Assembly (NCBI RefSeq): GCF_000499205.1 | Contig: NZ_AWUK01000004.1 | Coordinates: 62,001 to 126,000, forward strand | Source: Paenibacillus sp. MAEPY2 | Lineage (GTDB): Bacteria > Bacillota > Bacilli > Paenibacillales > Paenibacillaceae | Length of the DNA: 64,000 nt | Reading direction: 5' to 3' | Shown: one piece after another, positions 1-64,000 of the stretch | Position numbering within the stretch: the first letter of the stretch is position 1 | How the letters are laid out: every line of letters starts with the position of its first letter | Notes under the pieces: generated by a model | Databases searched by the model: none | What the model saw: the letters and a program-made list of their open reading frames with translations, nothing else | What the model was told of the DNA's origin: nothing | Made by a program: the position numbers and the translations under genes

Positions 1-57
1 TTCTTAAACGTTGAACAAGCTTTCTTAGGGTTGGAAATATAGAAGGAGTGACATCGT

Positions 58-759
58 ATGGAGCTGTTTAGCCCCGCTTTTTGGCTAGCGTTGTTGAACG
101 TTGTATTTATTGATCTAATTCTGGCTGGCGATAATGCCATCGTAATTGGTCTCGCAGCTCGAAATTTGCACCCCTCTGTGCAAAAAAGGGCGATTCTTTA
201 TGGAACAGGCGGCGCACTGTTGATTCGCATTGTGGCCACTGTGATTGTGCTCTGGCTGCTCAAAGTGCCTTGGCTACTTCTTGTTGGGGGATTACTGCTA
301 ATCTGGATTGCGTACAAGCTATTGGCAGATCAAGGGGAAGAGCATTCGGATATTAAGGCCGGCAGTTCTCTCTGGGTAGCTGTGCGAACGATTGTGATCG
401 CAGACGCTGCCATGGGACTGGATAACGTCATCGCTGTTGCTGGTGCAGCTCAGCAGCATCTGGTACTTGTTATACTCGGACTGCTGATCAGTGTGCCTAT
501 TATCGTTTGGGGCAGTACGCTGTTCATCAAATTAATTAACCGTTTCCCTTGGATCATTTATCTTGGAGCCATCGTGCTGGGATATACGGCTTCTAACATG
601 ATTACAGAGGAGCATCGTCTTGTGCCTTTCTTCACTGAGCATCCTGCACTGAGAATCTTATTTATCGTTCTCGTCACTGCGGGTGTTGTGTTCGCCGGAT
701 ATCGCAAACGTGCAAGCAGCAAAAAACCAGGTGGAGAGCGACAGCACTCCTATTCCTAA
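58..759 (+). CDS. TerC family integral membrane protein
   Basis: A 233-residue, very hydrophobic protein with about seven membrane segments, the usual size for the TerC/YjbE family. Two family signatures are visible: an acidic DLILAGDNA motif near residues 19-27 in the first helix, and a second DAAMGLDNV motif near residues 118-126. In this family the paired acidic residues within the membrane are thought to handle metal ions. Bacillus homologues export manganese to metalate secreted enzymes or to relieve manganese toxicity, so a similar role is inferred here. The ATG is preceded by AAGGAG nine bases upstream. The gene stands alone on the plus strand and ends at a strong hairpin. Only 57 bases of leader lie in the window, so a manganese riboswitch, common before such genes, could not be checked. 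Confidence 0.85.
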   Translation: MELFSPAFWLALLNVVFIDLILAGDNAIVIGLAARNLHPSVQKRAILYGTGGALLIRIVATVIVLWLLKVPWLLLVGGLLLIWIAYKLLADQGEEHSDIKAGSSLWVAVRTIVIADAAMGLDNVIAVAGAAQQHLVLVILGLLISVPIIVWGSTLFIKLINRFPWIIYLGAIVLGYTASNMITEEHRLVPFFTEHPALRILFIVLVTAGVVFAGYRKRASSKKPGGERQHSYS

Positions 760-800
760 GCTTTTAATAAAATGTTGCTCCCAATTCCCACAGGTAGCAT

Positions 801-839
801 AAAAAGGACTGACCGATAATACATTGGCCAGTCCTTTTT
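801..839. terminator. Bidirectional rho-independent terminator between terC-like gene and thiI
   Basis: The arms AAAAAGGACTG and CAGTCCTTTTT form a perfect stem with a short loop, and a T-rich run follows on the plus strand. The hairpin lies between two convergent genes and carries an A-tract before and a T-tract after the stem, so it can end transcription in both directions. Confidence 0.85.
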
Positions 840-892
840 CTTTTTGAAGATAACATAGTCCTTATTATGTCATTCAAACAAAACACGGGTCC

Positions 893-2137
893 TCAGAACC
901 ACTCTTCTTTCATTTCATTAGCTTCATCCTGCTGACTGGTTACCATAAAGTTTTCGCCTGCATGGAGCGTAATTGTTTCTGTCTGCTCCACTGCCTGCTC
1001 CACCCATTCTGGCAGCTGACTCATGGTTGCTTCGATTTTGTCCACAATGCGAAGATTTGGGTTCGTGGTTGGAGATTTCGGTACAAAAAGAGTACAACAA
1101 TCCTCATAGGGCAGAATCGATATATCGTACGTTCCGATCTGTTTGGATAGCGTTATAATCTCCTGTTTATCCATCATGACAAGTGGTCGCAGCAACGGCA
1201 GATCCGTCGCACGCCCAATAACATTCATGCTCGGCAGGGTTTGGCTTGCTACCTGACCCAGACTATCTCCGGTAATTAGTGCAAGCGCACGCTCACGTTC
1301 AGCCAGCTTAGTGGCAATACGTAACATGGAGCGGCGCATCAGTGTAATGATTAAGTTATCTTGTCCCAGTTGGGTAAATGCCGTTTGAATTTCCGTAAAA
1401 GGAACCAGATGCAGTTTAATTGTGCCTGCATGATCAGCAAGTGCACGCGCCAAATCAATGACCTTTTCTTTGGCACGCTGGCTTGTGAACGGATAACTGT
1501 AAAAGTGGACGCATTCCACTTCCAGGCCTCTACGCATCGAAGACCATGCCGCTACAGGGCTGTCTATACCACCCGATAGTAAGAGCATCGCTTTTCCATT
1601 CGTACCCAGGGGGAATCCGCCTACGGCCGGAATAACCTCATTGAAGATATATGTGCCCTGATCCCGAATTTCCACGCGCAGTTCAATGTCAGGTTGACGC
1701 ACGTCTACACTCAACTGCTGGAATTTCCGAAGAATCGGAGAACCTACCAGATGGTTCATTTCATGCGAAGAACTGGGGAACTCTTTCCATACACGCCGCA
1801 CATTAACTTTGAATGTAGTCCCTTCTTTGAATTCACTCACTCTTTCATCCATAAAAGCAACGGCCGTCTCCACGATCTGATCAAGCTCAGATGGAGTCAC
1901 TTTAACCGGACTGATCGACATAACACCGAACACTCGTTTCAGCACAGAAATCAGTTCAGTATGAGATTCGCCACCCAAATCGACATACAACCGTCCAAAC
2001 TCCTTCCGGAGACTTGCGCCTGGATACGGTTTGAGCAGGGAACGTACCTGGGTAATGATCGTTTTTTCGAACCGGGCACGGTTTTTTCCTTTTAACATAA
2101 ACTCTCCGAAACGGAGAAGCAGCATATCATATTTCAT
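893..2137 (-). CDS. thiI: tRNA 4-thiouridine synthase ThiI
   Basis: A 414-residue ThiI. It adenylates U8 of tRNA and transfers sulfur to give 4-thiouridine; in many bacteria it also supplies sulfur for the thiazole of thiamine. The order is an N-terminal ferredoxin-like region, a THUMP RNA-binding domain (about 60-165), then the PP-loop pyrophosphatase with the SGGIDS motif near 188-193. The paired cysteines of YEDCC (about 347-348) sit where the family's catalytic cysteine lies. There is no C-terminal rhodanese domain, unlike the E. coli enzyme, so sulfur must come directly from a partner. The cysteine desulfurase gene ends six bases upstream, the same pairing as B. subtilis NifZ-ThiI. Assignment is secure. 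Confidence 0.95.
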   Translation of the reverse strand: MKYDMLLLRFGEFMLKGKNRARFEKTIITQVRSLLKPYPGASLRKEFGRLYVDLGGESHTELISVLKRVFGVMSISPVKVTPSELDQIVETAVAFMDERVSEFKEGTTFKVNVRRVWKEFPSSSHEMNHLVGSPILRKFQQLSVDVRQPDIELRVEIRDQGTYIFNEVIPAVGGFPLGTNGKAMLLLSGGIDSPVAAWSSMRRGLEVECVHFYSYPFTSQRAKEKVIDLARALADHAGTIKLHLVPFTEIQTAFTQLGQDNLIITLMRRSMLRIATKLAERERALALITGDSLGQVASQTLPSMNVIGRATDLPLLRPLVMMDKQEIITLSKQIGTYDISILPYEDCCTLFVPKSPTTNPNLRIVDKIEATMSQLPEWVEQAVEQTETITLHAGENFMVTSQQDEANEMKEEWF

Positions 2138-2143
2138 CTAAAA

Positions 2144-3292
2144 TCACATCCGCCTTTCCAACGGGCGCAGCTGCGCCACCATCTGATGTAAAGCCTGCCC
2201 GAGCAGAGCCACATCTTCTTCTGTATGTTCATCTCCAAGACTAATACGCAATCCACCCGCAGCACAAGCATTATCCCTGCCCATGGCAAGCAATACCCTG
2301 CTGGGTTCTGCTGATCGCGAAGAGCAGGCAGATTGTGTAGAAACGGTTACTCCAAGTTGTTCCAGGGTATGAAGCGCCACTTCTGCCTTCATTCCAGGAT
2401 AAGAAAAATGAACTATGTGCGGTGCTCCCTCTTTACGACTATTTAGGACAAGTCCGGGAATCGTATCGATGACCTCCATAATACGATCTCGCAAAATCGT
2501 TGTACGCTGTGCAAAATCAGCCTGACGTTCTGCTGCGAGACGCATCGCCTTCGCCATACCGACAAGCAAAGGTACGTTTTCAGTTCCCGCTCTCAGTCCC
2601 TGCTCCTGGGAACCTCCTGACAGTAGAGGCGTAAGCTGCACTCCACTTCGTACATAGAGAAGTCCCGCTCCTTTGGGACCACGAATCTTGTGAGCAGACA
2701 AGCTGTACAGATCCGCCCCCCATGCTGCAGGTTTAGCCTCCATTTTGCCAAAGCCCTGCACGCCATCCACATGAAAAAGCACCTTTGGTGCTTCCTTTTT
2801 CAGACGTGCTCCGATTTCAGCAATTGGATGTATCGCTCCTGTTTCATTATTCACATGCATCAGACTCACAAGCACCGTGTCCGGTCTTATGGCATCCATC
2901 ATCTGCTGGGCGCTAATCAGCCCGTCGGAATCCACGGGAAGCCATGTGACCTCCCAGCCCCACTGCTGCAACTGTGCAAAACTTTCATATACCGAAGCAT
3001 GTTCCGTTGCCGTTGTAATAATATGCTTGCCGCGAGACTGATACTGTAATGCCGCGCCTTTGAGGGCAAGGTTGTTGCTCTCGGTTGCACCTGAGGTAAA
3101 TATAATTTCTTCCGGCTTCACATCAATAGCAGCTGCACAGACAGATCGCGCTCGGCGCAACAGTTGATGGGCTCGCTCACCATACCCATGAATCGATGAT
3201 GGGTTCCCATATTGTGCCTCCATAATCTCAGTCATTGTAAGAATGACATCCGGATGAGGAGGCGTCGTTGCGGCATGATCAAAATATTTCAA
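2144..3292 (-). CDS. Cysteine desulfurase (NifS/IscS family), ThiI sulfur donor
   Basis: A PLP enzyme of the NifS/IscS group that takes sulfur from cysteine as a persulfide. Visible features are the N-terminal FDHAATTPPHP, the PLP lysine in SAHKIRGPKG (about K202) and the catalytic cysteine in QSACSSRS (about C323). The open frame extends to an ATG at 3364, but the family N-terminus starts at the TTG at 3292, which has GGAGG about nine bases upstream; I chose that TTG (about 382 residues). It lies directly upstream of thiI in one transcription unit, so its main job is probably to feed sulfur to ThiI for tRNA U8 thiolation, as NifZ does in B. subtilis. It is less likely to be the general Fe-S desulfurase, which usually sits with suf genes. 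Confidence 0.9.
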   Translation of the reverse strand: MKYFDHAATTPPHPDVILTMTEIMEAQYGNPSSIHGYGERAHQLLRRARSVCAAAIDVKPEEIIFTSGATESNNLALKGAALQYQSRGKHIITTATEHASVYESFAQLQQWGWEVTWLPVDSDGLISAQQMMDAIRPDTVLVSLMHVNNETGAIHPIAEIGARLKKEAPKVLFHVDGVQGFGKMEAKPAAWGADLYSLSAHKIRGPKGAGLLYVRSGVQLTPLLSGGSQEQGLRAGTENVPLLVGMAKAMRLAAERQADFAQRTTILRDRIMEVIDTIPGLVLNSRKEGAPHIVHFSYPGMKAEVALHTLEQLGVTVSTQSACSSRSAEPSRVLLAMGRDNACAAGGLRISLGDEHTEEDVALLGQALHQMVAQLRPLERRM

Positions 3293-3468
3293 ATGAGGTT
3301 CCCCTCCTTGTCTCTTCGTTGTGGAATCTACAGTGAGCATTGTAACACGATCCCCGCTCAACACAAAAAGACCAAACAGGAACTACGCACATTTAAGGGC
3401 TGCTGTTCCCGCGTTTGATCTTTTACTGGACGTACTGTTGTGTATGCCATTTCTTTGGTATAGACCAT

Positions 3469-4224
3469 TTACACCATATATTTCGACTGCGCTTTCTCCA
3501 CTTTGGAGATATAAGCCTGTGTTTCCGAAGGAAGACGGTTAAGTACACTCATCAATTCAGCGTCATTCGATACACCCAGACTCGAAACCCGTCCCGGTCC
3601 GGCATTATATGCAGCAAGTGCCATCTTCACCTCGCCACCAAAACGCTGGAGCTGGAGAGAAAGGTATTTGGTTCCACCATCTATATTTTGAGCGGGATCG
3701 TAAGCGTTACTTACCCCCAACCCTGCTGCCGTGCCATCCATTAACTGCATGAGTCCTTTGGCACCTGCGGAAGACACAACATTTGGATTGAAGCCGGATT
3801 CTGTATCAATGACTGCCTTAATCAAAGATTCAGGCACCCCATATTTGGCGCTCGCTGAAGCAATCAAAGATTCAAAATCCGTAGGTACAGATGCACCCGA
3901 ATCCACTACTCCAGTGTTTATCAGAGAAGATAAAGAAGCCACATTACTGTTTGAGGAAGAAACAGAACTTGCATCCGGACTATACATGCTGCCCAGTTGC
4001 AGCCACAACAGACCATCACTGGATCGTTTGGAGATCGAAGCAGAGTTCACGTCTTCTCCTACGGTATGGTTTAAAGAATTTGAATTCGTCCCGAGCAGCC
4101 CGTCCATCATACTGGCAAAATCCACCGTTGAATCGGAATTTCCATCCGATGCATTTGTTTCGTTGAGACTATTGGACAATTGCAGTTCCAGCAACTGCCG
4201 CGACGCGCGCGGATCAATCTGCAT
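3469..4224 (-). CDS. Lytic transglycosylase, SLT domain
   Basis: A 251-residue protein. The first ~115 residues are Ser/Asn-rich, low in complexity and carry no clear signal peptide. Residues about 118-235 form a soluble lytic transglycosylase domain: the catalytic glutamate lies in DTESGFNP, followed by the GAKGLMQLM and AAYNAGPGRV motifs. Such enzymes cut the MurNAc-GlcNAc bond of peptidoglycan and leave a 1,6-anhydro end. The N-terminus MQIDPRASRQLLELQ resembles YjbJ/CwlQ-type proteins in Firmicutes. Lack of an obvious export signal leaves its route to the wall open; it could act in the spore mother cell or leave by a non-classical path. It sits alone on the minus strand. Confidence 0.85.
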   Translation of the reverse strand: MQIDPRASRQLLELQLSNSLNETNASDGNSDSTVDFASMMDGLLGTNSNSLNHTVGEDVNSASISKRSSDGLLWLQLGSMYSPDASSVSSSNSNVASLSSLINTGVVDSGASVPTDFESLIASASAKYGVPESLIKAVIDTESGFNPNVVSSAGAKGLMQLMDGTAAGLGVSNAYDPAQNIDGGTKYLSLQLQRFGGEVKMALAAYNAGPGRVSSLGVSNDAELMSVLNRLPSETQAYISKVEKAQSKYMV

Positions 4225-4365
4225 GAGTTATATTCACTCCCGTATAATGTAAACGTAGATTATGACTTTATTCTACATTATTTTACAGGAAGGTTCTATC
4301 GTTTTCAAAATGTTTTCAAAAAAATAAACCGATTGTACAACATCATTGCGTAAATGCGAAAGAAA

Positions 4366-4404
4366 CCTTCTGCTATCACCTTTAAGTAAGGTGGAAGCAG
4401 AAGG
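4366..4404 (-). terminator. Terminator downstream of the DUF4190-like gene
   Basis: CCTTCTGC pairs with GCAGAAGG, extended inward by TCACC with GGTGG around an A/T-rich loop. On the minus strand the stem is followed by TTTCTTTC. It lies about 70 bases past the stop of the minus-strand gene at 4477. Confidence 0.7.
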
Positions 4405-4476
4405 CTACAACAAGCAACTCATATCAGTCGGTTATATGCTCATTAGGATTACTTGTTCAGATCATGTTTTTACGTA

Positions 4477-4893
4477 TCAGCGAGCGAATGGAATCATGAA
4501 GAAATAGCTGAGTGTTGCCACGGCACCAAGTCCAATAGACCACGCCCCTGCGGTTTTACGGCCGTTGACATAAGCATAGTATCCAAGCACTGCTGCTGCC
4601 GGACCCAGAACAATGGACCACATGAACAAGGAAGCAATACCAAAGGCCAGCCCCATATAACCGGAGATTCGGCCGGTAGATTTCATGACACCGTCTTCTT
4701 CGTCCCTCACAGGTGCATGATCTGTTCTTTCCGTTGGTTCTGTTCGAATAGAACCCGTTGTAGGTGCTACCTCTGCACCATACTCTTCCTTGTGGCTGCG
4801 TCTTGGATAATCTACACGCTCACGCTTTTTTTCATCTAACGAAGTTGTTTTTGGACGATGGAACGGGTGATTATCTCTATGGTCATTATTCAA
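4477..4893 (-). CDS. Small membrane protein, DUF4190-like
   Basis: The frame is open to 5055, but a TTG at 4893 with GGAGGTG seven bases upstream is the better start and avoids overlap with the next gene, giving 138 residues. The first ~75 residues are charged and polar. The C-terminal ~60 residues hold two membrane helices with the pattern GYMGLAFGIASLFMW ... GPAAAVLGYYAYVNGRKT, typical of DUF4190 membrane proteins. Function is unknown; no catalytic residues are visible. A hairpin terminator follows. The DUF1540 gene lies immediately upstream on the same strand and may be co-transcribed. Confidence 0.65.
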   Translation of the reverse strand: MNNDHRDNHPFHRPKTTSLDEKKRERVDYPRRSHKEEYGAEVAPTTGSIRTEPTERTDHAPVRDEEDGVMKSTGRISGYMGLAFGIASLFMWSIVLGPAAAVLGYYAYVNGRKTAGAWSIGLGAVATLSYFFMIPFAR

Positions 4894-4927
4894 TGCAAAG
4901 CACCTCCATATAAATGGGAATGACTGC

Positions 4928-5146
4928 TCATTTCGGTCTAAATGTGTGGCAGCATGTGGCAGAAGATGTACGTGCATGATCATGATGATCGGAATCAAAG
5001 GTCTCTCCGGCAAATTCCTCATGTAAGCGGCGGGTGGCATGTTGGTCAATGTCAATCATGATGGCATCGGCCTGGCAGAAATTGTTTTCTCCCCAAAAGT
5101 GGCAGTTAGCAACACTGCATTTGACTATTGGCTTCTCATGGCTCAT
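4928..5146 (-). CDS. DUF1540 small cysteine protein
   Basis: A 72-residue protein starting at the ATG of MSHEKPIVKCS, with GAGGTGA a few bases upstream; the in-frame GTG at 5155 lies inside that ribosome site and is rejected. Cysteines are spaced C-x4-C-x8-C near the N-terminus, with a CC pair near the end, and the chain has a His/Asp-rich stretch (FDSDHHDHAR). This matches DUF1540, a short family in spore-formers thought to bind a metal through its cysteines. The function is not established. It precedes the DUF4190-like gene by about 35 bases. Confidence 0.7.
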   Translation of the reverse strand: MSHEKPIVKCSVANCHFWGENNFCQADAIMIDIDQHATRRLHEEFAGETFDSDHHDHARTSSATCCHTFRPK

Positions 5147-5254
5147 TTTTATCACCTCGACATCTATTGTCTCCGCACCGTAAATGAGCTATTCTCCAAC
5201 GAAATACCAGATGATGACATGGGCCTTTCTCCGCAATTCCAGTTGAAGAAAACG

Positions 5255-5281
5255 CAAAAAAACCGCCACAAGGGCGGTTTT
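5255..5281 (-). terminator. Terminator downstream of the DUF3907-like gene
   Basis: AAAACCGCC and GGCGGTTTT form a stem with a 4-5 base loop. Read on the minus strand it is followed by seven T, 30 bases after the stop codon at 5313. Confidence 0.85.
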
Positions 5282-5312
5282 GTCCAATTTAAATATAAGT
5301 TAAAAAATTGAT

Positions 5313-5819
5313 TTACGCGTGATTGCGTTGGTTTTGCATCCGACGCTGCGTTAGGTAGTCACTTTCATAAAATGCCAGGTCATCGCGCAATTCTTCGTAC
5401 GTTTTTGATATCTCAAGAATGACATCCCGTACTGCACGAATTGGCTTATCACGGAAACGGATTGCATCCTGACCAGTGTAAGCATATCTTCCATCTTCGG
5501 AGTAACATTCATTTTTAGGATAAAAAAAGCTGTTTATGCTTTGATGGTATGTGTTATAGAGAGCCTTCTCGGCAAAATCGACATCAAAATTGGCACGACG
5601 CAGCACAACGCCAAGTTTTTCGTAAGAAACTTCAGAAAAAACGAGCAAATGACGGAGATCCGAAAGAAATCCTTTGTAGAACGCTGATGACTCCTCCGTC
5701 TGATTCTGATCCAGTTCAGGCAAGGCATTTTCATTCAAAAATTGTTCGATCCGATCGATAGCCGGTTTTAACTTTTCCCTAGTTGACTCACATGTTTTCT
5801 GTACATTGGCTGCTGACAT
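5313..5819 (-). CDS. YpuI/DUF3907-like cytosolic protein
   Basis: A 168-residue soluble, mostly helical and acidic protein with no signal peptide or membrane segment. The overall look (N-terminal helix, LRHLLVFSEVSYEKLGVVLRR, then NTYHQSINSFFYPKNECYSEDGRYAYTGQDAIRFR) fits the DUF3907/YpuI family of Bacilli. That match is from memory, so I give it modest weight. No catalytic motif is evident and the role is unknown. It is monocistronic with its own terminator. Confidence 0.55.
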   Translation of the reverse strand: MSAANVQKTCESTREKLKPAIDRIEQFLNENALPELDQNQTEESSAFYKGFLSDLRHLLVFSEVSYEKLGVVLRRANFDVDFAEKALYNTYHQSINSFFYPKNECYSEDGRYAYTGQDAIRFRDKPIRAVRDVILEISKTYEELRDDLAFYESDYLTQRRMQNQRNHA

Positions 5820-6107
5820 AAAGGTAGCTCCCCCTTAAATAAGTCCTTACATATAGATCGGCCAACGGGAGGTTCTCCCCTGACCTTGAATTCTCAGCTA
5901 CTATCCTACCATAAAAAGATGACGAGCGGTATCCCTTAATCAGGCTTTCCCTTCCTACCCCTGAACATGCCCATTACCCACAGCTCCCCTGATCTTCACC
6001 TGCATAAAAATAACCGCTTTTCCTAACGATACATATATCCAGTGACAACGATGAAATTAGAGCACTGTAAGATGATTGTCAAAACAAACGAGGAGGTTCC
6101 ATCCCTT

Positions 6108-7982
6108 ATGTCCAGACCGAAATGGGTTAATTGGGCCATTGCCGCGGGTGCAGGCGCACTTGCCTTGACACTTTTGCTTCCAACGACCAATCGTCCTGTT
6201 CCTACTCCAAGTGCCATGCCCGATTCTCCACACGAGGAGCATGCAAGCAAACAACGTCTCAAAGTCCAGGATGTAAAGTCAACCGATCTGCTAACCCGCG
6301 CGGATGCCAAACAGCACCTTAGCATCATGCTTGAGAAAACCTCCAAAATGAATGATGTGCAAATAAGCAAATACGTTCATGAACTACAACAAACACATGA
6401 TCATATCCGGTCTATTGATATAATGAATACCAATGGATCACACAGTCGGCACTTTGACAAAACAGCAGCAAAAGGAAGCAAAGTGGAACAGCAGAAGCTG
6501 GAACATTCTCTCGCCTTGGCCAAAAAAGCCGTGAGTAAACGTCAAAGCTTCGAATCTTCATCCTTTCCTCTGGGGAAAGAAAAGTTTTTTGTCATGGGGC
6601 AGCCTTCCAAAGATGGAAAAAGAGCCGTCATCGCTTTGTTTAGCCAAAATGTCCTGAATGCTGTCGAGCAGCACCAGCGCAAAAATTTGCGTATGATCCC
6701 TTATCCGCGGGAAGGCAAGTTCAAAATCGAATCTGTACACCCCGACACCCTTAACGAAATCACCGTAAAGACAGGGCATGATAACGCCAATGCCAGTCAT
6801 TTTTACGAAAATGAAATCGTCATCCGTTTCCGTCAGGAGCCAGGGGAGCGGGATATGCGCATCATTAAATCCGATCTGCGCACTCAATCGGCACGTAAGC
6901 TTGGATATACGTATGTTTTTCGGTCAGAACATATGAATTATGAGCAATTGCATGCTTATTTTGAACGTAAATGGAATCCGCTGTATATGGAACCCCACTA
7001 CATGTATTTAACCAATGAGACCTTACCTGAACAAGATGTAACTGTGCCCAATGATCTCTTGTTCTCCGACTACCAGTGGAACCTGCCCGCCATTGAGACT
7101 AACCGCGGCTGGAATATTACGAAAGGCAACAAGGATGTTATCGTTGCCGTGGTAGACACCGGCGTCGATCTGACTCATCCCGATTTGAAGGGCAAGCTGC
7201 TGGATGGTTATAACGTTGTTGATCCAGCAAGCAAACCGCTTGATGATGTGGGTCATGGTACACATGTAGCAGGCATCATCGGCGCTGTTGTGAATAACAA
7301 CGAAGGTGTAGCAGGGATGAGCTGGTATAACAAGGTACTTCCTGTTAAAGTGCTGGACAATTCGGGTTCAGGCACAACCTATGCCGTTGCCGAAGGCATC
7401 ATTTGGGCCGCTGATCATGGAGCCAAGGTCATTAATATGAGTTTGGGGAATTACGCTGATGCCCAATTTCTTCATGATGCCATCAAATACGCTTTTGATC
7501 GCGATATCGTATTAATTGCAGCGACCGGTAACGACAATACGGAGCGTCCAGGATATCCTGCCGCCTATCCGGAAGTATTTGCGGTATCCGCTACGGATCC
7601 GGACATGAGCAAAGCTTCCTATTCCAACTACGGGGATTACGTGGATGTAACGGCTCCAGGGTCCAGCATCGCAAGTACGTATCCGAACAACCAATATGCA
7701 GCCTTGTCCGGAACGTCCATGGCTAGCCCCCATGTAGCGGCACTTGCAGGCTTGATTCGCTCGCTCAATCCCGATCTGACCAACACGGAAGTTATGGATC
7801 TTATGCGTCAAAGTGTCATAGATCTTGGTGACCCAGGTCATGACAAGTATTTCGGTTATGGTCAAATCGATGTGTTTAAAGCATTGGAGGCGGCCTCTGG
7901 CAGCAGCGCCCCACTTCAATTCTGGCCGCAGCATGTAAGACAACAAATGGATAATGCGATGAAAAAGTACATCAAACAGTAG
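6108..7982 (+). CDS. Subtilisin-like S8 serine protease with long N-terminal region
   Basis: The frame opens at 6042, but the ATG at 6108 follows AGGAGG with an 11-base gap and is the better start (624 residues). A membrane anchor or signal segment (WAIAAGAGALALTLLL) lies near residues 8-25. Residues ~30-330 carry no catalytic motif; part of it (YVHELQQTHDHIRSIDIMN) recalls extracellular sensor folds, and the segment just before the catalytic domain looks like a pro-domain. The S8 domain has all three catalytic residues: Asp350 in VVDTGVDLTHP, His383 in GHGTHVAG and Ser537 in GTSMASPH. The sequence before it (FSDYQWNL) is thermitase-like. It is probably a membrane-tethered or secreted endopeptidase. 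It is monocistronic and converges on the CotD-like gene. Confidence 0.9.
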   Translation: MSRPKWVNWAIAAGAGALALTLLLPTTNRPVPTPSAMPDSPHEEHASKQRLKVQDVKSTDLLTRADAKQHLSIMLEKTSKMNDVQISKYVHELQQTHDHIRSIDIMNTNGSHSRHFDKTAAKGSKVEQQKLEHSLALAKKAVSKRQSFESSSFPLGKEKFFVMGQPSKDGKRAVIALFSQNVLNAVEQHQRKNLRMIPYPREGKFKIESVHPDTLNEITVKTGHDNANASHFYENEIVIRFRQEPGERDMRIIKSDLRTQSARKLGYTYVFRSEHMNYEQLHAYFERKWNPLYMEPHYMYLTNETLPEQDVTVPNDLLFSDYQWNLPAIETNRGWNITKGNKDVIVAVVDTGVDLTHPDLKGKLLDGYNVVDPASKPLDDVGHGTHVAGIIGAVVNNNEGVAGMSWYNKVLPVKVLDNSGSGTTYAVAEGIIWAADHGAKVINMSLGNYADAQFLHDAIKYAFDRDIVLIAATGNDNTERPGYPAAYPEVFAVSATDPDMSKASYSNYGDYVDVTAPGSSIASTYPNNQYAALSGTSMASPHVAALAGLIRSLNPDLTNTEVMDLMRQSVIDLGDPGHDKYFGYGQIDVFKALEAASGSSAPLQFWPQHVRQQMDNAMKKYIKQ

Positions 7983-8004
7983 CCGAACACTGAATATAAA
8001 AAAC

Positions 8005-8041
8005 AAAAGCAGCTGCGCCCCGGGGCGTATGCTGCTCTTTG
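8005..8041 (-). terminator. GC-rich hairpin between subtilase and CotD-like gene
   Basis: AGCAGC pairs with GCTGCT and the stem continues through GCGCCCC/GGGGCG. On the minus strand a T-rich run (TTTTGTTTTTTATA) follows, which fits termination of the CotD-like gene. On the plus strand the T-tail is short. Confidence 0.7.
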
Positions 8042-8077
8042 GTATGTTTACCTATTCCCCCGGGGCACCCGCTGCGA

Positions 8078-8335
8078 CTAGCGCTTGCGAGTAGTTGTAC
8101 GGGATTTGCCTGATTTTTTCACGGATTTTTTCTTACCGTTATGGCTTGAAACAAAACAAGGTTCTTCTTCTTTGACCACGACAGGATACATGTGATGATG
8201 AATTGGCACACAGTGATGTTTTTTGATGACTTCGATCGGGTGAATTACGGGTACGATTTGTGGGATGTAGTAATCTTCAACAACCTGGATCGGGTCACAT
8301 ACAATCGGACAAAGCGGTGGACAGAAATGGTTCAT
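8078..8335 (-). CDS. CotD-like spore coat protein
   Basis: An 85-residue protein rich in His, Pro and Cys in its first half (CPPLCPIVCDPI, VIHPIEVIKKHHC, PIHHHMYPVVV) and in Lys, Ser, Thr and Arg at the end. This composition and the repeated HPI/HHxxP pattern resemble CotD-type inner coat proteins of spore-formers. I start at the ATG at 8335 with GGGAG about ten bases upstream; the in-frame TTG at 8356 overlaps that site. Expression would be expected in the mother cell, but no sigma-K promoter was confirmed. The family call is by composition, so it is moderate. Confidence 0.6.
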   Translation of the reverse strand: MNHFCPPLCPIVCDPIQVVEDYYIPQIVPVIHPIEVIKKHHCVPIHHHMYPVVVKEEEPCFVSSHNGKKKSVKKSGKSRTTTRKR

Positions 8336-8420
8336 TTCAAACCAACTCCCTTTCAAGTGATACTATAACGTATTGCACAGGGTCCAATGTGGATTGGATG
8401 TATGTCCGTGTTCGAGAAAA

Positions 8421-9941
8421 TTAAATAAGCGGGAGCCTGTCAGCCGTTGTCCCACCCTGCTGCGGTGTAATGTTCTCAATAACCCTGCATAACACCCGTA
8501 GCCCTTCACATAACCGTTCCTTATTCGTAACTGTGAAGCAGATCCGCAGACTCGCCGTATCCGTTTCCCCCACATAACAGGCAGAACCCGGCAAAAAGGA
8601 AACACCAGCAGCAAGTGACTGGCGGTGCAGCTCACGCATATCCAAACCATCCGGCAATTGCAGCCACAGGTTTAATCCCCCATCAGGTAAAGTCCAGTAC
8701 ATCCCCGGAGGACTATGTTCCTCCAGCACATCCGCTGCGGCACACAGACGGGAATATAACTCATCCCTCAGACGAGCTGTATACGCACTGTATTGATGTT
8801 GAATAAAAGATTGCAATGCTTTCTGCGTGAGCAGCGGGCTCCCGAGATCCGCAGTGGATTTGGCAGCAACAAGCCGGGTGAGTACACTTCCGTCTGCAAC
8901 CGCACACGCCACTCGACAGCCGGGAGACAGCACTTTGCTGAAACTCTTGATATATATCACATGGCCCGTCCCATCCATGGATTTAATGGAAGCAGGGGGC
9001 GGATCACGGAAATACAAATCAGCGAACGGATCATCCTCCAGAATGAGACAATGATAACTCTGAGCAAGATTCAGCAGTTGTGCACGCCGTTTGGCGCTCA
9101 TCGTAATGCCTGTAGGATTGTGAAACGTAGGAATGGTATATATTAATTTAGGCGGGTATGTATCACATAACCGGGTTAACAGATCAATACGCATACCATC
9201 GTCATCCATCGGCACCGTAATGATCTTTGCTCCTCTGCTTGTAAACACATCAATCGCTCCGGTATAACTTGGTGCTTCCATGTAAACGACGTCACCAGGA
9301 CCAACAAACGTACGCGCCACAAGATCGATTCCCTGCTGGGTACCGCTCGTTATTAGCATCCGTTCGGGCATTACCCGCAGACCTCTTTCCGCAAAATGCC
9401 CGGAGAACGTCTGACGCAGTTCCCGATCCCCCTGAAAGGACCCGTAGGCAGCCATTCGCTCCGGATGATCCGAGGACAGTCGGTAGGCACTGTCGATAAT
9501 CTCTCGCGTTGGCAACAATTCAGGCTGAATGGCCGACATATGCAGCTCATATCTAACTTGAGGAGATGCATCAAAATGTCTCCAGAGCTGAGCTCGGGGC
9601 AAATAATCCACAAGAGCCATCTGCCAGTTCCATGGCGTGCTGGATTCATTCTTTGCTTGAGTCCGGTGAGTCCTCTCCATATCTTCTGTTTTCTCCAACT
9701 CCTGCGTCCCCCGTACATAACACCCCTTCCCTTGGGAACAGGTAATCAGCTGTATGGCTTCAAGCTCTGCATAGGCTTTGGACACGGTGACCAGACTGAC
9801 GCCCAGATCTGTGGTCATTTTACGAACCGATGGCAAACGGGTACCAGGCTCGATTAATCCAGACCTTATTCGGTCCGCAAGGGTGAGTGCAATCTGAACA
9901 TACAATTTAGTGCTGCTTCCCCGCTTTAATTCAATATGCAC
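8421..9941 (-). CDS. MocR-type GntR regulator with aminotransferase domain
   Basis: About 506 residues. The first ~75 residues are a GntR winged helix (SVRKMTTDLGVSLVTVSKAYAELEA). After a linker comes a fold-type I aminotransferase domain with the PLP lysine in IKSFSKVLSPG (about K336). MocR proteins sense PLP or an amino-acid adduct and activate or repress a neighbouring gene. The start is the GTG at 9941 with GGAGGTG five bases upstream. It faces a divergent aminotransferase gene across about 108 bp containing matched repeats, so that gene is its likely target. The effector is unknown. There is no sign that it regulates pyridoxal synthesis, because no pdx genes are nearby. Confidence 0.9.
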   Translation of the reverse strand: MHIELKRGSSTKLYVQIALTLADRIRSGLIEPGTRLPSVRKMTTDLGVSLVTVSKAYAELEAIQLITCSQGKGCYVRGTQELEKTEDMERTHRTQAKNESSTPWNWQMALVDYLPRAQLWRHFDASPQVRYELHMSAIQPELLPTREIIDSAYRLSSDHPERMAAYGSFQGDRELRQTFSGHFAERGLRVMPERMLITSGTQQGIDLVARTFVGPGDVVYMEAPSYTGAIDVFTSRGAKIITVPMDDDGMRIDLLTRLCDTYPPKLIYTIPTFHNPTGITMSAKRRAQLLNLAQSYHCLILEDDPFADLYFRDPPPASIKSMDGTGHVIYIKSFSKVLSPGCRVACAVADGSVLTRLVAAKSTADLGSPLLTQKALQSFIQHQYSAYTARLRDELYSRLCAAADVLEEHSPPGMYWTLPDGGLNLWLQLPDGLDMRELHRQSLAAGVSFLPGSACYVGETDTASLRICFTVTNKERLCEGLRVLCRVIENITPQQGGTTADRLPLI

Positions 9942-9955
9942 ACATGCACCTCCCA

Positions 9956-10035
9956 ACTGTTATGATCAGCATTTTACTGTTATACTGCATTCCGTCTATT
10001 ATAGTTTATAATATCAGTATAACAGTGAATAACAG
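9956..10035. promoter_or_regulatory. Divergent promoter and MocR operator repeats
   Basis: ACTGTTATACTG (9976-9987) and its exact reverse complement CAGTATAACAGT (10015-10026) flank two overlapping -10-like boxes: TATAAT at 10007-10012 for the plus strand and its complement at 9998-10003 for the minus strand. ACTGTTAT occurs again at 9956-9963, exactly 20 bp from the copy at 9976, and ATAACAG repeats at 10029-10035, 10 bp after the one at 10019. Direct repeats on one face of the helix plus an inverted copy fit a dimeric MocR regulator. Binding is inferred. Confidence 0.7.
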
Positions 10036-10049
10036 GAGATGAGAATAAT

Positions 10050-11279
10050 ATGAATATCCCTTGGTCCAAAATGGCACAAAACACCCCGTCCTCTGTCGTT
10101 CGCGACATGTTACAGGCTGCACAGGCACCTGGAATGATTTCGCTTGCCGGAGGTTTACCTGCTCAAACATCGTTCCCGCTTGAAGCTATCCGTGACGCAT
10201 ACGAAAAAGTATTCATGGGCGGTTCAGCGGCTCTTCAGTATGCAGAGACGGAAGGTTTCCGACCATTACGTGCCAAAATTGCTGAACGTCTTGAATCCAA
10301 GGGCATTCCGGCTTCACCTGACCATATGCTTCTGACTACCGGATCCCAGCAATCCATTGACCTGGTATGCCGAATTTTGCTTGATCCAGGCGACAGCGTA
10401 CTAGTCGAATCACCAACCTATCTGGCTGCGCTTCAAGTCATTCATTCCTATCAGGCTGAAGCGCACGGTGTTGCTTGTGATGATGACGGAATGTTGCCTG
10501 AATCACTGGAAGAACAGCTGCAATTGTATCGTCCCAAGCTCGTCTACATCAATCCTACGTTCTCTAACCCGTCGGGCAAAGTATGGTCTCGCGCGAGACG
10601 GCAACAAGCCGTGGACCTGTGCCGGAAATATGGGGTATTGATCCTGGAAGACGACCCCTATGGTGAAATCCGTTTTAAACCGGAACAACTGGATGCCCCT
10701 GCGCTGGCGCAGCTGGATGCAGCATCCTACGAGGGACCGTCCAATGTCATCTACACCAGCACATTCTCCAAAACAGTAGCTCCAGGCCTCCGCACTGGCT
10801 GGATACTGGCTGCTCCGGATGTTATCAAAATAGCCGCCCGCGCCAAGCAGGGTGCAGATTTGCATTCCAGCAGCATTGACCAGAGAGCACTTCATGCGCT
10901 ACTGGAGTCTTTCGATCTGGACGAGCATATTCGCAATATCTCACAGGATTATGAACAACGGATGAAAAAAATGACCACTCTAATGGCAGCAAAAGCGTGG
11001 GAAGGTATTTCCTGGAATTCACCACAAGGCGGTATGTTCCTATGGCTGCAACTGCCTGAGGGCATGCTGGCCAGCAATCTGTTCACTTATGGAATTCAAG
11101 AGAAAGTGTGCATCGTACCTGGAGATTCCTTCTATGCAGGTACACCGGAGCTCAACCGTATGCGGATTAACTTCACCCATACCGATCCAGATCTGCTTCC
11201 TGAGGCTGTAGAGCGTATGGATCGCGCCATTCAACGCTGGCATGCATCATTACAGTCGGACAGTGTAGTTACACTGTAA
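10050..11279 (+). CDS. PLP-dependent class I/II aminotransferase
   Basis: A 409-residue fold-type I aminotransferase. The N-terminus (MISLAGGLPAQTSFP) and the PLP lysine in TSTFSKTVAPGLRTGW (about K241) place it in the 2-aminoadipate/LysN-like subgroup, whose members transaminate aromatic, branched or aminoadipate substrates; the substrate here cannot be told from sequence. The conserved arginine near the end (MRINFTH) should bind the substrate carboxylate. The ATG follows AGGAGATGAG. It is divergent from the MocR regulator and is its likely target. A strong hairpin closes the unit. Confidence 0.88.
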   Translation: MNIPWSKMAQNTPSSVVRDMLQAAQAPGMISLAGGLPAQTSFPLEAIRDAYEKVFMGGSAALQYAETEGFRPLRAKIAERLESKGIPASPDHMLLTTGSQQSIDLVCRILLDPGDSVLVESPTYLAALQVIHSYQAEAHGVACDDDGMLPESLEEQLQLYRPKLVYINPTFSNPSGKVWSRARRQQAVDLCRKYGVLILEDDPYGEIRFKPEQLDAPALAQLDAASYEGPSNVIYTSTFSKTVAPGLRTGWILAAPDVIKIAARAKQGADLHSSSIDQRALHALLESFDLDEHIRNISQDYEQRMKKMTTLMAAKAWEGISWNSPQGGMFLWLQLPEGMLASNLFTYGIQEKVCIVPGDSFYAGTPELNRMRINFTHTDPDLLPEAVERMDRAIQRWHASLQSDSVVTL

Positions 11280-11339
11280 CAAACTGTCATCCACTGTATC
11301 ATTAGGAACCATTTTTCATTCCACACAAACTAACAACAA

Positions 11340-11386
11340 AAATAAGGCGTCAGACCCGAGAAAGCTCGAAGTCTGACGCCTTATTT
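11340..11386. terminator. Terminator between aminotransferase and rnpB
   Basis: AAATAAGGCGTCAGAC and GTCTGACGCCTTATTT form a perfect 16-bp stem, with a small inner CGAG/CTCG stem in the loop. The A- and T-rich ends suit use from both strands. Confidence 0.85.
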
Positions 11387-11521
11387 ATATGACCTGCAAG
11401 AGCAGGAAGAAGTCTTTTGAAATGTAATGGCGTCCTTCTGATCAGTCAGGCACATCAGGTACAATCGTTCTGTTTGCCCTTGACTGATAGTGGACTATAC
11501 TTGTTACTGTTGTGTTGTAGT

Positions 11522-11940
11522 TAGGAAAGCTTACCGTAAGCCGGGTTCTGTGCTCTTCGTGGTTCAGACGGGAACTACCCTCCCACCACAAGCGACAATC
11601 ATCTATCTAGGCCATACATTGCTGCACAGCTCAAGCGACCAACCTAGACACACCTCGGGCTAAGGCTGTCTTCTCCGAAGAGTCGACTGTGTCCCATTAG
11701 GTCTTGCTCCAGATGGGGTTTACCAGGAACGAAGTCACCAGCGTTCCTCGGGGTCTCTTACACCTCGGTTCCATCCTTGCCTGTGCCGGAAAATCCGGCC
11801 ATCGGCGGTCCATTTCTGTGGCACTATCCTTCAACTCGCGCTGACTGGACGTTATCCAGCATCCTGCCCTGTGGAGCCCGGACTTTCCTCTCGTGGCAAC
11901 GAAGGCCACCAGCGATTGTCTGTCAAGCTTTCCGAACAAC
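11522..11940 (-). ncRNA. rnpB: RNase P RNA, Bacillus type (class B)
   Basis: On the minus strand the sequence has the hallmarks of RNase P RNA: GAGAGGAAAGTCCGGGCTCC near the 5' end, a central ACAGAAA-type region, and a 3' CACAGAACCCGGCTTACGG. The ends GGAAAGCTT and AAGCTTTCC pair as helix P1. At about 418 bases it fits the class B form. It is the catalytic subunit that matures the 5' ends of tRNAs. Ends are given to within a few bases. Confidence 0.93.
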
Positions 11941-11947
11941 ATTACAT

Positions 11948-11976
11948 AGTATACAGGCATTTGAGTTTACAAACAA
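11948..11976 (-). promoter_or_regulatory. Sigma-A promoter of rnpB
   Basis: On the minus strand, TTGTTT and TATACT are separated by 17 bp, and the -10 box ends about 8 bases before the predicted 5' end of RNase P RNA. Confidence 0.65.
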
Positions 11977-12012
11977 GCTTAATCTTACTGGAAGAAATGA
12001 ACCCGGGTGCTT

Positions 12013-13128
12013 TTAGATAAACTGGAATACTTCCGTGTTTACCTCTGATGCAGTTACTTTCGTCTCATAACGTTTGTCTTCCAAACGTGAACGCAACCAG
12101 TCCGCCGTTTTGGGTTTCATGATTTTCTCGGCATTATGCCCGACGTCGATGATACACATACCCGCCATCAACGCATCGTGAGCCGTATGGTAATCAATGT
12201 CTCCAGTCACGATCACATCAGCACCTTTGAATCGTGCAGGAAGGGTATAACGGCTACCTGAGCCGCCAAGCACTGCTGCTTTTTTGATTTGCTGAGTAAG
12301 ATCGCCTACTACCCGAACGTATGGCACATCCAGTTGGGCCTTCACGACCTCCACCAGTTCACCGAGTGTCTTTGGTTGTTTGAGTGGTCCCAAGCGCCCC
12401 AGACCCAGCGTACGGCCTTTTAAATCCATTGCATACAGGTCATAGGCCACTTCCTCATACGGATGAGCCTTAAGCATCGCTTGAACAACCTTGCTGCGCA
12501 AACTCTGCGGTACGATGGTCTCAATCCGTATTTCTTCTACACGCTCCATCTGTCCCTCTGTACCGATGAAAGGCTGTGTCCCCTCTCCCGGGACAAAAGT
12601 GCCTGTGCCTTCCGTATTGAAGCTGCATTTATTGTACTGACCAATACTGCCAGCCCCAGCTTCGAGAATGGCCTGGAGCACCTGCTCATGATGAGTACGG
12701 GGTACAAATACAGCCAGTTTGTACAAATGATCTGTATGTACATCCTCAAGTGACTCCTTGCTCTCTATTCCAATAGCCTCGGCCATCCAGTCATTCATGC
12801 CGCCCTCAGCCACATCCAGATTGGTGTGACTAATGTATACCGCAATATCATGCTTGATCAGCTTTTCATACAATTTCCCCATGGGAGTGTCGGTGCTCAA
12901 CGATTTGACCGGACGGAAAATGATAGCATGGTGCGCAATAATTAAATTGGCCCCAATGCGAATCGCCTCGTCAACAACTTCGTTCGTAACATCAAGCGCG
13001 ATAAGCACGTGTGTAATTTCCTTTTGCAAACTGCCAAGCTGAAGACCAATTCGATCGTCCGGCACGGCCAGATCTTTGGGAGCAAGCTGCTCCATCATTT
13101 GAATTACCGTTTGACCTTTCGCAAACAT
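12013..13128 (-). CDS. Nif3-like dinuclear metal-centre protein (YqfO family)
   Basis: A 371-residue Nif3/YqfO protein. The start is the ATG at 13128 (MFAKGQTVIQMMEQLAPKDLA) with GGAGG seven bases upstream; the frame is open to 13254 but has no better site. The Nif3 halves carry conserved metal ligands (IIAHHAIIFRPVK near the N-terminus, VTGDIDYHTAHDA and IDVGHNAEK near the C-terminus). They are separated by the inserted PII-like domain of Gram-positive members (about 130-235, YKLAVFVPRTHHEQVLQAI). The family forms hexamers with a two-metal site; its reaction is not settled. It overlaps the end of trmK by 25 bases, so the two are translationally coupled. Confidence 0.9.
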   Translation of the reverse strand: MFAKGQTVIQMMEQLAPKDLAVPDDRIGLQLGSLQKEITHVLIALDVTNEVVDEAIRIGANLIIAHHAIIFRPVKSLSTDTPMGKLYEKLIKHDIAVYISHTNLDVAEGGMNDWMAEAIGIESKESLEDVHTDHLYKLAVFVPRTHHEQVLQAILEAGAGSIGQYNKCSFNTEGTGTFVPGEGTQPFIGTEGQMERVEEIRIETIVPQSLRSKVVQAMLKAHPYEEVAYDLYAMDLKGRTLGLGRLGPLKQPKTLGELVEVVKAQLDVPYVRVVGDLTQQIKKAAVLGGSGSRYTLPARFKGADVIVTGDIDYHTAHDALMAGMCIIDVGHNAEKIMKPKTADWLRSRLEDKRYETKVTASEVNTEVFQFI

Positions 13129-13862
13129 GAGAGTACCTCCTTCAAGTTCACAATTAGCTGCTCTACCTCTGCCGCCTTCTCCCGGGAAGACTCCTGATCG
13201 GATTTGGAAATGGACTGAACAACGCTTTGCAGCTTGATAATTTCGCTCTCCCATTTGGCAAAAAACACATCCGTTGGACGGTCTGTTAAATAAGGCCCCA
13301 TGCGAAGCAGCAGATCTGATGTCAATTCTACCCCGCCTTCAAGGGGACGTGCGCGATACACTTCCTCATTGGCGATCGGACTGAGTTCTTGCGGCATTGC
13401 TGTAATGATTTCGTACACTTTGCCATCTTCCTCAAGCAGTTGTTCTGCAACCACCACCCAGTGATGCTCGAGCAACCAACGTCTGAGAATATCTTCACCC
13501 ACATTAGGCTGCAAAATAAGAAGCTTGACCTCATCAAGTTTGGAGAGACCACGATCCAGAATGGAGGCAATCAGTGCCCCTCCCATCCCGGCAATGGTCA
13601 CAACATCCACTTCTCCTGCAGAGATGACATCCAATCCATCCCCACGCCGTACTATAATACGTTCCTTCAGACCTGCATCGCTAACTTGCTTGCGTGCAGC
13701 TTCATAAGGGCCAGGGTTCACTTCACCGGCTACTGCACTTGCTGCTTTTCCGCTGCGTACTGCAGCTACCGGAAGCAAAGCGTGGTCCGAGCCAATGTCA
13801 GCCAAGCGGCTGCCTTCGGGAATTTGATCATGTATTCGCTGTAATCGATTCGAAAGTTTCAT
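13104..13862 (-). CDS. trmK: tRNA (adenine22-N1)-methyltransferase TrmK
   Basis: A 252-residue class I SAM methyltransferase that makes m1A at position 22 of tRNA in Gram-positive bacteria. The SAM-binding motif is LADIGSDHALLPVA near residues 20-33, and the GMGG signature (TIAGMGGALIASIL) is present. The C-terminal third is a coiled-coil-like helical tail, as in B. subtilis TrmK/YqfN. I start at the ATG at 13862 (MKLSNRLQRIHDQIPEG); the in-frame ATG at 13946 has no ribosome site. The trmK-yqfO pair downstream of sigA is conserved in Bacilli. Confidence 0.92.
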   Translation of the reverse strand: MKLSNRLQRIHDQIPEGSRLADIGSDHALLPVAAVRSGKAASAVAGEVNPGPYEAARKQVSDAGLKERIIVRRGDGLDVISAGEVDVVTIAGMGGALIASILDRGLSKLDEVKLLILQPNVGEDILRRWLLEHHWVVVAEQLLEEDGKVYEIITAMPQELSPIANEEVYRARPLEGGVELTSDLLLRMGPYLTDRPTDVFFAKWESEIIKLQSVVQSISKSDQESSREKAAEVEQLIVNLKEVLSCLRKVKR

Positions 13863-13995
13863 GAAGCACCTACACCATTCATTTAATTTATTGATTTGCA
13901 TTGAACAACGAAAAGCGATAAAATGAAATCCAATAAAACATTTCAAGGATGAATTACCAAAACCAAGAAATTTAGATGTTCAATTTAAAAATAAA

Positions 13996-14036
13996 GGAGA
14001 CCCCGCCGCCGCTAAAGCGTCTTGCGGAAAGTCTCC
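13996..14036 (-). terminator. Terminator after sigA
   Basis: GGAGAC and GTCTCC, with inner CCGC/GCGG pairing, form a stem. On the minus strand it is followed by TTTATTTTTAAA. It starts about ten bases after the sigA stop codon and closes the dnaG-sigA unit. Confidence 0.8.
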
Positions 14037-14046
14037 CATAGTGATG

Positions 14047-15186
14047 TTATTCGAGGAAATCCTTAAGCCGTTTACTACGGCTAGGGTGACGCAATTTACG
14101 AAGAGCTTTGGCCTCAATTTGACGAATACGCTCACGCGTAACACCAAATACTTTGCCCACTTCTTCCAGTGTTCTTGTACGTCCATCGTCCAGACCGAAA
14201 CGCAGACGAAGTACGTTCTCTTCACGCTCAGTCAATGTATCCAGGACATCTTCGAGCTGTTCTTTCAGCAATTCATAAGCAGCAGCATCCGCCGGAGCCA
14301 GTGCTTCCTGATCCTCGATGAAATCGCCCAGATGGGAATCATCTTCCTCACCAATCGGTGTTTCCAGGGAAACCGGTTCCTGAGCAATCTTCGTAATCTC
14401 ACGAACTTTTTCCACACTCAGATCCATCTCGGCAGCGATTTCTTCTGGTGTCGGTTCACGCCCAAGTTCCTGCAACAGCTGACGGGATACCCGGATCAGC
14501 TTATTAATCGTCTCCACCATATGCACAGGGATACGAATCGTACGCGCCTGGTCCGCAATCGCACGGGTGATCGCTTGGCGAATCCACCATGTTGCATACG
14601 TACTGAATTTATAACCCTTTTTGTGGTCGAACTTCTCAACCGCTTTGATCAGACCCATGTTACCTTCCTGAATCAGATCCAGGAACAGCATTCCACGTCC
14701 AACATAACGCTTCGCAATACTGACCACGAGACGAAGGTTAGCTTCAGCCAAACGACGTTTCGCTTCTTCATCCCCGTTTTCAATCCGTTTAGCCAGTTCT
14801 ACTTCGTCATCCGCAGACAACAAAGGTACACGACCAATTTCTTTGAGATACATACGAACAGGGTCGTTGATTTTGATTCCTGGTGGAAGGCTCAGATCAT
14901 CATCAAAGTGGAATTCATCGTCTCCCTCTCTGGTGTTGTTCTCGGAATCTTCACTAGGGCGAAGGGTTACCTCCTCATCATTTTCGTTCACTACATCAAT
15001 ACCCAGGTCGCTCAGTTGTTCATAAAACTCATCCATCTGCTCAGCGTCTTGCTCAAACGGGGAGAGTTTCTCTATAATTTCTTTGTAGTTCAACGAAGCT
15101 CTTTTCTTACCTGATTCAATCAATTGATCCTTAACCTGATCCAGCGTCAATTCTGTTTCTAGTTCAGTATGCTGATCATTCGCCAT
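14047..15186 (-). CDS. sigA: RNA polymerase primary sigma factor SigA/RpoD
   Basis: A 379-residue housekeeping sigma factor. It has a short region 1.1-like N-terminus, an acidic stretch, region 1.2 from about residue 105 ([17 protein letters not shown]), and region 2 with the core- and -10-binding part ([19 protein letters not shown]). Region 3 follows, then region 4 with a -35-binding helix-turn-helix ([23 protein letters not shown]). The size is close to B. subtilis SigA (371). It lies 43 bases downstream of dnaG, the conserved macromolecular-synthesis pairing. It directs transcription from TTGACA/TATAAT promoters. Confidence 0.97.
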
Positions 15187-15229
15187 AACTCGACTCCCTC
15201 CTCCCTAGAAACATCCAACATTCAGACGT

Positions 15230-17050
15230 TCACTGTCTCTCTAGGGCAATCATTTCAATTGCAATTTGTGCCGCGCGTACAGAATCACCTGCCCGCTCTG
15301 CAGCAATCATTTCTTCTTTTTTCAGATCGTACTCTTTCTTACGCGGATATTTCAGCACTTCCCTGATGCAATCATCGAGCATTTGAACACTCCATTCACC
15401 TGGACCATCCATCATCGAGATTGAACTGACTGTCTTTTCCAGTCGGTCGTCATGCAGTGAAGACATAAAACGGCTTGTATCCGACGGTTTGCCTTGCGCA
15501 TAATAGGCATATAGATAAGCAGCAATAGCTGCATGATCATCCAAGTTAAAAGCTTCACCAAGATGCTCATTCACGTACTGGGCAGCCTCTTCATCCTGAA
15601 GCATCCAGGCGAGCAGTTTGCGTTCAGCAGCGTGGTAAGCCGGCAACAGATTGGGTGTAGGCACCTGCCTATTTTGTTGCCTACCATTATTCCACCTTTT
15701 CGGGTTATTATCCCCATACTGGAGGTTATTTTTCATGGCCTCCCGTTCTTCATTACACTCCTGCTTCAGTGTTTCAAATGATACGTCCACTTCCGCAGCC
15801 AGTTCCCGAAGATATACTTCTCGTTCTGTAGGAGAAGACAAAGGAGCAATAAGTTTCACCGCTTCCTTGGAATAAGCGATCTGTCCGCCGCCTTCTAGCA
15901 GTATATGGTTTTTTTTTAGGTTTATAAGCTTAAATTTTGTAGTCGTTACGGCGCCGTCCACAATCTGGTTTCGGAACCGCTCGCCACCATGCTTGCGGAT
16001 AAAATCATCCGGGTCGAGTCCATCCGGTATTAGAGCAATTTTGACCTGCAACCCGGCTTCCTCAAGAATAGGAAAGTTTTTGAGAGCTGCAGCCTGTCCC
16101 GCTCGATCGCCGTCATAACATACAATGACTTCATCACACATGCCCTTAAGCATCAGTGCCTGATTCTCAGTAAGCGCAGTACCCATAGCCGCTACACCAT
16201 TTTGGATATCCTGATCCCAAGCGGAGATAACATCGCCATACCCTTCGAACAATATGGCCTGCCTTTGTTTGCGAATTGCATTTTTGGCATGATGCAGATT
16301 GTAGAGAACACGGCTTTTGTTAAATAACCGGGTTTCCGGTGAATTTAGATACTTCGGTTGCCCGTCTCCCAAAATGCGACCTGCAAATGCAATCGGCTTT
16401 CCGCTCCGGCCATTAATCGGAAACATGACTCTGTCTCGGAAACGGTCCACATATCCCTGACCTTCGTTTCGCGGCGACAGTAAGCCGCCCTTCTCCATCT
16501 CTTCAAGCGGAAATTCGCGCTTTTCCAGAAATTGTACCAAGGTATCCCAGCGATTCGGCGCATAGCCTATCTGGAACTGGTCAATCAGCTTGTCGCTAAA
16601 CCCGCGTGAGCGTAAATATTCCATAGCCACTTTACCGTGCTCTGTATTCTTTAATAAAAAATGATACAGCTTCGCGGTAAGCTCATAGGCTTCCAATAAA
16701 CGTTCAGTCTCTGGATTAACATGAGCCGATTCACGCCCTTGCCAGTCCCCCATTGAGATGTGACTTTCTTCTGCCATCGTCTTGACAGCCTCGGGAAAGG
16801 ATAACCCTTCGATTTCCATCCTGAATTTGATGGCATTTCCACCCGTGCCGCAACCGTAGCAATAGAAAATTTGTTTCTCAGGCGTAACTGTAAACGAAGG
16901 CGTCTTCTCAGAATGAAAAGGACAGAGGCCTTTCATATATTTCCCCTGTTTGGTCAGATGTACAAATCGGCTCACCGTATCGACGATATCATGCTGCTGT
17001 AACACCGATTCAATAATGCTTTCGGGTATACCGCCTTGTCCGGTACTCAT
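15230..17050 (-). CDS. dnaG: DNA primase DnaG
   Basis: A 606-residue primase that lays RNA primers at the replication fork. The N-terminal CHC2 zinc domain shows CPFHSEKTPSF and FYCYGCG (about 42-70). The TOPRIM catalytic core holds EGYGDVISA and the acidic CYDGDRAGQ. The C-terminal ~130 residues form the helical DnaB-binding domain. The ATG has AAGGTGG six bases upstream. It is followed by sigA in the classical operon. Confidence 0.96.
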   Translation of the reverse strand: MSTGQGGIPESIIESVLQQHDIVDTVSRFVHLTKQGKYMKGLCPFHSEKTPSFTVTPEKQIFYCYGCGTGGNAIKFRMEIEGLSFPEAVKTMAEESHISMGDWQGRESAHVNPETERLLEAYELTAKLYHFLLKNTEHGKVAMEYLRSRGFSDKLIDQFQIGYAPNRWDTLVQFLEKREFPLEEMEKGGLLSPRNEGQGYVDRFRDRVMFPINGRSGKPIAFAGRILGDGQPKYLNSPETRLFNKSRVLYNLHHAKNAIRKQRQAILFEGYGDVISAWDQDIQNGVAAMGTALTENQALMLKGMCDEVIVCYDGDRAGQAAALKNFPILEEAGLQVKIALIPDGLDPDDFIRKHGGERFRNQIVDGAVTTTKFKLINLKKNHILLEGGGQIAYSKEAVKLIAPLSSPTEREVYLRELAAEVDVSFETLKQECNEEREAMKNNLQYGDNNPKRWNNGRQQNRQVPTPNLLPAYHAAERKLLAWMLQDEEAAQYVNEHLGEAFNLDDHAAIAAYLYAYYAQGKPSDTSRFMSSLHDDRLEKTVSSISMMDGPGEWSVQMLDDCIREVLKYPRKKEYDLKKEEMIAAERAGDSVRAAQIAIEMIALERQ

Positions 17051-17096
17051 CTTGATCCACCTTCATCTCTTAACACGTAAATATTATTCGATAAAC

Positions 17097-17585
17097 TTAC
17101 ACATTCTCCTGCAAATCTTTCAAAAGTTTTGTCAGTTTATGTTGAAAAATTTCCCGATCCTGCTCTGTGAAAGGCTTTGGGCCTTTTCCATAATGCCCTC
17201 TTTTTCGTGCTTTGGCCGCAGTATGACGGGAATCCAGCATGAAATCAATGTCACGATCATTAAACTCACGACCACGAAATGATAAAACATAACACCGTTT
17301 GCCAAGTGCGAGCGCCGCCAGTCCATAATCCTGTGTAATGACCACATCGTATGGCTTGATGTGATTGGCAATGTACAAGTCTGCACTCTGATCACTTCGA
17401 TCTACCTGAACGGTGCGCACTCCCTCTCCGCCCTGAAGAAAATGATCAAATGAAGAAACCATCAGTACAGGAACTTTGAATTGGCGTGCTGTTTCAGCGA
17501 TCTCGGCCTTGACCGGGCAAGCATCACCATCCACAACAATGTGGCGTACATTCAACTCACTCAAACCCAGACCACCCGGTTTCAT
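17097..17585 (-). CDS. YaiI/YqxD family protein (DUF188)
   Basis: A 162-residue DUF188 protein with the family signature VVDGDACPVKAEI near the start, RSDQSADLYIANHIKPYDVVITQDYGLA in the middle, and a basic C-terminal half. The fold is PIN-like, suggesting a nuclease, but activity has not been shown. The ATG at 17585 lacks a clear ribosome site; a TTG at the LNVRHIVVDGD segment is an alternative and would give a start closer to the family norm. It sits just upstream of dnaG, as yqxD does in B. subtilis. Confidence 0.85.
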   Translation of the reverse strand: MKPGGLGLSELNVRHIVVDGDACPVKAEIAETARQFKVPVLMVSSFDHFLQGGEGVRTVQVDRSDQSADLYIANHIKPYDVVITQDYGLAALALGKRCYVLSFRGREFNDRDIDFMLDSRHTAAKARKRGHYGKGPKPFTEQDREIFQHKLTKLLKDLQENV

Positions 17586-17660
17586 AAAATAGCTGCATAT
17601 TGTAATATACGACCCCAGCCAGCCAAAATCCTTCTGACCAGTCTATGGAAATCAAAGGCT

Positions 17661-17712
17661 AAAATACGGAACGGCTGTAAATATAAATTTCTCACAATCC
17701 GTTCCGTATATT
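17661..17712 (-). terminator. Terminator after glyS
   Basis: ATACGGAACGG and CCGTTCCGTAT form an 11-bp perfect stem around an A/T-rich loop, about 80 bases past the glyS stop. The minus-strand tail is TTTTAG, so the T-run is short. Confidence 0.7.
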
Positions 17713-17792
17713 TATACCCTCATATATCCTTCTTTAATACTGAATTTGTGCTTTGTCTCAGATCTGTGCTCCTGGAGCAAAAGCGGACCCGA

Positions 17793-19868
17793 TTACCAGA
17801 CCAGTTTGGAGAAATCAGCAAAAGCTTTCAGATCACGGTCAATCGCTGCAAGCAGTGCCAGACGATTCGCCCGCACAGCTTCGTCTTCAGCCATAACCAT
17901 AACTGAATCAAAGAATACGGTGATAGCTTCCTTCCAAGCCGATGCAATCGCGAGTGCTTCAGCTGCTGCATGTTGAGACAATACCTGACGATATTCTTCA
18001 TTGGTTTTGCTCCAAGCCTCATGCAACTGACGCTCTCCTTCTTCTGTGAAGAGTTCTGCATGTACCGAAGCATTGGATGCTTTGGCAGCCAGATTACCGA
18101 CACGGTTGAAAGATTCAACGGTAGTTTTGAAAGCATCTCCCGTTTGAACAGCTGCCATAAGGGCTTCACCTTTTGGAACTACCGCGCTGATATCATCAAA
18201 TCCGGAAGAAATTACTGCATCCACCACATCATAACGAACCGTTTCGGACAACAGTTTCTTGACACGAAGACCGAAGAAGTCCTGTAAATCTTTACGTACC
18301 TCTTCATCCGCACGTTTCAACAAGTTCATCTGGGCATGCACTTGAAGTGCAACGCCGAACACGTCGGACAGTGTCAGTGGAAGATTGTGATCCAGCAAAA
18401 TTTGAACAATACCTGCTGCCTGACGACGCAGCGCATAAGGGTCCTGAGATCCAGTTGGAATGATATTGATCGAGAAGCAGCCTACGATCGTATCCATTTT
18501 ATCCGCAGCACTGACAATGGCACCAACGAGCGAAGCAGGAGATTGATCTCCGGCGAAACGTGGCTGATAATGCTCAAATACCGCTTTGGCCACTTCTTCT
18601 TTTTCACCAGCTTTACGAGCATAATCCTCACCCATCACACCTTGCAGTTCAGGGAATTCTCCCACCATAAGTGTAACAAGATCGAATTTGCAAATATCCG
18701 CAGAACGACTCACCGCTTCGGCTACATCAGCTGGTACTTGCAGCTTGCTAGCCAGGCCATCTGCAATTTTGCGAATACGGCGTACTTTATCTCCAACTGT
18801 GCCCAGCTCTTCCTGGAAGACAATGCTCTCCAGCTTCGATAATGCGTCCTTGATCTCCAGCTTCTGGTCTTCCTCATAGAAGAACTTGGCATCTGACAGA
18901 CGCGCACGAAGTACCTTTTCGTTCCCTTTTGCAATGACATCCAGTGAATCGCTGCCGCCGTTACGAACCGTAACGAAGTATGGCAACAATTGCCCATCAT
19001 TATCAAGCACCGGGAAATAACGTTGATGCTCGCGCATCGAAGTGATCAATACCTCTTGTGGAATATTCAAAAATGAAGACTCGAATGTTCCGAACAGCAC
19101 CGTTGGTGTCTCCACCAGGAACAAAACCTCTTCCAGCAAATCTTCCTTGATCGCAATATCCCATTTCTTCTCGGCAGCCAGTGCCTGTATCTGGGACACA
19201 ATCATCTGTTCACGTTCTTTAATATCTGCAATGACATGTTCGGAGCGCAGCACTTCTACATACGAAGCGGGGTCCGTAATGACCGCCTCTTTTCCGAGAA
19301 AACGATGTCCACGTGTTACATTGCCAGACTTCACTCCTGCAACTTCCAACTCAATCACATCACTGCCGAGCAGAGCAACAATCCAGCGAATCGGACGTAC
19401 AAATTTGAAATCATACGAAGCCCAGCGCATGAATTTCGGGAACGTCATAGCATGCAGGATAGCCAGCAAACCCTGACCGATTACAGAGGATGTTTCTACG
19501 CCTTTGCTGCTCTTGGTCGCATAGATATATTCCACGCCGCTTAGTTCCTTGAATGTGAACTGGTCCGGTTCAACACCCTGACTACGGGCAAATCCGAGTG
19601 CAGCTTTGCTCCAGTTACCACTATCGTCTAATGCTATTTTACGTGAAGGTCCTTTTACCTCTTCCTCCACGTCTTCCTGCTTCTCGGCAACATCCTTGAT
19701 CAAAACAGCCAGTCGGCGCGGTGTGGCATAGGCATTCACTTCACCATAAGCAATACGGGAGGCATCCAGCCATTTCACGACACGATCCTGCAGCTGTTCA
19801 ATTGCTGCTCGCATGAAGCGTGCAGGCACTTCCTCCAGACCAATTTCAAACAACAGATCCTTAGACAT
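17793..19868 (-). CDS. glyS: Glycyl-tRNA synthetase beta subunit
   Basis: A 691-residue GlyS. In the two-subunit bacterial enzyme this chain binds and positions tRNA-Gly, while the alpha chain makes glycyl-adenylate. The family N-terminus ([15 protein letters not shown]) and the long tRNA-binding body are present, ending in a DALR-like anticodon-binding tail. It overlaps glyQ by eight bases, so the two chains are translationally coupled and made in equal amount. Both are controlled by the T-box leader upstream of glyQ. Confidence 0.96.
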
Positions 19869-20748
19869 GCTCAGCTCCCCCTTTCTTGATCAGCGGGAAG
19901 CCGAGCTTCTCACGCTCTTCCACATATGTTGCAGCCACTTGACGAGCCAGATTACGGACACGGGTGATGTACCCGGTACGCTCCGTTACACTGATTGCTC
20001 CGCGCGCATCCAGAAGGTTGAACGTATGTGAACATTTCAAAACATAGTCATATGCCGGGAAAACCAGATTCTGTGCCATGGCTTTGTTTGCTTCCTCTTC
20101 ATGCATGTTGAAGAGTGTAAACAACATTTTGACATCAGATACTTCAAACGTATATTTGGAGTGTTCGAATTCAGGCTGACGGAACACATCACCATATGTA
20201 ATCCCGTCTACCCATTCCAGTTCAAACACATTTTCTTTTTCCTGAATGTATGAAGCAAGACGCTCCATGCCATACGTAATTTCAACCGCTACCGGATTTG
20301 TCTCAATCCCGCCGACTTGTTGGAAATACGTAAATTGGGTGATTTCCATACCGTCCAGCCATACTTCCCAGCCAAGACCGGCACAGCCGAGGGAAGGGTT
20401 CTCCCAGTTGTCTTCAACAAACCGAATATCGTGTTTGAGCGGATCAATGCCCAATTGTTTCAGACTTTCCAGGTAAATTTCCTGAATATTGTCCGGAGAA
20501 GGCTTGATAATAACCTGGAATTGATGATGCTGATAGAGACGGTTTGGATTTTCTCCATAACGACCATCCGAAGGACGGCGGGACGGCTCAACATAAGCTA
20601 CTTTCCAAGGCTCGGGTCCAAGCGAACGCAAAAAGGTCATCGGGTTCATCGTACCTGCCCCTTTTTCCGTATCATATGGCTGAACAATAATACAGTTGTG
20701 CTCGGCCCAGAATTGTTGCAGCGTGAGAATCATCTGCTGAAAATTCAT
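19861..20748 (-). CDS. glyQ: Glycyl-tRNA synthetase alpha subunit
   Basis: A 295-residue GlyQ, the catalytic chain that activates glycine with ATP. Typical segments are [46 protein letters not shown] and [24 protein letters not shown]. The start is the ATG at 20748, placed seven bases after AAGGAG; the ATG six bases earlier is too close to that site. It heads the glyQS operon and follows a T-box riboswitch. Confidence 0.96.
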
Positions 20749-20803
20749 AATCATGCTCCTTTTCGATGGTTTGTGATAAACAAGCCTAGAACGGTACAGA
20801 CAA

Positions 20804-21072
20804 TAAAAAGCCCTCGTCCTACGCCTGTTATACAGACATAGGGACGAGAGCTATTCCCGCGGTTCCACCCTACTTGGCTTGGATATAAACAGGAGATCCT
20901 GTTCATACAAGCCCACTTTTCCGTGTCCATTCATGCTCCCGAGTGCCGTTTCACAGACCGATTCAACCCGGCTCCCACCATCCCCGGCTCGCTCACACAA
21001 GATTAGGTCAACCGACCTCTTCTTGAATGTAATAAATCAAGTCTCCTACTTTCTCGTTCAATGCATGTCTCC
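20804..21072 (-). ncRNA. T-box riboswitch, glycine (glyQS leader)
   Basis: On the minus strand the leader contains the invariant T-box AGGGTGGAACCGCGG (20857-20871). Right after it a terminator forms from CTCTCGTCCC and GGACGAGGGC followed by T5 (20804-20850). The T-box pairs with the same CTCTCGTCCC region to form the competing antiterminator. Upstream is a long stem I containing GAGAAAGTAGGAG near its 5' end. The best specifier codon is GGC (complement of 20945-20947) in the context AAACGGCAC, which reads tRNA-Gly. Uncharged tRNA-Gly should bind and allow glyQS transcription. Confidence 0.9.
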
Positions 21073-21091
21073 AAAAGAGAAATTATAGTTC

Positions 21092-21120
21092 ATAATATAT
21101 AAAAATAAGTACGAAGTCAA
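21092..21120 (-). promoter_or_regulatory. Sigma-A promoter of glyQS
   Basis: TTGACT and TATTAT on the minus strand are separated by exactly 17 bp and lie just upstream of the T-box stem I. Confidence 0.75.
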
Positions 21121-21150
21121 GATATATTACTTATTTCATAACAAGACGAC

Positions 21151-21903
21151 TCAAATCCCGTACTTTTCCATTTGATCAAGAAAAGAACGGGATTTCAGAT
21201 TCAAGCCAAGCTGATGATCCATAAAGGCCCGCATAATCTTTTTGATTTCATCCCGCGTGCCTTCACTTACCGATATATTACCGAGTCGTTGCAGATCCAG
21301 CTGTGCAAACAGACGTAACAACTTCAACGCTTTCGGACTCACAGACATTGCCGGAGGATCAAAGTGCTTGCAGGCACGACACAGGACTCCACCAAGCCTT
21401 GGACTAACAAATAATTGCTCATCCGGTCGCTCTTGACCACAAGAAATGCAATCATCCAGCTGAGGACCATACCCGGCTGCCTGCAGTATTTTCATTTCAT
21501 ACAGGCTGGTAATGACAACCGGATCTTTCTCTTCCTTCAACGCCTGGAGACAGGCTTTCAGTTGTTTAAACCAGAACGTTCCTGTCTCTTCATCCTGCAA
21601 TACGCGATCCAGCAGTTCACAAGCATAAGATGCATAGGAAGCCTTAACCAAATCTTCACGCAGCTCATGATATGATTCAATGATTTCTCCTGCGTTTAGC
21701 GTTCCCAGTCCGGTGTTGCGAAAATAAACATATTGACCGTACGTAAATGGCTGCACCAGTGCAGCATGTCGGCTTTTGGGCTTTTTGGCACCGCGGACGA
21801 GTACCCCTACTTTCCCGCCGCTTTCGGTGCAAAGCGTAATAATTTTGTTCCCCTCGCCGTAGTCCATGCTGCGGATGACAATCCCTTCCACCCTGTATAG
21901 CAT
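21151..21903 (-). CDS. recO: DNA repair protein RecO
   Basis: A 250-residue RecO, which binds single-stranded DNA and SSB and helps RecR load RecA. An N-terminal OB fold (about 1-80, LYRVEGIVIRSMDYGEGNKI) is followed by a helical domain with four cysteines in CISCGQ and LCRAC, a zinc-binding site seen in many Gram-positive RecO proteins. It stands in the conserved era-yqzL-recO run upstream of glyQS. Confidence 0.95.
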   Translation of the reverse strand: MLYRVEGIVIRSMDYGEGNKIITLCTESGGKVGVLVRGAKKPKSRHAALVQPFTYGQYVYFRNTGLGTLNAGEIIESYHELREDLVKASYASYACELLDRVLQDEETGTFWFKQLKACLQALKEEKDPVVITSLYEMKILQAAGYGPQLDDCISCGQERPDEQLFVSPRLGGVLCRACKHFDPPAMSVSPKALKLLRLFAQLDLQRLGNISVSEGTRDEIKKIMRAFMDHQLGLNLKSRSFLDQMEKYGI

Positions 21904-21936
21904 GCCTCGTCACCTAACCATTCCCGAATCAGCCAA

Positions 21937-22077
21937 TTAACCTTCGGCTTCTTCATCTTCAATCACTTCCCTTGCAGGTTCCGACTCCTGTCCCAACGAG
22001 CTGCATGCCTCGGTATACAACAGATAGGACTCCACATCCCCCGTCATCGCAAAAACCTTCCACGAAAAATCTCGCAT
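21937..22077 (-). CDS. yqzL: YqzL family small protein
   Basis: A 46-residue protein starting at the ATG of MRDFSWKVFAMTGDVESYLLY, with AGAGGATG about eight bases upstream; the longer frame to 22140 has no family similarity. The FSWKVFxxTGDVxxYLLY pattern is diagnostic of YqzL, a short protein found between era and recO in Bacilli. Its function is unknown. The acidic C-terminus (EVIEDEEAEG) is typical. Confidence 0.85.
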   Translation of the reverse strand: MRDFSWKVFAMTGDVESYLLYTEACSSLGQESEPAREVIEDEEAEG

Positions 22078-22178
22078 CGGAATTTCATCCTCTCTTCGAA
22101 AATGACATTTGCTTCTACCAGATAGGATGGAGTCTTGCAAGGTAAACTATGTGTTGCAATTACTGGATACTGAATTTA

Positions 22179-23078
22179 TTATTCGCGACCAAAGCCAAGA
22201 TCTCGCAGCACACGCTCCTGGTTTCTCCAGTCCTTCTTCACTTTAACCCACAGGTCCATAAAGATTTTGGAACCGAGCAGATTTTGAATATCCTGGCGAG
22301 CACGTTTCCCCACTTCTTTAAGCAAGGCACCCTGTTTCCCGATAATGATTCCTTTTTGCGAATCACGCTCCACAAAAATAACGGCTGAAATATAAACTAC
22401 CCCGTTATCCTGTACTTTCATATCCTCAATTGTTACTGCAATGGAGTGTGGCACTTCTTCACGCGTCATCTGGAGAATTTTCTCCCGAATCAACTCGGCG
22501 CAAACAAACTGCTCTGGATGGTCCGTAACCTGATCATCAGGATAGTACTGAGGGCCTTCCGGCAAATATTTACCGAGCTGCTCCAGCAAGGTGCTTACAT
22601 TGCTGCCAAGCATGGCAGATACCGGAACGATTTCGGCAAAATTGTGCAGCTTCCGATATGCCTCAATCAGTGGAAGCAGTGCTTCCGGCTCAATTTTATC
22701 AATTTTGTTCATGACCAGAATGACAGGTGTTCGCACATTTTTCAATTGTTCTGCAATATAACGGTCACCACCGCCCATGCCTTCCGAAGCATCAATCAGG
22801 AACAGAGCAGCTTCGACTTCTCCGAGTGTGTTCAAAGCAGTCTGGTTCATGTAATCGCCCAGCTTGGATTGACGTTTGTGAATCCCTGGGGTATCCAGGA
22901 AAACGATTTGTTGTTGTTCCGATGTGTATACACCATGGATCTTATTACGCGTCGTTTGCGGCTTGTCTGACATAATGGCAATTTTCTGTCCAATGACTTG
23001 GTTCATCAGCGTGGATTTACCTACATTGGGACGACCGATAATGGCTACAAAGCCGGATTTGTATGCTTGTTTTTTCAT
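22179..23078 (-). CDS. era: GTPase Era
   Basis: A 299-residue Era GTPase, which binds the 3' end of 16S rRNA during assembly of the small ribosomal subunit. The G motifs are GRPNVGKST (G1), DTPGIH (G3) and MNKIDK (G4). The C-terminal KH RNA-binding domain contains the [19 protein letters not shown] segment. It follows cdd closely, with yqzL and recO behind it, as in B. subtilis. Confidence 0.97.
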
Positions 23079-23119
23079 ATGTTCCTCCTCAGGCGCCTAG
23101 GCCTGGAATGTATTGGTTT

Positions 23120-23533
23120 TTACTTTTTAGCAGAGTTCAGATCAGATGGCCCAAAGGCCCATGGCAATAGTTCGGCAACTGTAGTCTCCTGCAGATCACC
23201 CTTCATGTTACCCAGAATGACCTTCATATCCGGATCACACAGTTCGTACATCACCTGACGACATACACCGCACGGAGCAATTGGACCGTCCGTATCTCCT
23301 ACAATCGCAATAGCCTTAAAGCTGCGTGGTTGCTTGCCTCCTGCAATTGCACTGAACATAGCTGTACGCTCAGCACAGTTGCCTGGCGTATAAGCAGCAT
23401 TCTCAATATTACAACCATGATGCACATGTCCCTCGCTGTCAAGCAAAGCTGCGCCTACTCCAAAATGAGAATAAGGGGTATACGCTTTTGTACGTGCCTT
23501 AATCGCTTCTTGCATCAGCAAACCATTATCCAT
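23120..23533 (-). CDS. cdd: Cytidine deaminase
   Basis: A 137-residue homotetrameric-type cytidine deaminase that converts cytidine and deoxycytidine to uridine forms in pyrimidine salvage. The zinc ligand and proton-shuttle glutamate are in NCAERTA, and the other two ligands in PCGVCRQV. The start is the ATG at 23533 with GGGAG nine bases upstream; an in-frame TTG at 23539 is too close to that site. A copy of the self-complementary repeat family ends 28 bases upstream of this start. Confidence 0.95.
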   Translation of the reverse strand: MDNGLLMQEAIKARTKAYTPYSHFGVGAALLDSEGHVHHGCNIENAAYTPGNCAERTAMFSAIAGGKQPRSFKAIAIVGDTDGPIAPCGVCRQVMYELCDPDMKVILGNMKGDLQETTVAELLPWAFGPSDLNSAKK

Positions 23534-23560
23534 AATCAATCTCTCCCTTTGGGGTGTATA

Positions 23561-23784
23561 TAAAGTTGCACTCGATGAGTTAAGTTCAACTTAAAAAAAT
23601 TTGCACTGGCCTCTTCGCTGCCAGAACAACCTTACGATCGCTGTTATCCCCGGATTTTATTGATTCTCTTTTCCAAAGTGAAAATCCGGTGATAAAGGCG
23701 AACGCTTCGCTTCTACAGGTTATTTCTGACCTCTCCGTTATTGTGCAAACCAGAAGTTTAACTTAAAAAATGAGTCCAACTTTA
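23561..23784 (-). repeat. Self-complementary intergenic element, copy A
   Basis: About 224 bp between dgkA and cdd. The ends are imperfect inverted repeats: TAAAGTTGCACTC at the left matches TAAAGTTGGACTC read back from the right. Further in, AAGTTCAACTT pairs with AAGTTTAACTT, TTTGCAC (23600-23606) with GTGCAAA (23743-23749), and CAGAACAACCT with AGGTTATTTCTG. The core is a hairpin TTATCCCCGGATTTT/AAAATCCGGTGATAA and a small GCGAA/TTCGC hairpin, joined by CGATCGCTG. It is oriented toward cdd. Related copies occur at 49-50 kb and 56.3 kb. Confidence 0.8.
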
Positions 23785-23811
23785 CAATTAGTGTGTAATA
23801 TTAAAATCCAA

Positions 23812-24183
23812 TCAAAGCAATCCTAGCCAGCTCATCACTGGCTTGATGAAAACGATACACCCGATGATGACGGCGAACACCGCAGCCAGCAAAACTGCAC
23901 CGGCCGCGGTGTCCTTCGCCGCTTTTGCCAGCGGATGTATATGCGGATGCGCCAGATCTACAGCAGCTTCCACTGCTGTATTCATCAGCTCCGTCACAAG
24001 AACCAGAAATACGGCTGTCAGTACAAACATCCAGTCTGTTCTTGAAATCCCGAAAAAAAATCCGGCTGCACACATCAAAATGGCGACTCCTGTATGAACT
24101 CTTACATTCCTTTGAGTCCGCAGCCCGTATACGATTCCTTCCGCAGCATTGCGGAATACCATCCCCCAGGAGCGCCTTTTCAT
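23812..24183 (-). CDS. dgkA: Diacylglycerol/undecaprenol kinase family protein
   Basis: A 123-residue membrane protein with three helices. The family active-site segment is ELMNTAVEAAVDLAHPHIHPLAKAAKDTAAGAVLL, with the conserved Glu, Asn and Asp residues. Gram-positive members mainly phosphorylate undecaprenol, recycling the lipid carrier of wall synthesis. The stop of ybeY and this start share one base (TAATG), so translation is coupled. Confidence 0.93.
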   Translation of the reverse strand: MKRRSWGMVFRNAAEGIVYGLRTQRNVRVHTGVAILMCAAGFFFGISRTDWMFVLTAVFLVLVTELMNTAVEAAVDLAHPHIHPLAKAAKDTAAGAVLLAAVFAVIIGCIVFIKPVMSWLGLL

Positions 24184-24680
24184 TATCGTGTCAACCCGGC
24201 TTGAGCGAGTACCGCTTCCTGTTTGCCCATCATTTCGGCTTCACTGGCCTCATCCTGATGATCATATCCAAGCAGGTGCAAGAATCCATGAACAAACAGG
24301 AAGCCGAGCTCACGTTCAAATGAATGCCCATATTCTTCACTCTGCAGGATGGTCCGTGGAACCGAAATAATAATATCCCCCAGAACATCCGGCATTTCTT
24401 CCATTTCTTCATCCTCGTCCAGTTCGTAGATAATATCCAGTTCCTCATCCACAGTCTCATTCATTGCAAAAGACAATACATCCGTTGGACGATCAATACC
24501 GCGATAGTCACGGTTCAGCTCATGGATCTGTTCATCATCTACAAAAGTCAGAGCCACTTCCCCGTCCGCAACACCTTCTGCTTCTCCGGCAAGGTTCAGC
24601 AGTTGCTCCAGCATTTCAATTATCGGTTCAGTAATTTCTTTGTCCTGTTGTTCATTATTCCATGCTAGGTTAAGACTCAT
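24183..24680 (-). CDS. ybeY: rRNA maturation factor YbeY
   Basis: A 165-residue zinc endoribonuclease family protein involved in 16S rRNA 3'-end maturation and ribosome quality control. The zinc motif HGFLHLLGYDH lies near residue 125. The start is the ATG of MSLNLAWNNEQQ with AGGAG nine bases upstream; the ATG at 24704 has no ribosome site. An acidic stretch (ELDEDEEMEEMPD) is present before the zinc motif. It lies in the conserved yqfF-ybeY-dgkA order. Confidence 0.95.
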   Translation of the reverse strand: MSLNLAWNNEQQDKEITEPIIEMLEQLLNLAGEAEGVADGEVALTFVDDEQIHELNRDYRGIDRPTDVLSFAMNETVDEELDIIYELDEDEEMEEMPDVLGDIIISVPRTILQSEEYGHSFERELGFLFVHGFLHLLGYDHQDEASEAEMMGKQEAVLAQAGLTR

Positions 24681-24713
24681 TCTTTCATACTCCTGTCTTC
24701 TCATATTAGCGAA

Positions 24714-26963
24714 TCAACCCGCCTCAGGCGATGTTGGCTTCGGTTTCTTCATTTCCTCCGGATATTCAATCCTGGAGTGGAATATACCCATGACGGTTTC
24801 CTTAAGGGTCTTGGCAACGATGTCCAGTTCGCGCATCGTCAGATCACAGTCATTAAACTGATGATCGTCCAAGCGACCTTTAATTATTTTTTCGATCATG
24901 GATTCCACTTGTTCCACGGTAGGCTTACGCAAGGAACGAACTGCAGCTTCCACGCTGTCAGCAATACCAACAATTGCCGACTCCTTGGACTGGGCCTTGG
25001 GACCCGGATAACGGAAATCATCTTCAGTGAAATCAGGTTCCACCCCTGCTTCCTCGGCCTGACGCAGCGCTTTGTGATAGAAGTAATGCAGGAAGGTTGT
25101 ACCATGATGCTGCTCGGCAATGTCTCGAATAGGCCTTGGCAGCTTATAGTCCTTCTGCATCTCCACACCATCCCGTGCGTGAGCAACGATAATGGACTTG
25201 CTCAGCTTGGGATCAATCGAATCATGCGGATTTTCCATATTATTTTGATTTTCAATAAAATAAATGGGTCTTTTGGTTTTGCCAATATCATGGTAATACG
25301 AGCCGACCCGACATAACAAGCCGTTTGCACCAATTGCCTCCGCTGCCGCCTCTGACAGGTTTCCGACCATCACACTGTGGTGATATGTGCCGGGTGTCTC
25401 TGTTAGCAGTTTGCGCAATAGCGGATGATTGGGATTAGACAATTCCACCAGTTTCAGGGCAGACAAGATGCCAAACGAGGTTTCGAAAAACGGCATCAGC
25501 CCAATGACTAATATGGCGGTCAGTACGCCTCCAGCAAACGCAAATCCAATGCCATACAGCGTTGTCGTCCGGTTCCAGTCACTTGAGTCAATCAGAGCCA
25601 GCGTGAAGACCGCGATTGATCCGAACAGACACACCATAATGGCGCCTTTCAGGATCGTAGACCGCTGACTTGCCCGATGGGTGGCAAAGATCGCAACAAA
25701 CGATACCAACACCGCGAAGAAACCAAGTTCAAAGTCAAAAATCTGACCCTGATGTGTATTTAAAATAATGCTCGACAGCATCCCGATAATAATCGAACAG
25801 ACAAAGGCAAGTGATGTATCCAGCAGTAATGCAATTAACATTGCGCCTACGGCAACAGGGGCAAGAAAGCCTACATATGACTTCTCACTGGTCTGGAGTA
25901 TCGCTGTGACGTGCATAACCACAATGGTAATAATAAATATGAGAACAAGCATCAGCAGCTGAGCATTGTTATATTTGAAATGCGTTCCGCTGAATTGCTG
26001 AATATACATGAGAATCGCTGCCGACAACAGACAGGACAGCATAAGCAATCCAAGCTGAGGCCAATAGTTTACTTCGTTTTTCAGCAAATCGTTCTCGCCC
26101 AAAAGAGTGTACATCTCCGGGGTAATCATCTCACCCTTGGCAACGAGCGTATCACCTTGCTTGATAAAGACCGTTTGAGTATTCTCACGCGCCTGCACTT
26201 TGGCTTCTTTTGTACCCTCTTCATCGTAGAAGCGGTTCGACGTTACTACAAGACGTGCAAGCTCCTGTACAACCTCACGCTGTGTACGTTTGCTAAGGGA
26301 GCTCACACTCACCATCTCGGCCACTTTGGCACGAGCTGTTGTAGCCTCGCTAATCTGGTCGGTCATTAATCTGGAGACGATATCCCGCGCAACGGACTTC
26401 ATCTCCTGAATATCATCCGAAGTCAGACGTGAAATTTTGATATATGTTTCTTCCGGGATACGGTAGCTTTGCTCCTGTACCACATTTCTGATCTCTTCCA
26501 AAAGAGTTTCGGAGTATGTACCCGCTTTCCGGTTGTTGTTGATAAAATTGGACACAAAGTCTTTCTGGCGCTGCGGTATTTCATCACGATAGATGTCGAT
26601 CTTGTCCTGACTGGAAATCTGATCATCCTGATTCAGCCGATCAATACGATCGAGCAGCGTGGTCATCAGATTTTCGTTCCGCATCTGTACAATTTGAAAC
26701 ATCGGCTGCACACGTTCAGCGGCTTCTTCTTGCGCTTTTAGTGTAGCCTTCGTATTCGGAATCTGCATGGGCGCAGCAATATTCACTTCACTCCGTGTGC
26801 CTTCCTGAATATCATACCGCTCAGGGAGCAGTTTGGAAGCAAGACTCACGTAGAAAAGGATCACCAGAAACAAAAACAGAAGATAGCGTGCCCACACGCT
26901 ATACTTCCATCCTGTAGCTCTATTTTGAAAAGATTTGCCTTTTGACAGTTCCTTCGAGGTCAT
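24714..26963 (-). CDS. yqfF: HD family phosphohydrolase with 7TM domain (YqfF/PgpH)
   Basis: A 749-residue membrane protein. After an N-terminal anchor (about 28-45) comes a large extracytoplasmic 7TMR-HDED domain, then seven membrane helices (about 295-490). A cytoplasmic HD domain follows, with HHSVMVGNL, HDIGKTKRP and a later HH-x-D arrangement. Listeria PgpH, the studied member, hydrolyses cyclic di-AMP, so this is the likely substrate. It lies directly upstream of ybeY and after phoH, as in B. subtilis. Confidence 0.93.
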   Translation of the reverse strand: MTSKELSKGKSFQNRATGWKYSVWARYLLFLFLVILFYVSLASKLLPERYDIQEGTRSEVNIAAPMQIPNTKATLKAQEEAAERVQPMFQIVQMRNENLMTTLLDRIDRLNQDDQISSQDKIDIYRDEIPQRQKDFVSNFINNNRKAGTYSETLLEEIRNVVQEQSYRIPEETYIKISRLTSDDIQEMKSVARDIVSRLMTDQISEATTARAKVAEMVSVSSLSKRTQREVVQELARLVVTSNRFYDEEGTKEAKVQARENTQTVFIKQGDTLVAKGEMITPEMYTLLGENDLLKNEVNYWPQLGLLMLSCLLSAAILMYIQQFSGTHFKYNNAQLLMLVLIFIITIVVMHVTAILQTSEKSYVGFLAPVAVGAMLIALLLDTSLAFVCSIIIGMLSSIILNTHQGQIFDFELGFFAVLVSFVAIFATHRASQRSTILKGAIMVCLFGSIAVFTLALIDSSDWNRTTTLYGIGFAFAGGVLTAILVIGLMPFFETSFGILSALKLVELSNPNHPLLRKLLTETPGTYHHSVMVGNLSEAAAEAIGANGLLCRVGSYYHDIGKTKRPIYFIENQNNMENPHDSIDPKLSKSIIVAHARDGVEMQKDYKLPRPIRDIAEQHHGTTFLHYFYHKALRQAEEAGVEPDFTEDDFRYPGPKAQSKESAIVGIADSVEAAVRSLRKPTVEQVESMIEKIIKGRLDDHQFNDCDLTMRELDIVAKTLKETVMGIFHSRIEYPEEMKKPKPTSPEAG

Positions 26964-26978
26964 CGAGACAATCCCTTT

Positions 26979-27950
26979 CTATTCTTGATTTTCTGCGGCG
27001 TGATTATAGGCGACGATAATTTTCTGGACGAGGGAGTGCCGTACAACGTCTTGCTCGGCAAAATAGACAAATCCAATCTCTTCCACTTGCCCCAATATTG
27101 TATTTGCTTCCACAAGCCCCGACTTTTTGCCGCGCGGTAAATCAATTTGTGTCACGTCACCGGTAATGACCATTTTGGAACCAAAACCAAGACGGGTCAG
27201 AAACATTTTCATCTGTTCCGGTGTCGTATTCTGGGCTTCATCCAGGATAATAAACGAATCATCCAGCGTACGTCCCCGCATATAGGCTAGAGGTGCAATT
27301 TCGATCAATCCGCGCTCCAGTGCCTTGGCCGTCTGCTCTTGTCCCATAACGTCATACAAGGCGTCATACAGGGGCCGGAGATAAGGGTCAACCTTTTCCT
27401 GAAGATCACCAGGCAAGAAGCCAAGACTTTCTCCCGCTTCAACAGCAGGCCTTGTGAGCACGATCCGTTTGACGCTTCCTTCCTTGAGTGCTGCCACAGC
27501 TAGCACAACTGCAAGATACGTTTTACCTGTACCGGCAGGACCGATACCAAATACAACATCACGTTTTTTAATTGTAGTTACATAGTGTTTCTGTCCAATC
27601 GTCTTAACCCGGATCGGTTTACCACGGTAGGTCGTTGTAATCTCGCCTTTGAACAGATCCAGAAGCTGGTCTGCACGCAGTTCCTTTGCAAGCTCAATGG
27701 CATACTTAACGTCCCTTTCGGTTAACACATATCCGTTACGTACCAATTGCAACAACACATCAAATAATTGTTCAAGTGATTCCACATTTTGAATGTTGCC
27801 ATGAATCACAATCTCCGCTTCACGGGATGCGATCTGGGCGGGAATCTCGGATTCAATCAGTTTCAGAAAAATATCTTGGGGTCCAAAAAGAGATTGACCC
27901 TCTCCCGCACTTTGGAGGGAGATTCGTATGCTGCGTGTTTGCTCTGACAA
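26979..27950 (-). CDS. phoH: PhoH family ATPase (YbeZ-like)
   Basis: A 323-residue PhoH protein. The N-terminal ~110 residues include a KH-like part. The ATPase core shows Walker A GPAGTGKTYLAVV and Walker B FIILDEAQNTTPEQMK, followed by sensor GDVTQIDLP. Members associate with YbeY and RNA and are thought to have helicase-like activity. It is followed by yqfF and ybeY and preceded by yqfD with only six bases between them. Confidence 0.94.
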   Translation of the reverse strand: MSEQTRSIRISLQSAGEGQSLFGPQDIFLKLIESEIPAQIASREAEIVIHGNIQNVESLEQLFDVLLQLVRNGYVLTERDVKYAIELAKELRADQLLDLFKGEITTTYRGKPIRVKTIGQKHYVTTIKKRDVVFGIGPAGTGKTYLAVVLAVAALKEGSVKRIVLTRPAVEAGESLGFLPGDLQEKVDPYLRPLYDALYDVMGQEQTAKALERGLIEIAPLAYMRGRTLDDSFIILDEAQNTTPEQMKMFLTRLGFGSKMVITGDVTQIDLPRGKKSGLVEANTILGQVEEIGFVYFAEQDVVRHSLVQKIIVAYNHAAENQE

Positions 27951-27956
27951 ATAGCC

Positions 27957-29150
27957 TCATTCTCCTTGACTATGGACTAACGGAAGTTCTTCCGCAATGC
28001 TTTCTTCTACTTCAAACAATACTTTCATATAAACTTTACCATTCTCTTTCTTCTCATGCAAAATTTTTTCACTTAAAATTTTCGTTCCTTTGCCATTTTT
28101 GGCAATAATATCGTTTCTCGCTCCTTCCAATCCTTTCGTTCTAGCCCATTCAATCGTGTTTTTCTGCTCTTTTTCCTGTGTTTCCAAATCTTTCTCTGTC
28201 AGCCATCCCATGGGAAGTGTGAAGGATCTCCAGGTCAGCGGTTTATGATCACTTTCGGTATCAAATGAGGTGAAAGGCGTATTCCCGTATCCCCAGAGCT
28301 GAATCGCCCATTTCCCCAGTACAATGTAAAAACGTTCCTTGCTCTCCCCGGTCATCGTATTATGTTTTTGCACAAGGGGGACTTCGACCTGATACTCACG
28401 CCACACCAGTCCACGTACTTCCCCTTTGGCAACAATGGTTTTTGTATTCTCTTCATCTCCCAAAATACCGGATATCAGTACCTGTCCCTTCTTGACACGC
28501 ATGTCCTTCTGCACGACAGGGCGTCCCTGCTCCGCGTATATTTGAGTGATTACAGCGTCTGTTTTACTGACCAGATGTCTCGGGTTCAGCAGCGGTTCAC
28601 GCTTGGGCTGTGCTGACTCCACAACCTGGATGGTGATGGTTGTCCCTTCTTTGCTCACCCCAATCCAGGTTACATCCGGCAGAGCGAGTGCGAGCTGTCT
28701 GGAGAGCTTGTCCTGGCTTTGCAGTCGAAATGCCCACTGGAAGGGGTAAATGCCTTCTTTCTTTGCTGCCGCGAGCACTTCATCCGTGGGAATCGTCACA
28801 TTGCCTTTAACTTCTATATTCCAAACCATCGATGACAACGCAAACAGAGCTGCTATAAAAAACAGCATGCCGCCCAGAAAGAACTTCCTTCTCAATAAAC
28901 GGGCTGCAAAAAAAGGAAATCCACTCCGGTGTGTCACCTTTACACGGCAGCCTGTCCGTTTCAGCAAAGGACGCAGCCTAAAAAAATGCGGTAGCAGAAT
29001 ATACATTTCTGCCTTGCGCCCGTCATGGGCACGCAGGTCCCATACTTCCAGTCCCTGCTCTGCCACCGTGTTGATCAATGCTTCAATATCCCCCCCAGTG
29101 ACCGTGATTCGGACTGCTCCGCGCAGTTTGTACAGACTGGGCTGCTTCAT
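27957..29150 (-). CDS. yqfD: Sporulation protein YqfD
   Basis: A 397-residue YqfD family membrane protein needed for efficient sporulation. A single strong helix (FFLGGMLFFIAALFALSSMVW) lies near residues 90-112. The following region has the FtsQ/POTRA-like pattern VKGNVTIPTDEVLAAAKKEGI, and the rest is extracytoplasmic beta-rich. It overlaps yqfC by four bases (ATGA), so the two are coupled. Work on Clostridioides links YqfCD-type proteins to engulfment; the same role here is inferred. Confidence 0.92.
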   Translation of the reverse strand: MKQPSLYKLRGAVRITVTGGDIEALINTVAEQGLEVWDLRAHDGRKAEMYILLPHFFRLRPLLKRTGCRVKVTHRSGFPFFAARLLRRKFFLGGMLFFIAALFALSSMVWNIEVKGNVTIPTDEVLAAAKKEGIYPFQWAFRLQSQDKLSRQLALALPDVTWIGVSKEGTTITIQVVESAQPKREPLLNPRHLVSKTDAVITQIYAEQGRPVVQKDMRVKKGQVLISGILGDEENTKTIVAKGEVRGLVWREYQVEVPLVQKHNTMTGESKERFYIVLGKWAIQLWGYGNTPFTSFDTESDHKPLTWRSFTLPMGWLTEKDLETQEKEQKNTIEWARTKGLEGARNDIIAKNGKGTKILSEKILHEKKENGKVYMKVLFEVEESIAEELPLVHSQGE

Positions 29151-29440
29151 CCGTTCCCCTCCGCTCCATTCATATGAATATCCAGAATTGTTCCTTCAAC
29201 AGCCACTTCATCCGGCAAAATATTGCGAATCATCAGTTCAGTCCCTTTGATCTCCAGCTGGCCTTGGGAGAGAGCCAGAACGATGCGATCCGGTGTAAAA
29301 TGAATGACACCACGATGATTCTCTATATACAATTGCTTTGTGCCGATCAGGGTTAACCGTGGCATATCGTAAAGCACGTCCTGCGGCAGATCCAGAACTT
29401 CACTGGTCCATCTGCGCAGCTTGCGGCTGATCCGGGTCAT
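29147..29440 (-). CDS. yqfC: Sporulation protein YqfC
   Basis: A 97-residue YabP/YqfC family protein with the typical pattern LDLPQDVLYDMPRLTLIGTKQLYIENHRGVI followed by an IRNILPDE segment. The family occurs in spore-formers and partners YqfD. The four-base overlap with yqfD shows they are translated together. The ATG is preceded by GGGGGAAG. Confidence 0.9.
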   Translation of the reverse strand: MTRISRKLRRWTSEVLDLPQDVLYDMPRLTLIGTKQLYIENHRGVIHFTPDRIVLALSQGQLEIKGTELMIRNILPDEVAVEGTILDIHMNGAEGNG

Positions 29441-29550
29441 TCGAAGGTCTTCCCCCTTCCTCTACAGTTCAACTTATGCGCAGATTCATGAAATTATGAA
29501 AACTACGGACCGTATAAGATGTGAAATGTGAGAAAAAAGATGATGAACGC

Positions 29551-29593
29551 AAAAAAAAGCCGTCTCCGGCATATTGCTCACCAGAAACGGCTC
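29551..29593 (-). terminator. Terminator after the FloA-partner gene
   Basis: AGCCGTCTCCGG pairs with CCAGAAACGGCT with a few mismatches. Read on the minus strand the stem is followed by eight T. It ends the nfeD-floA unit. Confidence 0.85.
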
Positions 29594-29618
29594 TATTCCT
29601 TCTACATCACTTAGATTG

Positions 29619-30239
29619 TTACAGTTTCCCTCTTGAACCGAAAGGCTGCTTGGATCGGGGAGCACCCAATACTTCTGCCCATAAAACACCCGTACGAATG
29701 TCTTCCGGACGAAGCTGGGAATTTCCCGATTCACTTGATTCCACTTGATCCCAACTGGAATCAGCCACAACAGGTTTGTTTGAAGAAGAAAAGCGATTTA
29801 GCCTTTCTTGAATCAGACGTTGTTGCTTTTCGAATTCTTTCTTTTGTTGGTCAAGCGAACGTTCCATCTCACCACTAAAGTTTCGGCTACCTACTTCATC
29901 TGAAGGACGTGAGGAAGCTTGTGGTCCTGAATACGGCTGATCATAACGACCTTCATCATACTGGTTCTCATACGGTTCATCGTACTGGTTCTCGTAAGGT
30001 TCATCATAACGAGTTTCACCAGCAGCTTCAGTGCTGGCAGTTTTCTTTGGAGAGGTCTGCGCTGGTGAACGGTCGGACTGATCGGAGTCACCACTGCCTC
30101 CAAAGGTCGGCATTCCATTGTTCTGACGCTTTTTGTTTGGATCAGATGATTTAGCTGCTTTTCCAAGAAAAGAAAAGAGCGCAAAACCGATGACAGCCAC
30201 GATATACAGATTATTAAAAATCCATTCGAATAGGCCCAT
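29619..30239 (-). CDS. Membrane-anchored low-complexity protein downstream of floA
   Basis: A 206-residue protein with one N-terminal membrane helix (FNNLYIVAVIGFALFSFLG), then a long hydrophilic tail. The tail has tandem copies of YDEPYENQ (about 78-100), a short coiled coil (DQQKKEFEKQQRLIQERLNRF) and a C-terminal block LRPEDIRTGVLWAEVLGAPR that looks conserved. I do not recognise a named family. It follows floA by 13 bases and shares its transcript, so a role at flotillin membrane microdomains is a fair guess. Confidence 0.7.
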   Translation of the reverse strand: MGLFEWIFNNLYIVAVIGFALFSFLGKAAKSSDPNKKRQNNGMPTFGGSGDSDQSDRSPAQTSPKKTASTEAAGETRYDEPYENQYDEPYENQYDEGRYDQPYSGPQASSRPSDEVGSRNFSGEMERSLDQQKKEFEKQQRLIQERLNRFSSSNKPVVADSSWDQVESSESGNSQLRPEDIRTGVLWAEVLGAPRSKQPFGSRGKL

Positions 30240-30252
30240 ATATACTCACCGC

Positions 30253-31263
30253 CTATCTTCCGTTTTTGGAATCACCCTGATCGTTAGAATTCGAGCCCTC
30301 AGCAGGTTTTCCCAGTGTGTTACGCATTTGAGTGTCAGCTTCAATATTTTTGAGGTTCATGTAATCCATAATACCGATTTTACCACTGCGTAGAGCCTCT
30401 GCCATCGCAAGCGGTACTGCGGATTCTGACTCAACAACACGCGCTCTCATTTCTACAACGCGTGCTTTCATCTCTTGCTCTTGAGCTACGGCCATTGCAC
30501 GACGCTCTTCCGCTTTGGCCTGAGCGATCCGCTTGTCAGCTTCTGCCTGCTCAGTTTGTAGAAACGCACCAATGTTCTTACCTACATCTACGTCCGCAAT
30601 ATCAATGGACAGAATCTCAAAAGCAGTCCCGGAATCCAGACCTTTGGATAAGACAGTACGAGAGATCAGATCCGGGTTTTCCAAAACTTCTTTGTGGGAG
30701 TCCGCTGAACCATTCGTACTTACAATACCTTCACCAACCCGGGCAATAATCGTTTCTTCACCCGCACCACCAACAAGTCGATCAATATTGGCACGAACTG
30801 TAATTCTTGCTCGTACGTTGACTTCAATACCATCTTTGGCTACAGCAGAAACTACAGGCGTTTCGATTACACGTGGGTTAACACTCATTTGTACAGCTTG
30901 CAATACATCACGACCTGCAAGGTCAATCGCAGCAGCACGTTCGAATTCGAGTGGAATATTTGCACGTTGAGCAGCAATCAGGGCATTTACAACACGGTCC
31001 ACGTTACCACCAGCAAGGAAGTGACTCTCAAGTTGGTTCATTGATAATTGCAGACCTGCTTTAGTTGCTTTGATCATTGGATTTACGATCCGGCTAGGTG
31101 TTACACGTCTGAGTCTCATCGCTACGAGCGTAATAATACTCACACGTACACCGGATGCAATTGCCGAGATCCAGAGCATTACTGGGAAAAAGCTGAAGAA
31201 TACGCTCAATACGATAATTGCAACAACCGCAATGAGCAAAACCGTAATCATGGTTGGTTCCAT
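30253..31263 (-). CDS. floA: Flotillin-like protein FloA
   Basis: A 336-residue FloA (YqfA) scaffold of functional membrane microdomains. The N-terminal hydrophobic hairpin ([25 protein letters not shown]) anchors it. A PHB-type domain and an Ala/Glu/Arg-rich helical segment ([31 protein letters not shown]) for oligomerisation follow. The start is the ATG of [10 protein letters not shown] with GGAGG ten bases upstream; the longer frame to 31329 is rejected. It lies downstream of nfeD, the usual genomic pair. Confidence 0.95.
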
Positions 31264-31430
31264 AGTATAAATTCCTCCATTTTCGTTTTGATTTTGATTT
31301 TGGCAAAAATTATATGAACATACATTCATAAATCTGCTACTAAATTAAAGATTACACCACTTCGCAGGCACCTTCAGCATAGTGGTTATGTACGGTTGCC
31401 TAAGCCTGAGCAGCTTGGCAACTGAGCGGA

Positions 31431-32792
31431 TTAAACCGGTAACGATTGTTGAACGACAATACGTGTACCTTCCGCTTTAATTACGACAATCGGTGTATTC
31501 ACCGGAATGAAATCCCCATCCGATACGACATCAATTCGTTCCCCATTAAACATCGCTGTTCCGGCAGGACGAAGTGGTGTCAGGCTGATTCCCTGCAGCC
31601 CGATCAGCTCTTTACGTTCTGTAGCGGAAGAATATCCCCGGTCAGCTGACAATCTGTCGCTTAGGATGAATCGATTCCATATGCCTCGATCCTTAAACAG
31701 AATAACGACAATCGCAATGACTACAAGCGCAGCCCCAAAAGCAATACCCAACGATATGAAAGCATCGCTTGTATCATAAGCTGCCCGTACAACGCCTGCC
31801 ACCAGTGCAATTGATCCCAGTATGCCAAGAATCCCCATACTCGGAATAAACATCTCCAGAATCATCATGATGAGTCCGACAGTGAATAACACCCATGTCT
31901 CCGCACCGGCAAAACCGGCGATGTAATTCCCTGAGAAATAAAGCACAAAGCACACGATACCAACAATACCAGGCACTCCAAATCCAGGTACAATCAACTC
32001 AATGATTACACCAGCTATTCCAAGGAATAGCAATACCGTCATGACGACAGGATTGGTAAGAAATGTGGATATGTTCTCGGCGGCTGTTCTCTGAACGGTG
32101 AACACATCATCCTGACTGTAACCGAGCCAGGCTGCAGCTTCTTCCGGCGTATTGCTGATATGGTCCGCATAACCCACTTTCAGCGCTTCGTCGGCCGAGA
32201 GAGCAATAATTTCACCTTTTTCTTTGGTTTTGTTAATCTCAGGCATCTTCACGACCATGTTAACATCCGTCATTCCAGCTGCAATTTTGCCGTCACGGCC
32301 ACTTCTCTCTGCCGCTCCCTGCATCTTGCTCTTCCAGAATGCAACCAGCTTTGGATCATCGACATGTTTACCCGTGCTGTCCACCATCGCTGCCGCACCG
32401 ATCATACTGCCTGGCGACATTACGATCTTATCTGCATTCAGAGCCAGAAAACTTCCGGCTGAGGCAGCATCTCCACGGACAAATGCAACGGTTTCAATTG
32501 GACTTTCCTTAATTAAGGTACCCAGTTCTTCAGCCGTGTCGACACGCCCTCCCGGCGTATTGATATCCAGAACGATCAGGCCAGCGTTCATCTCTTCTGC
32601 TTCCTTGAACCCGCGTTCCATAAACTTGCCAAGTCCCTGCTCGATTGGTTTATCCACCGGAATGATATATACGGCGCCACTTTTCTCAGCTGCATGTGCT
32701 GACGGTGATCCAATCCAGACAGGAAGCAGCAGCGTCAGTAGCATCATGAGCATTAATGACCCCGTAAGCTTCTTCCGGCGCTTTCCCTTCAC
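31431..32792 (-). CDS. NfeD family membrane protein with ClpP-type protease domain
   Basis: About 453 residues. A signal peptide (SLMLMMLLTLLLPVWIGSPSAHA) leads into a 1510-N type serine protease domain (about 35-225) with INTPGGRVDTAEE and the serine-bearing AASAGSFLALNAD. Five to six membrane helices and a C-terminal OB-fold NfeD domain (LIGLQGISLTPLRPAGTAMFNGERIDV) follow. The GTG at 32792, seven bases after AAGGGGGG, is the best start; the ATG at 32813 overlaps that site. NfeD proteins partner flotillins, and floA follows on the same strand. Confidence 0.9.
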   Translation of the reverse strand: MKGKRRKKLTGSLMLMMLLTLLLPVWIGSPSAHAAEKSGAVYIIPVDKPIEQGLGKFMERGFKEAEEMNAGLIVLDINTPGGRVDTAEELGTLIKESPIETVAFVRGDAASAGSFLALNADKIVMSPGSMIGAAAMVDSTGKHVDDPKLVAFWKSKMQGAAERSGRDGKIAAGMTDVNMVVKMPEINKTKEKGEIIALSADEALKVGYADHISNTPEEAAAWLGYSQDDVFTVQRTAAENISTFLTNPVVMTVLLFLGIAGVIIELIVPGFGVPGIVGIVCFVLYFSGNYIAGFAGAETWVLFTVGLIMMILEMFIPSMGILGILGSIALVAGVVRAAYDTSDAFISLGIAFGAALVVIAIVVILFKDRGIWNRFILSDRLSADRGYSSATERKELIGLQGISLTPLRPAGTAMFNGERIDVVSDGDFIPVNTPIVVIKAEGTRIVVQQSLPV

Positions 32793-33044
32793 AAATAGTC
32801 CCCCCTTTTCCATTAATGTTATACTGTCCAGCTTATGGTATTTATTACGTACAATGCAACATTTCGTTTCAAAATCTTAGAATTATATTTGAAATCGGCA
32901 GCAATTGCAACATTACAAATCCATAATCATATATATTATCCATTTAAAAGCAATATTTGTGAATTTCCCTTAACAGATGAATGACTTCCCAGCCTACTTC
33001 AGGTTTCTTCTCAAACTGAGTACCGTATCCAATGGTGTAAACGG

Positions 33045-33076
33045 AAAAAACACCCCCTGACAAGTCAGGAGGTGTT
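33045..33076 (-). terminator. Terminator after yqeY
   Basis: AACACCCCCTGA and TCAGGAGGTGTT form a 12-bp stem with a 4-base loop. On the minus strand six T follow, 13 bases past the yqeY stop. The rest of the ~300-base gap up to nfeD shows no further gene. Confidence 0.88.
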
Positions 33077-33088
33077 CATTGATTTGCT

Positions 33089-33532
33089 TTATTGCAGAAA
33101 TTGTTGAACTGCTTGATTTACCAGTTTGCCATCCGCTTTGCCTTTGACTTTCGGCATAAGGGCAGACATGACTTTCCCCATCTCGGCTTTCGAAGAAGCA
33201 CCGGTTTCCTGGATGGTCTGCTGTACAATAACTTTAATTTCTTCTTCGGTAAGCTGTGCGGGAAGGTACTGACTGAGTAATTCAATTTCCGCTTTTGCAT
33301 TTGCCGCGAGGTCATCACGGCCCGCTTTGTCAAATTCTTGGAGGGCATCTTTGCGCTGTTTGATTTCACGACTCAGAATATCAAGCACTTCGTTATCATC
33401 CAAATCTCTTTTCAAATCTATTTCAAGATTCTTGATCGTCGAACGAATCAACCGAATGTTGGAGAGCTTGAACTTGTCCTTGCTCTTCATCGCTTGCTTC
33501 ATATCTTCGTTCAATCGTTCGCTAAGATTCAT
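33089..33532 (-). CDS. yqeY: GatB/YqeY domain protein
   Basis: A 147-residue YqeY protein: an N-terminal helical domain (LNEDMKQAMKSKDKFKLSNIRLIRSTIKN) and a C-terminal domain related to the tRNA-binding tail of GatB (GKVMSALMPKVKGKADGKLVNQAVQQFL). Its role is unclear, perhaps tRNA-linked. It follows rpsU by 15 bases, the conserved rpsU-yqeY pair of Firmicutes. Confidence 0.94.
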   Translation of the reverse strand: MNLSERLNEDMKQAMKSKDKFKLSNIRLIRSTIKNLEIDLKRDLDDNEVLDILSREIKQRKDALQEFDKAGRDDLAANAKAEIELLSQYLPAQLTEEEIKVIVQQTIQETGASSKAEMGKVMSALMPKVKGKADGKLVNQAVQQFLQ

Positions 33533-33547
33533 GTAGTTAAAATCCTC

Positions 33548-33721
33548 CTAAAACTTTCTCTTACGAGCAGCCTCGGACTTTTTCTTGCGCTTTACGCTTG
33601 GCTTCTCATAATGCTTACGTTTCTTCACCTCAGCCAATACGCCATCTTTTGCGATGGAACGTTTAAAGCGACGAAGTGCAGCATCAATAGTCTCGTTTTT
33701 GCGAACTTTAGTTTCAGACAC
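33548..33721 (-). CDS. rpsU: 30S ribosomal protein S21
   Basis: A 57-residue, highly basic S21 ([20 protein letters not shown] ... [18 protein letters not shown]). The start is the GTG at 33721 with GGAGGG seven bases upstream, which gives the exact family length; the open frame extends 18 codons further without similarity. S21 sits near the 16S 3' end and helps initiation. It leads the rpsU-yqeY unit. Confidence 0.95.
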
Positions 33722-33919
33722 CAGTTTTCCCTCCCTCCGACCAGACCGTCCAAGAGCAATAACACGGTTCATCACCTTTCATTATAGGCGAAAGGTAATA
33801 AAGGTGTCAACCTTAACGTAATGATCATTTATTTTATGTGAACTTCAGCTCCATATTCATGCCTTTTAAGCATATATGGATAAGTCCTGAATCAGAGTAA
33901 ACTGAGTAAACTTGCTCGT

Positions 33920-34279
33920 TTATTTGTGGGAGTCAGACAAACTTGTCAATACGCCGAGTCGAGTCCCACCAAGCAAATGATAGTGCAGATGATGAACGGT
34001 TTGTTCTCCATCTTTGCCACAGTTATTAATCAGTCGGTAACCTGTTTCTTCCACACCGAGACGCTTGGCCGCTTCTTGCGCAGCCAAATGAATCTCACCG
34101 ATCAACGGCAAATCTTCTGCGGTTACTTCATTCATGGAAGCAATATGTTTCTTGGGAATAACGAGTACATGGGTCGGTGCAGCGGGCTGGATGTCATGAA
34201 AGACGATGACATGGTCATTCTCCAGTACCTTATTGGAGGGGATGCTGCCCTCTACAATTTTGCAAAATAAGCAATCCAT
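33920..34279 (-). CDS. HIT family nucleotide hydrolase
   Basis: A 119-residue histidine-triad protein of the HINT type. The active motif is VHHLHYHLLGG near residues 95-105, and the N-terminal CLFCKIVEG and the ATHVLVIPKKHI segment are typical. Relatives hydrolyse aminoacyl-adenylates and similar phosphoramidates. It precedes rpsU on the same strand, an order often seen in Firmicutes. Confidence 0.92.
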   Translation of the reverse strand: MDCLFCKIVEGSIPSNKVLENDHVIVFHDIQPAAPTHVLVIPKKHIASMNEVTAEDLPLIGEIHLAAQEAAKRLGVEETGYRLINNCGKDGEQTVHHLHYHLLGGTRLGVLTSLSDSHK

Positions 34280-34393
34280 TGTTCATACCCTCCTTTGGAT
34301 TAAAAATTATGTATACCCTTCTATCATACCGGAACTGAAAAGTAAATTCCAATCGAACCTCTTCAGTTATGTCATTCAAACCGGGATGATGGA

Positions 34394-34454
34394 CAAAAAA
34401 ACCATTCACATCTTAGTGGACTGCTGAGAGCGTACACCAAAGATGTGAACGGTT
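34394..34454 (-). terminator. Terminator after the 110-residue gene
   Basis: AACCATTCACATCT and AGATGTGAACGGTT form a 14-bp stem with one wobble. On the minus strand seven T follow. It lies 37 bases past the stop at 34491. Confidence 0.82.
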
Positions 34455-34490
34455 ATATTTGCTACAAGCATGATGATTCATTTTTTTCTA

Positions 34491-34823
34491 TTAATAATAA
34501 GGCAATAAGGATAATGCAGTCAGTCCAATCAAAGGTAATACCAGTCGGTTAAACCGTCTGCGACCGTAACCATAATAGGGGTATGGATAGCCGAAGCCCG
34601 GGAAGAATCCCCGCGAATGAGTGGGATAAGTAACTGGCATCATATTGGGTCCCCAGTTCGCTTGATTAACCATGGCTTCATTTCCCACGGGAACAGCCAA
34701 ATAAATCATGTCATCATCCACGTTTTCCATAATGCCATCATAATGGGCACCGTCGTGCATTTGTACACACACATAGCGATGCATGTGTTCCTTACACAGT
34801 TTCTTCGCTTCTACCTTTTCCAC
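34491..34823 (-). CDS. Small protein with Sm-like N-terminal half, function unknown
   Basis: A 110-residue protein with a GTG start and GGAGG nine bases upstream. Residues ~12-50 (RYVCVQMHDGAHYDGIMENVDDDMIYLAVPV) have the alternating pattern of an Sm/LSm first motif: hydrophobic strand, DG turn, xG, then VDDDxIYL. The C-terminal half is rich in Gly, Pro and Tyr and ends in a hydrophobic helix (LVLPLIGLTALSLLPYY). I do not recognise a named family. A role as a small membrane- or coat-associated protein, possibly RNA-binding, is only a suggestion. It lies downstream of sbcC, after a 445-base gap. Confidence 0.6.
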   Translation of the reverse strand: MEKVEAKKLCKEHMHRYVCVQMHDGAHYDGIMENVDDDMIYLAVPVGNEAMVNQANWGPNMMPVTYPTHSRGFFPGFGYPYPYYGYGRRRFNRLVLPLIGLTALSLLPYY

Positions 34824-34959
34824 GTTTCATCGCCTCCGGATATGCTCTTCTCTTCATCACCCTTTCATGGTATTCAGATCTGGGCGAAATGACACTGTGA
34901 ATGACAAGAGTTTCAGGATTGGGGTCCAAAGAGTGAAATCAGTATAGAAGCTGTGCCTG

Positions 34960-35060
34960 TGAAATAAAAAAGAAGCACCCCGTGCAGTTTCCATACGGAG
35001 TTCTGCTGTCGCGGACGTCTAACCAGGAGTATTCCTGATCAAACGTCCGCCGGGGTACTT
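34960..35060 (-). ncRNA. Candidate three-way-junction RNA with T-tail
   Basis: On the minus strand AAGTACCCCG (35060-35051) pairs with CGGGGTGCTT (34982-34973), closing two arms. Arm 1 is GCGGACGT/ACGTCCGC with an inner CAGGA/TCCTG stem; arm 2 is GCAG/CTGC with inner TCC/GGA. The 3' end runs into TTCTTTTTTATTT. This looks like the 3' end of a structured RNA, or a branched terminator, between sbcC and the 34823 gene. I recognise no known riboswitch class. The remaining ~200 bases up to sbcC hold further stems: CAACCTT/AAGGTTG, and CTTAACTGACT with AGTCAGTTGAG. Confidence 0.35.
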
Positions 35061-35268
35061 AACATAAAGTTTGTCGGCTTAACTGTAGTATAACAACAGG
35101 ATGAACCTGTATCTGTGAGCTATCTCACTCAACTGACTCAGCGAGTATAGAAATGAGATTCAACCCAACTTAGTCAGTTAAGAGTTCCCCCCATGATCAA
35201 CCTTCTAAGGTTGGTTCCTGAGGGATTCACAATTGGGACTCATTTAAAACCGTAATGTGTTCCGTTTC

Positions 35269-38200
35269 TTATAACGTTTCCAGAACCACACGAGAGCCAG
35301 CTCCGGCTTCACCCGCGGGAATAACCACAAGTTTGCGTGGCAAGCGTGCCCGCAGCTCCGGAACGTGGCTGATAATACCGACGGCAAGACGGTCATCATG
35401 CAGTTTTTCTAACGATGTAATGACAGTATCCAGCAATTCAGGGTCCAATGTGCCAAAGCCTTCATCCAGAAAGAAGAATTGCAGCGGGTACTGACCGCGC
35501 AGCTGAATCTGGGCAGACAGAGCCAGGGCCAGTGATAACGAAGTCAGGAACGTCTCTCCACCGGACAAGGTGGACACCGGACGTTTAACCCCGCCGTTTG
35601 CATCGTCACAGATGACAAAGCCACCGCCCGAATCCACCTCAAGTGAATAGCGTTGTTTGGTCAGGAAGCGCAGGCGCTGTGAAGCAGCCTGACTAACCTG
35701 CATCAGCTGTTCTTCTGCAATATACTCGACAAATGCGTTACCTCTGAAAGCTGCTTGCAGTTTGCTAAGCATTTCACCTTGCCGGCTTACTTCCACGCGT
35801 TTGTTCTCCAACTCAGTCCATCGAACGTGACGCTGCTGCACATCTTCCAGATCCCGTTCTGCACGGGCCTTGGCTCTAAGAGCCGCTTCATCCTCTTCAC
35901 GAGACACCTGCAGTCGCTCTGTGCATGCCAACCATTGTTCCTCAGATACAACGGCTCCGCCCAGTTTCTGTTCCAGCTCACGTAGTTGAGAAACAAGTTC
36001 ACGATCTCGATCACGATGCTGCTGAATTTCCGCGGCCAGCTGCTCCGCTTCCTGGGAAGGAAGGGCTGCTTCCACAACGGCAGTCTCGGAGTCAAATGGC
36101 GATTGATCCAGTAATTGTTTCCAGCGCTCCTGCGCCTGCTGCAAATGCTCTGCTGCCGAGGCTGCGGCTTGATGAGCCATGACATCCTTCTTAGCTGATT
36201 CCTGCTTCAACGCATCCGCTTCCTTGAAACGCTGTACCGACTCAGCAGCCACTCTTCGCAGTTCATCCAGTCGAGTCTGGGCCGCAGCAATCAAGTCCTC
36301 GACCCGTTGCTCGCCAACCCATTGACGCAGACGCTCTTCCTTCTCAGCAAGCTGTTTGCTGTTGCCTTGCCATTCCGTCTGCCACTGAATCAGCTGTTTG
36401 TCCAATTCGACCAGCCTCTGCTGGAGAGACTGTACCAGCTGTTCTTTCTCTTCAAGAAACGTCACGCTCTTATTCAAACGTTCCTTGATGTCTTCTGCGC
36501 GCGCGTCGCGCTCCTGCATCGCCTGGTGGAGGGCCATAGCCTCCTCTTGAGCGATGCCTGGCAGTTCCGCGGCCCAGCGGCCGTGCAAGGCGGCTGCGGC
36601 GGCCTCACTCTCGGCCAATCGGCGCTCCGCCTGGGCGAGCCCGGCTTGGCCGGCCTCCTGCGCAGCAGCCGCTTCCATGCGGCGCTGCTGCGCGCCCACA
36701 GCCGCCTGCTGCAACGCGGCGGCTTCCGCTTGCAGCGGCGCTGCGGCAGCAGCCAGCGCCCGCGCGGCTTCGCGCAGTGCGGCGGCACGCTCCACCCAGT
36801 CCGCCGGGGAGCGCCCGTGTACGGGCGACCCGACGGGCTCCGGCTCCGCAGCCGCAGGCGCTGCCTCGGCTGCGGCCGGGGCTTCGCCGGCCGCAGCGCC
36901 AAGCTGCGTCAGCAGGCTGCGACGTTCGTGCAGCTGCTGGCGCAGCCCAAAGCGCAGCTCCTGTAGCTCCGCGTGCAGGCTGCGCAGCAGTTCCAGGTCC
37001 GCATCGCCTGCGGGCGGACCTTCTCCCGGCGGCGCAGCCGGGAGCGGGTGGTGTGCGGAGCCGCACACCGGGCATGGCTCGCCGTCGCGCAGCTCGGCGC
37101 GCAAGGCGGAGGAGAGCCGGTGCAGCTCCTGCTCGCGCATCGTTCCGCGCAGCTGCTCCTCCGCCCTGGCCAGCAGGCTCTGTTCGCGGCCAATGTCCTG
37201 CTCACAGGCAAGCAAGGCCTCAAGACCCGTTGCCGCCTGTTCAATCAGCTGCTGACGCTGTTCACTCAGACGGCCCTCTTCCTGGGCAGCCAGCTTAAGC
37301 CTGTCCGCCCCCTGTTCTGCCGACTGTTTATTGGCTTCCATCTCAGCCTTGTTCTGGCGCAATTGCTCCGCTGCCGTATCCAGACGATGCCTCAATTCCA
37401 GTGCAGCCTGCAGCTGTCTGCGTTCTTCGGACTTCACTTCATTCGGCTTGAGGCTTTCCTGTAATTCTTCCCGTCGTTTGCGGCCACGCTGCTGAAGTTC
37501 TTTTTCCTTCTCCAGCTGTTGTCCAATGACGTTCTGTTCCGCCTGTCCTTTGTCCAGAAGTTGCTTAAGACGGGTACTATCCTCTCGGAGCCCGTCTCGT
37601 TCCCGCTGCAACGCCTTGGCCTGTTCCAGCTGTTCCAATCGAAGCAGCAACTTGGGTTCTTCCTCGGCCATCTGCACACGAGCCGTTTCGGCCTTCTCGC
37701 CTTCCAGCACAGACAGCTGTTCATGTTCCACCGCCTGCTGGTGAACCATCTCGGCTGCATCCTGACGCAACTTCTGCTGCGCTGCTGCATCACGCATCGT
37801 CTGCAATGAAGGGAGTATCGCATCTGCAGCCCCTGCCTGCTTCAGCCGTTGTTCACCTGCTTCGATCTGTGGTGCACGTGCTTTCAGCTTTTCATGTTCC
37901 TCCGTGCGTACCTGTCGTTCTTGGCTTAACTCACGGATTTTGCCGAGCTGTTCGGCTTCCTTCGTCGCTTCATCAAGCTCTTTACGCGACAGCTCGGACT
38001 GCTTCACAGCAGCTTGAAGAAGAAGCACCGTTTCTGCCAACGTCTCTTTGCTGGCATTACCGAGCCCTTGCTGCTCCGCGGCCAGGGCTTGATGAACCAT
38101 ATCATTGTCCTTCACCCGCCGGCTGAGCTTGATGGCAAGCTGATCTCCATACTTCTCCAGATGGAACAATCGTTGCAGCATCTGGCGCCGTTCACTGCCT

Positions 38201-38688
38201 TTCAGTGACAGAAACTCTGCGAATTTCCCTTGCGGAAGCACAACAGCCCGCGTAAAATCATCCATTTTCAACCCGATGACGTCTTCAACACAGCGATTCA
38301 CGTCTGCCAGCTTGTCAGCCAGCACCTGTTCCTCTCCGTTGACAGTTTCGATGAATTTGCTAATTGTGTTGCTTACCGAAATCTCATTGTTTCGTTTGAA
38401 GCGTCGTTCCACCCGAAATCTTCTTGTGCCTTCTGCTGATACGAGTTCAAATGTAAAGGCAACAGACAATGAATCCTCCGCGTGATTCATAATCCCTTGG
38501 GTACCGTTAACCGCACGTTCCACTTTTCCGTACATCGCGAGCGTAATCGCGTCGAGCAAGGAAGATTTGCCGCTGCCTGTAGGACCAAAAATGCCGAATA
38601 AACCCGTTTCAGTCAATACGGTGAAGTCAATCTCCTGTGTCTCTCGATAGCTTTGCAGACCCGCAACTTTTAATAGAATAGGCTTCAA
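35269..38688 (-). CDS. sbcC: Exonuclease SbcC (Rad50-like SMC ATPase)
   Basis: A 1139-residue SbcC, the ATPase arm of the SbcCD nuclease that cuts hairpins and protein-blocked DNA ends. Walker A is GPTGSGKSSLLDAI near residue 35. The C-terminal half-ATPase has the signature VSTLSGGETFLTSLSLALAL and Walker B FFLDEGFGTLDPE. Long coiled coils flank a zinc-hook CPVC at C539 and C542. The coil just after the hook (coding DNA about 36540-37110) is extremely Ala-, Glu- and Arg-rich, and the DNA there is much richer in GC than its surroundings. It overlaps sbcD by four bases (ATGA). Confidence 0.95.
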   Translation of the reverse strand: MKPILLKVAGLQSYRETQEIDFTVLTETGLFGIFGPTGSGKSSLLDAITLAMYGKVERAVNGTQGIMNHAEDSLSVAFTFELVSAEGTRRFRVERRFKRNNEISVSNTISKFIETVNGEEQVLADKLADVNRCVEDVIGLKMDDFTRAVVLPQGKFAEFLSLKGSERRQMLQRLFHLEKYGDQLAIKLSRRVKDNDMVHQALAAEQQGLGNASKETLAETVLLLQAAVKQSELSRKELDEATKEAEQLGKIRELSQERQVRTEEHEKLKARAPQIEAGEQRLKQAGAADAILPSLQTMRDAAAQQKLRQDAAEMVHQQAVEHEQLSVLEGEKAETARVQMAEEEPKLLLRLEQLEQAKALQRERDGLREDSTRLKQLLDKGQAEQNVIGQQLEKEKELQQRGRKRREELQESLKPNEVKSEERRQLQAALELRHRLDTAAEQLRQNKAEMEANKQSAEQGADRLKLAAQEEGRLSEQRQQLIEQAATGLEALLACEQDIGREQSLLARAEEQLRGTMREQELHRLSSALRAELRDGEPCPVCGSAHHPLPAAPPGEGPPAGDADLELLRSLHAELQELRFGLRQQLHERRSLLTQLGAAAGEAPAAAEAAPAAAEPEPVGSPVHGRSPADWVERAAALREAARALAAAAAPLQAEAAALQQAAVGAQQRRMEAAAAQEAGQAGLAQAERRLAESEAAAAALHGRWAAELPGIAQEEAMALHQAMQERDARAEDIKERLNKSVTFLEEKEQLVQSLQQRLVELDKQLIQWQTEWQGNSKQLAEKEERLRQWVGEQRVEDLIAAAQTRLDELRRVAAESVQRFKEADALKQESAKKDVMAHQAAASAAEHLQQAQERWKQLLDQSPFDSETAVVEAALPSQEAEQLAAEIQQHRDRDRELVSQLRELEQKLGGAVVSEEQWLACTERLQVSREEDEAALRAKARAERDLEDVQQRHVRWTELENKRVEVSRQGEMLSKLQAAFRGNAFVEYIAEEQLMQVSQAASQRLRFLTKQRYSLEVDSGGGFVICDDANGGVKRPVSTLSGGETFLTSLSLALALSAQIQLRGQYPLQFFFLDEGFGTLDPELLDTVITSLEKLHDDRLAVGIISHVPELRARLPRKLVVIPAGEAGAGSRVVLETL

Positions 38689-39869
38689 TTTCCTTCGACC
38701 TCCTCACGCACACCCGGCTCGTCCTCATCGACAAGTTCAAGGAACAGCTGTACCAGACTGTCTTCAGGTAATGCTCCACCCGTCTGACGCTGATAAAATT
38801 TGCGAAAAAGCTCATGCACCGGAAGCTCGGAACGTTGCTCCAGAAGCCCCGCTGCCGCCATCTCGGGATAGACCGGACGAATATGTATGATCCCTTCATG
38901 AGACTTCCGCAGCTGCTGGATCTCCTTCAGAGACATGGCATCATCCAGCCATACTTCCATATCGATAAAAGCTTGAGGATCGCGCCCTTCATCCAGCCAC
39001 CGATAGACCTCAGCCAGACCGCCACGCGCCTTCCAGCGCACAAGTGGGCGGCCCGAGGTCAACAGTAATTCCTCCACATTTGCAGCCCCACCTGGTGCCA
39101 GATCAACCATCGTGACGGACTTGCTCTGCCCCGCTTCGGAGAAACTGTAGGCCAGCGGAGAACCACTATATCGGATCACACCTTCCCCTTTAACGGCCTG
39201 CGCACGATGGAGATGACCCAGAGCTGTATATTGTGCACCTGTCGATAGTGCGGAAGGGTCAACCGTATAGGCGCCCCCTACCTGAATCGGACGTTCCGAA
39301 TCACTTTCAACTCCACCCAGAACATAAATATGGCTCATCGCCAAATTCACCGTCTCCGGACGAAAAGAAGCAGCCAGACGCTGCATTAACATGCCAACCC
39401 GGCGACTGTATGCCTGACGAAGCACATTCTCGTCCCCATCCGTTGTCAGCAGTTCGTTCAATCGTGCTTCCGAGGGATATGGCAGTGCAGCAATCTGTGC
39501 AGTCTCTCCAGTTCTCTTTGCATGGATGGTTACTGCATCTGAAGTAGGCATACCTACAAGTGTAATTCCCTGTCTGTTCACAAGCGGGGTCACCGAAGCC
39601 ACTCGCTCCGGCTGATCATGATTTCCGGCAATGACCACAAGTGGTCTTCCCTGTTCCGTCAGACGCGCCGCTGCCTCGTAAAACAGCTGTTCCGCCGATG
39701 CAGGTGGATTAACGGAATCGTACACGTCTCCAGCCATCAATATGGCATCGGCTTGCTGCTCATCCGCGAGTCTAACAAGCTCATCCACAAAATCCTCCTG
39801 CTCTCGCAGCCGGCTCCGTCCCTCCAGCGTTTTTCCCAGATGCCAGTCTCCTGTATGCAAAATACGCAT
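38685..39869 (-). CDS. sbcD: Exonuclease SbcD (Mre11-like)
   Basis: About 394 residues. It is the metallophosphoesterase nuclease subunit of SbcCD, with metal-binding motifs GDWHLGKTLEGR, MAGDVYDS and IAGNHDQPERV in order, then SHIYVLGG and ALGHLHRAQ. The start is the ATG of MRILHTGDWHLGK; the upstream frame to 39911 has no ribosome site. It is coupled to sbcC and follows addA by about 70 bases, forming one repair operon. Confidence 0.95.
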   Translation of the reverse strand: MRILHTGDWHLGKTLEGRSRLREQEDFVDELVRLADEQQADAILMAGDVYDSVNPPASAEQLFYEAAARLTEQGRPLVVIAGNHDQPERVASVTPLVNRQGITLVGMPTSDAVTIHAKRTGETAQIAALPYPSEARLNELLTTDGDENVLRQAYSRRVGMLMQRLAASFRPETVNLAMSHIYVLGGVESDSERPIQVGGAYTVDPSALSTGAQYTALGHLHRAQAVKGEGVIRYSGSPLAYSFSEAGQSKSVTMVDLAPGGAANVEELLLTSGRPLVRWKARGGLAEVYRWLDEGRDPQAFIDMEVWLDDAMSLKEIQQLRKSHEGIIHIRPVYPEMAAAGLLEQRSELPVHELFRKFYQRQTGGALPEDSLVQLFLELVDEDEPGVREEVEGN

Positions 39870-39940
39870 CGTCCGTTCAACTCCTCTCTCATGCAATATC
39901 CAATGATACAAATTTCATCCGGCCGTTTGAAAATTTCACT

Positions 39941-42900
39941 TTATAGCTTCACAGCATGTCCACCATCAAAAAAGTACAGCCACTTCCGGTCGACTTTCCG
40001 ACCCAGGATATCTTCAATGGCCCGGCCATACAACTCCAGCTGGAAACGATAGTTTTCCGTCAGTTTTCCCAATCCGCCACGATGCTCCAACACCTGATCT
40101 GTCTTGTAATCGAGTAAAACAAGTTCGCCATCCACCTCATACAGGCAGTCGATAATCCCCTGTACCAGCACCGTTTCATTTTCTAATGATGCCTGCATCT
40201 TACCGTCTTCCTCCAGCGTTTGCATGCCGGCATTCGGTGACAGTTCATGAAGCCATTCGGCAGGAGACTGATGTGCCGGAAGTCCATAAATAAACGGAAT
40301 CTCCCGTTTCACCCACTCCGCACGCAACAATTCTGTGCCAGGTGCTGTATAGAAGAAGCCAGCCAGTTGTTCAGAATCAATCACCTCTGCCTGATGGGGG
40401 AGCAGAATCTGAAGCTCGACTAACCGCAAAAGTGTCTGCTCAACGATTTGCGAATCAACGAGTGAGCCATTTACAGGAAGATGCTGCATCAACGTATGAT
40501 ATACGGTTCCCCGTTCGGCTCCGGTCAGTTGTTTCTCCTCCATAAATTTGGGACGACGCAGATGCAATTTAAAGGTTGAGCTTCCATCCTTCAGCCCACG
40601 GTTCTCAGAAACCGTGAAAGCCTCCACTTGTTCTTCCATTTCATCCATCATCTGAACGGACGGATGGTCCTGCATCGCAAGCAATGTTTTCAGCTCGGTG
40701 ACCGATGTGCTGGCAGCCACTTGCGTTGCTGCTTGATGGGGATATGTCCACGACAGTCGTTTATCAACCTCGCGAATTAGCTGTACTCCCTTTTGCGCAC
40801 CTGCTGCTGAAGATACATCTTCATCCCCGATGTCTCGTAGGGCTGCATCTTGTCCATCCTCGGTCATCTCTATTTCTGTTGGGCTGGGAAACAGCTCCAC
40901 AGGCTGAACTGCTTTTAGGGCAGCAATACGCTCTTTCCGCACTTCTGTCATGCCTTCATCCTCACCAAGCGTCTGATCCACAACTATTTCTCGCGATACT
41001 TGATCAGCTGAAATGACGGAAATGCCCCAGCGTGATTCATCATCCACAAGGCAGGCAGCAAATGAATCAGTGCCACCTGCAAGTCCACGCAGCAAAGCTG
41101 CATCTGGATGTCTCATCAGGGACGGACCGATCCAGTCCAGATAGCTACGCCCTGCTGCAAGCAGGTAGTCAGGCAACACCCGTTCCGGACTGTCCTTAAT
41201 CTGAGACCAGGCGACTGCCTTTTTAGCAACGTCTTTCACGGTACCGACCAAAATCATTTTCTCTTTCGGACGGGTCAAAGCCACATAGAGCACCCGCATC
41301 TCTTCGGCAAGCAGCTCAAACTGGGCACGACGACGAATCGCCAGATTTGCCAAGGTTGGATAGGCAACCCGATTCTCACGATCTACAAACCTCGGGCCAA
41401 ATCCCAGCTCCTTATGCATCAGAAACGGCGAATTCAGATCCTGCTGATTGAACATTTTGGATATGCCCCCAACAAAAACAATAGGGAATTCCAAGCCCTT
41501 ACTCCGGTGAATCGTCATGATGCGTACTGCATTGTCCTGCTCACCAGAACCACCTGCTACAGTCCCAAGATCTCCACCGTTCTCACGTAGTCTGGACACG
41601 TAGGTCAGGAAGCGGAACAATCCACGGTTGGCCGTTGCCTCCTCATATTGCCGCGCGCGATCATATAGGGCCTTCAGGTTACTTTGACGCTGCATACCTC
41701 CAGGTAGGCCACCAACCCAGTCCAGATAACCCGTTTCCCGATACATTCGCCAAATGAGTTCGCTCAAGCTGCCCCGTCTGGCTTCAAGCCGCCACTGCTC
41801 CAGCTTACGCATAAAACGAATTAACTTTTGCTGCAGCTCTGTGCTGGTACTGTTCTCCCTATCCGAATCATCGCTTATACGTCCACCCATACTTGCATCT
41901 ATACCAGCATCCATAATCTCATCTATATCTGCATGTACAGAAGATTCATGTATGCCTTCCATAACGTCTGCCTCGGCGGATACTGCCGTCTCCCGCTGCC
42001 CTTGATCCATTTCTGACCAAACTTCCGGCCATTGCAGCTGAATTGCGGATGAATCAGGATGCGAAGCGTGCTCTCCATGCTGCCTGGAGATGTTCGACGA
42101 ACTTGCGAACGCACCTGTAGCGGATACAACAGCATCATAGAAAGACTGTCTCTTGTCCCCAAGGCGAATCTGGGCCAATTCCTCTTCATCCAGTCCGACG
42201 ATCGGCGAACGAAGCACGGAAGCAAGCGGAATATCCTGCCTTGGATTATCCACAATCTGCAGCAGGGACAACATCACTTCCACTTCCGTTGCTTGAAAAT
42301 ACCCTTTACTCTGCTCCCCTCCGGCAGGAATACCCTGCTGTCTGAATTCCTCGATCATGAGCGGAGCCCACATCAGGGCAGAACGCAGCAAAATAACAAT
42401 GTCTCCGTAACGCGCAGGTCGCATGGATTTGAGGGCTTTATCATAAACGTTAAGGGCTGGTTTATCCGTATCTCCGACCATTTCACGAATACGGCGAGCC
42501 ATGGCCCGAGCCTCCAGCTGAGCGGTTTCCAGCTCGGCGCTCTCCAGTTCAGCAGAAGGCAGAGCATCCCCATTTTCGTCCGTGCTTTCTGTCAGATCAG
42601 GTCCTCCACCTTGACGATCGATCAACATGAGTTCAGGTGTGTATGCCACATCTCCGAGCGTCTCTTCCGGGAAAGTAGCCCCATAAGCGAGCTGCGCTCG
42701 TTCATCATAGGCAATCTCGGCAACCCCTTCGTTCATGAGCTGCTTGAATAACATATTGACCGAATGGACTACTTCTGCACGACTGCGGAAGTTCCGCGCA
42801 AGATCAATACGTCGTCCTGCTCGTAATGAGCCGTTCTCTCCGACCGCATCCACATCCGCATACGCTGCATATTGACGGTATTTATTCAGAAATAGGCCGG

Positions 42901-44263
42901 GTTCAGCCAGACGAAAACGGTAAATGCTCTGCTTTACATCACCGACCATAAAGCGGTTCCCCGGATTTTCTCTGGAGATCAATCTGACGATATCTTCCTG
43001 CACCGTATTGGTATCCTGATATTCATCCAGCAGCACTTCATCAAAACGTGCCCGGTATTCCATTGCTGCATCCGAAGGCATGGAAAGCTCAGGCGTAGAA
43101 TCCTCATGACGCAAAATGTGAAGACAGTAGTGCTCCAGGTCACTGAAATCGACCTGACCGCGCTCCTGCTTGGCTTGTCGATATCGCTCTCCAAATACAC
43201 TGACCAGCTTGGAAAGCTCTTGCATGAGTGGTGCCGCCTGCTCCAGCTCCTGCCAGAAAGAAAAAGCACTTCTTCCAAACAACGACCCTTTCAGGTCTGT
43301 AACGGCTTTTTTCGCAGCCTCACGCAGCTCCTTGACCTGTTCTTGCAACCCCGGGTCCGTCTGGTCCTTTTTGCAAGGCTTCAACTTGCCAAAAGCTGCC
43401 GGCTGAAACACTTCAGGCAATCTTTCCCACGGCATAACCTCAACAGCAGAAAGAAGCTCTTCGACCATAGCCAAATCTTCTTTTAACGTATCTGCATAAG
43501 GTTTCGGGCCTTCCGGCTGCATCGATATGCTGATCCCTTGGCGCAGAAGACCAGCCGCACCACTCAGGGCAAGAGCAGCATCGCGCAAAATACTCTGAAC
43601 CCATGCAGAATGGCCAAGCGCCTCGACACTTTCTACCTGAAAAGCAGATGCCATCTCCGCAAGCCAATGATCCGGCCAGGAATGACTGCGCGAGAAATCA
43701 TACAATCGCTGCACAAGTCGATGCATCGCATCATCGTTTCGTTCCCCACTGAACCAATCCACCAACTCACGGAATGTACTGCCTTCGTCTTCTTCCCCAT
43801 ACTTTTCTTCGAACAACTGCTCCAACAATTCCTGCCGCATGATTTCAGCTTCATTTTCGTTCAAAATCCGGAAAGCCGGGTTTAGCGGTATTTGCTGATA
43901 ATACCGACGGATGACTTCCATACAGAATGAATGCAGTGTCGTAATCGAAGCGCGCCCAAGCAGGGACAGTTGTTTGCGCAGATGTTCCTCCGCAGGCTGC
44001 TCTTCAAGTGCGCGTTCCAGCGCTTCCCGAATCCGCTGCTTCATCTCGGCAGCAGCAGCTTTGGTAAATGTAGCGACCAGCAAACGATCTACGCTGAATC
44101 CACGGGAAGGGTCTGCGATCTTGCGAATAATCCGTTCAACCAATACAGCCGTCTTCCCGGAACCCGCTGCAGCAGCAACCAGAATGTCTTCTCCACTCTG
44201 TGAGATGGCACTCCATTGGTCATCACTCCAGAAGCTTCCCTCCGGTTTTGGCATATTCGTCAT
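39941..44263 (-). CDS. addA: ATP-dependent helicase/nuclease subunit AddA
   Basis: A 1440-residue AddA. The UvrD-like helicase has Walker A AAAAGSGKT (about 30-38), DEYQDTN (motif II), GDVKQSIYRFR (motif III) and an ALTRPKEKM segment (motif VI). The C-terminal RecB-type nuclease carries the catalytic VLLDYKTDQV. AddAB processes double-strand ends to Chi and loads RecA. The start is the ATG at 44263, which overlaps the addB stop (ATGA), with GGAGGGG upstream. It is longer than B. subtilis AddA (1232), with acidic and Met/Ser-rich insertions in the middle (about 720-815). Confidence 0.95.
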   Translation of the reverse strand: MTNMPKPEGSFWSDDQWSAISQSGEDILVAAAAGSGKTAVLVERIIRKIADPSRGFSVDRLLVATFTKAAAAEMKQRIREALERALEEQPAEEHLRKQLSLLGRASITTLHSFCMEVIRRYYQQIPLNPAFRILNENEAEIMRQELLEQLFEEKYGEEDEGSTFRELVDWFSGERNDDAMHRLVQRLYDFSRSHSWPDHWLAEMASAFQVESVEALGHSAWVQSILRDAALALSGAAGLLRQGISISMQPEGPKPYADTLKEDLAMVEELLSAVEVMPWERLPEVFQPAAFGKLKPCKKDQTDPGLQEQVKELREAAKKAVTDLKGSLFGRSAFSFWQELEQAAPLMQELSKLVSVFGERYRQAKQERGQVDFSDLEHYCLHILRHEDSTPELSMPSDAAMEYRARFDEVLLDEYQDTNTVQEDIVRLISRENPGNRFMVGDVKQSIYRFRLAEPGLFLNKYRQYAAYADVDAVGENGSLRAGRRIDLARNFRSRAEVVHSVNMLFKQLMNEGVAEIAYDERAQLAYGATFPEETLGDVAYTPELMLIDRQGGGPDLTESTDENGDALPSAELESAELETAQLEARAMARRIREMVGDTDKPALNVYDKALKSMRPARYGDIVILLRSALMWAPLMIEEFRQQGIPAGGEQSKGYFQATEVEVMLSLLQIVDNPRQDIPLASVLRSPIVGLDEEELAQIRLGDKRQSFYDAVVSATGAFASSSNISRQHGEHASHPDSSAIQLQWPEVWSEMDQGQRETAVSAEADVMEGIHESSVHADIDEIMDAGIDASMGGRISDDSDRENSTSTELQQKLIRFMRKLEQWRLEARRGSLSELIWRMYRETGYLDWVGGLPGGMQRQSNLKALYDRARQYEEATANRGLFRFLTYVSRLRENGGDLGTVAGGSGEQDNAVRIMTIHRSKGLEFPIVFVGGISKMFNQQDLNSPFLMHKELGFGPRFVDRENRVAYPTLANLAIRRRAQFELLAEEMRVLYVALTRPKEKMILVGTVKDVAKKAVAWSQIKDSPERVLPDYLLAAGRSYLDWIGPSLMRHPDAALLRGLAGGTDSFAACLVDDESRWGISVISADQVSREIVVDQTLGEDEGMTEVRKERIAALKAVQPVELFPSPTEIEMTEDGQDAALRDIGDEDVSSAAGAQKGVQLIREVDKRLSWTYPHQAATQVAASTSVTELKTLLAMQDHPSVQMMDEMEEQVEAFTVSENRGLKDGSSTFKLHLRRPKFMEEKQLTGAERGTVYHTLMQHLPVNGSLVDSQIVEQTLLRLVELQILLPHQAEVIDSEQLAGFFYTAPGTELLRAEWVKREIPFIYGLPAHQSPAEWLHELSPNAGMQTLEEDGKMQASLENETVLVQGIIDCLYEVDGELVLLDYKTDQVLEHRGGLGKLTENYRFQLELYGRAIEDILGRKVDRKWLYFFDGGHAVKL

Positions 44264-47200
44264 GATGTTTCCCCTCCCTTGCCCTGAGACAGCATGTCCC
44301 ATATTTGCTGTTTGCCCGGTTTGGACAACAGATTATATTCATTACCTTCGATATTTTCATCAAATTGACAGACCGGTTTATACGGACAGAAGGTGCATGC
44401 AACCTCCTGCTGGATACGGTAAGGCTCAATCGCCACATCCCCTTCCGTTATTCGGGTACCGATCTCACGGATATTACTGCGAACTGAAGCAAGCAAAGTA
44501 TCCCATTGCTCCGGTGTAGCTACAGCCGCACTGCTATAAAAGCTGCCATCCGCCTTAAGCGCAACCGGAATAATGGCTGAATAGCCTTTGTCCAGGGTAT
44601 TGTCCATTTGAGCGATCGCATCCCGGTCCGCCAGGAGCAGGCCTTTCATTTTGAATCGTTTCAGCAGTTCTTGTCCTGCCTGCTCAGACGTCATGCCGTT
44701 CGCGGATTGAAGCAACGGATTATGCACATGAAAATAGAGTGTTCCTCCAGGCATCGCCGATTCTCCAAGCCATTCCTCGGCAGCACTAAGCAGCACCTCC
44801 AGATACGTGAGCATCTGTAATGACAGGCCATAATACACCTCATGCAGTTTGAGATCGGTCTGGCTCGATTTGTAATCAATGACTCGCAGCAGCAGGCCGT
44901 TCTCTCCTTCAGCCACATCCACACGGTCGATACGACCCACAATCTCCATCACACAGCCATTTTCCAATTCAAAACGCAGTGGCGGCAAGGGTTTACCTGG
45001 TCCAAAATCAAGCTCCAAGCCAATCGGCTCAAAGCTTCCCCGTCTGGACTGTTCACCCAGAATAACCGACGCCCGGCTAACGATGTCCTTCAGCTTGCGG
45101 AAGATGTAACCATACCGCTTTGTGCTGAGCAAAATCTCTCCCTGCAGCTGTGGTGCAATCTGCTCCACGGTGTGCTCCGCTTCATTCCGGCATTCCTCCG
45201 GAGACAGACTCCCCCAGCTGCGATTTTGCTCACGCAAACGTATTGCAAGCTGACTCAAGGCAGCATGGAACAGTTGTCCAATGTCGGGAGCTTGTAAGCG
45301 ATACAGTTGGCGCTCTTTCAGCCGCAGTCCATGGGAGGCAAAATGGGAGAACGCACACGCCACAAAACGCTCCATTCGCGAGACACTGGTCCTTACCTCT
45401 GTGCCATATAATCTACGGCTGGTAGCGGTACGCAGAGGTAACGCCCGATTGCGATAAAAGACCGATCCAAGCAATTGCTCCAGCTGAGGCCTGCTCGTCT
45501 CCCGAGAGACATGCCAGTTATAGATCGCCCACCACATTTCAGGAATATCTTCTCCACGACGCCATCTGCGCAATTGTCCGATGAGATAGGAAAGGCTCTG
45601 ATCAGGATGAACAACGTAAGACCAGTGTACCTCTTCCGTATCCGTGACCGGCGGCTGGGCAAGTAATGGCTGCTCATGCAGACCGAACATCTTCCGCACA
45701 TGTCGTACAATTTCCGAGGGCAATAGTGTTTTGCCTTCATCATCTGCGACGGGATGACTGAGCCACAACTGCTTGCTCGCCGCTGTCAGGGCGGTGTATA
45801 TCAAAAAGCGTTCGTCCAGCATTTGTCTTGTTGCCCCTGGCCCAAGCCCCATACCTCTCTCCGTCAAGAGCAGTCGTTCCTGCTCGGTTAATACACCATC
45901 ATCCTGAGGCACGGCAGGCAGCTCCCCATCTACCGCACCCAGAATAAATACGTACTTGATATCCTGAAGACGTGTACGATCCATCGATCCAACCAACACC
46001 TGATCGAGCGCTGGAGGAACGAGTCCCAGCTTCAGTTCGGTTAACCCGGTCTCCATAAGCCCGGCAAACAGATCGATATCCAGCCGTTCCGCCCCCATCA
46101 TATCGACCATCTGATCTAACAGATCAAGGACGGCACCCCACATTTGACGATGCTCTCTCGATCGTTCCGGATCACCCTGGACCTTGGCTTCAGCAGACAT
46201 ATGATCCAGCTTCCAGGGAATCTCGGCATCCTCCAGCAATCGATAAAGCGCCGCACATTGGTCTTTGGCTGTCTTTGCCTTGCTCATTCGTTTCTCAAAA
46301 GCACCCAGTGGATCAACAATCACTGTTCGACATTTTTCCATTAAGGACAGCATCTGCTCCCGTCCCCGACTGCGGACATCCTGATCATTGTCTTCCAGAG
46401 AAAGACTGGGTACGTACTTCCATGGCTTTCCATCCGTCCAGCGGTATCCGTGAATTCCGCAAGCCAGTATATAATTTTCGAGCTGATCCATATCTTCACG
46501 TGTGATGGATCCGTCTTGTGGAAGCAGCAGATCCGTTTTGACACAGCGAAATACATCCTCATAACGCCAGCGGCGGCGAACGATATCCAGTGCCGAACGA
46601 ATAAATTCAGATAATGGATGATGTAGTTCATTTCTTCTCCGATCCAGAAAGACAGGCACGCCATAGTCCCTAAATAGGGGCTCAGCAATGTCCGCATATG
46701 TATCCAGCTGACGAACGAGCACTGCCATATCACGGTAACGCGCACCTTCATCTTGAGCCAGACGACGCATCTCACGGAGTGCCCCTTCCATCTCAGCCCG
46801 ACGGTTCTCAGCTGTGTAAAGTCGGATACCTGCATCGCGACCTTCACTCATCCAGCGAACCCTGCGATCAAAACCAGCCTCCAAATGAGCCAGTCCAGGA
46901 CTGCCTTCATATCTAGGCAAAATTTCCGGTTGAAGCACGGTCGTCTCACTAAGGACCCCCAAATCCTCTGCCATGCCTTTGAGGCGCGTGTAAGCACTCG
47001 CTGTAGGATGGAACAGCTCCAATTCTCCTGGAAGTGCACCGTGGTCGTAAGCACGATCCAACGTCAATGCAATTGTGACGGAAGAAGCTTGCAGCATTAA
47101 TCTTCCAATAACACTCATTTCCTGCGGGGTAAATCCTTGAAATCCATCAATCCAGATCTGTGCATCTTGCAGTAACGCGCTTTCCGTCAACCGCTCTGTC

Positions 47201-47766
47201 AGTTCAGTCAACGTGTCTTCATCATCGATATATAGTTCAGTCAATTCCTTTTCATAGTCACGATATATAAGAAGCAAGTCATGCAGCTTGTCTCCCAAAA
47301 TCGGTGCAGAAGAGGAGGAAGTATTCCATGCGGAAAGCCCTTCTTCAAGCGAAGTGGGGTCAAGTTCATAACGTTTAAACTCACTGTATAAGTCATTCAG
47401 TTCTCCTATAAATCCCAGCTGGCTGCCCGATGCTCCAAACAGCTTCAATTCTTCTTTACGGCGCTGGAGCACTTTATAGAGCAGCATTTTTTTCCCTTCA
47501 GCGCCAATGGGAATACGTGCAGAACCACCTGTCTCCTGCATTACCCGGTAGGCCAATCGGCGAAAACCAAGCACTTCAGCACGCATGGTACCTTTAATAG
47601 CCCCTGAAGACACCAGTGACTGCTCGGTTCGAAACGAACTCTGTTCCGGAACCAGCAGAATCAGCGGTTTACCTTGTGGTTCCTTTTGAAGCAGGGATGT
47701 GATTTCCCGGGTAATCAGCGCGCTCTTACCGCTGCCTGCCCGGCCAATAACAAAGCGTACGGACAT
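44260..47766 (-). CDS. addB: ATP-dependent helicase/nuclease subunit AddB
   Basis: A 1168-residue AddB, the Chi-reading and second nuclease subunit. Walker A GRAGSGKSALI is at residues 8-18. The C-terminal nuclease has LLRVIDYKSSQTDL. The iron-sulfur ligands are seen as one cysteine in FVACAFSHF (about 805) and the group CTFCPYKPVC near the C-terminus. The ATG has GGAGG seven bases upstream. It is the first gene of the addB-addA-sbcD-sbcC operon. Confidence 0.95.
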   Translation of the reverse strand: MSVRFVIGRAGSGKSALITREITSLLQKEPQGKPLILLVPEQSSFRTEQSLVSSGAIKGTMRAEVLGFRRLAYRVMQETGGSARIPIGAEGKKMLLYKVLQRRKEELKLFGASGSQLGFIGELNDLYSEFKRYELDPTSLEEGLSAWNTSSSSAPILGDKLHDLLLIYRDYEKELTELYIDDEDTLTELTERLTESALLQDAQIWIDGFQGFTPQEMSVIGRLMLQASSVTIALTLDRAYDHGALPGELELFHPTASAYTRLKGMAEDLGVLSETTVLQPEILPRYEGSPGLAHLEAGFDRRVRWMSEGRDAGIRLYTAENRRAEMEGALREMRRLAQDEGARYRDMAVLVRQLDTYADIAEPLFRDYGVPVFLDRRRNELHHPLSEFIRSALDIVRRRWRYEDVFRCVKTDLLLPQDGSITREDMDQLENYILACGIHGYRWTDGKPWKYVPSLSLEDNDQDVRSRGREQMLSLMEKCRTVIVDPLGAFEKRMSKAKTAKDQCAALYRLLEDAEIPWKLDHMSAEAKVQGDPERSREHRQMWGAVLDLLDQMVDMMGAERLDIDLFAGLMETGLTELKLGLVPPALDQVLVGSMDRTRLQDIKYVFILGAVDGELPAVPQDDGVLTEQERLLLTERGMGLGPGATRQMLDERFLIYTALTAASKQLWLSHPVADDEGKTLLPSEIVRHVRKMFGLHEQPLLAQPPVTDTEEVHWSYVVHPDQSLSYLIGQLRRWRRGEDIPEMWWAIYNWHVSRETSRPQLEQLLGSVFYRNRALPLRTATSRRLYGTEVRTSVSRMERFVACAFSHFASHGLRLKERQLYRLQAPDIGQLFHAALSQLAIRLREQNRSWGSLSPEECRNEAEHTVEQIAPQLQGEILLSTKRYGYIFRKLKDIVSRASVILGEQSRRGSFEPIGLELDFGPGKPLPPLRFELENGCVMEIVGRIDRVDVAEGENGLLLRVIDYKSSQTDLKLHEVYYGLSLQMLTYLEVLLSAAEEWLGESAMPGGTLYFHVHNPLLQSANGMTSEQAGQELLKRFKMKGLLLADRDAIAQMDNTLDKGYSAIIPVALKADGSFYSSAAVATPEQWDTLLASVRSNIREIGTRITEGDVAIEPYRIQQEVACTFCPYKPVCQFDENIEGNEYNLLSKPGKQQIWDMLSQGKGGETS

Positions 47767-47885
47767 GTTTAATCCTCCAAATCATCACGAACAAGATTTT
47801 AATTCCCAGTATAACATATTTGACTTGGTTCGGAACATACGTTTGCCACTATCCGGCAATTCCGGAGATCATCTGTGCAGCATAG

Positions 47886-47925
47886 CAAAAAGCCCGCAGC
47901 TTATCCAAACTGTGGGCTTTTGCTT
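47886..47925 (-). terminator. Terminator after rlmI
   Basis: AAAAGCCCGCAG pairs with CTGTGGGCTTTT. On the minus strand TTTTTGC follows, just past the rlmI stop at 47960. Confidence 0.85.
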
Positions 47926-47959
47926 AAATGTATGTCCGATTTAGATTGAAATCGCTCAA

Positions 47960-49336
47960 TTAATTCTTTTTGCTGCGTACTTCGAAGATGGCAAATTTCA
48001 GATAGTGACCTTCGTCTACACCCAAAATTTGGGGATGATCCTTACCAGCTGCTTTCCAGTCGATCAGACGCAGCACTTTGCCTGCGTCTTCGGCTGCATC
48101 TGCGATTGTTTCCAGAAAGAGATCCGGACGCATATGGTAAGAACAGCTTGCCGTTACCAGATACCCGCCCTCATTCACCAGCTTCATTCCTTGCAGATTG
48201 ATGTCCTTATATCCACGGCATGCGCCTTTGACTGCTGATTTCGTTTTGGCAAACGCTGGCGGATCCAGGATGACCACATCAAAAGTTTTACCACCGGCTG
48301 CAAGCGCTTTGGAAGTATCCACTTTCCGTTCACCAGCACGAGCACGTACATTACGATCATCGAGTCCTTTGACCTGCTCACGCAAGTATTGGAATGCATC
48401 CGCAACGACAAATTCGACCCGGTCAGTGAAACCGTTCAGCTCTACGTTGGTTCGTGCACTTTCAATTGCATGCTCTGAGATATCAAGGCATGTTACTTTT
48501 TTAGCTCCATATTTGCAGGCGTTCAATGTGAAGCTGCCTGTGTGAGAGAAACATTCCAGCACAGTGGCTCCGTCCCAATAAGGGAACGTCACAACCTTGC
48601 CGCTTTTATTGACAGGAAGTAACTGCTGCGTACCATCCTGCTCGGTCTGTTGGAGCGTAATGCCACTCTTGTAACCCCAGCCCTTCATAAGCGGTTCAAT
48701 GGCTGCACGATTCTCGCGCTGGTCGAAGAAATACCCTGTTTTCTGACCCTCCACGATATCTACCTTAATGAGCAAGCCGTTTTCCGTTACCGTGACATGA
48801 CGCGGGCAATCCCCATACAGTGGCCCTTTCGTCTGCTCCAAGCCTTCCAGCTCCCGAATAGACACATCACTGCGTTCATAGATGCCTTCCGGCTGCATCA
48901 CTTCAATTAGAGCTTGTACAATCGCTTCGCGGCAACGGTCCATGCCGAGTGTGAGCAATTGAACAACAAGGATGCTACCAAAACGGTCAACGATTAGTCC
49001 TGGCAGAAAATCAGCTTCGCCATAAACGAGACGGTATGCCTCACCATCCTGGATAAAACGCTCCCGGTGGCGCAAGCAATCGCGGAAACGCGCTGCAAAA
49101 AACGCGGTATCCATTTGTTCAAACTCCAGAGGTTGATAGGCCACGACTCTAACTGTGATTTGAGATGAAGGATTATAGTATCCTGTCGCGAGATAGCGGC
49201 CTTGATGATTCAAAACATTGACCAGATCTCCCGGCTCGGGGTTTCCTTCAACAGAGGCGATTTCATTGTTATATATCCATGGATGTGCATGTTCAAGCCG
49301 CTTTTTGCGACTGCGTTCCAGTGTAACTGATGGCAA
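47960..49336 (-). CDS. rlmI: Class I SAM-dependent rRNA methyltransferase (RlmI/YccW family)
   Basis: A 458-residue RlmI-type enzyme expected to make 5-methylcytosine in 23S rRNA. The N-terminal PUA domain (VTLERSRKKRLEHAHPWIYNNEIASVEG) is followed by an RlmI-like domain and a Rossmann methyltransferase with VLECFSHTGSFTLNA and VILDPPAFAKTK. The start is TTG (49336), eight bases after GGAAGTG. A short insertion near residues 330-350 (VRARAGERKVDTSKALAAGG) is unusual. The exact target base is inferred. A repeat element ends 28 bases upstream. Confidence 0.85.
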   Translation of the reverse strand: MPSVTLERSRKKRLEHAHPWIYNNEIASVEGNPEPGDLVNVLNHQGRYLATGYYNPSSQITVRVVAYQPLEFEQMDTAFFAARFRDCLRHRERFIQDGEAYRLVYGEADFLPGLIVDRFGSILVVQLLTLGMDRCREAIVQALIEVMQPEGIYERSDVSIRELEGLEQTKGPLYGDCPRHVTVTENGLLIKVDIVEGQKTGYFFDQRENRAAIEPLMKGWGYKSGITLQQTEQDGTQQLLPVNKSGKVVTFPYWDGATVLECFSHTGSFTLNACKYGAKKVTCLDISEHAIESARTNVELNGFTDRVEFVVADAFQYLREQVKGLDDRNVRARAGERKVDTSKALAAGGKTFDVVILDPPAFAKTKSAVKGACRGYKDINLQGMKLVNEGGYLVTASCSYHMRPDLFLETIADAAEDAGKVLRLIDWKAAGKDHPQILGVDEGHYLKFAIFEVRSKKN

Positions 49337-49363
49337 GATAGATCCACTTCCTTTAATTTATTG

Positions 49364-49552
49364 TTCAAAAGATAGACTTGGTGCAAAGGAGACCGCTTCG
49401 GGGATGGATTGGACTTTCGATCGCTGTTGTCTCCAGATTTTTCTGATTCCCTTTCTCAAAAGGGAAAATCCGGAGACAAAGGCGAACGCTTCTCTTCTTC
49501 AGTTCCAATTCCATCTCCTCCGCTCCATTGCAGAATCTCCGTATCTTTCGAA
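49364..49552 (-). repeat. Self-complementary intergenic element, copy B
   Basis: About 189 bp upstream of rlmI. Its ends TTCAAAAGATA (49364-49374) and TATCTTTCGAA (49542-49552) are complementary at 10 of 11 positions. Inward, GGATGGATTGGACT pairs with AGTTCCAATTCCATC. The core hairpin is TTGTCTCC/GGAGACAA instead of TTATCCCC/GGGGATAA seen in copy C, so both arms changed together. Confidence 0.78.
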
Positions 49553-49562
49553 TAGGAGCACG

Positions 49563-49886
49563 GTAATTTCGGTGATCGCTTCGGGGATGGTTCGGAGACT
49601 TTCGATCGCTGTTGCATTGTACAGATGAATCTCAAATTTCACACTTACCACTACGATGACAGAACAACCTTCCGATCGCTGTTATCCCCAGATTTTTTTG
49701 ACTCCTTTTCTCCAAAGGGAAAATCCGGGGATAAAGGCGAGCGCTTCGCTTCTTCAGGTTTTTTCTGTCCTCTTCGTTATCGTGTGAATCTTTAATTCAA
49801 CCCCTATTACAGCGAACGCTTCGCTTCTACAGCTCCAATTCCATCCCCTCCGCTCCGTTGCAAAATCTCCGTATCTTTCGAATAGG
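49563..49886. repeat. Element copy D/E, split by copy C
   Basis: The left part (49563-49617, with CGATCGCTGTTG) matches the left half of copy B. The right part (49812-49886, GCGAACGCTTCGC to CTTTCGAATAGG) matches the right half of copy B. The two halves are separated exactly by copy C, and the central hairpin is missing. It therefore reads as an older copy interrupted by a younger one. Confidence 0.65.
49618..49811. repeat. Self-complementary intergenic element, copy C (nested)
   Basis: About 194 bp, bounded by TGTA and TACA. Arms: TTCACAC with GTGTGAA, GACAGAACAACCT with AGGTTTTTTCTGTC, and the core hairpin TTATCCCC/GGGGATAA, plus the GCGA/TCGC small hairpin. It lies inside copy D/E. The rest of the 692-base gap between rlmI and the plus-strand gene at 50029 holds only copies B and D/E and about 140 bases without a clear feature. 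Confidence 0.75.
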
Positions 49887-50028
49887 GGGGGTAATTTGGG
49901 CGACCCTTAAGATAACTTATCGGTCTTTCAAATGCTATTGTCTCCAGAATTCCGTTAGCCTGTCATGGTTGTCCTTGCTTTCTCATAGGATGAGATAAGG
50001 ACATGCACGGAAGGAATGATGTTAACTC

Positions 50029-51030
50029 ATGTTCAGAGATGTTGTGCTGCCCCTATTATATGGGCTTCTTATCTTTTTTGGTGGGATGAAGCTGATGGAA
50101 ACAGCCTTGCAACGGATGGCCGGGCCAATGCTGGCTGGTTTGCTGGGCCGGGCCACCTCTGCACCCTGGAAAGGCATGGCTTTCAGTGCAGGCGCTACGG
50201 CCCTGCTGCAAAGCAGTACGGCTGTCACGGTGCTAACCATTGGACTGGCAAACGCCAGATTGATTACCTATGGACGCACACTTGGCATTATTCTTGGCAC
50301 GAACATCGGGACGTGCCTGACCACCGAGCTGGTCGGACTGCAGATCGGACGAGTCTCCCTGCCTCTGCTTGCCCTGTCCCTGACGGGCTGGGCCGTCTTT
50401 GTTGTGCTTGGTGAACGAAATCAGTTGGCTCCTGAGCGCACACGCCGGACGCTGTTTACCATGCAATACAGCTTTCTTGCGTCCGCCGGATTTGCCCTCG
50501 TCATGACAGGCATTCAAGTGATGCAATCCATTGCCGTACCGCTGCGGAGTATGGGCGTATTCCAGTGGTTCCTGGACCGCTCAGCCGACAGCTTGTGGTG
50601 GGGCTTTCTGGCAGGTGCCTGTCTGACGGCGCTCATTCATAGCAGCGCAGCCGTTATCAGCATGGCCATTACGCTTGCAGCCACAGGAGTACTGCCTGTG
50701 GAGATCGGCATTGCCATTGTGATCGGGTCGAACGTGGGGACCTGTATCACCGCCGTGATTGCTGCCGCTGGCGGAGCATCCGCAGGCAAATTTGTCGCAG
50801 CCTCCCATGTTGTATTAAACATAGCGGGGGCGCTGCTGTTTATGCCGCTGATCGGCCAGCTGCATGCAGCTTCGGCCTGGCTGTCAGCGGATAACGGGGC
50901 ACAGATTGCGCATGCCCAGACCCTTTTTAACGTCACCAGTTCACTGCTTGCCTTGCCGTTCTGTTACTTGCCGATTTGGCACAAAAAACCACCGGTCTCC
51001 ACCCCAGTGGCGAAGTCACCCGTGGCCTGA
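50029..51030 (+). CDS. Na/Pi cotransporter family protein (YqeW-like)
   Basis: A 333-residue membrane protein with about eight helices made of two inverted Na/Pi cotransporter (PF02690) halves. Each half has the glutamine/serine motif: GATALLQSSTAVTVLTIGLA and ALIHSSAAVISMAITLA, each followed by a GTNIGTC or GSNVGTC motif. It lacks the C-terminal PhoU domain of many homologues. It is probably a sodium-coupled phosphate carrier. The ribosome site (GGAAGGA) is somewhat far from the ATG. It is isolated on the plus strand after the repeat cluster. Confidence 0.85.
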   Translation: MFRDVVLPLLYGLLIFFGGMKLMETALQRMAGPMLAGLLGRATSAPWKGMAFSAGATALLQSSTAVTVLTIGLANARLITYGRTLGIILGTNIGTCLTTELVGLQIGRVSLPLLALSLTGWAVFVVLGERNQLAPERTRRTLFTMQYSFLASAGFALVMTGIQVMQSIAVPLRSMGVFQWFLDRSADSLWWGFLAGACLTALIHSSAAVISMAITLAATGVLPVEIGIAIVIGSNVGTCITAVIAAAGGASAGKFVAASHVVLNIAGALLFMPLIGQLHAASAWLSADNGAQIAHAQTLFNVTSSLLALPFCYLPIWHKKPPVSTPVAKSPVA

Positions 51031-51086
51031 TGTTTAGAACTCTCTCGACAATCAGCAGCGATACATCATCACTCAAAAGAAAACCG

Positions 51087-51521
51087 CTATACGGTAATGC
51101 CTAATTTGTTCAGCGCCACACGTAAAATGTCATCGTTATTATCATATCCACTATGCTGCTGTCTGGACCAAGCTTCTTCCGGAGTGTACCAATCCACACC
51201 TTTGATTTCTTCAATCTGAGGCTGCAGATCGCCGCTTTCCGCTTCAACGAGATAATAATGAACTTCCTTGTCCACTGGACCAAACTCAGCATGCTGATAC
51301 GTATAGGCGATGATATCGACGGGTTCTATAATGCGGCCGACCATGCCCGTCTCTTCCAGAATCTCACGAAGCGCGGTCTGTTCCACCGTTTCTCCGTCTT
51401 CCATCTTGCCCTTGGCGAGAGTTGTTTTGCCATAGCGATCTACAATCAGTTGAATTTGAAGCTTTCCGTCTTCTCCCGTGCGGTAGACGACTCCGCCTGC
51501 CGAAATTTCTTTTCTGTTCAT
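51087..51521 (-). CDS. NUDIX hydrolase
   Basis: A 144-residue NUDIX protein. The Nudix box is GKMEDGETVEQTALREILEETGM, matching GX5EX7REUXEEXGU. The start is the ATG of MNRKEISAGGVVYR with GGGGAG six bases upstream; the ATG five codons earlier overlaps that site. Substrate is unknown; AP4A- or (d)NTP-type pyrophosphatase is common for this size. It is followed at the 3' side by the convergent YqeW-like gene. Confidence 0.88.
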   Translation of the reverse strand: MNRKEISAGGVVYRTGEDGKLQIQLIVDRYGKTTLAKGKMEDGETVEQTALREILEETGMVGRIIEPVDIIAYTYQHAEFGPVDKEVHYYLVEAESGDLQPQIEEIKGVDWYTPEEAWSRQQHSGYDNNDDILRVALNKLGITV

Positions 51522-51632
51522 GTTGCTCTCCCCCATTACGGAATTGTCTTCATCTTTTTTTGGAAAAAGAAGGACCTCATCTCCACGGGTACGCTCCCCA
51601 AGGAAATGAAATCCTTGTTTCTGACGCCTCGA

Positions 51633-52979
51633 TTACATCGCTGCGGACTTGAGATTTTCCTCCAACACACGAACCAGCGTAGCCTGGCTTTCATTCACAC
51701 CCGCCTCGGTCACTTTGACACGGCACACTTTGCCAACCATATCCATGGAACCATCAAAGACCAGCTGAATGTAGTTGTCACTGTAGCCATGCAGTTTACC
51801 ACTGCCCTCACGGCCCTTGGCTTCACCTTCAGGAATGACATCCAGTACCTGCCCCACAAACTGCTTGGCGTATGCCAGTTGCATTTGCTCAGACAGATCA
51901 ATCAGTTCATGCACACGTGCGTTTTTGACTTCCTCATCCACCTGATCCTCCATACGTGCTGCTGGCGTTCCAGTTCGCTTGGAATATGGAAATACGTGCA
52001 TTTCGGAAAAACCGATTTTCTTCATCAGGTTATAGCCGTTACGGAACATCTCATCCGTTTCACCCGGGAACCCAACAATAACGTCAGTTGTAATCGCTAC
52101 ATCCGGCATCGCTTCCCGAATACGAAGCATTTTATTGTAAAACTCTTCGGTCGTATATTTACGGCGCATGCGTTTCAGTACAGTATCATCGCCCGCTTGC
52201 AGCGGAATGTGGAAGTGACGTACAAGTTTGTCTGAACGTTTGATCACATCCAACATCCGATCGTCAATCTGGCTCGCTTCAATCGAGCTGATCCGAATAC
52301 GCTCCAGGCCTTCTACTTTATCCAAGTCCCATAACAAATCCGTCAGATCATAGTTCTCCATGTCATCGCCGTATCCACCGGTATGAATGCCTGTCAGGAC
52401 AATTTCCTTGTATCCGGCGTGCACGAGCTGATGAGCCTGTTGGATAATGCTGTTTGCTTCCCGGCTACGGGACAGTCCACGCGACCACGGAATAATGCAG
52501 AATGTACAGAAGTTATTGCAGCCATCCTGAATTTTCAGGAAAGCACGGGTACGATCAGCAAAATCCGGTACATCCATCTCTTCAAATACCCGCGTTTTCA
52601 TAATGTTACGGACCGCGTTGACAGGCTGACGTGATTCCTGAATTTCTTTGACATATGGCAAGATTTTGTCCCGATCCTGTGTACCGATGACAAGATCCAC
52701 CCCAGGGATGTCCAGAATTTCTGCCGGAGAAGTTTGCGCATAACAGCCTGTAACGGCTACAATCGCATCCGGGTTGCGCCGAATGGCACGACGGATAATC
52801 TGGCGGCTCTTTTTGTCGCCGGTATTGGTTACTGTACAAGTATTAATCAAGTATACATCCGCTGTCTGTTCGTCAAAGTCTACCTGATCGTATCCTTCGT
52901 TTTTGAACAATTGCCAAATCGCCTCTGTATCGTAAAAATTAACTTTGCAGCCTAAGGTGTAAAACGCCACGGATGGCAT
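51633..52979 (-). CDS. mtaB: tRNA t6A37 methylthiotransferase MtaB
   Basis: A 448-residue radical-SAM enzyme that adds a methylthio group to t6A37 of tRNA. Three N-terminal cysteines for one Fe-S cluster are in LGCKVN, NTCTVTN and VTGCYAQ. The radical-SAM cluster is CNNFCTFCIIPWSRG (about 150-165). A TRAM RNA-binding domain closes the chain. It follows rsmE with two bases between them, the yqeU-yqeV order of B. subtilis. Confidence 0.95.
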   Translation of the reverse strand: MPSVAFYTLGCKVNFYDTEAIWQLFKNEGYDQVDFDEQTADVYLINTCTVTNTGDKKSRQIIRRAIRRNPDAIVAVTGCYAQTSPAEILDIPGVDLVIGTQDRDKILPYVKEIQESRQPVNAVRNIMKTRVFEEMDVPDFADRTRAFLKIQDGCNNFCTFCIIPWSRGLSRSREANSIIQQAHQLVHAGYKEIVLTGIHTGGYGDDMENYDLTDLLWDLDKVEGLERIRISSIEASQIDDRMLDVIKRSDKLVRHFHIPLQAGDDTVLKRMRRKYTTEEFYNKMLRIREAMPDVAITTDVIVGFPGETDEMFRNGYNLMKKIGFSEMHVFPYSKRTGTPAARMEDQVDEEVKNARVHELIDLSEQMQLAYAKQFVGQVLDVIPEGEAKGREGSGKLHGYSDNYIQLVFDGSMDMVGKVCRVKVTEAGVNESQATLVRVLEENLKSAAM

Positions 52980-52981
52980 AA

Positions 52982-53746
52982 TTACATTCCCCCCATTTCT
53001 CCGGATTCATATAAGACACAAGTTAGCGCCGCCATTCCGGCCGTCTCGGCCCGCAAGATGCGTTTGCCCAGTCCAACGGATACAGCACCCGCCTGATCGG
53101 CTTCCATCGTTTCTTTCTCGGAAAATCCGCCCTCAGGTCCAACAACGATCAACACTTCAGCGCTCGCACCAGGTGCAAGCTGCTCTACAAACGGCTTCAA
53201 TGCGTCTCTTAACTGCTTGCCGTTTTCCTTTTCATAACAATAACATACCAGACTGTAGCCCTCAAAAGAAGATAGCAGCCCTTTCCAGGAAAGTGGCTGC
53301 TCGACGGATGGAATGCGGTTCCGATGGCTTTGTTCAGCGGCTTCCTTGGCGATTTTCCGCCACCGCTCCAACCGTTTGCCTTCTTTCTTGGCATCATATT
53401 GCACAATCGTACGCTCAGACAGGAAAGGAACAAAGGAAACTGCTCCGATCTCTGTACATCTTTGAATGACCGTCTCCATCTTATCGCCTTTGGGCAAGCT
53501 TTGAGCCACGGTTACACGTATACGTGCTTCATGGTCCATTTCGAGCGGTTCCACAATATTCGCTGTTACTTGCTGGGCCTCGATGCTTTCAATCTCCACC
53601 AAAGCTTCTTTGGAGTTTCCGTCACTGACAATCAGTTTGTCTCCAGGTTTACCACGCATCACTTTGCCGATATGGCGCGCATCATCACCCGTGATGACCA
53701 CGGAATGTTCATTAAACTGTTCTGCAGATACAAAATAACGCTGCAT
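52982..53746 (-). CDS. rsmE: 16S rRNA (uracil1498-N3)-methyltransferase RsmE
   Basis: A 254-residue SPOUT methyltransferase that makes m3U1498 in the 30S decoding centre. It has an N-terminal PUA-like domain (MQRYFVSAEQF, DDARHIGKVMRGKPGDKL) and a C-terminal knot with IVVGPEGGFSEKE and VSVGLGKRILRAETAG. The start is the ATG at 53746 with GGTGG nine bases upstream; the frame continues 30 codons without similarity. It lies directly upstream of mtaB. Confidence 0.94.
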   Translation of the reverse strand: MQRYFVSAEQFNEHSVVITGDDARHIGKVMRGKPGDKLIVSDGNSKEALVEIESIEAQQVTANIVEPLEMDHEARIRVTVAQSLPKGDKMETVIQRCTEIGAVSFVPFLSERTIVQYDAKKEGKRLERWRKIAKEAAEQSHRNRIPSVEQPLSWKGLLSSFEGYSLVCYCYEKENGKQLRDALKPFVEQLAPGASAEVLIVVGPEGGFSEKETMEADQAGAVSVGLGKRILRAETAGMAALTCVLYESGEMGGM

Positions 53747-53884
53747 AAGTCTGTCCACCCATTCTATCCTGTTATGACTGGAATTCACCCCGCCTAAAGG
53801 CAGGCGTGAATCCAATCGCCACAGATGATCATACAACTTTTATGTGCTTCTGACCAGTATTTCAGTCCTATACACTATACGTTT

Positions 53885-54562
53885 CTAACGATATAAACCG
53901 ATGATTAACCTCGCCAGATCTACATACATATTCTGAGCAAATTGATATAAAGGTTGAATCGTCGCATTTTGCAATGGAGGAATGACAAGGATCAAAAGGA
54001 AAATAAATATGGACCATTGCTCTACCCCTTGCAGCTTCCGGCTGATGGAAGGCGGCAGAATATCCTCCAGAATTCGATATCCGTCCAATGGAGGCAACGG
54101 AATCAGGTTAAAGAGAAACAGGAAAAAGTTCGTTAGGTTAAATATGGAGAAAAACATGGAAATTGCTGTAAGCAAACGCTCATTTTCAATGCTACCCAGT
54201 GCTCCCGAACCAACCAACGAAGCATAGATGATTGTACCGATGATCGCCAGCAGCAAATTGCTTACAGGCCCAGCAACGGATACTATGACGCCCATTAGTC
54301 TAGGTTTGTCAAAATTGGCCCGATTGACCGGAACCGGACGGGCCCAGCCGAAACCGGCAATAACGAGCAGCAGTACACCGAACAAGTCAAAGTGTACGAC
54401 CGGATTCAGTGTAACCCGACCTAGAAGCTTGGCCGTCGGATCACCAAATTTGTTGGCAAAATACGCATGAGAGAATTCATGCACCGTAAAAGCAATCAGG
54501 ATGGTCAGCAGGAAAAACGGCAGTTGATCCAGCGGATAACGAAAGAACGAGTTCAAATCCAT
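53885..54562 (-). CDS. Site-2 protease family (M50) membrane protein
   Basis: A 225-residue membrane protein with five to six helices. The zinc motif HEFSHAYFA lies near residue 28, and the second site (NLIPLPPLDGYRIL) near 150. It is the short YwhC/Rv-type M50 form with no PDZ domain. Such proteases cut membrane-embedded segments of other proteins; substrates are unknown. It sits three bases downstream of prmA and may be coupled to it. Confidence 0.88.
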   Translation of the reverse strand: MDLNSFFRYPLDQLPFFLLTILIAFTVHEFSHAYFANKFGDPTAKLLGRVTLNPVVHFDLFGVLLLVIAGFGWARPVPVNRANFDKPRLMGVIVSVAGPVSNLLLAIIGTIIYASLVGSGALGSIENERLLTAISMFFSIFNLTNFFLFLFNLIPLPPLDGYRILEDILPPSISRKLQGVEQWSIFIFLLILVIPPLQNATIQPLYQFAQNMYVDLARLIIGLYR

Positions 54563-54565
54563 CGG

Positions 54566-55531
54566 TTACCTCTTTCTGGCTACAAACGCGATCCAGTCCT
54601 CATCGCGGTGCACCGAACTGATTTCGAAGCCGGAAGCAACGAGCGCATCATGGACAATCTGTTCTTTATTTTTCCAGATGCCTGAAGTAATATAAACGCC
54701 GCCTGACTCAAGTGCATGGTAGACATCATCCACAAACATCATAATAACCTCGGCCAAAATATTGGCAACGATAACTTTCACCGGAAGCTTCACGCCCAGA
54801 GCAGGGTCCTGACTACCCAGAACCGACAGTAGATCACTTTCTTTAACGGTAATTTGTTGTTCCAGCCCATTCAGTTCCACATTTTCCTTGGCACTGATTA
54901 CGGCAACAGGATCGAGGTCCAGCGCCAATACATGTTTTGCACCAAGGTGGATCGCTCCGATGGCCAAAATGCCAGAGCCTGTGCCTACGTCAATGACTTC
55001 CTCACCACCCTGAATGACCGATTCCAGTGTGCGCAGACATAGCGAAGTGGTTGGATGTGTTCCCGTACCAAACGCCATGCCTGGATCAAGCTCAATTATT
55101 TTCTCATTCGGGCTTTCCGGTGTATACTCTTCCCATGTCGGTTTAATGGTTAGACGTTCCGAGACACGCACCGGTTTGAAGTATTGTTTCCAGGCATTCG
55201 CCCAGTCATTTTCATCCACTGTTCGAGTCTCAAAACGTACCTCACCCGTTTGGATATCGAATTCGGAAAGCTGTTCAATTCGTGGACTTACTTCCAGTTG
55301 CAATGCCTCCATATCCGTACCTTCGGAGAAATATCCTTTAATGACGGCAAAGCCTTCAGGAATATCATTCAAAGGAAACTCGTACAACTCGCCATACGTC
55401 GTATCCCGTTTTTTATTTAAAGTACCGGACTCTTCAATCGAGACCCCTCCAGCACCCGCTTCATGTAAAAAATTCGAAATCATCTCCACAGCTTCTTCTG
55501 TGGTATGTATAGTTAGTTCATGCCATAACAT
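54566..55531 (-). CDS. prmA: Ribosomal protein L11 methyltransferase PrmA
   Basis: A 321-residue PrmA that trimethylates L11. An N-terminal substrate-recognition domain (LWHELTIHTTEEAVEMISNFLHEAGAGGVSIE) is followed by a class I methyltransferase with DVGTGSGILAIGAIHLGA and the NILA motif (VIVANILAEVI). The start is the ATG at 55531 with GAGGAGG 11 bases upstream; the longer frame to 55558 covers the ribosome site. It belongs to the dnaJ-prmA-rsmE-mtaB order, here with an M50 protease and stress genes inserted. Confidence 0.95.
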   Translation of the reverse strand: MLWHELTIHTTEEAVEMISNFLHEAGAGGVSIEESGTLNKKRDTTYGELYEFPLNDIPEGFAVIKGYFSEGTDMEALQLEVSPRIEQLSEFDIQTGEVRFETRTVDENDWANAWKQYFKPVRVSERLTIKPTWEEYTPESPNEKIIELDPGMAFGTGTHPTTSLCLRTLESVIQGGEEVIDVGTGSGILAIGAIHLGAKHVLALDLDPVAVISAKENVELNGLEQQITVKESDLLSVLGSQDPALGVKLPVKVIVANILAEVIMMFVDDVYHALESGGVYITSGIWKNKEQIVHDALVASGFEISSVHRDEDWIAFVARKR

Positions 55532-55624
55532 ACTTCTTTTTTCCTCCTCATTTTTCAAACATCCCCACCATTGTACTACACAAGCGAGCAGGAGTACAAA
55601 ACCGCGGCAGTAAAAGAAACAACA

Positions 55625-55668
55625 AAAACAGGATACCCGCAGCCTTCACTGCTCGAATACCCTGTTTT
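55625..55668 (-). terminator. Terminator after the 128-residue stress-type gene
   Basis: AAAACAGG and CCTGTTTT form the base of a stem, with inner GCAG/CTGC pairs. The minus-strand tail is TTTTTGTTTG. It lies about 25 bases past the stop at 55695. Confidence 0.8.
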
Positions 55669-55694
55669 AATTCTGACATGACTTGATTAACTTG

Positions 55695-56087
55695 TTAATA
55701 AAAGCGTCCACCGTTCTGCGTAATCATCTCTGCAGCTTGGGGGAGAGAGTCACTGGATACGGATACGGTCAGCAAGATTTCTTGCTTGGACCTGCCTTCA
55801 GAGCCAGCTTCCGTATCGTCATACACCTGTCCACCCGACAACACCTCGGTCTCATCGCTAATGAGCGAAAGTACATTCAGCTCACCACTGAATCCCCCAA
55901 TCACAGCCATGGTCGAGTTATCCGTACCCTCAGACGCTCCTGAATCCATTGAAGACGACGAGCCATTCAGACTCTCGATACTCAGTTGGTTCGGGTGCAG
56001 CAATTCCAGCGCTCTGCGTGCAGATTCAGCCTCGGACCAGCTCATAAATACCGCTTCGATAATTACTACAGAGCGATCTTCAGTCAT
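55695..56087 (-). CDS. General-stress-17M-like small protein, paralogue 1
   Basis: A 130-residue protein. The start is the ATG of MTEDRSVVIIEAVF, which overlaps the end of the YfhD-like gene by eight bases. The N-terminal part (SWSEAESARRALELLHPNQLSIESL) and C-terminal part (ILLTVSVSSDSLPQAAEMITQNGGRFY) match the pattern of the gene at 56529: an alpha-beta segment, a Ser/Gly-rich linker, then LLTVxV and a terminal xxGG. This looks like a general-stress protein 17M-type fold. Function is unknown. Confidence 0.6.
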   Translation of the reverse strand: MTEDRSVVIIEAVFMSWSEAESARRALELLHPNQLSIESLNGSSSSMDSGASEGTDNSTMAVIGGFSGELNVLSLISDETEVLSGGQVYDDTEAGSEGRSKQEILLTVSVSSDSLPQAAEMITQNGGRFY

Positions 56088-56259
56088 GAATCTCCCGACC
56101 CTGACGACGATCGGCTGCTTCACTGCGGCGCAAAGCCTCTATATCTTCATGATCCGCAGCTTCGGCACTGAATTCTACATCCTCATTTTTGGCGGACTGC
56201 ATTCGCTTCATCTTTTCCGTTTTCGTCAAAATCTTGCCTGGACGTTCATGTTCTGCCAT
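56080..56259 (-). CDS. YfhD-like small acidic protein
   Basis: A 59-residue protein not long enough for usual gene finders. It begins MAEHERPGKILTKTEKMKRM and contains DVEFSAEAADHEDIEALRR, a segment typical of YfhD-type small proteins of spore-formers. The ATG at 56259 has GGAGGAG eight bases upstream. It shares an eight-base overlap (ATGACTGA) with the next gene. A repeat element ends 28 bases upstream of its start. Confidence 0.7.
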   Translation of the reverse strand: MAEHERPGKILTKTEKMKRMQSAKNEDVEFSAEAADHEDIEALRRSEAADRRQGREIHD

Positions 56260-56286
56260 CGTTATGCTCCTCCTTCAAATTAGGTT

Positions 56287-56517
56287 CTATATAAAATGAA
56301 CTAATACTTGTTACACTGTACCACTCCGATTGTAGTACCATCCTCCGATCGCTGTTATCCCCAGATTTCTTCATCTCCCTTCTTAAAGGGAGAAATCCGG
56401 TGATAGCATATGCTTCCGAAGTAGCTTTCTTACGAAAGCTTTCAGGCGAACGCTTCGCTTCTTCAGATTGGTTCTACACCCTCCGTTAAAGTGTAATTCA
56501 TTGTCCATCTTATATAG
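56287..56517 (-). repeat. Self-complementary intergenic element, copy F
   Basis: About 231 bp. The ends CTATATAAAATGAAC and (read back) CTATATAAGATGGAC match, then TTACACT pairs with AGTGTAA, and TGTAGTACCA with TGGTTCTACA. The core is CGATCGCTGTTATCCCC with ATCCGGTGATA. An extra ~38-bp stretch (56406-56443) holding the hairpin AGCTTTC/GAAAGCT is inserted before GGCGAACGCTTCGC. It is oriented toward the YfhD-like gene. Confidence 0.78.
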
Positions 56518-56528
56518 ATTTGGTGAAA

Positions 56529-56897
56529 CTAGATCATACCGCCGGCTTGTTCGATAATGGATAGGGCGCGGTGATGTACGGCCTCGTCAACGACGACGGT
56601 CAGCAATACATTTCTGCCTGTCGGACCCTCTTGTCCGCCATCGCTCATACCACTCGCAGAAGGATCTGCTGCAGCCATGATTCCCGCGCTGGCATTCGTG
56701 CCTAAAGCACCTGGTACCCAGGAAGAAAAACTGCCTGATACACCTGGCGTATAGGATGCTCCGCTTGGTCCGACACCCGCATAACGACTGAATCGATTGA
56801 TGGACAGGTCTTCCACTCGTAATGCCTCCAGTTTTTTGGCCGCCCCTTCCGCCTGCTCCGGGCTATGGAAATAAGCCAAAATATTTTTCTCGGTCAT
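56529..56897 (-). CDS. General-stress-17M-like small protein, paralogue 2
   Basis: A 122-residue protein from the ATG of MTEKNILAYFHSPEQAEGAAKKLEALRV, with AGGTG six bases upstream. It has a Ser/Gly/Ala-rich central linker and a C-terminal NVLLTVVVDEAVHHRALSIIEQAGGMI. It is clearly paralogous to the gene at 55695. The pattern resembles YflT/GS17M-type proteins, known from stress regulons, but the match is by eye. Function is unknown. Confidence 0.6.
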   Translation of the reverse strand: MTEKNILAYFHSPEQAEGAAKKLEALRVEDLSINRFSRYAGVGPSGASYTPGVSGSFSSWVPGALGTNASAGIMAAADPSASGMSDGGQEGPTGRNVLLTVVVDEAVHHRALSIIEQAGGMI

Positions 56898-56986
56898 CTG
56901 GTTCACCTGCTTCCCTAGATTCGGCACACAGCAAACCACTGAATGCTCATGTCTGGTATCTTTCCGCAACCGTGACCATATTATGC

Positions 56987-57029
56987 AAAAAAGGACACCC
57001 TGCGGAAAAAACCGCTGCGGTGTCCTTTT
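56987..57029 (-). terminator. Terminator after dnaJ
   Basis: AAAAGGACACC and GGTGTCCTTTT, with inner TGCGG/CCGC pairing, form the stem. Read on the minus strand it has TTTTTTGC after it, about 18 bases past the dnaJ stop. Confidence 0.88.
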
Positions 57030-57046
57030 ATATTAATGATTAAGAC

Positions 57047-58168
57047 TCAGTCTCCACGGAAGGCCCGTTTCACCCGGTCAAAGAAGGATTGCTCATGCTC
57101 ATGAGTTTGTTCTCCATCCAGCGCAGCGATTTGGCGTAGCAGATCTTTCTGCTCGTCATTCAGCTTGCTAGGCGTAACTACAACGACTTTCACATGCTGA
57201 TCCCCTTGTCCCATGCCGCGCAGGCGTGGTACGCCTTTGCCTTTGAGACGGAAATACGTTCCCGTTTGCGTACCTGCAGGTACTTTCAGCTTCACTTTCT
57301 CGGACAGCGTTGGAATTTCAATCTCATCACCCAATGCTGCCTGAGCAAAGGTGAGTGGAATTTCGCAATAGATATCATCGCCTTCACGCTCGAAGAAGTC
57401 ATGTGATTTCACACGGATGACAATATACAGATCTCCTGCTGGTCCTCCGCGCAGACCCCCTTCTCCTTCACCAGTCATACGCAATTGAGCGCCGTCATCT
57501 ACACCCGCTGGAATGCGGACATGAATTTTGCGTTGTTTGCGTACTTTACCACTGCCGCTGCACGTTGTACATTTTTCCTTGATAATTTGTCCGGAACCGT
57601 TACAGTTCGAACAAGCACGACGGTTGACCATTCGACCAAACGGTGTATTTTGAACCACTTCCTGTTGACCGCTACCTTGGCAGACGGAACAGGTTTCCGG
57701 TTTGGTTCCCGGTTTGGCACCTGAACCATGACAAGTATCACAGCCTTCGGTGCGCGGAATGGTAATGTCGGTTTCCTTACCGAATACCGCTTCCTTGAAT
57801 TCAATCGTCATGGTGTATTGTAGATCGTTCCCCCGTTGCGGAGCATTCGGATCACGTCGTCCACCACCGCCGCCAAAGAACATATCGAAGATGTCGCCAA
57901 AGCCGCCGCCGCCAAAATCGCCACCGCCGCCGAAGCCGCCCTGATTCGGATCAATATGACCGTATTGGTCATATTGTGCCCGCTTCTGGCCGTCACTGAC
58001 TACATCATAAGCTTCTTTAACTTCCTTAAATTTGGCTTCCGCGTCAGCAGCCTTGTTTACGTCAGGGTGATACTGACGGGCAAGCTTGCGGTATGCCTTT
58101 TTGATATCCTCGTCGCTGGCATTTTTGCTGACGCCGAGTACCTCATAATAATCACGTTTTTCAGCCAC
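57047..58168 (-). CDS. dnaJ: Chaperone DnaJ
   Basis: A 373-residue DnaJ. It has a J domain with HPD (about residue 34), a Gly/Phe-rich stretch (about 76-98) and four CxxCxGxG zinc repeats ([32 protein letters not shown]). The C-terminal substrate-binding domains follow. It delivers unfolded clients to DnaK and stimulates its ATPase. It follows dnaK by about 130 bases and ends the heat-shock operon at a strong hairpin. Confidence 0.97.
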
Positions 58169-58297
58169 TCTTCCACCCCCATATCATTCACCATATCGCA
58201 CATCGTGACAAAAGGAAAGCCAAAGCACGGGAGCCCCGGCTATGACTTTCCCCTCGATCCGAACGTCACCGATGATTAATTCACCAAAAAACGTGAA

Positions 58298-60142
58298 TTA
58301 GTTTTGTTTTTTATCTTCATCCACAACTTCGTAATCAGCGTCTACGACGTTGTCACGTTTTGCAGAACCTTGTTGCTCTTCAGCGCCTTGAGCTGCTTGC
58401 TCTTGAGCTTGTGCTTGCTCATACAGTTTTACGGACAGTTGTTGAACGATCTCTGTCAGTTCTTCTGTAGCAGCTTTGATGTCTTCCAGATTGTCGGAAG
58501 CCAGAACGCCTTGCAGTTTTTCTTTTGCAGCATTCGCTTTTTCAACTTCACCAGCATCTGCTTTTTCGCCAAGATCTTTGATCGTTTTGTCAACAGAGTA
58601 GATCAGTTGATCTGCGCTGTTTTTCGCTTCAACGAGTTCTTTGCGTTTTTTGTCTTCTTCTGCATGCAACTCAGCATCTTTCATCATTTGTTCAACTTCA
58701 GCATCGCTCAGACCGCTGGAAGAAGTGATGGTGATTTTTTGAGTTTTGTTTGTACCTTTGTCTGTTGCAGACACGTTAACGATACCATTGGCATCAATAT
58801 CGAAGCTAACTTCGATTTGTGGAACGCCACGTGGAGCTGGTGGAATGTCTCCCAGCATGAAGCGACCGAGGGATTTGTTACCCGCTGCCATTTCGCGCTC
58901 ACCTTGCAGAACGTGAATCTCAACGCTCGGTTGGTTGTCTGCATAAGTGGAGAATACCTGGGATTTGCTTGTAGGAATCGTCGTGTTACGCTCGATCATT
59001 TTAGTGAATACGCCACCCGCAGTTTCAATACCCAGGGACAATGGAGTTACGTCAAGCAATACAACGTCTTTCACGTCACCTGTCAGTACGCCCGCTTGTA
59101 CAGCAGCACCCAAAGCTACAACTTCATCCGGGTTAACACCTTTGTGAGGCTCTTTACCTGTCAGTTTTTTGATTGCTTCCTGTACTGCAGGAATACGTGT
59201 GGAACCACCAACCAATACGATTTTGTCGATATCATTAGCTGTCATTCCAGCATCGCTCAGTGCACGACGAGTTGGTTCAAGCGTACGCTCAACCAGACCA
59301 GCAGAGATTTCTTCGAATTTCGCACGGCTCAGGTTCAACTCCAAATGTTGAGGAACCCCATCATCCACCGTGATGAACGGCAGGGAAATCGTTGTAGTCA
59401 ATACGCCGGAAAGTTCTTTTTTCGCTTTTTCCGCTGCATCTTTCAAACGTTGAACCGCTGCTTTATCTTTGCTCAAGTCAATGCCTTGATCTTTTTTGAA
59501 TTCACTTACGAGATAATCAATGATTACTTGGTCAAAGTCATCGCCACCCAGTTGGTTATCACCGCTGGTCGCTTTAACTTCGAAGAAGCCGTCACCCAGT
59601 TCAAGGATGGATACGTCGAACGTACCGCCACCCAAGTCATATACGAGAATCGTTTGGTCTTCGGATTTCTCCATACCGTATGCCAAAGCTGCTGCTGTTG
59701 GCTCGTTGACGATACGCAGAACTTCCAGACCTGCGATTTTACCTGCATCTTTGGTTGCTTGACGCTGGCTGTCATTGAAGTAAGCTGGTACCGTAATAAC
59801 TGCTTGAGTTACCGTTTGACCCAGATATGCTTCAGCATCGGATTTCAGTTTTTGCAGGATGATTGCAGAGATCTCTTGTGGAGAGTAATCTTTGCTATCG
59901 ATTGTTTCTTTGTGGGATGTACCCATATGACGTTTGATCGAGATGATTGTACGATCAGGATTCGTGATTGCTTGACGTTTAGCCGTTTCACCGACAACGC
60001 GTTCTCCATCTTTTTTGAAACCTACTACGGATGGGGTTGTACGTGCGCCTTCCGGATTTGGAATAACGACAGCCTCGCCGCCTTCCATAACCGCTACGCA
60101 TGAGTTTGTTGTTCCTAAGTCAATACCGATTACTTTGCTCAT
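58298..60142 (-). CDS. dnaK: Chaperone DnaK (Hsp70)
   Basis: A 614-residue Hsp70. The ATPase domain has [26 protein letters not shown] and [13 protein letters not shown]. The substrate-binding domain and helical lid follow, with an Ala/Gln-rich tail ending in [11 protein letters not shown]. It lacks the insertion found in Gram-negative DnaK, as expected in Firmicutes. It lies between grpE and dnaJ and has no CIRCE of its own; control comes from upstream of hrcA. Confidence 0.98.
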
Positions 60143-60298
60143 CGGAAAATTTCCTCCCTCGACAATTTAAATGGATCAGATTGATCCTTATTTGTATTTG
60201 TTGTTCCTAATCGTGCTCTATGTGTGTACTAACCTTTATATTAAACTTCGGTGGCATCGTACAATCAAGAGTGAACTCAATTCATTCTGTAACAGAAA

Positions 60299-60877
60299 TT
60301 ATGAGCTAACTTTAACCATAGCCGGACGAAGTACTTTATCCTTCAGCATATAGCCTTTTTGGACTTCCTCAACAACGGTACCTTCTTCATACTCGTCGCT
60401 CTCCACTGACATGATCGCTTGGTGGAATTCGGGATTAAACGGTTGTCCTACCGTATCCATTGACGTCAGACCTTCATTGTTCAGTACTGTCTCCAGCTGA
60501 CGGAAGATCATTTCGATGCCTTTGGAGAAGGACTCGACTTCAGTACCTTCCGGTACAGTAGCCATGGCACGCTCGAAGTTATCAATGACCGGCACCAGTT
60601 CGGTGACCAGCTTCATCGAAGCGTATTTCGCCAGTTCTTCTTTTTCCTTTTGAGTACGACGACGGAAGTTATCAAAATCAGCTTGCGCACGAACAAAACG
60701 TTGTTGATGTTCCTCAGCTTCCGCCTTCAAACGTGCGATCTCATCTTGCTCCTGATCTGTCATCTCTTCCGCCTGTGCTTCTGCAGCTCCGGCTTCGTTG
60801 ACAGGCTCCTGCTCCGCTGCTGTAGTTGCTTCCTGTTCTTCTGCTGCGAATGATTGCTCCTCTTTCAAGATGTTCAC
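60299..60877 (-). CDS. grpE: Nucleotide exchange factor GrpE
   Basis: A 192-residue GrpE. A long acidic, coiled-coil N-terminus (EEQSFAAEEQEATTAAEQEP, then LKAEAEEHQQRFVRAQADFDNFRRRTQKEKEE) leads to the beta domain with NPEFHQAIMSVESDEYEEGTVVEEVQKGYMLKDKVLRPAMVKV. It releases ADP from DnaK. It follows hrcA closely and precedes dnaK by 156 bases that hold no other clear feature. Confidence 0.96.
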   Translation of the reverse strand: MNILKEEQSFAAEEQEATTAAEQEPVNEAGAAEAQAEEMTDQEQDEIARLKAEAEEHQQRFVRAQADFDNFRRRTQKEKEELAKYASMKLVTELVPVIDNFERAMATVPEGTEVESFSKGIEMIFRQLETVLNNEGLTSMDTVGQPFNPEFHQAIMSVESDEYEEGTVVEEVQKGYMLKDKVLRPAMVKVSS

Positions 60878-60907
60878 CTCCTTATAAGAATGAAATGGTT
60901 CATTCCC

Positions 60908-61939
60908 TTATTTGAAGCGATGTGTTAGCATTGCCGTCAAATCACGGGATAATGTATTTAAAATATGAATGACACGTGCGTAATCCATTCGCGTAGGTCC
61001 CAATATTCCGATGGAGCCCCAAGCCTCTCCATCCAATGAATAGGATGCCGTTATCAGGCTGCAATTGGCGAAGGCTTCATGATCATTCTCGGTGCCTATT
61101 CGCACCTGAATACCAGATCCACCCTGCACGGGCATCATCAATTTCATGAGTGTTGGTGTTTCATCTAGCAAGTCCAGAATATCTTTTACTTTTTCGATAT
61201 CCTTAAACTCTGGCTGGGTCAACATATTGGTGGCACCGCTAAGGAACAGACGATTGTCATGCTCGTTGTCAAAGGCGCTGTTCAGCACCTGCATGACTTC
61301 CTCATAACGTGTAATATGCCGTTCCATCTCTTGCCCAAGCTCGGTGTAGAGACGAGACTTTAATTTGTAAATCGGCACGCCGACCAGCTTGCTGTTTAAT
61401 AAACGAACTACATTCTCCATCTCCGCTACCGAAATTTCGGGTGGAATCTGAACGGTCTTGTTCTCCACCTGACCCGTGTTCGTTACGATGATGGCCACAG
61501 CCTCGCTTTCATTAAGCGGAAGCAGTTGAAAATGACGAAGTGACGTGTGAAAAACTTCCGGTCCGAGCAGGATCGAAGTATAATTCGTCATATGAGACAA
61601 AATGACCGAGGCATGCTGAATCACTTGTTCCATCACGTTCAGCTTTTCCGCAAAGAATGACTTTAGATCGTCCAGCTCTTGCGGCTCCACCTGATTCCAC
61701 GGAACCAAATGATCGACATAATATCTATAGCCTTTGTGCGAAGGAATGCGTCCAGCAGATGTATGCGGCTGTTCCAGAAAGCCCATATCTTCAAGGTCCG
61801 CCATTTCATTACGGATCGTCGCCGGACTGTATCCAACATCTCCCCTTTTGGAAATGCTTCGGGACCCTACGGGCTCAGCTGAACGGATATAGTCATCCAC
61901 TATAGCGTTCAGAATCATTCGTTGACGCTCTGTTAACAT
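60908..61939 (-). CDS. hrcA: Heat-inducible repressor HrcA
   Basis: A 343-residue HrcA. The N-terminal winged helix (MLTERQRMILNAIVDDYI, SPATIRNEMADLEDMGFL) is followed by the GAF-like and dimerisation regions. It represses class I heat-shock genes by binding CIRCE and needs GroEL for activity. The start is the ATG at 61939 with GGAGGG ten bases upstream; the frame is open to 61975. A perfect CIRCE operator lies 41 bases upstream. Confidence 0.96.
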   Translation of the reverse strand: MLTERQRMILNAIVDDYIRSAEPVGSRSISKRGDVGYSPATIRNEMADLEDMGFLEQPHTSAGRIPSHKGYRYYVDHLVPWNQVEPQELDDLKSFFAEKLNVMEQVIQHASVILSHMTNYTSILLGPEVFHTSLRHFQLLPLNESEAVAIIVTNTGQVENKTVQIPPEISVAEMENVVRLLNSKLVGVPIYKLKSRLYTELGQEMERHITRYEEVMQVLNSAFDNEHDNRLFLSGATNMLTQPEFKDIEKVKDILDLLDETPTLMKLMMPVQGGSGIQVRIGTENDHEAFANCSLITASYSLDGEAWGSIGILGPTRMDYARVIHILNTLSRDLTAMLTHRFK

Positions 61940-61979
61940 GGTGAGTATTCCCTCCTTCTGACTGCACTGTCCCATGTCG

Positions 61980-62006
61980 TTAGCACTCCAGTTAGATGAG
62001 TGCTAA
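61980..62006. promoter_or_regulatory. CIRCE operator of the hrcA-grpE-dnaK-dnaJ operon
   Basis: TTAGCACTC (61980-61988), nine-base spacer, GAGTGCTAA (61998-62006): an exact match to the CIRCE consensus. HrcA should bind here. It is placed between the promoter and the hrcA start. Confidence 0.97.
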
Positions 62007-62017
62007 GCGGTAATACA

Positions 62018-62047
62018 AAAATACCAAAATGACGTGAACATTGTCAA
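62018..62047 (-). promoter_or_regulatory. Sigma-A promoter of the heat-shock operon
   Basis: On the minus strand, a perfect TTGACA (62047-62042) and a weak -10 TATTTT (62023-62018) are separated by 18 bp, just upstream of CIRCE. An alternative -10 is TGTATT a few bases later. Confidence 0.6.
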
Positions 62048-62132
62048 GTCAGTTTGATGAGTACGCTCATCTATTTATAGTATAGACCAATGTCTCCAAG
62101 ACATAACTAATTTACTGTACATCTCATGAATT

Positions 62133-62184
62133 AAAAAGAACCGCAGGTGAGATAGAGTGTTACTCGGCTCAATCCATACGGTTC
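62133..62184 (-). terminator. Likely terminator after the GNAT gene
   Basis: GAACCG and CGGTTC form the base of a long imperfect stem with an inner GAGT/ACTC hairpin. On the minus strand TTTTTAATT follows, ten bases after the stop codon at 62194. Confidence 0.6.
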
Positions 62185-62193
62185 ATTCGTTTA

Positions 62194-62664
62194 TCAGGCT
62201 GAAATGTTCAACTCTTTCAATACGGCAATCTCATCACAGCAATCCTGTTTGCTGCAATGAACACAGTCCGTCCATACTTTTTCCGGGAAAATCTCCTTAT
62301 CCACCACGGCAAAACCGTTTTTGAGAAAAAAGGATACTTCATATGTTAACGCCATGACCTTGGGAATCTGTTGTTTCTCCGCTTCCTCTACCAGCCGATC
62401 CAGCAGCAGTGAGCCAATGCCCATGCCTTTGTGACCTTCGGAGATGCCGAGCGATCTGACTTCCACCAGATCATTGCCCAAACGGCAGAGAGATCCACAG
62501 CCCACAACCTCACCATTCACTTCAGCTACGACAAAGTGATCCAGCTGCCGTTGCAGTACTTCCCGTGAACGCGGAAGCATGATCCCACTCTCTGCATAGC
62601 CCTTAATCATTTCAAATAATGGTTCAACATCTTCCGGTACGGCTTTTCTGCATATGGCCGACAT
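62194..62664 (-). CDS. GNAT N-acetyltransferase, ArgA-like
   Basis: A 156-residue GNAT protein. The acetyl-CoA motif is EGHKGMGIGSLLLDRLVEEA near residues 80-98, and the VRSLGI strand precedes it. The C-terminus ends with FVEKVWTDC-type sequence and a cysteine cluster CVHCSKQDCCDEIAV. This resembles the N-acetylglutamate synthase-like single-domain group found near other operons; the true substrate is unknown. The cysteine cluster could bind a metal. It is alone between hemW and the hrcA promoter. Confidence 0.8.
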   Translation of the reverse strand: MSAICRKAVPEDVEPLFEMIKGYAESGIMLPRSREVLQRQLDHFVVAEVNGEVVGCGSLCRLGNDLVEVRSLGISEGHKGMGIGSLLLDRLVEEAEKQQIPKVMALTYEVSFFLKNGFAVVDKEIFPEKVWTDCVHCSKQDCCDEIAVLKELNISA

Positions 62665-62780
62665 CCAGCTCTCCTCCTATAGAAGCTTTCCAGAGGAAAG
62701 CCGACTTCGTAGTTGTATAAATTACACGCTCTGTAAAATCAATATGAATAAATATACAACAGAGCGTATAGAATTTCAAG

Positions 62781-63965
62781 CTACGAATTCAGCGATATGG
62801 ACCCGATAAACTCGGCAAAAACATCATTTCCGAACAGGATGCCCTGTTCACTAAGCCGGAAGCCGTCTGGCGTCTTCTCCAGCAGTCCTGCATTCAACAT
62901 TTTGCCCAAAGGCTTCGCAAACACTTCCTCCATAGGCTCCCCGAACTGATCGCTAAACCGTGAGGAGGAAGCACCCTCCAGCATTCTCAACCCAACCATC
63001 AGGTAATCTTCCATGGCCTCGGCGCGGCTGATTTCAAAATGATCGAGACGCGGCAGGCCTCCTTTGGAAGCTTCAACATACGGGTTTATACCTTTTATAT
63101 TCATATGGCGTTCGCGGCCTACATATCCATGTGCACCTGCACCCAGACCGTAATAGTCTTCATTGCGCCAGTACGTGATATTGTGACGGCTCTCGAAGCC
63201 GGGTTTGGCAAAGTTACTGATCTCGTATTGTCCGTAACCTGCTTCTTTCATACGCTTCATTAATAGAAGATACATTTGCAACTCGTCATCTTCATGAGGA
63301 AGCGGTAGCTGGTTCTTCTGATATAACGTATGGAAAAGAGTATTCTCCTCCACCTTCAGGCTGTATATGGAGTAATGCGGCAGATCCAGTTCCAGCGCTT
63401 TGTCGATACTTTCGTTCAGCATCTCGACAGTCTGGTTTGGCAAACCAAACATTAGGTCAATGGACAAGTTATGCAATCCAGCTGCTCGGGCATTTTCCAA
63501 ACTGCGGTATACATCATCTGTATTATGAATCCGGCCAATGCCTGTCAGCAGGTCATTTTGAAAAGCCTGTACCCCAAAGCTGACGCGGTTCACTCCGCCT
63601 TCTTTCATAACTGCGAGCTTCTCTGCATCGGTCGTGCCCGGGTTAGCTTCCATTGAAAACTCGATATCGTCTGCCCAGTTCGGGAAATAGGTTTTAACGG
63701 ACTTCAGGAATACGGCCATTTCGTCCGGTTTCAGTGCAGTCGGCGTTCCGCCGCCTACAAATATGGTTTTGATTTCTCCCGGCGGATTCGCTTTAACTGT
63801 ATGTTCCATCTCCCGTTCCAGCGCTTCAAGATATTGCATAACAGGCTGGTCCTTCAATACATAGGAGTTAAAATCGCAGTAGAAACATTTATTTGTGCAA
63901 AAGGGAATGTGAAGATACACCGCTTGGGGTGCACCTGTCTTCCGGCTGTGTGCTGCCAATGTCAT
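62781..63965 (-). CDS. hemW: Radical SAM heme chaperone HemW
   Basis: A 394-residue HemN-like protein of the HemW class. The radical-SAM cluster is IPFCTNKCFYCDF (C-x3-C-x2-C), and FVGGGTPTAL and NRVSFGVQAFQ follow. HemW binds heme and inserts it into respiratory proteins; it lacks the extra features of true coproporphyrinogen dehydrogenase. The ATG has GAGGGGG seven bases upstream. The remaining 35 bases of the window show nothing. In Bacilli hemW precedes hrcA, often behind lepA. Confidence 0.92.
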   Translation of the reverse strand: MTLAAHSRKTGAPQAVYLHIPFCTNKCFYCDFNSYVLKDQPVMQYLEALEREMEHTVKANPPGEIKTIFVGGGTPTALKPDEMAVFLKSVKTYFPNWADDIEFSMEANPGTTDAEKLAVMKEGGVNRVSFGVQAFQNDLLTGIGRIHNTDDVYRSLENARAAGLHNLSIDLMFGLPNQTVEMLNESIDKALELDLPHYSIYSLKVEENTLFHTLYQKNQLPLPHEDDELQMYLLLMKRMKEAGYGQYEISNFAKPGFESRHNITYWRNEDYYGLGAGAHGYVGRERHMNIKGINPYVEASKGGLPRLDHFEISRAEAMEDYLMVGLRMLEGASSSRFSDQFGEPMEEVFAKPLGKMLNAGLLEKTPDGFRLSEQGILFGNDVFAEFIGSISLNS

Positions 63966-64000
63966 GGCAAGTCCCCCTCTATTTGAAAAAAGGAAAGCCA

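Follow-up and report, generated by a model that had tools for sequence, protein, structure and literature searches.

A large family of structured intergenic repeats, apparently undescribed, extends across the order Paenibacillales. The repeats are non-coding and short and occur in many dispersed copies; with sites that are empty in relatives, they are MITE-like elements. On balance, and with moderate confidence, we read them as mobile, non-autonomous palindromes resembling the ERIC and bcr repeats that are kept as folded segments of mRNA leaders and spacers, where they would act in cis. The family stands out because it unites mobility with an orientation that follows genes, a fold retained across the order and leftover leaders before icd and leuA.

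Results

Copies in a 64-kb window

The window, that is, the whole 64,000-nucleotide stretch of Paenibacillus sp. MAEPY2 DNA that was analysed, had been described in an earlier note as containing five copies of a self-complementary element, and the motifs reported for these copies were all present in the sequence at the positions given for them. Element A (23561..23784, minus strand), element B (49364..49552, minus strand), element C (49618..49811, minus strand) and element F (56287..56517, minus strand) were matched as four intact copies by a single covariance model, R1, as plus-strand matches with E values from 2e-47 to 5e-22 (cmsearch 23599-23749, 172.7 bits; 49379-49534, 112.9 bits; 49637-49788, 180.4 bits; and 56309-56497, 88.6 bits, respectively), in agreement with their assignment to one family. 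The model also returned four weaker minus-strand shadows, which are the same palindromes seen on the opposite strand. Dinucleotide shuffles folded far worse than any of the four elements (z of -5.5 for A, -4.0 for B, -4.3 for C and -5.5 for F).

The fifth copy, D/E, is genuine, but it is split rather than intact. Element B represents a diverged 'B-type' unit, and D (49563..49617, minus strand) is one half of a second such unit that was broken by C, as indicated by direct repeats and by the unbroken second unit of the relative G015; the other half, E (49812..49886, minus strand), shares 92% identity with B at 49482-49556 and is likewise supported by relatives. Element C, which is of the main type, therefore lies nested in the apical hairpin of D/E, an arrangement also borne out by the relatives. 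Element F contains an extra 39-nt hairpin module (56406..56444, minus strand), evident from the sequence and from comparison of G016, which has the module, with G015, which has none in an otherwise similar element. The outer stems noted earlier (TTTGCAC/GTGCAAA in A, TTCACAC/GTGTGAA in C and TTACACT/AGTGTAA in F) were correct, as was the covariation in the inner stem, where B has TTGTCTCC/GGAGACAA and C has TTATCCCC/GGGGATAA; element A carries one mismatch in this stem.

Downstream of A lies a gene of the cytidine deaminase family (cdd-like; 23120..23539, minus strand; PF00383, E 6e-17), and with a dgkA-like gene upstream (both assigned by Pfam) the minus-strand reading of A is co-directional with both neighbours. 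The gene downstream of B/C/D/E (47960..49336, minus strand) combines PUA_3 and methyltransferase domains (PF17785, E 4e-24; PF10672, E 5e-14) and is RlmI-like, its product being matched by NCBIfam RlmI models at scores under their cut-offs. Element F is followed by a gene for a YfhD-like small protein (56080..56259, start at 56259, minus strand; PF14151, E 2e-9) and preceded by a gene of 122 amino acids with no Pfam match at E <= 1e-5.

Copy number and taxonomic spread

The elements are ~185-231 bp long. Seven were found by R1 in 400 kb of contig C10, opposite-strand shadows not counted, which extrapolates to ~130 copies per 7.47-Mb genome; a single-query DNA search of the MAEPY2 genome gave at least 52 matches, with 40 of 141 candidates scored. 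In a genus sample all 75 of 75 genomes had matches, ranging from 1 (G014) to at least 41 per genome. At E <= 1e-4, a family sample had matches in 160 of 197 genomes, representing 13 of its 19 genera, and an order sample in 145 of 198 genomes, representing 26 of its 43 genera; the two samples overlap. In one genome from another genus, 130 of 150 scored candidates matched. These model searches were confined to the order Paenibacillales. A 20-base core pattern was present in at least 117 stretches of a named genome collection, and among the 80 matches listed for it, 77 were in Paenibacillus, 2 in Flavobacterium and 1 in Aminicenantes records. The same core pattern occurred in 15 stretches of IMG/VR, phage records contained no match to the element, and plasmid records gave one partial match, located on a 2.7-Mb Paenibacillus replicon. 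The core was spanned by a gene call in 1 of 36 copies in the MAEPY2 genome and in 1 of 60 copies from four further genomes, both calls being weak.

Conservation of the fold

The fold is predicted to be rod-like. Its outer stem is free in sequence and, in most members, leads to a symmetric CGNAG/CGNAG internal loop; the conserved inner stems and a small hairpin at the side follow. Model R1 (151 positions, 34 pairs) was built from alignment A1 of 33 copies from the MAEPY2 genome, which excludes four copies with the extra hairpin as well as truncated copies. Double changes that preserve pairing were found at 12 of the 34 pairs in A1, amounting to 36 cells compared with 6.1 +/- 2.1 after shuffling and 0-4 with a slid partner; in a model-fitted alignment of 120 distinct rows, 268 double-change cells were counted versus 41 shuffled and 17-56 slid. 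Across genera (alignment A5, 29 sequences), double changes affected 28 of 34 pairs and 95% of cells were paired, with 183 double-change cells against 44 shuffled and 28-52 slid; A5 was hand-picked and comprises 24 of 45 inspected loci from other genera together with five sequences from the MAEPY2 genome.

The earlier proposal that the fold, not the sequence, is kept stands as far as pairing is concerned, since it is preserved by double changes; its other half does not, because the core is conserved in sequence as well as in fold (mean column identity of 82% in the 33 MAEPY2 copies) and the outer arms are the freely varying part.

Covariation was further evaluated on a FastTree tree and a MAFFT alignment of 112 non-redundant main-type copies (from 157). 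This revealed 50 double events from one Watson-Crick pair to another, distributed over 29 pairs, whereas slid pairs showed 0-2 and 100 sets simulated with independent columns gave a mean of 6.3 and a maximum of 13. A per-pair G-test against the tree null, similar in kind to R-scape, identified one significant pair in a mixed set of 141 copies and none in the main-type set. The structure as a whole is thus supported by the summed events, and by the cross-genus alignment, and single pairs are not; pair by pair, the outcome that the earlier note had named as refuting, an absence of supported covariation, was nearly reached.

Which strand is the folded molecule

In RNA, G-U pairs are tolerated and A-C pairs are not, and the two exchange roles when the opposite strand is read. 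Among pairs predicted from the minus strand, the tree events comprised 52 changes from Watson-Crick to G-U versus 14 to A-C, compared with 169 versus 171 at slid pairs (Fisher P=1e-5). The predictions from the two strands shared 21 pairs, which gave 25 versus 10 events, and 130 versus 126 when slid (P=0.03). Pairs predicted from the plus strand gave 34 G-U versus 49 A-C events, 37 of the 49 being carried by three apical pairs. Read on the plus strand, a hand tally of wobble cells in the 33 MAEPY2 copies gave 4 G-U versus 16 A-C; the difference was weaker, at 46 versus 57, in A2, a mixed genus set that also contains 265 alternative Watson-Crick cells, and was retained, at 10 versus 33, in A3. 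As a control, an alignment of RNase P from 21 genus sequences had 207 G-U cells and no A-C cells. Slid pairs control transcription-linked mutation bias only in part, and on these counts there is moderate evidence, supportive though short of proof, that selection acts on the minus-strand RNA.

The internal loop is highly conserved within the genus: in 112 copies, the C, G, A and G of CGNAG were present in 96, 99, 97 and 99% on one side and in 90, 97, 96 and 94% on the other; on both sides the middle base is free. When two CGNAG strands lie antiparallel, sheared G-A pairs can give rise to a symmetric loop. Leaving aside g42, a genus treated separately below, sequences from other genera retained the motif in 16 of 17 cases on one side and 13 of 17 on the other, and in g42 sequences it was found in 0 of 7 on either side.

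Mobility and turnover of sites

Empty sites in related strains, which the earlier note had proposed to look for, were found. The copy at locus L002, located between convergent genes and hence in no leader, was missing from 10 of the 10 nearest relatives, as ranked by one gene; five more relatives were unresolvable at this site and stand outside that count. The sequence ATAGATA occurs once at the empty site of eight of the ten relatives, is altered in G042 and has been removed by a small deletion in G015, whereas the filled site has a 185-bp insert between two ATAGATA (a 7-bp direct repeat); alternatively, the site can be parsed as a 188-bp unit whose inverted ends match, bordered by ATAG (4 bp). 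The size of the target duplication rests on this one insertion event, and 82 flank pairs showed no general target duplication. Terminal inverted repeats are present but vary between copies, so that conserved termini are not a feature of the family.

Among 18 relatives, site F was filled in 12 and empty in 6; site A was filled in 14, short or empty in 3 and not located in 1, with an apparent leftover of the outer arm in G035; and site B/C had at least one model hit in 17. Site F carries two different element types in close relatives, with or without the 39-nt module. At the B/C/D/E site, inspection by eye showed that the number of B-type units varies: G073 and G057 have a single one, G015 has two, and G021 and G070 have three. 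In G000, G016 and G058 the apical hairpin contains a nested main-type element, and G056 and G042 carry chimeras. At the L017 site, likewise by eye, two of ten relatives had a matching element; four others carried an element facing the opposite way, in three the element was truncated and in one a remnant was left. As the F and L017 sites differ in element type, orientation and completeness, the contents turn over and the sites persist. Comparison of relatives establishes, at the level of sequence, that the family inserts at new sites, nests in itself and forms mosaics. Double changes and mobility together lend support to both sides of the reading first offered, a folded RNA or a palindromic mobile unit.

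Y1 transposase (PF01797) was considered as the mover: 10 of 20 genomes have it, and the element was absent from all 19 fetched transposase loci, leaving a Y1/RAYT transposase unsupported in this role.

Orientation relative to genes

Neighbouring genes were taken from gene calls made in this analysis. Both neighbours were called for 35 of the 36 copies in the MAEPY2 genome, and the minus-strand reading of the element ran with both in 23 cases, against both in 2 and with one of them in 10 (P=2e-5). In four single-contig genomes, 60 high-scoring copies were distributed as 45 with both, 4 against both, 10 mixed and 1 with one neighbour missing (P=8e-10, a value that is optimistic because the copies are high-scoring and some are orthologues of each other). 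Combined, 68 copies ran with both flanking genes and 6 against both. For the 68 co-directional copies, the distance to the core was 20-70 nt for the start of the downstream gene in 47 cases and for the end of the upstream gene in 30; a sign test for the nearer neighbour was not significant (39 of 68, P=0.27). At 45 of 53 fetched loci from other genera, 30 elements ran with both neighbours and 4 against both, while 10 had mixed neighbours and 1 locus was incomplete; after removal of the icd and leuA orthologues (29 loci left) these numbers were 14, 4, 10 and 1, a weaker bias.

With the origin taken as coordinate 1, 10 of the 13 elements opposing replication were co-directional with the downstream gene, compared with 26% expected from gene strand (P=1.5e-4). 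Since elements that oppose replication still run with the downstream gene, orientation follows genes and not replication, and replication strand was ruled out as its cause. Masking of the Shine-Dalgarno sequence was likewise unsupported as a reason for the orientation: in-silico removal or inversion of the element left its predicted exposure unchanged (P=0.94 and 0.35; 26 loci). A promoter within the element was also rejected, the scan yielding one promoter-like site per region in three element regions, about the level of shuffled sequence.

Leaders before icd and leuA in g42

In ten low-copy genomes of g42, leader copies were located before icd, the gene for NADP isocitrate dehydrogenase, in eight genomes and before leuA in eight genomes, both genes being identified by Pfam and NCBIfam. 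These 16 orthologous loci are part of the 45 loci from other genera described above, and the copies keep the fold without the CGNAG loop. Elsewhere in the genus, G302 had six weak matches, G316 one further copy and G294, which is assigned to g42, 39 matches, from which it follows that g42 as a whole has kept the repeat.

Discussion

According to the explanation that we favour, the repeat would move as MITE-like palindromic DNA; copies in minus-strand sense would persist in leaders and operon spacers, and opposite insertions would mostly be lost. A copy in a leader or spacer would be transcribed within the mRNA to give a long folded segment, which may act in cis as a processing, stability or spacer element. 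By analogy with what is described for Yersinia ERIC and bcr3, effects on processing or stability would be expected for the mRNA segments that it separates, and the cis action is probably exerted on mRNA processing or stability. An extended version of this idea has a DNA-mobile repeat, a transposable leader RNA, kept for a sense-RNA cis device, possibly with a general factor at CGNAG/CGNAG, so that ~100 unrelated operons per genome would share post-transcriptional control and the icd and leuA leaders would remain in g42 without the loop; we regard this version as unlikely.

The elements might instead be purely selfish DNA palindromes, with a fold that matters as a DNA hairpin or cruciform, or with arms matched by template switching or gene conversion, and with an orientation that arises from the loss of harmful insertions. 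The alternative Watson-Crick cells in A2, far above both G-U and A-C cells, speak for such a process, the mosaics and same-site allele swaps suggest conversion or recombination, and the newest insertion (L002) sits in a convergent spacer. The tree events argue the other way, in that G-U exceeds A-C on one strand at true pairs and not at slid ones, also, at the P value given above, for the pairs shared by both strands, though not for pairs predicted from the plus strand; moreover, the fold is kept across genera, before icd and leuA too, although much of the sequence has turned over. A selfish palindrome is for us a real possibility, though hardly a probable one.

The conserved loop could also mark a mobile regulon, in which a dedicated trans factor binds the CGNAG/CGNAG loop of the RNA and places many housekeeping operons under one signal. 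Its conservation on both sides within the genus and in most sequences from other genera outside g42 speaks for such a factor, but the loop could be structural alone, and its absence in g42 means that the icd and leuA leaders give this idea no support. Furthermore, the downstream genes in the MAEPY2 genome, whose names are mostly assumed (cdd, dgkA and PUA/methyltransferase being by Pfam), are presumably unrelated, and we find a dedicated regulon doubtful. An intrinsic terminator or attenuator, a metabolite riboswitch or another known RNA class is very improbable. Some copies do lead biosynthetic genes, and seven T follow element A on the minus strand; however, a run of six T within 20 nt past the core was found in 5 of 185 copies only, A included, three element regions contained no terminator-like site in a scan limited to loops of 3-8 nt, and RNase P was the sole Rfam match at gathering score.

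With its copies, orthologous sites, empty sites and orientation data, the family, read here as cis-acting folded mRNA segments of mobile origin, allows one to ask whether small mobile repeats are parasites or working parts of mRNAs, a question for which tools are at hand in the covariance model and the strand-specific wobble test. The annotation of Paenibacillales genomes would gain a missing feature.

Comparison with known systems

The earlier statement that no named element fits was upheld within the sources covered: Rfam models at gathering score recognised nothing in the window but RNase P; positions 49300-49950, for which matches with E up to 10 were considered, gave only sub-threshold ones, none of them credible; and no description of such a Paenibacillus repeat was found in titles and abstracts of the literature. 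REP sequences and REPINs are high-copy intergenic palindromes; the present family differs from REP/REPIN-RAYT systems in lacking an association with Y1 transposases (20 genomes, 19 loci).

Like NEMIS/Correia, YPAL, RUP and similar repeats, as outlined in one account, the family is small and non-autonomous; those repeats give stem-loop transcripts, several have target duplications, and YPAL is described as having both empty sites and inverted repeats in its interior (PMC2229807). Most of them are described with defined terminal inverted repeats, whereas in the present family variation is greatest at the termini and the core is constant. ERIC (IRU, RU-1), in the same account, is an enterobacterial, non-coding intergenic repeat of mobile type, 127 bp long and with a stem-loop transcript; in Yersinia it is transcribed together with both neighbouring genes and affects the stability of the upstream mRNA in an orientation-dependent manner (PMC2229807). 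The present family is likewise intergenic, non-coding and mobile with a predicted stem-loop RNA, but it belongs to another phylum; most members have the CGNAG/CGNAG loop, and the side hairpin, an outer stem free in sequence and B-type units arranged in tandem are further differences.

Among Firmicutes, the Bacillus cereus group contains bcr1-bcr18, reported as repeats of 100-400 bp with a mean of 39 copies for bcr1 (PMC3446304, PMC6542083). The bcr repeats are described as transcribed, often in untranslated regions and operon spacers, with bcr3 correlating with mRNA half-life (PMC3446304); bcr10 and bcr18 are given as predicted RNA elements, and a TTTAT motif is linked to bcr mobility (PMC3446304, PMC6542083). 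TTTAT is also present at the arm ends of many copies here; in contrast, descriptions of bcr1 confine it to the B. cereus group, a comparison made by description and not by sequence. The family thus appears to be a new member of a kind already known, set apart from ERIC and bcr by description rather than by sequence.

Turnover and distribution of the element

At the site of copy F (56287-56517 of the window), comparison with the orthologous spacers of close relatives revealed two distinct types of the element, some of these elements carrying the 39-nt hairpin module that lies at 56406-56444 in F; this presence of two types at one site suggests conversion or replacement between copies.

Separately, in the spacer equivalent to the L017 site, the element of three relatives (L165, L167 and L168, from genomes G056, G042 and G050, respectively) is partly replaced by another sequence, several hundred bases long. 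This sequence contains inverted CTAACGAATCTGA/TCAGATTCGTTAG-like motifs and looks like a second palindromic repeat unrelated to the element. Within MAEPY2 itself, two adjacent elements in one contig region (L025 and L028) each have nearby a short repeat with AACAAAAGATTAAGAA and AATCTTTTGTT, possibly a terminator or an additional small repeat.

Outside Paenibacillales, the matches listed for the 20-base core pattern included single exact sequence matches in Flavobacterium (L389 and L410) and Aminicenantes (L421), which may be due to chance. The pattern also occurred in 15 stretches of predicted viral contigs (IMG/VR; L072-L086), which may represent prophage borders or phage-carried copies.

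In ten low-copy genomes of another genus, g42, the element homologue forms a leader before an isocitrate dehydrogenase gene (eight loci; L261-L267 and L270) and leuA (eight loci; L268, L272 and L274-L279); these leader copies have lost the symmetric CGNAG/CGNAG internal loop present in most members and have retained the fold.
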